A DNA stretch of 21,959 nt from a virus, in the IMG/VR virus record IMGVR_UViG_3300035183_001479, positions 1 through 21,959 of that record; one strand, 5' to 3'. Both the position numbers and the translations under genes were made by a program. The notes under the pieces are model-generated. The model was given only the letters and a program-made list of their open reading frames with translations, searched no databases and was not told the DNA's origin. This document shows, piece by piece, positions 1-21,959 of the stretch; the first letter of the stretch is position 1, and each line of letters opens with the position of its first letter.

Positions 1-789
1 ACTAATCAACCGGTTAGAGAAGCCCCAAAACTACAACACACCTACCCAACCTCCTTCTACGATTGTGTTGGAAGGTCTGAATCTATCACCATCGATAAAT
101 GGGCACCGCCTACTAATCAACCGGTTTCAGGAGCTCCGAAACTTCAGTATTCTTACCCAGCTACCTTTGGGGAAGTTAAACCGCCCCCAGCACCACCGGT
201 TGTATCCCTGTATCAGTGGGCACCGCCTACTAATCAACCGGTTTCAGGAGCTCCGAAACTTCAGTATTCTTACCCAACTACCTTTGGGGAAGTTAAACCG
301 CCCCCAGCACCACCGGTTGTATCCCTGGATCAGTGGGCACCGCCTACTAATCAACCGGTTTCAGGAGCTCCGAAACTTCAGTATTCTTACCCAACTACCT
401 TTGGGGAAGTTAAACCGCCCCCAGCACCACCGGTTGTATCCCTGGATCAGTGGGCACCGCCTACTAATCAACCGGTTAGAGAAGCCCCAAAACTACAACA
501 CACCTACCCAACCTCCTTCTACGATTGTGTTGGAAGGAAAGAATCTGTTACTGTCGATAAATGGGCACCTTATACTAATCAGCTTGTTAGGTTTCCTTTA
601 AATTTTTACTACATCTATCCAAGTACTTTCCTTGTTGAATTCTCTGTACCAAAGGCAACTCCAGGACAAAAGATTATAGATTTTGATCTCTTTGTCTGTC
701 AGTTGAAGGATTTTGATCTCTTTGTCTGTCAGTTGAAGGATTTTGATCTCTTTGTCTGTCAACTGATAGATTTTGATCTTCAAATTTAA
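1..789 (+). CDS. Proline-rich tandem-repeat protein, 3' part (5' end outside window)
   Basis: Frame 1 is open from base 1 to the TAA at 787-789 (262 codons); the start lies upstream of the window. The translation is made of repeats starting with WAPPTNQPV. It begins inside a 37-residue unit (type A, with REAPKLQHTYPTSFYDCVGR), continues with three 39-residue units (type B, with SGAPKLQYSYP and a KPPPAPPVVSL segment) starting at 100, 217 and 334, then a second type A unit at 451 and a diverged unit at 562 (WAPYTNQLVRFPLNFYYIYP). The C-terminus is three copies of a 10-residue unit, DFDLFVCQLK/I, plus a partial fourth. This frame is preferred over the overlapping open frame at 65-601 because its residues are coherent (W, P, Y conserved at fixed spacing) and it stays open through the region after 601. 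The next gene starts 3 bases after the stop. I do not recognise a family. The repeats suggest an extended, proline-rich surface or spacer protein, which is inference. Confidence 0.75.
   Translation, partial: TNQPVREAPKLQHTYPTSFYDCVGRSESITIDKWAPPTNQPVSGAPKLQYSYPATFGEVKPPPAPPVVSLYQWAPPTNQPVSGAPKLQYSYPTTFGEVKPPPAPPVVSLDQWAPPTNQPVSGAPKLQYSYPTTFGEVKPPPAPPVVSLDQWAPPTNQPVREAPKLQHTYPTSFYDCVGRKESVTVDKWAPYTNQLVRFPLNFYYIYPSTFLVEFSVPKATPGQKIIDFDLFVCQLKDFDLFVCQLKDFDLFVCQLIDFDLQI
100..450 (+). repeat. Three tandem 117-bp repeats within the proline-rich gene
   Basis: The sequence TGGGCACCGCCTACTAATCA recurs at 100, 217, 334 and 451, a strict 117-base period (39 codons) that keeps the frame. The type B units differ at only a few bases, for example TAT versus GAT at about 211 and 328, and GCT versus ACT near 160 and 277. 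The B block is flanked by two 111-base type A units. Their first 76 visible bases (1-76 and 463-538) are identical, giving an A-B-B-B-A order. Confidence 0.9.
679..783 (+). repeat. 30-bp tandem repeat encoding DFDLFVCQLK
   Basis: Units at 679-708, 709-738 and 739-768, plus half a unit at 769-783. Each has the form GATTTTGATCTCTTTGTCTG followed by TCAGTTGAAG. The first two are identical and the third ends CAACTGATA. The period is a multiple of three, so the protein gains a repeated amphipathic 10-mer containing one cysteine at its very C-terminus. Confidence 0.9.
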
Positions 790-792
790 AGT

Positions 793-1104
793 ATGGGAGA
801 TTCGGGAACTATTAACATTGGAGATACTGTAGAATTTAGGATTACAGTGAAAAAAGACCCCACAACTCCATTAAATCTAGGAGGAGCGTCGCTACTTCAA
901 ATGATATTTATGAAACCAGATAATTCTAAATTCGTAAGAGCAGCTATCTTGGTAACGGATGGTTCTGATGGAAAGATGAAATATAAAGTGTCCTCTTCAG
1001 AACTTGATATGAAAGGTTGGTGGAAACTTCAGGGGTATATTGAATTGGCTTCAGACAAACTTCACACCCAAATTGCTGAGTTTGAAGTTTTTGATAACCT
1101 GTAG
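793..1104 (+). CDS. Small Ig-like beta protein of phage baseplate/structural type
   Basis: 103 residues, ATG three bases after the TAA of the preceding gene, TAG stop. The layout NIGDTVEFRITVKKDPTTPL-(N)LGGA-MIFMKPDNS...GWWKLQGYIEL...AEFEVF resembles the small Ig-like domain found in many phage proteins, including the N-terminal domain of baseplate upper proteins. In these, a GD(T/x)-hydrophobic-K-DG opening is followed by 'D L T G A x V x F x x x x P' and a late 'G x W x L Q' strand. It is all beta, with no signal peptide or membrane segment. Its place next to the repeat gene suggests the two proteins may act together, which is inference. The exact role is unknown. The gene is probably real because of tight spacing and coherent beta-strand periodicity. 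Confidence 0.7.
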   Translation: MGDSGTINIGDTVEFRITVKKDPTTPLNLGGASLLQMIFMKPDNSKFVRAAILVTDGSDGKMKYKVSSSELDMKGWWKLQGYIELASDKLHTQIAEFEVFDNL

Positions 1105-1209
1105 ACCGTATACACATTTTCTACCAAATTCATGTTTTTTTTATCAAAGATAAATCGAGAGTCCGAAGGGCAGGCCCTTAGGATTTCCCTTGATTTATTG
1201 AAACATACA

Positions 1210-1638
1210 ATGGCTAGGTATCTCATAAGTCTTTTGGGTTTATTGCTTGCAGGACCACTTTTATCTTCTTGTTCCCATTCGGGAGTATATCCCATTCCTT
1301 CTAAATTACAGCCTGTTTTTAATAAAACTGTAGAAGAAGCTTCAAGAAATTCCTTTTTGAATGTTTATAAAGTAACCCAAGATTGCGGAAAAATACAAGA
1401 ATTACAACCAAAAGTCCTTGAAATTTCAAAGTCTTTTGTTAACCAAGTAAATTCAAATTCTGAAGGACCCTCTAAGTATCTAGATGTCTACCAATTAGTC
1501 GAACATGTTATTTACGGAATGAATATAGCTTTTACAGAACTTCTTCAGCAGTGTCCTTCTCCTAAAGTCGAAGATTTAAGTCCGAAACTTCCTTCTGGAG
1601 ACATAATTAAAAGATGTTATCCAGATGAGGAGTGTTAA
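1210..1638 (+). CDS. Predicted phage-encoded lipoprotein
   Basis: 142 residues from ATG 1210. An in-frame ATG at 1132 would add 26 residues ahead of the signal peptide, so the internal start is preferred. The N-terminus MARYLISLLGLLLAGPLLSSC has a short basic n-region, a leucine-rich core and a lipobox L18-S19-S20-C21, predicting lipidation at C21 by Lgt and cleavage by the lipoprotein signal peptidase. The mature part is helical and carries four more cysteines (59, 115, 136 and 142), enough for two disulfides, consistent with export. It lies between an Ig-like structural gene and the head scaffold gene and ends 3 bases before the latter's ATG. Upstream, 1105-1209 holds no other gene; it has a run of eight T (1135-1142) and a 5-bp hairpin (1166-1170 with 1175-1179). 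Phage lipoproteins are known in superinfection exclusion (T5 Llp, TP-J34 Ltp) and as Rz1 spanins. Either role here is inference. Confidence 0.72.
   Translation: MARYLISLLGLLLAGPLLSSCSHSGVYPIPSKLQPVFNKTVEEASRNSFLNVYKVTQDCGKIQELQPKVLEISKSFVNQVNSNSEGPSKYLDVYQLVEHVIYGMNIAFTELLQQCPSPKVEDLSPKLPSGDIIKRCYPDEEC
1627..1632 (+). promoter_or_regulatory. Ribosome binding site GAGGAG for the scaffold/protease gene
   Basis: GAGGAG lies nine bases before ATG 1642, inside the last codons of the lipoprotein gene. It is one of only two good Shine-Dalgarno matches in the window and supports the 1642 start and translational coupling. The same bases also encode the C-terminal DEEC, so part of the match could be coincidence. 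Confidence 0.5.
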
Positions 1639-1641
1639 ACC

Positions 1642-2925
1642 ATGGCTGAATGGACTAGAGCTTTTATCAATGATTTGCCGGACTCCTCCTTTGCAGTTAT
1701 AGAACCGGCCTACCAACGTGGAGAAACCGATGATAAAAATGCAAGACACCTCCCCCATCACGGTCCTGAAGGGGGCGGTACAAAAAATATCAATCTGGAT
1801 CTCCCACATCTTAGAAATGCCTTTGCACGAGTTAATCAAATAAAACCTGTAACAGATTCTATCTCTACAGAGGAATTACGATCTAAAGCTTTAGCTCATC
1901 TTGAAGCTCATAAATCCGCTTTGGAATCCCACGCCATGGAACATGGCCTTTTCTTCCCTGTAGACTTTGAACTTAATACCTCCAGATTTAAAAAAGAAGT
2001 CCTCCGCGTAGGAAATTTTAAGTTCGAAAATTCTCAAGGGGATCTAGAAGAATTTAATGTGACTTTAGATTACTTAAAAAATCTTGCGGAAAATTCTAAT
2101 AATTTCCTGTCTAGAGGCGGTAAAATCTACATCCCTAATAGACATCAGGCAGATCCCCTTTCTAATGCAGGTTGGGTTGAAAATTTCTTTGTCGAAGATA
2201 ATAAACTTTATGCAGTCCTTTCTATTACAGAACCTGATGTACTAGAAAAAGTACTTCGGGGTACTATCCAAGATGTTTCCATAAGACTCTCCTTGGATTA
2301 TGTGGATTCTTATGGAAATTACTATGATAAAGTAATTACTCATGTGGCTCTAACGTTAGAACCTAGAATCCCAGGACAAGCTCCTTTTATTCAAATGGAA
2401 TTGTCTGGGTATAAAGGTCCAAAAATTCAGATTATGTTGGAAAAAAATAATAAGGATTCAAATGAATCAGAAGGTAACTCTAGAGTTTCTGATGAACTCC
2501 TCAAAGAAAAGCAGGAGAAAAATATGCTCCTTGAAAAATTAGCAGCTTCTGAAGAAAGTCTGAAACAGCTTCAGCAAAGGGTCCTGGAACTTGAAAATCT
2601 TGAAAGAGAAGCAAAAAATTCCTTGATCGAAGAAAAATGTAGAAAATTTATAGAGGATCATCAAATGATCCTGACTTCTGAAGATCTTAGATCAAAAGCC
2701 TTCTCCATCTTATACGAAACTTCTAAAAAACGCAAACCAGACGAAAAAATATCCTTGGAATCCTTACATACTCTCTTTAAAGATTTTATCTCTGCGTTAC
2801 CAGTTCCTGTTAAATTTGGTCAAAAACCCCCTGATTTAATTTCGCTGTCTGGTAAGACAAATAATGATATGGAGTTAGATAGGGAAGAAGCCAGGAAACT
2901 TATTAAAAAATACATTAAAGCATAA
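1642..2925 (+). CDS. Head maturation protease with C-terminal scaffold region (Mu gpI-like)
   Basis: 427 residues. Residues 1-60 (WTRAFINDLPDSSFAVIEPAY...RHLPHH...LPHLRNAFARV) match a leader domain often seen ahead of phage head proteases. Residues 120-250 carry the layout of Mu gpI-like phage proteases: IPNRHQADPL around H168, AGWVENFFVEDNKLYAVLSI, then GTIQDVSIRLSLDY (S213 and S217) and HVALTLEPRIPGQAPF. From this pattern H168 and one of the two serines are the likely catalytic residues; I infer this from position. Residues 283-335 form a charged, heptad-rich coiled coil, and the C-terminus is helical and lysine-rich, as in internal scaffolds. The gene sits directly before the decoration and capsid genes, the usual order for a protease-scaffold that organises capsid assembly and is then degraded. 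No separate scaffold gene is seen, so this protein probably does both jobs. Confidence 0.8.
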   Translation: MAEWTRAFINDLPDSSFAVIEPAYQRGETDDKNARHLPHHGPEGGGTKNINLDLPHLRNAFARVNQIKPVTDSISTEELRSKALAHLEAHKSALESHAMEHGLFFPVDFELNTSRFKKEVLRVGNFKFENSQGDLEEFNVTLDYLKNLAENSNNFLSRGGKIYIPNRHQADPLSNAGWVENFFVEDNKLYAVLSITEPDVLEKVLRGTIQDVSIRLSLDYVDSYGNYYDKVITHVALTLEPRIPGQAPFIQMELSGYKGPKIQIMLEKNNKDSNESEGNSRVSDELLKEKQEKNMLLEKLAASEESLKQLQQRVLELENLEREAKNSLIEEKCRKFIEDHQMILTSEDLRSKAFSILYETSKKRKPDEKISLESLHTLFKDFISALPVPVKFGQKPPDLISLSGKTNNDMELDREEARKLIKKYIKA

Positions 2926-2974
2926 TTTCGTATAAAAGAATAACGGATATTATGCTTTTGTATTGGAAAATTTT

Positions 2975-3601
2975 ATGCCTTTAGGAGTACTTGGTAATAG
3001 AGTTCGATTAGCTTCACAGCAAGATCTTGATTTTATTTTATCCCCCTATAGTCACAATTTCTTCTTAGGAGTAACTCTAGATAAAGCTGCCGGAAGAACT
3101 GGAATAGGAAGAGTCCCCCCAGGAACTCTTCTATCCAGACAAACTGCAGCCCCAGGACGTTATTCCGTCTTTTGTCTAAGTGGGGTTATCTCCAACCCAA
3201 CTAATACCACAAACGCCACAGTTGATATTACAAATGCGGCAAGTTTTTTCAAGGTTGGGGATGTTTGTACTTTCTGGAGAAGTGCTACAGATGTCTTTAG
3301 TTCTGAAACTAAAACCATCTCCTCTATCTCAGGAAATACGATTACGTTCTCAGGAGTTTGGACGACAGCCCCAGTAGCTGGAGATCTACTCGTCTTAAAA
3401 GATGGAACCGAACGGTCTGAAGAGGTCGTAGTGGTTACCGATTATGTTGACTTTACGGATACAGGAACTCAAGTTGTACAAGTTCTTTATAGAGGTGTCG
3501 TTAGAGCAGACCTAATCAATAGGTTTACTTTGTTCGGAGAAACTTTAATAGATACTTCTAGATGTCAAAGAATTTCTTTTAATCAACCTACTATTTTATA
3601 A
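2975..3601 (+). CDS. Head decoration-type protein with inserted beta domain
   Basis: 208 residues from ATG 2975; a TTG four codons upstream at 2963 is less likely. Residues 28-66 (NFFLGVTLDKAAGRTGIGRVPPGTLLSR...GRYSVF) resemble the 'xxxG-T-L-x-G-T-L-G-x-x-x-x-G-x-Y/W' core of head decoration proteins (lambda gpD type), continued by DYVDFTDT...VVQVLYRGVVRADLIN at the C-terminus. Residues 76-142 look like an inserted beta domain (FFKVGDVCTFWRS...KTISSISGNTITF...AGDLLVL). Position between the protease/scaffold and the major capsid gene is the classic place for a decoration protein that binds and stabilises the expanded head. It is followed directly by heptamer array A. The assignment rests on pattern and context; another capsid-associated role is possible. 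Confidence 0.65.
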   Translation: MPLGVLGNRVRLASQQDLDFILSPYSHNFFLGVTLDKAAGRTGIGRVPPGTLLSRQTAAPGRYSVFCLSGVISNPTNTTNATVDITNAASFFKVGDVCTFWRSATDVFSSETKTISSISGNTITFSGVWTTAPVAGDLLVLKDGTERSEEVVVVTDYVDFTDTGTQVVQVLYRGVVRADLINRFTLFGETLIDTSRCQRISFNQPTIL

Positions 3602-3618
3602 GGTTTAACATCTCTCTT

Positions 3619-3794
3619 GGCGAATCTTTATAGCGAATATTTTGGCGAATAGCGAATAGATCAGCGAATGGCGAATGGCGAATGGCGAATAGAAAAATAC
3701 CATTCGCTATTCGCTATTCGCTATTCGCCAGTTTATTCGCCATTCGCTGATCTATATTCGCCAATAGATTCGTCATTCGCTATAGAGATTCGCC
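3619..3794 (+). repeat. Heptamer inverted-repeat array A, between decoration and capsid genes
   Basis: The 200-base gap 3602-3801 is almost entirely filled by GCGAATA/GCGAATG heptamers on the left and their complements (ATTCGCC/ATTCGCT) on the right. The two halves face each other around the loop AGAAAAATACC (3691-3701). The outermost 20 bases (3619-3638 and 3775-3794) are complementary with one mismatch. A second block (GCGAATAGATCAGCGAAT on the left, ATTCGCTGATCTATATTCGC on the right) also pairs. The transcript could fold into one hairpin spanning the gap. The capsid ATG is 8 bases past the array. No other gene is supported here: the open frames through it are translations of the heptamers. 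Confidence 0.9.
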
Positions 3795-3801
3795 AGATTA
3801 T

Positions 3802-5076
3802 ATGTCTGGTATTAACTGGCAACGTTTGGCGGAAGATCCTATCTTTCGTCCTAATAGAATTCAAGCTATTATTGATGAAATGCCGCCTAATAACGATATC
3901 CTAAAGGCAACATCCGCTTTTATGCCTAGAAAGGATATTGATGATATTACGGTAATGACAACTATTATGTCTGGACCTTTTGGTATGACCTCCCCTTTGG
4001 GAGATCTAGGGTCCCAACATAATTATATTTCGGGTCCCCGTCTGGTCCAGTATGAGCATTCTGTAGCCCATTGGAGAGAAGCGGTAAAATTAGATGAAAA
4101 AACTTTGCTTCGTCTTCAATATGCCTTACTTGCTGGAAATAGAAACCTGCTAGAAGAACATATCACTAAAGTCCTTAGAATGCTCGATATCCGTGTGGAT
4201 AATAGAATTGAACATTCTACCTTAAGTACTATTCTTACAGGATCTTATACCGTTAATGAATTCGGAGTAAATTATACCTATACCCCTGTAAATCTAAAAC
4301 CTTACCTAACCGTAGATGTTACAGCCTCCCCGCCCTGGACTTCGGCAGGAGCTTGGTCCGCTTTGAACACTGCAGACCCCTTAACAGACGTTCGTGAATT
4401 TAGAAATTACCTTTCTAAATATGGACTTTCTGTTACTCGTATCTGGATGACTTTAAAGGTTGCAGGCTATCTGGAGGATAACGCAAAAATCAGAGATTTT
4501 ATAAAAAATACCCCCTCTGCTCCACAATTCATCTCTGTGAATAACATCTTCCAGTTAGTTGAAGGATTTAAGGGGCTCGAACCTGTTGTAGATGATAGGC
4601 GATTTGTTGATGAATATAGGATTTTTCAAGCCGTATCCTCTGGAGCTACCCAGGTTTTCTTCGATAATATAGATAGAATTAAAGTTGGGGATGATATGAT
4701 CCTAGAAAATGCTACCGGTCAAAGCGAACGTGTGGTAGTCAGTGCCATAAATGCCAGTTTGAGAAGAATTACCTTCTCCTCTGCTCTTCAATTTAGCTAT
4801 TCTGTGGGAGATTTTGCTAAGGTTTATCGAAGATTTTTTGATGATGATACGAGAGTTATCTTTGAATGTTCTTTCCCAGATGGATCCGATACGGCTAATT
4901 GGGTCAGTGTCCCCTCTCTTGCCTCAGCAACGGATATTAACAATCCAAAACCTGGAAAAACTCCATGGAGAACTTTCGTAACTGATAGAAATCCTAAATA
5001 TATAGAACTGGGAAATGGTATTTCAGGAGGCCCTGTTATCCATAGACAAGCCTGGGGAATACTGAAAATAGCGTAA
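3802..5076 (+). CDS. Major capsid protein, lambda gpE-like, with inserted beta domain
   Basis: 424 residues. The N-terminal half has the features of the phage major capsid protein E family: an N-terminal helix region, then PRKDIDDITVMTTIMSGPFG, the segment RLVQYEHSVAHWREAVKLDEKTLLRLQ, and a helical stretch with DIRVDNRIEHSTLSTILTGSYTV. The C-terminal part has RVIFECSFP, a long loop region, and P-WRTFVTDRNPKYIELGNGISGGPVIHRQAWGILKI, resembling the closing strands where these proteins describe metal- or loop-rich ends. Residues 277-342 (QAVSSGATQVFF...KVGDDMILENATGQSERVVVSAI...GDFAKVYRRF) look like an inserted beta domain probably exposed on the capsid surface. Position after the protease and decoration genes and before the connector genes supports the assignment. 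The gene is bracketed by arrays A and B. No Shine-Dalgarno is visible before the ATG. Confidence 0.85.
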   Translation: MSGINWQRLAEDPIFRPNRIQAIIDEMPPNNDILKATSAFMPRKDIDDITVMTTIMSGPFGMTSPLGDLGSQHNYISGPRLVQYEHSVAHWREAVKLDEKTLLRLQYALLAGNRNLLEEHITKVLRMLDIRVDNRIEHSTLSTILTGSYTVNEFGVNYTYTPVNLKPYLTVDVTASPPWTSAGAWSALNTADPLTDVREFRNYLSKYGLSVTRIWMTLKVAGYLEDNAKIRDFIKNTPSAPQFISVNNIFQLVEGFKGLEPVVDDRRFVDEYRIFQAVSSGATQVFFDNIDRIKVGDDMILENATGQSERVVVSAINASLRRITFSSALQFSYSVGDFAKVYRRFFDDDTRVIFECSFPDGSDTANWVSVPSLASATDINNPKPGKTPWRTFVTDRNPKYIELGNGISGGPVIHRQAWGILKIA

Positions 5077-5084
5077 TCTCTTTT

Positions 5085-5240
5085 GGCGAATAAACTGGCG
5101 AATGGCAATAGATCAGCGAATGGCGAATAAACTGGCGAATAGCGAATAGCGAATAGCGAATGGTATTTTTCTATTCGCCATTCGCCATTCGCCATTCGCT
5201 GATCTATATTCGCCAATAGATTCGCTATTCGCCATTCGTT
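5085..5240 (+). repeat. Heptamer inverted-repeat array B (loop inverted), after the capsid gene
   Basis: It fills most of the 171-base gap 5077-5247. The left side is GCGAAT heptamers and the right side ATTCGC heptamers, as in the other arrays, but the loop reads GGTATTTTTCT (5162-5172), the reverse complement of the loop in arrays A, C and D. The GATCAGCGAAT block occurs on the left (5111-5121) and its complement CGCTGATC on the right. The following gene begins with a TTG 7 bases beyond the array. No gene of its own is supported. Confidence 0.9.
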
Positions 5241-5247
5241 ATAAAAA

Positions 5248-5685
5248 TTGGCTTTATATTTTATAGACGACATTTTAGATCTTTTACTATTATCCAATAG
5301 AAATGTAAAGCTTGGGAATCCCTTTGGAAATCCTCCTACCGGAAATATTAACCTAGACATGATTCAGCGGGCCCAAGATAGAAGTGTAGCTTGGGTAGAG
5401 GAAATCCTAGGGTATACGCTTGAAGAATCGGAAAAATCTAGATTAAAACTCGTTATTATTTATAAAACTGTTGCGGAAATTCTAACATCTATTCCTACCC
5501 TTCAGGAAGATAAAGTGGGATCCATATGGTTAAGGGCTGCTAAAGATCTCCTTGAAAATTTTAGGTCCTCTTCTATGATCACGGCAGGCTCTATACTTAC
5601 AGAACAAAAAGAAAAGTCTTTTAGTCGCCCTTCCCCATTTCCTAAATATCAAACGGATAGTTTTATTAAAAACTTTAAAATATAA
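5248..5685 (+). CDS. Head-tail connector (head completion) candidate, TTG start
   Basis: 145 residues if translation starts at TTG 5248. An in-frame TAA lies at 5242, so no earlier start exists in this frame. The next in-frame ATG (5359) would give 108 residues beginning MIQRAQDRSVAW. The middle is helical (INLDMIQRAQDRSVAWVEEILGYTLEESEKSRLKLVIIYKTVAEIL), similar in style to small gp6-type connector proteins, with a serine- and proline-rich C-terminal tail. The place right after the major capsid gene and before the gpG/S-like completion gene is where such proteins occur; in other phages they form a ring on the portal. Function is inferred mainly from position. The 5' end is uncertain because array B abuts it. 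Confidence 0.6.
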   Translation: MALYFIDDILDLLLLSNRNVKLGNPFGNPPTGNINLDMIQRAQDRSVAWVEEILGYTLEESEKSRLKLVIIYKTVAEILTSIPTLQEDKVGSIWLRAAKDLLENFRSSSMITAGSILTEQKEKSFSRPSPFPKYQTDSFIKNFKI

Positions 5686-5691
5686 AAAATT

Positions 5692-6213
5692 ATGGCACTC
5701 AGAAACGTAAGAAATGTCGGAATTCCCCTTAAATCTATAGGAATTGGATTTGTCTCCCAGTGGGGAGACGTAGAAGTTGCTCAGTTCTCTTCGTATTTCT
5801 CAAATCTTACCAAGTCTCTTTCTAATTTTGAAAAATTTCTCTCAGATGCCGCAGGAATCTTACGAACCTCATGGCATGAGTCTTTCGAAAGACAAGCTAG
5901 ACCTTCCCCTTGGAAACCTCTAGCAGAATCAACTGTCCGTAAGTGGGGTAAAGTTAAAGAAATGAGATGGGGAGACCGCAAAATTATAGGAAGACTTTCT
6001 GGTGATATGATGAATGCCTATACCTTAAAAACTGATGAAAATCACTATGAAGATATACTTAACCCTTATACCCTTGTAATTGGTAGTTTATCCATTCCTT
6101 ATGTAGATCAGTTCCAATCCGTACGACCTCTTGTAGTTTATACCCCATCGGATCGTGAAGACTTATCTCGTGCTTTTGCTGAGTATGTAGAAGCTTCTGT
6201 TAATAATTCTTAA
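5692..6213 (+). CDS. Tail completion / virion morphogenesis protein (Mu gpG, P2 gpS type)
   Basis: 173 residues, ATG 7 bases after the preceding stop region. The hallmark of the phage virion morphogenesis family is visible: a helical N-terminus ending WHESFERQARPSPWKPLAESTV, with the typical 'F-x-x-x-G/R-x-P-W-x-P-L-x-x-x-T' pattern at residues 65-82. It is followed by 'L-x-G-x-L/M-x-x-A/S' (IIGRLSGDMMNAY, 98-110) and a late IPYVDQFQ segment that corresponds to the 'Y-A-x-x-x-Q' of the family. Members act in joining heads and tails or completing tail tubes. It is followed after 6 bases by the next gene. The C-terminus (SDREDLSRAFAEYVEASV) is a short helix, also common in the family. Confidence 0.8.
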   Translation: MALRNVRNVGIPLKSIGIGFVSQWGDVEVAQFSSYFSNLTKSLSNFEKFLSDAAGILRTSWHESFERQARPSPWKPLAESTVRKWGKVKEMRWGDRKIIGRLSGDMMNAYTLKTDENHYEDILNPYTLVIGSLSIPYVDQFQSVRPLVVYTPSDREDLSRAFAEYVEASVNNS

Positions 6214-6219
6214 ATCATT

Positions 6220-6723
6220 ATGGTTCTTATAGATAATGGAAATTATAATTATGACTTCTGTATTAATCTTGTAAATTACCTGTCTGAAAAAAAACAGGTT
6301 CTTACCTATAAAACCTCTATGGGGGAAGAACCTACTAGGGAAATTGTCGCAGGTAAAAGATATATTGGGGTTTCTTCTTTCCCATCGATCGATGTTCAAC
6401 CTGGAAGATCTCAGGTAGATAGTCGAGGAAGCTCAGGACAACTCTTAATTCAACTCTCTGCAACGATCTTTTATTATACTTATAATTTAACCGCTCCGCT
6501 TTCTGAGTTGGATAATACCCTCTATGGAGATAAGTTGTTTAATCTTCTGGAAGATAAACAAACCGTGAATTTCTTCAGATCCCCAGCTCAGGGTAAAAGC
6601 GTTCCTTATCTCATTCGACTTTGGGTAGATGAAGTAGAACCTGTAATCTTTAACCAGGTTGATGGTCTCTTTATGGGAGGAAGTCTTGTAGTGTACGGTC
6701 TAAAAGAAATTTTTAAGTCATGA
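6220..6723 (+). CDS. Tail terminator candidate
   Basis: 167 residues; ATG 6 bases after the previous stop; ends in the only TGA stop seen in the window. The protein starts with a helix (NYDFCINLVNYLSEKKQVL) and continues with mixed alpha/beta sequence including VSSFPSIDVQPGRSQVDSRGSSGQLLIQLSATIFYYTYN and a final LRW-type strand set (IRLWVDEVEPVIFNQVDGLFMGGSLVVYGL). A small alpha/beta protein between the gpG/S-like gene and the tail tube gene is normally the tail terminator, which caps the tube and binds the head. I see no family-specific motif, so the call rests on position, length and fold style. Confidence 0.5.
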   Translation: MVLIDNGNYNYDFCINLVNYLSEKKQVLTYKTSMGEEPTREIVAGKRYIGVSSFPSIDVQPGRSQVDSRGSSGQLLIQLSATIFYYTYNLTAPLSELDNTLYGDKLFNLLEDKQTVNFFRSPAQGKSVPYLIRLWVDEVEPVIFNQVDGLFMGGSLVVYGLKEIFKS

Positions 6724-6732
6724 CATATCCAA

Positions 6733-6767
6733 GTAGAAACAGACCTACTAGATAGATCTGTTCCTAC
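6733..6767 (+). other. Possible stem-loop between terminator and tail tube genes
   Basis: GTAGAAACAGA (6733-6743) faces TCTGTTCCTAC (6757-6767), giving an 11-base stem with one mismatch and a 13-base loop. It is not followed by a run of T, so it is not a typical intrinsic terminator. It lies in the 63-base gap before the tail tube gene. The significance is uncertain. Confidence 0.3.
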
Positions 6768-6786
6768 ATAAGTATGTTAAAGGTTT

Positions 6787-8115
6787 ATGCCAAGCACTGG
6801 ATATTGGTTAGAGGATTCTTCAAAGGCTGCTATAAAATTAATCCCTTCTACAAATCCCTATGGAAAAGGAACCGATGTTAATGTAGCGGGGGCACTCTTT
6901 CGATTTATTCCTGGAGGGTTTGCGCCTTCTTACAATCTGGTTAAAATAAGAAATACAGAAATAACGGGTACTCTGGGAACTAAAACCATGGAAAGTGGTT
7001 CCAGAGGCGTTACCCTACCCGTAAAATCTTATCTTCATTATCAAGATGACGCCATTGAAACCATTATTGCAACAGCTATGGGACAAAGTACGGCCCCAGC
7101 TCTGATAACAGGAAGTACTTATAGATATGTTTTTCAAGTAAAGCAAATTATAGATAGGTTTTTTAGTGCCGCAATTCAGGGAGGTATTACGGATTCGGTT
7201 TATAATCCCAATGGAATATTTTATTACCCAACCTTGATCCCCAATCAGGTTACCATCGAGGGCACCATGGATGAATTCGTAACGGTGTCTGCGGATCTGG
7301 TGGGATGGGATGAACTTATTCCGTTGGGAACCACTATTAATAAAGTTGGTGGGATTACCGCTACAGATACAACCATAACGGTTACTTCCACAGCAGGTTT
7401 TAATAATAGTGGATTCCTTTTATTGAACCGAGCGGGTACGGCTGAAATTGTTTTCTATAGAGGATTGGATGGAACAAATTTTTATAATGTAGTTCGTGGA
7501 TTATTAGGAACCACAGCAGCAGCTCACGCTAATGGGGTTACTGTGGAAACGCTTTGTTATACAACTGCTAATTTGAATAGTGCAACACCTATAAACTCTC
7601 CTATAGCCTCTTTTGACGATGTAAAGTTCTTTATTAGTGACGCAAGTGCTGGAGCCTTTACAGGATCAGATATTATACCTATAAAACATTTTGTGTTCCA
7701 GATTCAAAATAATTTAAAATATGATCCTGATACTGGAACGTTTGGACGCTTTAGTCAACCTAAAAGAACTAGTTTCCAAGCCACTCTCTCTGTAGACGAA
7801 GTTACCTATAGAGAGATGGTTCATAGATTCAGATACATAGACAATGCAAGATTAAAAGCTAAAATTGAAATGACGTCGTCCACCTTTACGGCTTTAGCAG
7901 ATGCAAAGACTTATCAATGTAACATTTGGTTGCCTGCTATTCAGTATTCTGGAGACAATCCGGCTTCTGGTATGTTTGGTAGTGGACTTCCTGAAGTGAC
8001 CCATAGCTTTGAATGTACGGTAAGTACTAGTATACCTACAGGGTTCCCCTCTGAAACAACCAGTATCGGTATCATAGAATTCGTTAATTTGCGAAGTACT
8101 AATCTTATAACATAA
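6787..8115 (+). CDS. Major tail tube protein with inserted beta domain
   Basis: 442 residues, longer than simple tube proteins because of added domains. The N-terminus (GYWLEDSSKAAIKLIPSTNP...FIPGGFAPSYNLVKIRNTEITGTLGTKTMESGSRGVTLPVKSYL) is the 'x-x-E-x-x-x-G-x-x-x-x-x-x-G...S-G-x-x-L-P' style of phage tube proteins, followed by NQVTIEGTMDEFVTVSADLVGW, a common strand pair of the fold. Residues 187-256 are an inserted repeat-type beta domain (TATDTTITVTSTAGFNNSG...GLLGTTAAAHANGVTVE), a motif found in many phage virion proteins. The C-terminal third continues with HFVFQIQNNLKYDP...FSQPKRTSFQATLSVDE and a closing FECTVS. Position before the chaperone pair and tape measure gene fits a tube protein. 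A weak AAAGG lies 3 bases before ATG. It is followed by array C. Confidence 0.8.
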   Translation: MPSTGYWLEDSSKAAIKLIPSTNPYGKGTDVNVAGALFRFIPGGFAPSYNLVKIRNTEITGTLGTKTMESGSRGVTLPVKSYLHYQDDAIETIIATAMGQSTAPALITGSTYRYVFQVKQIIDRFFSAAIQGGITDSVYNPNGIFYYPTLIPNQVTIEGTMDEFVTVSADLVGWDELIPLGTTINKVGGITATDTTITVTSTAGFNNSGFLLLNRAGTAEIVFYRGLDGTNFYNVVRGLLGTTAAAHANGVTVETLCYTTANLNSATPINSPIASFDDVKFFISDASAGAFTGSDIIPIKHFVFQIQNNLKYDPDTGTFGRFSQPKRTSFQATLSVDEVTYREMVHRFRYIDNARLKAKIEMTSSTFTALADAKTYQCNIWLPAIQYSGDNPASGMFGSGLPEVTHSFECTVSTSIPTGFPSETTSIGIIEFVNLRSTNLIT

Positions 8116-8317
8116 GCGGATTAATTGGCGAATATTTTTTAGCGAATAGCGAATAAACTGGCGAATAGCGAATAGCGAATATAGATCAGCGAATGGCGAA
8201 TGGCGAATGGCGAATAGAAAAATACCATTCGCTATTCGCTATTCGCTATTCGCCAATAGATTCGCCATTCGCCATTCGCTAAGAGATTCGCTAAGAGATT
8301 CGCTAAGAGATCCGCTT
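8114..8317 (+). repeat. Heptamer inverted-repeat array C, after the tail tube gene
   Basis: This fills the 217-base gap 8116-8332. The outer arms AAGCGGAT (8114-8121) and ATCCGCTT (8310-8317) are exact complements; the left one overlaps the tail tube stop. Inside are GCGAAT heptamers on the left, the loop AGAAAAATACC (8216-8226), and ATTCGC heptamers on the right. The right side ends in three 12-base units AAGAGATTCGCT (8281-8316, last one with ATCCGCT). The whole region can fold as one long hairpin. The next ATG follows 15 bases after the right arm. No gene of its own is supported. Confidence 0.9.
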
Positions 8318-8332
8318 AAAAACGCTTAAAAA

Positions 8333-8722
8333 ATGGGATATTTAACTATTATTTCAGAAAAGATAAAAAAACCTGTAAAATTTGAAGATAGTGTTATTTA
8401 CATACGTCCTGTAGGGGTTGTAAAGCATCAGGAGTTTGTAAAACAGGCGACTAAACGGGAACGTTCACGGGATGGTTGGGTAGAAACTAGAGATAATGAT
8501 CTTCTTTTTCAGTTGGTAATAGACTATATGATTGTGGATTGGGAAAATGTGAAGGATCCTGTAACGGGAGAAAACGTTCCCTGCACAAAAGAAAATAAAT
8601 TAATGCTTCCTGATACGGTCCTCTCTGACCTTATGAATCAGGCTAGCGTACCAGGTTTTACCCACACCAATGGACATCAACCTGGATTTCAAGATGAACT
8701 AAAAAACTCCTTTACTTCGTAG
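8333..8722 (+). CDS. Tail assembly chaperone, first frame (lambda gpG analogue)
   Basis: 129 residues from ATG 8333 to TAG 8720-8722. The N-terminus is FEDSVIYIRPVGVVKHQEFV, then a helical middle with LLFQLVIDYMIVDWENVKDPVTGENVPCTKENKLMLPDTVLSDLM. The 'W-x-x-V-x-D-x-x-T/G-x-x-V-P-x-T-x-E-N' stretch is frequent in tail chaperones of siphoviruses. The gene lies between tail tube and tape measure genes, where lambda G lies. An A AAA AAC heptamer close to its stop would let a fraction of ribosomes slip back one base and continue in the second frame. In lambda, gpG and gpGT bind the tape measure protein and recruit tube subunits, and both disappear from the finished tail. Which part binds which partner here is unknown. 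Confidence 0.75.
   Translation: MGYLTIISEKIKKPVKFEDSVIYIRPVGVVKHQEFVKQATKRERSRDGWVETRDNDLLFQLVIDYMIVDWENVKDPVTGENVPCTKENKLMLPDTVLSDLMNQASVPGFTHTNGHQPGFQDELKNSFTS
8701..8707 (+). promoter_or_regulatory. Slippery heptamer A AAA AAC for -1 frameshifting
   Basis: In the chaperone frame the codons are CTA AAA AAC TCC, so bases 8701-8707 form X XXY YYZ in the right register. The zero frame ends 13 bases later at TAG 8720. Downstream, GCAGTT (8727-8732) can pair with AACTGC (8749-8754), and ACC (8735-8737) with GGT (8743-8745), making a weak hairpin about 19 bases past the heptamer. That is farther than usual, so its stimulating role is uncertain. The position matches the conserved frameshift in siphovirus tail chaperone genes. 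Confidence 0.75.
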
Positions 8723-9072
8723 AACAGCAGTTCGACCGCCCAGGTTTAAACTGCGATAATTGTAGAGCTAAGGAACGTGCAAGTGAACATTTCGTTCCTT
8801 TATGCGAAAGACCTGGTAATACTAGAGAAAGCTGCCCCTACGTAGAACTGTGGAGTGTTAATCAAAAGGTCTATGAGTTCTATGAGGACCTCCAAAGTTT
8901 CGGGGGAGAAGTTGCCTTAGAATTCCTAAGTCACGAACCTATGACCCCTGAAGAATTCTATTATTTCAAATTAAAACTGAGAGCTTTGCATCACAAAATC
9001 CTGGAATTGAAAAATAAGCAAAAAGCTCAATCTAAAAAAAAGCGAATAACGAGCGAAGAATTTAGCGAATAG
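8707..9072 (+). CDS. Tail assembly chaperone, frameshift extension (lambda gpT analogue)
   Basis: The frame one base back from the chaperone gene is open from 8698 (after a TGA at 8695) to TAG 9070-9072. It has no ATG until 8941, so it is best read as an extension reached by -1 slippage at 8701-8707. Decoding after the slip gives LLYFVEQQFDRPGLNCDNC and so on, 121 residues added to 125 from the first frame, about 246 in total. The extension has four cysteines as C-x2-C-x13-C-x9-C (CDNC...LCERPG...SCPYVELW), suggestive of a zinc or iron-sulfur site, then a helical, lysine-rich end (KLKLRALHHKILELKNKQKAQ). The last codons (KKRITSEEFSE) contain GCGAAT heptamer-like DNA. The tape measure ATG is 7 bases after the stop. 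This follows the lambda G/T order exactly. Confidence 0.72.
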   Translation, partial: LLYFVEQQFDRPGLNCDNCRAKERASEHFVPLCERPGNTRESCPYVELWSVNQKVYEFYEDLQSFGGEVALEFLSHEPMTPEEFYYFKLKLRALHHKILELKNKQKAQSKKKRITSEEFSE

Positions 9073-9079
9073 CTAAAAT

Positions 9080-12000
9080 ATGCCAACTTCTTCAACTTCC
9101 CATGTTCTGGTCTTAAAAGTTGATGCTTCGTCCGCAGTTCAGGGATTTTCTGCCTTCCAAAGCCAGTATGAAAAGGTCTTAAATGATTCGGTAGCTTTAA
9201 CTTCTAAAGCTACAGCCCTTATGACCCAAGCCTGGAATAGTTTCTCCAATTCCTTTAATTCCGTGGCTAATAATATAAACCAGGCCGCTAGTTCCGCCCA
9301 AAAATCAGTGTCCTCCATATCTTTGGCTTTTTCTGATAGTTCTAAAACCGTGGATTCTATGTCCAGCTCTTTAAATAAATTGGTCACTGGTTTTAATGAG
9401 GTGGGTAAGGCCGCAGAAAAACTTTCTGACTCTACCAAGGAAGTAAATACTCAAGTAGGTGAAACCCAAACGAATCTCTTTGGATTAAGTCGTCCTTTTA
9501 TTTCCATTACAGGATTGGCTAGGGCCCTTTCTTCGGTACTAACGTTCGAGCTTGCTTTCTACGGTCTTCAAGCTGTGAAAGATGCTTTGAAAGATACTGT
9601 TAAGCTTTTCGTGGAATTCCAAGATGCCCTTGTAAATGTCAGAAGAAACGCAGATCTCACAGCAGAACAAACCTTGGTTGTGGCTAAGGCTTTGGATAAT
9701 CTATCTAAAGAAATCCCAATGTCAGCGGTTCAATTGGCTAATATAGCTAGTGTAGCTGGACAACTCGGAATCCAAGGGGTCGAAAATATCCTTACCTTTA
9801 CCGAAAGTATCGCTAAAATAAGCGTGGCCTTAGATCTGTCAGAAGAACAAACGGCAGTGTCCATGGCTAGAATGCTGAATCTCTTCTCCCTTGGAACAGA
9901 TAAGGTCATGGAACTTGGAAATGTCTTTAATGAATTAGCAAGACAAAGTACCGCTACCTCTAAAGAACTTATTGAAATGACAGAACGTATGGGAGGTACT
10001 GCGGCAGCTCTGGGATTAACTGCCGGAGAAACAGTAGCTTTGGCTGCAGCTTTAAGAGATGCTGGGGGTGGAGTAGAGGTTTCTACCACAGCCATGATTC
10101 AACTGATGACTAAGTTGATCTCTAAAATTGGAGATGTGGCCATTGCTTTTGACCTAAATGCCACAGAGTTAGCCTTGGCTATGAAAACTCAACCCATCCA
10201 GGCTATTAAACTCGTGCTGGATAAAGCTAATGAACTCGCCAAGGCTCAAGGCCCCTCAGCTTTGACCTCAGCCCTCTCACAACTCGGTCTCGAAGGAGTT
10301 CGGGTCGAAGAAACTTTTATAAAACTAGTTTCCCAGTCTGAAAAACTCGATTTCTTCCTCAAAGAACAAGCACAAGCTATCGCAGAAAATAACTCTGTCA
10401 ATAAAGAATTTGCTATTGTAAATGAAAATTTATCTAAAAAATATGAACTTTTGAAAAATGAAATGCAAAGCTTTGCTAGAACTATAGGGGCTGAAGCGTC
10501 TCCTGTGATTTCGAAGGCAATGGAGTATTTGACTAACGGCTTTGAAGCCTTAAATGTGGCTGCAGAATTCTGGTTTGGAAAAAAATCTGAGGACGTCTTC
10601 GCACCTTTAACTTCTAGCGTGGATGATTTGAATAAAGTTCAAGCGGAAATTGCTGAAATTCAGAAAAAAATAAAAGACCTTAACAATGAATTTAGATCCA
10701 AACAAGAGGCTCAAGTTTATTGGAACACATACTTCCCTGAGAGTTTTGAAAATATCCCAGGGACTATTGAAAGTTATAAAAATGCTCTTCGGGAGTTAAA
10801 TGAACGCTTATTTGACTTAAAACAAAAAGAAAGAGAACTTACCCAAGCCTTAAAAGATAAGGCTAATGCAACTAATGAAGTTCTTAAACTAGATGCCCAA
10901 TCCTTAGCTGATGCCTCTAACCTTAATAAAGCTTATTTAGCACTCGTACGTTATGTAGATCAGTATAATAAGAAAATACAAGAACTTAGATCCCATCCAG
11001 AAGTATATGAAATTACTACACAAGCCGTATCCACTCTGGTAGGAGACTATCAAAAACTTCTTAGTATAACCGTCTTAAATGTAGATCAAGCTAAAAATCT
11101 GTCTGGAACTGCGGATGATTTAAATCAGATTTTGTCGTCTCTCGATGTGAAAATTACAGATATCAACGCTGCTTTAAATAATGAAGCTGTAAGAAAGGCC
11201 GCTTTGGCCTTGAGAAACGAAGATTTACTGAAAACTTATAACGCCTTAAGTTCCAGTGTCAATGATTATATAAAAGCTTCAAAAGATGAACTTAAATCGG
11301 AAGCTCAAAATGATGCCATTAGGAATAGAGTTAAAGAAATGTTGGGGATCTTAAAAAGTTTATATGACACTGGAGCCATTAGTTTAAATAAATATACCTC
11401 AGAGCAAAAAAGACTCGAAGACGCCCTAAAGAATCTTGAAGGCATAAAATCCAAAGATAAAACTCTAACAGAACAATTACTAGATATTACAAGAAAATAT
11501 AATATCGTAACTGGAGCTGATGCGGTAGAAGCTCTTAAAAAATATCAAGAGGCTTTAGAGCTTGCCAGTCGGTTACGTGATCAGAATGTTGTAAGTCAGG
11601 AATCTCTCAATAAAATTACTTCACAAGGAGCTAGAGAACTTGCAGAATTGGCTCTGAAAGGATCCGAAGAAGTTGAACTGCTAATACGCCAAGCCTTGGC
11701 GGTTTCTTCTAACACAGAAGCCCTAAAAGCTTTTAATGACGCCCTAATAAACCTTAAAATAGAAAACCTGTCCAAAGCCTTTGGGATTATACTCTACGCT
11801 TCAGTTGATAAAGCTATAGAGGATTATAATAAAAACTTGGCTCGTGCAGCTGAATTACTCAAAAGCGGCCTAATTACTCAAAATGAGTACAATCAGATGT
11901 TAGAGCAAGGGGCAGGGGTTATTTCAGATCTTGCTTTAAAACAGGCTTTTTCTACTGAAGCAGCTATACGTGATGCCCAAGCCCATGATGAAGGGGCTAT

Positions 12001-15000
12001 GGCTTGGAAGCGATATATATCAGAGGTAGATTCCTATAGAGTTTCCCAGCAACAAGCTATAGATCTGGCCAAAACCTACGGCATAGTTTTAGAAGCAGAA
12101 GTTACAAAGGCTCTAGATCAGTATCAAAGCCAGTTGAAGCAAGCTGAAATAGCTGTATCTAAAGGTACTATAAGTTTAGAGGAGTACAATAAAATAGTAG
12201 GAGCCGCCTCTTCTGTTTTGGCGGATCTTGCTTTAAAACAGGCTTTTTCTACTGAAGCAGCTATACGTGATGCCCAAGCCCATGATGAAGGGGCTATGGC
12301 TTGGAAGCGATATATATCAGAGGTAGATTCCTATAGAGTTTCCCAGCAACAAGCTATAGATCTGGCCAAAACCTACGGCATAGTTTTAGAAGCAGAAGTT
12401 ACAAAGGCTCTAGATCAGTATCAAAGCCAGTTGAAGCAAGCTGAAATAGCTGTATCTAAAGGTACTATAAGTTTAGAGGAGTACAATAGAATAGTAGGAG
12501 CCGCCTCTTCTGTTTTGGCGGATCTTGCTTTAAAACATTCTTTTGTAACCGGGGAAGCTTTGAAAGAAGCCCAGGCCCATGATGAAGGGGCTATGGCTTT
12601 GAGGCGGTACATGTCTGCAGCTCTAGAATCTAAGAGACTTCAAGATGAAGCGATAGACTTGGCTAAAAAATATGGGGTAGTGACCTCGGATTTATTGAAC
12701 AAAGCTTTAAGTAATTATTCAGATGTAGAAGCTAGAGCTAATATGCTCAGGGAAAAAGGCGTTTTATCCTATGAAGAATATAACAAAATAGTAAGAAGTG
12801 CTGCAGATGAGGTTGCAGATCTTGCCTTAAAGCAAGCTTTTGGTACTGAGGCGGCTATAAAGGAAGCTCAAGCCCATGACGAAGGGACTTTGGCTTTAAA
12901 GCGATACTATGGATCCTATGATAATCTTGTTAAAACTAAGGAAAAACATCGAGCACGGGAAAAAACAGATACCGAGCAACTTATAGAGCTTACCAAGAAA
13001 TATGAAATTGTCACAGGAGCCGATGCGGTAGAAGCTCTAAAAAAATACCAAAAGGCCCTGACTTTATCGGATACGCTCCTAAGTAAAAACATATTGAGTC
13101 AAGAGGAGGCTAATAAAGTCGCAGAGGCAGGAGCTAGAGAACTCGCAGAATTAGCAGAGAAAGGATCTTCAAATATTGAAGCTCTTATAACTAATGCTTT
13201 AGCTGTTTCCTCTAATACTTCTGCTTTAGAAGCTTTCAATAAGGCTTTACAGAATCTCAAAATAGAAAAACTCAAAGATGCTTTTGATGTTACGTTTTCC
13301 TCTGAAGTTAACAAGGCTATAGAGGATTATAATAAGAACTTATCCCGTGCTTCTGAATTACTCAAAAGCGGTGCGATTACTCAGAATGAGTACAATCAGG
13401 TGGTGGATCAAGGAGCTTCTAAAATTTCAGATCTTGCTTTAAAACAGGCTTTTTCTACTGAAGCAGCTATACGTGATGCCCAAGCCCATGATGAAGGGAC
13501 TATGGCTTTAGAGCGGTACATTGCTTCAATCACTAAATTGGCATTACATCAAAAAGAAGCAGAAGAACTCGCAAGTGCTTATGGGGTTGTTTTGGAATCT
13601 CAAGTAATTAAAGCCCTTAAAGAATATGAAGAATTATCTGCTAGAGCTTCTCTATTGTTACAGGAAGGTATTATAAGTCAGGATGTTTACAATAAAATTA
13701 TTACAGAAGCTGCAGATAATGTATCAAATCTTGCCTTAAAACAAGCCTTTGGTTCTGAGGAGGCAATAAAGGCCGCTCTAGCTCATGATGAAGGGGCTAT
13801 GGCTTTGAAGCGGTTAAATTCCGCAACCACAGATCTTACTTCTACCTTGGAGAAACTTCCAGGAACGTTTGCTTCGGTACGAGCTTCTGTACAAAATCAA
13901 ATCGATGGAATTAATGAACTTATTTATGTTTTAAAGACCGGTAAGATCGGATTTTTAGAATTCGGGGCTTCTATTATTCAACTTGGATCCTCCTTACTTC
14001 AAAGTTCAGGATTATTGGATCTTTTTGGCAGTAAAGTGGGCCGAGTGGTTTCGGATGTCAGTAGTATCACCAGTGGGGTTATAGGGGCAGGAGCTGCTTT
14101 TACCAGGTTTATATCCGGGGATATCGTAGGTGGGGTTATTCAGGGAGTTAGTGCTATAGGAGATTTGGTTAAGGGTTTTGGGGATTTCTTTTCTGGACTT
14201 TTCGGTGGAACTTCTGAAGGTAAGAAAGAATGGGAAAAGCTTCAAGATGCGGTAAGATCCCTTTCTCCTGATCTGCAGGAGAGTGTACGGCTCATGAGTC
14301 CAGTAAGGGATGAAGTCCGAGCCATGGGGTCTGATTTTGAAAAATATTTAGGAAGTCTTACCTTCGATGATCTCCTAGGGGGTATAGATGCCGTCGGAAC
14401 AAGAATTAATTCGCTTCCTCCTGTAATGGATAGGGTTGCAGAAGCTATATCAAAATTAACTGGCGTGTCCATGAAAAAGGCTAGGGAGGATGTTATCTTC
14501 TTAACTGGGGCTATCGAAGAGCAAGGAGGTAGTATTACCGATCTTATTTCGGCATATTCAGATTGGATATCTGAAGCTGAGGATGTATCTAAAGCCACTG
14601 CTAAATTGCAAATAGCCCAAACCATGCTGGCTAGGTCTGTACATTTGACGCAAGAACAATTCAATGAGTTGTTTCAAACCATGACCCAAGCAAATGAGGT
14701 AGAAGCCGCCATGGATGATTTAGCAACTGCTTTTGACATCTTTTCTGATGGAGTCTTGGATAGTGAAAAAGAACTCGATAAGTTGACTCAAATTATCGAT
14801 AATCTGGTGGCTCGTGGAACGATAAGTACCGACATGGCTGCGCAACTGACCGAAGCTTTTACAGCTCTGGCTACCGGAACCCAATTAACTTCTGATCAGT
14901 TGGTTACTGTAAAACAGTTGTTCGATTTACTTTCCAGTGAAACAGAAGCCTTGGATGGAAGCATAAGTACCCTTGGAAATACCATGAGAGTTGTGGGAGG

Positions 15001-17899
15001 ATCTGCTCAAAGTCTTTCTGGAGGAATGCAGGCCCTTTCTTTAAATTTTGCAAATACCACAAATGTGGCTTCTAGTTTTAATTCAACACTAAATGAAACC
15101 ACAACGGCTTCTGCTAATTTGGAAGATACCTTGGTAGGCCATTCTCTGGTACCGGCTCTTCTAGAACTTTCTGCTGTTTTGGTCTATGCCCACAGATCTA
15201 CCCTAGATTTGTCTTTAGGGATGCAGGCCCTTTCTTCAAATTTTGAAGGTGCAAGCCTTGAAGCTAAGAGTCTGACTTCAGCATTAAATGAAGCAGTTAC
15301 GTCATCTCTTGCTTTAGAAGATACCTTGGTAGGTCATTCTCTTGTGCCGGCTTTAGATAATTTAACTATCGCGCTGGATAACTCAAAGACGGCATTAACC
15401 CTTTATAATAATGCCATGGCCAATGCCGCAACAACTTCTTCTAAATTAGAAGCAGCTCTGGGTCCTGCCTTGGGGGTCAGTGAGGCGCCAACTTATACCT
15501 TCAGTGCAGCCCCAAAAGAAACTGTAGATCTTACCCTAAGATCCACTTCAAGACAAGTCGATCTTCTATCTTCTCAGGCAGTTAATACGGTTGATTTGCT
15601 AAATCAAAAGACTGAGGACGCTTCTAAAAGTATAAATCTTTTAAATTCAGCTACATCAAATTTAATAGATTTAACTGGGGATTTAGTCCTGGGAACTTCA
15701 GAGTACAATACCCAACTCGATGAGTTAAACACAAATCTCTCCAAGACACGGGAGCAACACCAAAAATATACCAGTGATTTAGATACCTTAAAGTCCCAAA
15801 TATCCCTTACACAAGATCAAATTTCATCAACACAAAAAGCCCTTGATTTTTATTCTAAGAGAATTTCAAGCCTAGAATCTCAAATACGAAATTTAACAGA
15901 TTTATATACCTCTGGTTCCATGAATGTGGTGGATTATCAGAGGAATTTAAGTAGATTAACCGATGAATTGAATGCCGCTAAGGCTTCTTATGATTTAAAT
16001 AACTCGAGTTTAGAGGACTTGAATAAGCAATTAGAAGATCTCACTTCTGCTTATGATGAGACTAAATCTAAGGTAGAATCTGTATCTTCTGAGATAGGCA
16101 ATTTAAGTGGTCAGATTGAGGATTTAAATAAGAAATATCAAGATAGTTCCAATTTAGTGAAAAGTCTAGGGCTTGTCACAAGGAGTCAATATCTTAAGGC
16201 GCAAGACAATCAAAGAAGGTCCCTGGAATTACTTTTAGATCTTTATGAGCGTGGTGAAATTTCATTAGGTCAGTATCAGGAGGCGGTAGACACTTTAAAT
16301 AAATCTTTAGAGGCATTAAAAGAAGAAACCGATGATCAGCAACGGGCCATAAGGGATGCGACAGAGACCCTATCAGCTTTAGGACTTACAACATCCAAGG
16401 ATGTATCTAAGGCTTACGATAATTTAATTTCAAGTCAGGAGGATCTTAAGGTAGCTTTAGATTCTGGGCTTATTACGTTAGACCAGTATAATGAAGGGTT
16501 ACAGATCTTACAAGAATCTTATGATGAAGTTGCAAAGTCTGTAGATGTGGTAGCAAGGAAACGTGAGGCGTCTATATCTTCTTTAAAAGAGGAATTAGGG
16601 CTTATAACTGCTGAGGATTTATCTAAAGCAGCATCTTCTTTGGCTGATAAGCAGGCGTTACTTTTGGATCTTTATAATGAAGGACAAATTACGCTTGCCC
16701 AGTATAACAATTCTATAAAGACCCTTCAAGACAGTTATAATGAGTTGGCATTATCTGTTTTTAAAGATAGCCATGAAGAGGAGAAGCGGGCGGTAGCTTC
16801 AGAATTGGGGCTTACGACAACTCAAGATTTAATAGAAGCTCAGGTAGAATATCAAAGGAAATTAGCGCTTGTTCAAGAGCTTTTACAAGCTGGAGAGATT
16901 ACGCAAATAGAATATAACAATGCGGTAGATGCGTTAAATGAGAGTTTGAATGATTTGTTCTTATCTATGAATCAGAGTGATAGACAACAAAGGAGATATG
17001 AAACTGCCCAGAAGCTAGGGATTACAACTCAAAGGGATTTACTCGAGGCCCAGGAGGAAATGAACCGAGAGATAGCTGATTTAGATGAGCTATTACGTCA
17101 GGGGGAGATTACTCAAGCTCAGCATGATGCAGGGGTTAAGCAACTAAGGGATTCTTATGAGGAATTAGTTCAAAGTACCAATGATGTAGCCCGAGCTTTT
17201 CAATCTGCCCAAGAAACTGCCCAAGCCCTTGGGATTGTAACGGCTGATGAATTATCTCAGGCGACGGCCGATGCTGCGGATAAACTTGGGGATTTAAATC
17301 TGTTATTGGTGTCTGGTCAAATTACCCAGGCTCAATATGAGATGGGGGTGCAAAGTTTAAGTAATTCCCTTACGGACCTTTATAATAATACCGCAGGGGT
17401 CGTAGTTTCAACCGATGAATTATCTTCTTCTTTAGATACCAGTAGCAGCTCTGTGGTTGAGATGTCCTCAGCCACCATAGAGTTAAATACCACTTTGGAT
17501 CAAACCAATGATTTGTTTGTGGAAGCAACTAGCAACTCCTTGATGTTAACTAAAGCTATAGCTGGTTTGGTGGAACAGGTTATAAATCTTGGTTTTTATG
17601 GGTCTCTTTTACCTGGGATGGGGAAGACTTTGGGTGGGACTTCCATACCTGGGAGGGCTTCTGGGGGTCCTGTGAGAAGTAATAGAGCTTATATTGTTGG
17701 GGAAGAAGGTCCTGAATTATTTATTCCAAAATCTGATGGGTATATAGTCCGTTCTGGAGCTGTAAAGACTGAGGTGTCCAATGAATCTATAAATATAAAT
17801 ATTTTTGCAGATGTGATAGATCAACAAGCCGTGGACCGATTTGTGGCTAAATTAGAGAGGAAATTAAAGAATCGAGCAAATTTAAGGGTGATTTCTTAA
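9080..17899 (+). CDS. Tape measure protein, very long and repeat-rich
   Basis: 2,939 residues. It spans the tail lumen, sets tail length and is probably released at infection. Residues 1-160 are serine/alanine-rich helices. Residues 176-425 match the TP901-1-type phage tail tape measure domain (FVEFQDALVNVRRNADLT...LANIASVAGQLGI...ATSKELIEMTERMGGTAAALGL...AALRDAGGGVEVSTTAMIQLM). Residues about 800-1580 hold 94- and 99-residue helical repeats (DLALKQAFSTEAAI...HDEGAMA). Residues 1630-1715 are a hydrophobic glycine-rich stretch, a candidate membrane-inserting segment. Residues 1975-2095 hold a 65-residue repeat with EDTLVGHSLVPAL. Residues 2230-2360 are coiled coil, and 2363-2775 hold six 70-72-residue repeats. 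The end (RASGGPV at 2859, then YIVGEEGPELFIP) is a classic tape measure C-terminus. At about 0.15 nm per residue the tail would be near 440 nm. No lytic enzyme domain is recognised. Confidence 0.95.
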   Translation: MPTSSTSHVLVLKVDASSAVQGFSAFQSQYEKVLNDSVALTSKATALMTQAWNSFSNSFNSVANNINQAASSAQKSVSSISLAFSDSSKTVDSMSSSLNKLVTGFNEVGKAAEKLSDSTKEVNTQVGETQTNLFGLSRPFISITGLARALSSVLTFELAFYGLQAVKDALKDTVKLFVEFQDALVNVRRNADLTAEQTLVVAKALDNLSKEIPMSAVQLANIASVAGQLGIQGVENILTFTESIAKISVALDLSEEQTAVSMARMLNLFSLGTDKVMELGNVFNELARQSTATSKELIEMTERMGGTAAALGLTAGETVALAAALRDAGGGVEVSTTAMIQLMTKLISKIGDVAIAFDLNATELALAMKTQPIQAIKLVLDKANELAKAQGPSALTSALSQLGLEGVRVEETFIKLVSQSEKLDFFLKEQAQAIAENNSVNKEFAIVNENLSKKYELLKNEMQSFARTIGAEASPVISKAMEYLTNGFEALNVAAEFWFGKKSEDVFAPLTSSVDDLNKVQAEIAEIQKKIKDLNNEFRSKQEAQVYWNTYFPESFENIPGTIESYKNALRELNERLFDLKQKERELTQALKDKANATNEVLKLDAQSLADASNLNKAYLALVRYVDQYNKKIQELRSHPEVYEITTQAVSTLVGDYQKLLSITVLNVDQAKNLSGTADDLNQILSSLDVKITDINAALNNEAVRKAALALRNEDLLKTYNALSSSVNDYIKASKDELKSEAQNDAIRNRVKEMLGILKSLYDTGAISLNKYTSEQKRLEDALKNLEGIKSKDKTLTEQLLDITRKYNIVTGADAVEALKKYQEALELASRLRDQNVVSQESLNKITSQGARELAELALKGSEEVELLIRQALAVSSNTEALKAFNDALINLKIENLSKAFGIILYASVDKAIEDYNKNLARAAELLKSGLITQNEYNQMLEQGAGVISDLALKQAFSTEAAIRDAQAHDEGAMAWKRYISEVDSYRVSQQQAIDLAKTYGIVLEAEVTKALDQYQSQLKQAEIAVSKGTISLEEYNKIVGAASSVLADLALKQAFSTEAAIRDAQAHDEGAMAWKRYISEVDSYRVSQQQAIDLAKTYGIVLEAEVTKALDQYQSQLKQAEIAVSKGTISLEEYNRIVGAASSVLADLALKHSFVTGEALKEAQAHDEGAMALRRYMSAALESKRLQDEAIDLAKKYGVVTSDLLNKALSNYSDVEARANMLREKGVLSYEEYNKIVRSAADEVADLALKQAFGTEAAIKEAQAHDEGTLALKRYYGSYDNLVKTKEKHRAREKTDTEQLIELTKKYEIVTGADAVEALKKYQKALTLSDTLLSKNILSQEEANKVAEAGARELAELAEKGSSNIEALITNALAVSSNTSALEAFNKALQNLKIEKLKDAFDVTFSSEVNKAIEDYNKNLSRASELLKSGAITQNEYNQVVDQGASKISDLALKQAFSTEAAIRDAQAHDEGTMALERYIASITKLALHQKEAEELASAYGVVLESQVIKALKEYEELSARASLLLQEGIISQDVYNKIITEAADNVSNLALKQAFGSEEAIKAALAHDEGAMALKRLNSATTDLTSTLEKLPGTFASVRASVQNQIDGINELIYVLKTGKIGFLEFGASIIQLGSSLLQSSGLLDLFGSKVGRVVSDVSSITSGVIGAGAAFTRFISGDIVGGVIQGVSAIGDLVKGFGDFFSGLFGGTSEGKKEWEKLQDAVRSLSPDLQESVRLMSPVRDEVRAMGSDFEKYLGSLTFDDLLGGIDAVGTRINSLPPVMDRVAEAISKLTGVSMKKAREDVIFLTGAIEEQGGSITDLISAYSDWISEAEDVSKATAKLQIAQTMLARSVHLTQEQFNELFQTMTQANEVEAAMDDLATAFDIFSDGVLDSEKELDKLTQIIDNLVARGTISTDMAAQLTEAFTALATGTQLTSDQLVTVKQLFDLLSSETEALDGSISTLGNTMRVVGGSAQSLSGGMQALSLNFANTTNVASSFNSTLNETTTASANLEDTLVGHSLVPALLELSAVLVYAHRSTLDLSLGMQALSSNFEGASLEAKSLTSALNEAVTSSLALEDTLVGHSLVPALDNLTIALDNSKTALTLYNNAMANAATTSSKLEAALGPALGVSEAPTYTFSAAPKETVDLTLRSTSRQVDLLSSQAVNTVDLLNQKTEDASKSINLLNSATSNLIDLTGDLVLGTSEYNTQLDELNTNLSKTREQHQKYTSDLDTLKSQISLTQDQISSTQKALDFYSKRISSLESQIRNLTDLYTSGSMNVVDYQRNLSRLTDELNAAKASYDLNNSSLEDLNKQLEDLTSAYDETKSKVESVSSEIGNLSGQIEDLNKKYQDSSNLVKSLGLVTRSQYLKAQDNQRRSLELLLDLYERGEISLGQYQEAVDTLNKSLEALKEETDDQQRAIRDATETLSALGLTTSKDVSKAYDNLISSQEDLKVALDSGLITLDQYNEGLQILQESYDEVAKSVDVVARKREASISSLKEELGLITAEDLSKAASSLADKQALLLDLYNEGQITLAQYNNSIKTLQDSYNELALSVFKDSHEEEKRAVASELGLTTTQDLIEAQVEYQRKLALVQELLQAGEITQIEYNNAVDALNESLNDLFLSMNQSDRQQRRYETAQKLGITTQRDLLEAQEEMNREIADLDELLRQGEITQAQHDAGVKQLRDSYEELVQSTNDVARAFQSAQETAQALGIVTADELSQATADAADKLGDLNLLLVSGQITQAQYEMGVQSLSNSLTDLYNNTAGVVVSTDELSSSLDTSSSSVVEMSSATIELNTTLDQTNDLFVEATSNSLMLTKAIAGLVEQVINLGFYGSLLPGMGKTLGGTSIPGRASGGPVRSNRAYIVGEEGPELFIPKSDGYIVRSGAVKTEVSNESININIFADVIDQQAVDRFVAKLERKLKNRANLRVIS
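11645..13829 (+). repeat. 94/99-residue helical repeat array in the tape measure gene
   Basis: Units open with (D/E/N)LA(L/E)K: at 11645 (diverged, 94 residues), 11927, 12224, 12521, 12818, 13148 (diverged, 94 residues), 13430 and 13727. The spacing is 297 bases between true neighbours and 282 after each diverged unit. The diverged units and the segments before them (TEQLLDITRKYNIVTGADAV near 11470 and TEQLIELTKKYEIVTGADAV near 12968) recur at a 1,503-base (501-residue) distance, so larger blocks were also duplicated. All periods are multiples of three. Confidence 0.88.
11927..12520 (+). repeat. Nearly identical 297-bp tandem duplication in the tape measure gene
   Basis: Bases 11927-12223 and 12224-12520 are the same except A12192 versus G12489, which changes a lysine to arginine (YNKIVG versus YNRIVG). 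Identity runs on about 17 bases into the third unit before it diverges. This encodes residues 950-1048 and 1049-1147. Such identity next to diverged relatives points to a recent in-frame tandem duplication. Confidence 0.92.
15122..15357 (+). repeat. 65-residue repeat with EDTLVGHSLVPAL in the tape measure gene
   Basis: GAAGATACCTTGGTAGG occurs at 15122 and again at 15317, 195 bases apart. Each copy continues with a near-identical stretch encoding EDTLVGHSLVPAL. Each is preceded by GMQALS(L/S)NF and LNE(T/A)(T/V)T, so a whole 65-residue segment has been duplicated and then diverged. Confidence 0.75.
16166..17400 (+). repeat. Six 70-72-residue repeats near the tape measure C-terminus
   Basis: Units begin LG(L/I)xT at 16166, 16379, 16595, 16805, 17015 and 17228. 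The consensus is LGLTTxxDLxxAxxxxxxxL, then LxxGEITxxQYNxxVxxLxxSYxEL. The DNA copies are clearly diverged. The same 'G-I-V...A...G-x-I-(T/S)-x-x-(Q/E)-Y' pattern is found in the 99-residue repeats, so both arrays probably derive from one ancestral helical hairpin. Confidence 0.8.
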
Positions 17900-17902
17900 A
17901 AA

Positions 17903-19078
17903 ATGATCGGAGGGAAGACTTTATTTTTATATGACAATTGGTTAGCCCCTTTACCTGGGTCTGTGAGTTCCAGGTTCGAATTAACTTCAAATTTTACCCC
18001 GACCTTGTCTGTTTCTTCACAAGCAAATGGTTTTGTAGGGGGGGCCAGGAAGAGTGGGGTGGGTAGTGCTACCTTAGAGATTAATGCGCCTGCCTTTAGT
18101 GGGTTAACGAATCTTTACTATACGGTAGAGATAGATTCTGTGAGTGGGGGTACTGAAGTTGGGCAAGCTACTTTCAGGTGGAAAGATGGGAGTTCTCCTA
18201 ATTGGAACGCAACGGCAGTGCTTACCAGTAGTTCTTTTATAATGCTAAATAATAATGTTCAGATTAAATTTACAGGCGGTAGTGGGGCTGATTTTGCAGT
18301 ATCTGATAAGTGGGAGTGGCCGGCTTTTGCGGTTTATGGGCCTACTAATCTTTATGATGGGGATCGGAATACGTTTTTTAGGACTGCAGTTCCTGGAAGT
18401 AGTTTGAGCCCAGAATGGATCAAGATAGATCTGGGGATTACCCCATCTCAGGGTCCGAATGCAGTTATTGTTATGGACCATAACTTTGGGACGACCACTA
18501 ATATTTATTTGGAAGGAAATTCTGTAGATGACTGGACATCTCCCCCGTTTAGTCTTCAGTTAGATTACTTTTCAGATGATGGGCACTTTGTTGAGTTTTT
18601 TAGTGCCCCTGCTTATAGATATTGGAGATTAAAGTTTTGGAATACAACTTCCAATTTTTGTGAAATAGGAACTGTTTTTTTAGGACGTAGTCTTCAACTT
18701 AGCTCGAATCCTGTATTTGGAATAACAAAGAGTTTTAGACATATCATGGAAGAACAGATAAGTCGAAGTAGAGTACCCTCTAGAAGGGTTTTGGGTAGAC
18801 AGAGAGAGATCAATATGACTTTTCAGAATCTTTCGGATAGTGATGTAAAATCCCTTGAAACTCTTTGGATTTACAGTGAAGACATCACAGGAGCTAATGT
18901 AAAACCCTTTTTTGTAACGTTATTTAGTCAGGAAATAGCTCCTGGTAGTACAGTTCCTGGGGGTTATCAAACTTATATGGTGTATCCTTCCTTGGATGGA
19001 TTTGAGCGATCTATGGATTTTTACGATATAAATAGAGTAAATTTAACGCTTTTAGAAGTAGTAAAAAGTCGTGTTTAA
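17903..19078 (+). CDS. Distal-tail-type protein with carbohydrate-binding-like beta domains
   Basis: 391 residues, ATG 3 bases after the tape measure stop. Residues 68-142 (LYYTVEIDSVSGGTEVGQATFRWKDGSSPNWNA...VQIKFTGGSGADFAVSDKWEW) form a beta module seen in several phage virion proteins. Residues 146-262 (PTNLYDGDRNTFFRTA...EWIKIDLG...NAVIVMDHNFGTTTNIYLEGN...YRYWRLKFWN) have the layout of a discoidin/galactose-binding-like domain. The remaining 130 residues (RRVLGRQREINMTFQNLSDSDVKSLETLW) resemble the belt region of such tail proteins. As the first gene after the tape measure it should lie at the tube's distal end, joining tube and hub. Whether the beta domains bind sugars is inference. Confidence 0.65.
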   Translation: MIGGKTLFLYDNWLAPLPGSVSSRFELTSNFTPTLSVSSQANGFVGGARKSGVGSATLEINAPAFSGLTNLYYTVEIDSVSGGTEVGQATFRWKDGSSPNWNATAVLTSSSFIMLNNNVQIKFTGGSGADFAVSDKWEWPAFAVYGPTNLYDGDRNTFFRTAVPGSSLSPEWIKIDLGITPSQGPNAVIVMDHNFGTTTNIYLEGNSVDDWTSPPFSLQLDYFSDDGHFVEFFSAPAYRYWRLKFWNTTSNFCEIGTVFLGRSLQLSSNPVFGITKSFRHIMEEQISRSRVPSRRVLGRQREINMTFQNLSDSDVKSLETLWIYSEDITGANVKPFFVTLFSQEIAPGSTVPGGYQTYMVYPSLDGFERSMDFYDINRVNLTLLEVVKSRV

Positions 19079-19088
19079 TCTCTAGATT

Positions 19089-19604
19089 ATGTTTCCGCGA
19101 TCCAAGGATTTTATAGATTTAGCAAACAAGAAGGTTCCTCCTTCTGTTTTGGTTTATATAGTCACTGCCACGGGAATTAGGGTTTACGGGTATAGATATC
19201 CTTCAGATAAGGACATAGGTAATATTAAGAGTGTAAGACTTTATGATGGATCTATAAAATTTGATGGAACCAATTTTTATGGGTTTGGAACTGAAAATAT
19301 TTTAGAAAGAGATGGAGAGGTTTTATCTATAGGAATTTGGACAGAGAATTTAGTGCCTGAAACTGGACAATTATTATCTTCACTAAGGCAAACAGAGTTG
19401 AGTAGTACTACCATTGTTTTGAACAATGCAGATAGGAGTATTTCAAAGATTCTTTCAAAAGATCCCTGGTTAGGAGCTGAGGTCATTATTAAGGTAGGGT
19501 TTAAAGATTTGGCAAATGCGGATTATATAACCAGGGCTAGAGGTTTAATAGATCAAATTACCCTTAGAAGTACTGAAGTTCAATTGCGGGTAGTTGGCAT
19601 TTAG
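19089..19604 (+). CDS. Tail hub protein, N-terminal part
   Basis: 171 residues from ATG 19089 to TAG 19602-19604. It starts with short helices (FPRSKDFIDLANKKVPPSVLVYIVTATGIRVYGYR), then a beta-rich domain (SVRLYDGSIKFDGT..., TTIVLNNADRSIS, WLGAEVIIKVGFKDL...YITRARGLIDQITLRSTEVQLRVVGI). The style 'L-x-N-x-D-x-x-(L/I)-S...G-x-x-V-x-(I/V)-x-x-G...x-G-x-I-x-x-I' is that of the first domain of phage tail hub proteins, which sit below the distal tail protein. The protein stops where related hubs usually continue. The next gene starts one base after this stop (TAG T ATG) in another frame, so the two probably act together. Confidence 0.55.
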   Translation: MFPRSKDFIDLANKKVPPSVLVYIVTATGIRVYGYRYPSDKDIGNIKSVRLYDGSIKFDGTNFYGFGTENILERDGEVLSIGIWTENLVPETGQLLSSLRQTELSSTTIVLNNADRSISKILSKDPWLGAEVIIKVGFKDLANADYITRARGLIDQITLRSTEVQLRVVGI

Positions 19605-19605
19605 T

Positions 19606-20814
19606 ATGGGATTAAAAATCTATGATTTATATATACTTAGAAAATCTTTTTATTATCCTAGGGCGCAAAATACCTTTGATCCCTTACCAATAGTTTATGG
19701 GGATATGAGTCTAAGGGGGAAGGGGGGTTTATGGAAATGTCCTTATATAGATACCACCAATTTCATTTATATGATTGCAGATCACTCTGTACTATCTACT
19801 GCAAATGGGAATGTTTTTATTGTTTATAAAGATGGGGTACAGGTTACTTCTGGTTATACTATTACTTCATCTGGAAGTGATGCGATAGCTGGAGGATCTG
19901 GGAAGACCATTTCTTATATTCAGTTTAGTACAGATCAGGGTTTATCTGAAATAACTGTTAGGTGTAAAGGAAAGAATTCCGGAGCCACATTGATCGAGAA
20001 TCCTATATCTATCTTGGAGGATTTTCTTTACACCGTAGGATATACCGTTTCTGATATAGATACCTCTAGATTGGAGAGAGCAAGAACTGTAGCTTCGGAT
20101 CTTGGATATAAAGCGGCTGGGGTAATAAATAAAGATGCCTCTGTAAGTTCTTGGTTAAACGAAATTTTGCTATGTTTTCTTGGAGATTTTTGGGTAAATC
20201 AAGAAGGTAAGATTGTAATAACTCTGGATGTTCCTGGGGAAAGCAAATATAACATAGCTGGGGTGATATCTGAGAGATATCTTTCTCCTGATGTAGAAGC
20301 CTATCAGGATTTAAGTAATTTATGTAATCAGGTAGATATAGATTACTCTTATAATTTTTCTCAAGATAAATTCGAGGATAATGATCCTGGGGATACAGGT
20401 AAGGATATTTTAAGTCAGAATTCTTTTGGGATTTATAAAAGGAAGTTTCAATTTAAGTGGATAAGATCTAGTACTGTAATCAATACCGTTAAGAACCGTA
20501 TTATTACTAGGTTTTCTAATCCTGTATGGATCGTAACTTGTAGCGAGAATTCTTTAAGAAATGTACATGTAGAGAGGGGGGATTGGGTATTATTTAGTTG
20601 GGATGGATTGATGGATAAGGAGCAGTTACCCTTAGTAAATCAAATATTTAGAGTTATGGAGGTTTCTCCAGATTTGGATAATAGTTCAGTTAAATTTACT
20701 TTAATAGATGAAGGGGTTTACTGGACAAGATCCGACAGATTTTTTGATGGGAGCTTCACCTATAATGGATCGATACTTTATGGTGGAGAGCGTGAAAGGA
20801 GGGCTTTGTATTAA
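19606..20814 (+). CDS. Tail hub protein, central and C-terminal part
   Basis: 402 residues from ATG 19606; a TTG at 19594 in the same frame is a less likely start and an in-frame TAG at 19591 blocks anything further upstream. The opening (YPRAQNTFDPLPIVYGDM) matches the 'Y-P-x-A...G-x-x-x-P-I-x-Y-G' joint common within tail hub proteins. Then come a beta domain (VFIVYKDGVQVTSGYTIT), a helical stretch (NPISILEDFLYTVGY...ASDLGYKAAGVINKDASVSSWLNEILLCFLGDFWVNQEGKIVI) and a C-terminal beta part (VERGDWVLFSWDGL...FRVMEVSPDLDNSSVKFTLIDE). These are typical of hub proteins that close the tail tube, so the role is tail tip assembly and probably cell-wall engagement. It abuts the next gene (stop TAA then ATG). 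Confidence 0.6.
   Translation: MGLKIYDLYILRKSFYYPRAQNTFDPLPIVYGDMSLRGKGGLWKCPYIDTTNFIYMIADHSVLSTANGNVFIVYKDGVQVTSGYTITSSGSDAIAGGSGKTISYIQFSTDQGLSEITVRCKGKNSGATLIENPISILEDFLYTVGYTVSDIDTSRLERARTVASDLGYKAAGVINKDASVSSWLNEILLCFLGDFWVNQEGKIVITLDVPGESKYNIAGVISERYLSPDVEAYQDLSNLCNQVDIDYSYNFSQDKFEDNDPGDTGKDILSQNSFGIYKRKFQFKWIRSSTVINTVKNRIITRFSNPVWIVTCSENSLRNVHVERGDWVLFSWDGLMDKEQLPLVNQIFRVMEVSPDLDNSSVKFTLIDEGVYWTRSDRFFDGSFTYNGSILYGGERERRALY
20795..20803 (+). promoter_or_regulatory. Strong ribosome binding site AAAGGAGGG for the C1q-like gene
   Basis: AAAGGAGGG lies within the last codons of the hub gene, 11 bases before ATG 20815. This is the best Shine-Dalgarno match in the window and is unusual for a region where most starts have none. 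It may raise output of the receptor-binding candidate relative to the hub. The spacing is slightly long. Confidence 0.55.
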
Positions 20815-21405
20815 ATGCCAGCGCCTAGTTGGATTCAATATTCTGAGGAAGTTGTAGCGGAGGGTCATCCTACCAAAGCTGATGTAGCCAATCGACCTGC
20901 TAAAACCATATGGACCAATTTCACCCAACAACATGATATAAATGGGCTTCACTTACTAAATTGGACGTTACCTTGTGTTTTTGTAAAAAGTTCTGTGAAT
21001 CAAAGTATTGCGAATGGTGTAAATACTACTTTAAGTTTCGATCTTGAAGACTACGATACTGACAATTTACATAGTACGACCACTAACAATTCAAGAATAA
21101 CCATAAGTCGTGCAGGGCTTTGGCTTTTTTTTGCAACGGTTGTTTTTGCAAGTAATAGTACAGGATTTCGTACCGTATATTTAGGTATAAATGGTGGAGG
21201 TTCTATAGGGGTAACTAGAGTTACAGTAAATGCAGTGAGTGGGATTGAAACTTATGTATGTGCTGCGGGTATGAAGAATCTTAGTGTGAATGATTATGTA
21301 GAAGTTATAGTTTCTCAAAATAGCGGGGCTGCTTTGAATGTACTATCAGGATTAGCCGGTATTAATACCCATTTTGGTGCGATATATATCGGTCGGAATA
21401 ACTAA
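20815..21405 (+). CDS. Receptor-binding / fibre-tip candidate with C1q-like domain
   Basis: 196 residues, ATG directly after the hub stop. The N-terminus (EEVVAEGHPTKADVANRPAKTIWTNFTQQHD) is the 'G-H-P-x-x-x-D-V-x-N-R-P' attachment segment seen in phage tip proteins. Residues 52-196 match the C1q/TNF-like jelly roll found in phage head and tail fibres: VFVKSSVNQSIANGVNTTLSFD, YDTDNLH, NNSRITISRAGLWLFFATVVFASNSTGFRTVYLGING, LSVNDYVEVIVSQNSGAALNVLSG, FGAIYIG. Such domains are usually trimeric and sit at fibre ends, so cell-surface binding is likely. Which receptor cannot be told. The gene closes the tail-tip block, has a strong ribosome binding site and is followed by array D. Confidence 0.72.
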   Translation: MPAPSWIQYSEEVVAEGHPTKADVANRPAKTIWTNFTQQHDINGLHLLNWTLPCVFVKSSVNQSIANGVNTTLSFDLEDYDTDNLHSTTTNNSRITISRAGLWLFFATVVFASNSTGFRTVYLGINGGGSIGVTRVTVNAVSGIETYVCAAGMKNLSVNDYVEVIVSQNSGAALNVLSGLAGINTHFGAIYIGRNN

Positions 21406-21406
21406 T

Positions 21407-21565
21407 GGCGAATAATCTGGCGAATAGCGAATAGCGAATATAGATCAGCGAATGGCGAATGGCGAATAGAAAAATACCATTCGCTATTCGCTATTCGCTA
21501 TTCGCCAATAGATTCGCTATTCGCTATTCGCTATTCGCCAATAGATTCGCCATTTGCCATTCGCT
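21407..21565 (+). repeat. Heptamer inverted-repeat array D, after the C1q-like gene
   Basis: This fills the 167-base gap 21406-21572, starting immediately after the stop codon. The left half is GCGAAT heptamers with the block ATAGATCAGCGAATGGCGAAT, the loop is AGAAAAATACC (21468-21478), and the right half has longer runs of ATTCGC heptamers with two ATTCGCCAATAGATTCGC spacers. The loop orientation is as in A and C. One forward frame stays open from an ATG at 21459 through the array into the next gene, adding 38 heptamer-derived residues; that extension is probably not translated. Confidence 0.9.
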
Positions 21566-21572
21566 TAGAAAT

Positions 21573-21959
21573 ATGAAGAAGTTAGAATATAACAAACCCC
21601 ATAACGTAGATAAACTTCGAGAAGAGTTAGAGAATCTTCCGGAACTTAAACCCATTAAGGATGCCTCTGGTGGGTTTAATGCTGTTTTTAATTTAGGGAG
21701 TGATGGAAAAGACAAAATAGTTTTATATGCCCCCGATACGGTAGATACGAACAAAATAGATCAGGTGATATCAGCGCATGTTCCTGTTCCTCCAAGTCCA
21801 AGTGGGCTAGAGGTGTTAAGAATAGGAGTTAATCAGAAGTTAATAGGATCCAACTGGGATACGATGAGTGATAAAGACAGATGGGACATAATCAAGGTGT
21901 TTCTTATTAAGGAAGGGTATTTGACCTCCGTAGGGAATTTTGTAGGAATCCCGTCATAG
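21573..21959 (+). CDS. Small protein of unknown function after the tail-tip genes
   Basis: 128 residues from ATG 21573 (MKKLEYNKPHNVDKLREELENLPELK) to the TAG that ends the window. An earlier in-frame ATG at 21459 lies inside array D and would only add repeat-derived residues (FAIRYSLFANRF-like), so the internal start is chosen although no Shine-Dalgarno is visible. The protein has an N-terminal charged helix, a beta middle (GGFNAVFNLGSDGKDKIVLYAPDTVD), a proline-rich hinge (ISAHVPVPPSPSGLE) and a C-terminal helix region (MSDKDRWDIIKVFLIKEGYL). I do not recognise a family. Small proteins of this layout occur near phage tail fibres, which fits the place but does not give a function. Confidence 0.6.
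   Translation: MKKLEYNKPHNVDKLREELENLPELKPIKDASGGFNAVFNLGSDGKDKIVLYAPDTVDTNKIDQVISAHVPVPPSPSGLEVLRIGVNQKLIGSNWDTMSDKDRWDIIKVFLIKEGYLTSVGNFVGIPS

Follow-up and report, generated by a model that had tools for sequence, protein, structure and literature searches.

Inverted heptamer arrays at virion-gene junctions of a siphovirus-type contig: a REP-like repeat possibly kept as mRNA punctuation

Hairpins and short repeats located between genes are found in several described systems. The polycistronic mRNAs of phage T7 contain intercistronic RNase III processing hairpins and 3' stem-loops, which set the ends and the stability of the RNA, with a terminator following the capsid gene, and the STRR sequences of cyanobacteria are intergenic repeats of a seven-base unit. 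A heptamer repeat of sequence TAACTGA, described in marine Beggiatoaceae, is likewise intergenic and consists of direct copies without predicted structure (PMC4679880). Repetitive extragenic palindromes (REP/BIME) are built from units of about 14–40 nt (PMC12306157), carry a foot of sequence GTAG or CGTC (PMC3733652) and are represented in Bradyrhizobium by Br-REP1/2 (PMC5082802); they are transcribed with their flanking genes and roles in mRNA stability and termination have been proposed. In the gene-transfer-agent (GTA) cluster of Caulobacter (CcGTA), three GC-rich repeats of 150 bp, which include inverted repeats, act as transcription terminators that can be read through with the help of GafZ (PMC11150451).

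The window analysed in this study comprises a viral record in its whole length of 21,959 bases (39% G+C), with a morphogenesis operon of siphovirus type, in which profile matches identify a head protease, a head or decoration-like gene, the major capsid protein, neck, tail tube and chaperone genes, a tape measure protein of 2939 residues, distal tail genes and a fibre-like gene. Non-coding DNA amounts to 4.4% of this contig and contains all four arrays, A to D, described here. The relevant features, with predicted minimum free energies (MFE, kcal/mol), are:

2963–3601, plus strand: head/decoration-like gene, 5' of array A (phrog_909 major head protein, weak match, E 0.003)
3619–3794, plus strand: array A, inverted heptamers in the gap that separates the head (decoration-like) gene from the major capsid gene (MFE -105.8, z -14.3; 27-bp uninterrupted helix)
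3691–3701, plus strand: conserved 11-base loop AGAAAAATACC of array A; also at 8216–8226 (C), 21468–21478 (D) and, inverted, at 5162–5172 (B)
3802–5076, plus strand: gene of the major capsid protein, flanked by arrays A and B (phrog_29, E 1.4e-15; Phage_cap_E, E 8e-9)
5085–5240, minus strand: array B, the element of A inverted, directly 3' of the major capsid gene (100-nt exact inverse of A; MFE -82.9, z -9.7)
6787–8115, plus strand: tail tube gene, 5' of array C (Phage_tube_2, E 8.5e-7)
8114–8317, plus strand: array C, 3' of the tail tube gene and 5' of the tail chaperone gene (MFE -108.1, z -11.9)
8333–8722, plus strand: tail assembly chaperone gene, 3' of array C, with a -1 frameshift extension to about 9067 (phrog_313, E 9e-5; reading frames)
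20815–21405, plus strand: fibre-like virion structural gene, 5' of array D (phrog_13989 virion structural protein, E 1.2e-14)
21407–21565, plus strand: array D, 3' of the fibre-like structural gene (MFE -89.2, z -11.5)

That four arrays assembled from common parts occupy these positions had been claimed in a first-pass annotation and is confirmed by our analysis. GCGAATN units on the left and NATTCGC units on the right surround the fixed loop AGAAAAATACC, which in B is present as its reverse complement, and a GATCAGCGAAT block is found in each case. The tandem-heptamer pattern GCGAATNGCGAAT matches 37 times in the contig, compared to 0.01 matches expected from shuffled sequences, and single GCGAAT or ATTCGC hexamers outside the arrays number only four. 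Each array, with a length of 156–204 nt, fills the space from the stop codon of one virion gene to the start codon of the next. The gene names proposed in the same annotation hold for the capsid, tail tube and fibre-like structural genes, whereas the term decoration is backed only by the weak match to a head protein. Its statement that all other junctions are tight and that only the four arrays occupy gaps above about 165 bases is correct for most of the operon, where junctions without arrays do not exceed 63 nt, but two further long gaps exist (602–792 and 8723–9079). The latter, of 357 nt, contains a frame shifted by -1 that stays open to about 9067, and the slippery sequence A AAA AAC at 8701–8707 is canonical, so that a programmed frameshift of the G/GT-type would account for the apparent gap behind the chaperone gene. 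This frameshifted reading frame is closed by two GCGAAT units (9042–9071), the second overlapping the TAG stop (GCGAATAGC) about 9 nt 5' of the tape measure start; the pair could be a relic or the seed of a fifth array. The other gap, 602–792, is part of the left end of the contig outside the operon core, a highly repetitive region (1–792) with 117-nt tandem repeats and a 30-nt repeat present three times at 679–779. Internal repeats of 297 nt (99 residues) are also found in the tape measure gene (9080–17899) at 11.6–13.8 kb, where two adjacent copies are 98% identical in DNA and thus reflect a recent duplication.

The four arrays are copies of one element rather than four independent microsatellites, since A (3656–3755) and B (5108–5207) are identical in inverted orientation over exactly 100 nt. 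B and C share 97% identity over 98 nt, several near-identical copies being also a characteristic of MITEs; all four agree in loop, inner heptamers and GATCAGCGAAT block and differ in their outer arms. A flanking direct repeat of 4–9 bp, as expected for a target-site duplication, is absent at A to C and limited to a chance-level AATA at D.

In their general properties the arrays resemble REPs: all four are extragenic and form predicted stem-loops, they are palindromic, present in near-identical copies and located near the 3' ends of genes. They differ in that 156–204 nt of tandem heptamers take the place of a 14–40-nt palindrome and in their location in a phage late operon. A GTAG foot is contained in no array and CGTC occurs once, inside A. 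Among intergenic palindromic repeats we regard the arrays as a new variant, and not as REPs sensu stricto. The 22-kb fragment, which holds only the morphogenesis region of the genome, contains four copies, and among its genes with profile matches no transposase of the TnpA-REP/RAYT type is recognised. With TAACTGA and STRR repeats the arrays share the seven-base unit, the intergenic location and a scattered occurrence over distant phyla, but those are direct repeats, whereas in all four arrays inverted arms surround a fixed loop to form one long hairpin. Similar to the CcGTA repeats, which control expression, they combine inverted repeats with a phage-type morphogenesis operon, but the CcGTA elements lie behind the first gene as direct repeats of 150 bp, are GC-rich and have been shown to terminate transcription, and the arrays are heptamer hairpins known from sequence at four junctions. 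The intercistronic hairpins of T7, finally, are short and non-repetitive compared to the long repetitive arrays described here.

On the transcribed strand, the arrays are predicted to fold with energies of -83 to -108 kcal/mol and z-scores between -10 and -14 relative to dinucleotide shuffles (-14.3, -9.7, -11.9 and -11.5 for A to D), a comparison that the first-pass annotation had proposed. In a ranking of the 200-nt windows of the contig by stability, arrays take all of the first ten places. The predicted folds contain uninterrupted helices of 20–27 bp, long enough for RNase III sites, which are characterized by unbroken double-stranded RNA of roughly two turns or more. An intrinsic terminator, defined by a GC-rich hairpin and a U-tract, can be dismissed at all four arrays, as none is followed by a U-tract, and the suggestion that the hairpins set 3' ends is, with respect to intrinsic termination, not borne out. 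Transcription can thus run on into the genes for capsid and tail, and unless there are promoters that escaped notice, the genes behind the arrays depend on read-through for their expression. The base of the hairpin in array A is located only 12 nt 5' of the capsid ATG, where, in uncleaved RNA, it could impede the loading of ribosomes; since cleavage would free the capsid start, this proximity is more in keeping with processing than with a static hairpin. The sense and antisense strands are nearly alike in predicted folding, and folding alone can thus not separate a function in RNA from one in DNA. The spacers of the inner heptamers form G-U pairs in A, C and D and A-C mismatches in the inverted B, and an excess of G-U over A-C in the spacer pairs of tandem bacterial arrays (16 vs 10) is not significant, for which reason we dropped this bias as a sign of RNA selection. 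Taken together with the equal folding of both strands, these features do not make a sequence case for selection at the level of RNA. Weak matches to miRNA families in an Rfam search were far below gathering thresholds and were rejected as low-complexity hairpin matches.

The first-pass annotation had also considered a mobile or host-derived repeat and a search for its core in related phages and hosts. We found no relative of the phage, either by tblastn with three proteins against 50,697 phage records or by scans of IMG/VR for four proteins as well as for the array pattern and loop sequence, in which near-identical records may be omitted; a 17-mer containing the loop matched 49 contigs, none with arrays, which we take as chance. 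In contrast, the array architecture, defined as GCGAATNGCGAAT-(4-30)-ATTCGCNATTCGC, is present in 18 other viral contigs of IMG/VR, several of which are GTA clusters of Alphaproteobacteria, and in at least 119 stretches of bacterial genomes, mostly of Bradyrhizobium, other Rhizobiales and Anaerolineales. The array type is not unique to this phage, and the host-repeat reading gains from its occurrence in spacers of unrelated bacteria. Individual genomes contain up to 51 copies (one Anaerolineales, many with identical loops), 13 copies (one Xanthobacteraceae) and 12 copies (a candidate-phylum genome), with zero matches of reversed-pattern controls in these counts. In this candidate-phylum genome (G495), larger palindromes with ends resembling terminal inverted repeats (TIR) enclose several cores that have an A-tract loop, an arrangement that suggests mobility. 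Heptamer hairpins within larger palindromes, with ends similar to CATCGTTTCGGCCATTTA and TAAATGGCCGAAACGATG, were seen at loci L198 and L204–L210 of the candidate-phylum genomes G494 and G495, where they form a MITE-like composite element. Bacterial arrays are intergenic in 125 of 143 placed cases, in DNA of which about 89% is coding and about 11% non-coding, and in tandem gene pairs the core follows the upstream stop by a median of 16 nt and precedes the next start by 30 nt; a depletion between divergent genes is not significant (p 0.11). The GCGAATN/NATTCGC pair was not encountered as a printed repeat in the literature searched, where the single text match was to a paper on Bacillus thuringiensis.

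With respect to the host, a Shine-Dalgarno sequence is found near only about two of 16 gene starts between 793 and 21959, which suggests a host with SD-independent initiation. Bacteroidota, considered on this basis, were set aside because the array is present in only one of 395 genomes, the seed itself. The candidate phylum of G003 and G495 was considered in light of a similar A-tract loop and likewise set aside, as a capsid search there yielded only E 0.007.

The GTA clusters offer an independently gathered set of phage-type operons, with 80 loci collected by their capsid protein and not by the array and with gene starts placed by tblastn. In two of the array-bearing viral contigs of GTA type (L011 and L023), arrays are located directly 3' of the capsid gene (phrog_10, E 3e-73) and 5' of the major tail gene (phrog_1407). 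Irrespective of its sequence, the spacer between capsid and adaptor genes measures at least 50 nt in 63 of 69 loci, compared to 9/39, 5/37, 27/53, 12/52 and 7/39 at other junctions, although some of the largest gaps may conceal small genes or wrong starts; the difference in length is reflected in Mann-Whitney p-values of 1e-8 or smaller, which overstate independence as the loci are related. The 63 long spacers fall into about 39 sequence groups without mutual similarity, for whose representatives the folding z has a median of -4.2 and is below -3 in 24 of 39, whereas spacers of at least 50 nt before the major tail gene have a median of -0.2. Their hairpins are of different kinds: three spacers contain GCGAAT heptamers, L213 has heptamers of the GAGTAGT type, and other GC-rich palindromes occur in further spacers. 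Since the position is kept while the sequence is replaced across groups, this comparison suggests that selection favours a hairpin 3' of the capsid gene, in partial support of the earlier suggestion of mRNA punctuation at abundant virion genes, for which selectively long, hairpin-forming spacers of unrelated sequence in 69 clusters provide the evidence. A general enrichment of heptamer arrays in GTA clusters was considered and dropped, with arrays in only 4 of 42 tabulated loci; what is enriched is a hairpin of any sequence after the capsid gene. The spacer at 7700–7800 of L041 also contains a different heptamer series of the ACTTTCC/ACTGTCC-type, hinting that a 7-base periodicity is general to such spacers.

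We tentatively favour, at somewhat less than even confidence, a REP-like repeat that was dispersed by copying and has been kept at virion-gene junctions as mRNA punctuation. Its strongest rival, a realistic if less probable explanation, is a selfish or neutral repeat of host type that is copied by recombination, by template switching or by a transposase not seen here, and persists only in gene gaps, without benefit to the phage. Such an element would be at home in the spacers of unrelated bacteria, with its high copy numbers and identical loops, and in the larger palindromes of the candidate-phylum genome; both insertion orientations are present, and gene disruption alone predicts a location restricted to gaps. 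However, target duplications are absent from the flanks of A to D, and tolerance alone does not predict the preference of GTA clusters for hairpins, unrelated in sequence, at the capsid 3' junction, which far exceeds that at neighbouring junctions. A role as conditional terminators of the late operon, passed with the help of a phage antiterminator, has a precedent in GafZ-mediated read-through of the CcGTA repeats (PMC11150451) and would suit large hairpins between late genes, but it is improbable in light of the missing U-tracts, the succession of four such elements, with the capsid gene immediately flanked by one on each side, and the recognised genes of the window, which are structural and include no antiterminator.

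The near-palindromic DNA, with strands of nearly equal folding, and the exact 100-nt inverted repeats of A and B on either side of the capsid gene are features also expected of a cruciform or protein site for packaging, replication or recombination, which could for example invert the capsid segment flanked by A and B. An element acting in DNA is nevertheless very improbable, as the arrays are always placed exactly between stop and start codons, vary in heptamer number and outer arms and are accompanied by no recognised recombinase in the window, while the GTA parallels keep the hairpin and differ in sequence. Whole-genome amplification is known to create spurious inverted repeats and the contig is a single one from a metagenome, yet an origin in assembly or amplification is hardly credible for four copies with different flanks and arm lengths between intact genes, and for an architecture found in many independent assemblies.

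The reading as a repeat and that as punctuation are compatible and both are partly supported. The latter draws on the extreme stability of the hairpins, their restriction to gaps next to structural genes, their intergenic location in bacteria and the parallel in GTA clusters. A specific association with virion genes is in part a matter of ascertainment because the contig holds the morphogenesis region only. In the proposed mechanism, a single REP-like intergenic hairpin element of GCGAATN heptamers would have been dispersed as four copies, each of which would fold in the late polycistronic mRNA into a hairpin with helices of 20–27 bp and no U-tract. Transcribed as part of this mRNA, the hairpins may act as barriers to 3' exonucleases, as RNase III cleavage sites or as both, and would thereby separate and stabilise the decoration, capsid, tail-tube and fibre messages, with the outcome that these genes would be expressed at higher levels than, or differently from, their neighbours.

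Collectively, the arrays look like a bacterial intergenic repeat that was taken up by a virus and that probably serves to punctuate the mRNAs of the most abundant particle proteins. In a broader and more speculative view, which we consider rather unlikely to hold in full, capsid 3' ends in phage-type morphogenesis operons would repeatedly recruit host repetitive hairpins as mRNA punctuation, with the present arrays as an instance that also takes in the decoration, tail-tube and fibre genes, and with the GCGAATN array as a hairpin repeat family that crosses phyla and counts phages and GTAs among its carriers. It is a standing question how phages and GTAs without internal promoters obtain hundreds of capsid subunits and few of their neighbours from a single late transcript. 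The recurrence of a hairpin spacer directly 3' of the capsid gene, made up of unrelated repeats in different lineages, offers a simple and testable hypothesis, which, if true, would assign a selective role to intergenic repeats that are usually treated as junk.
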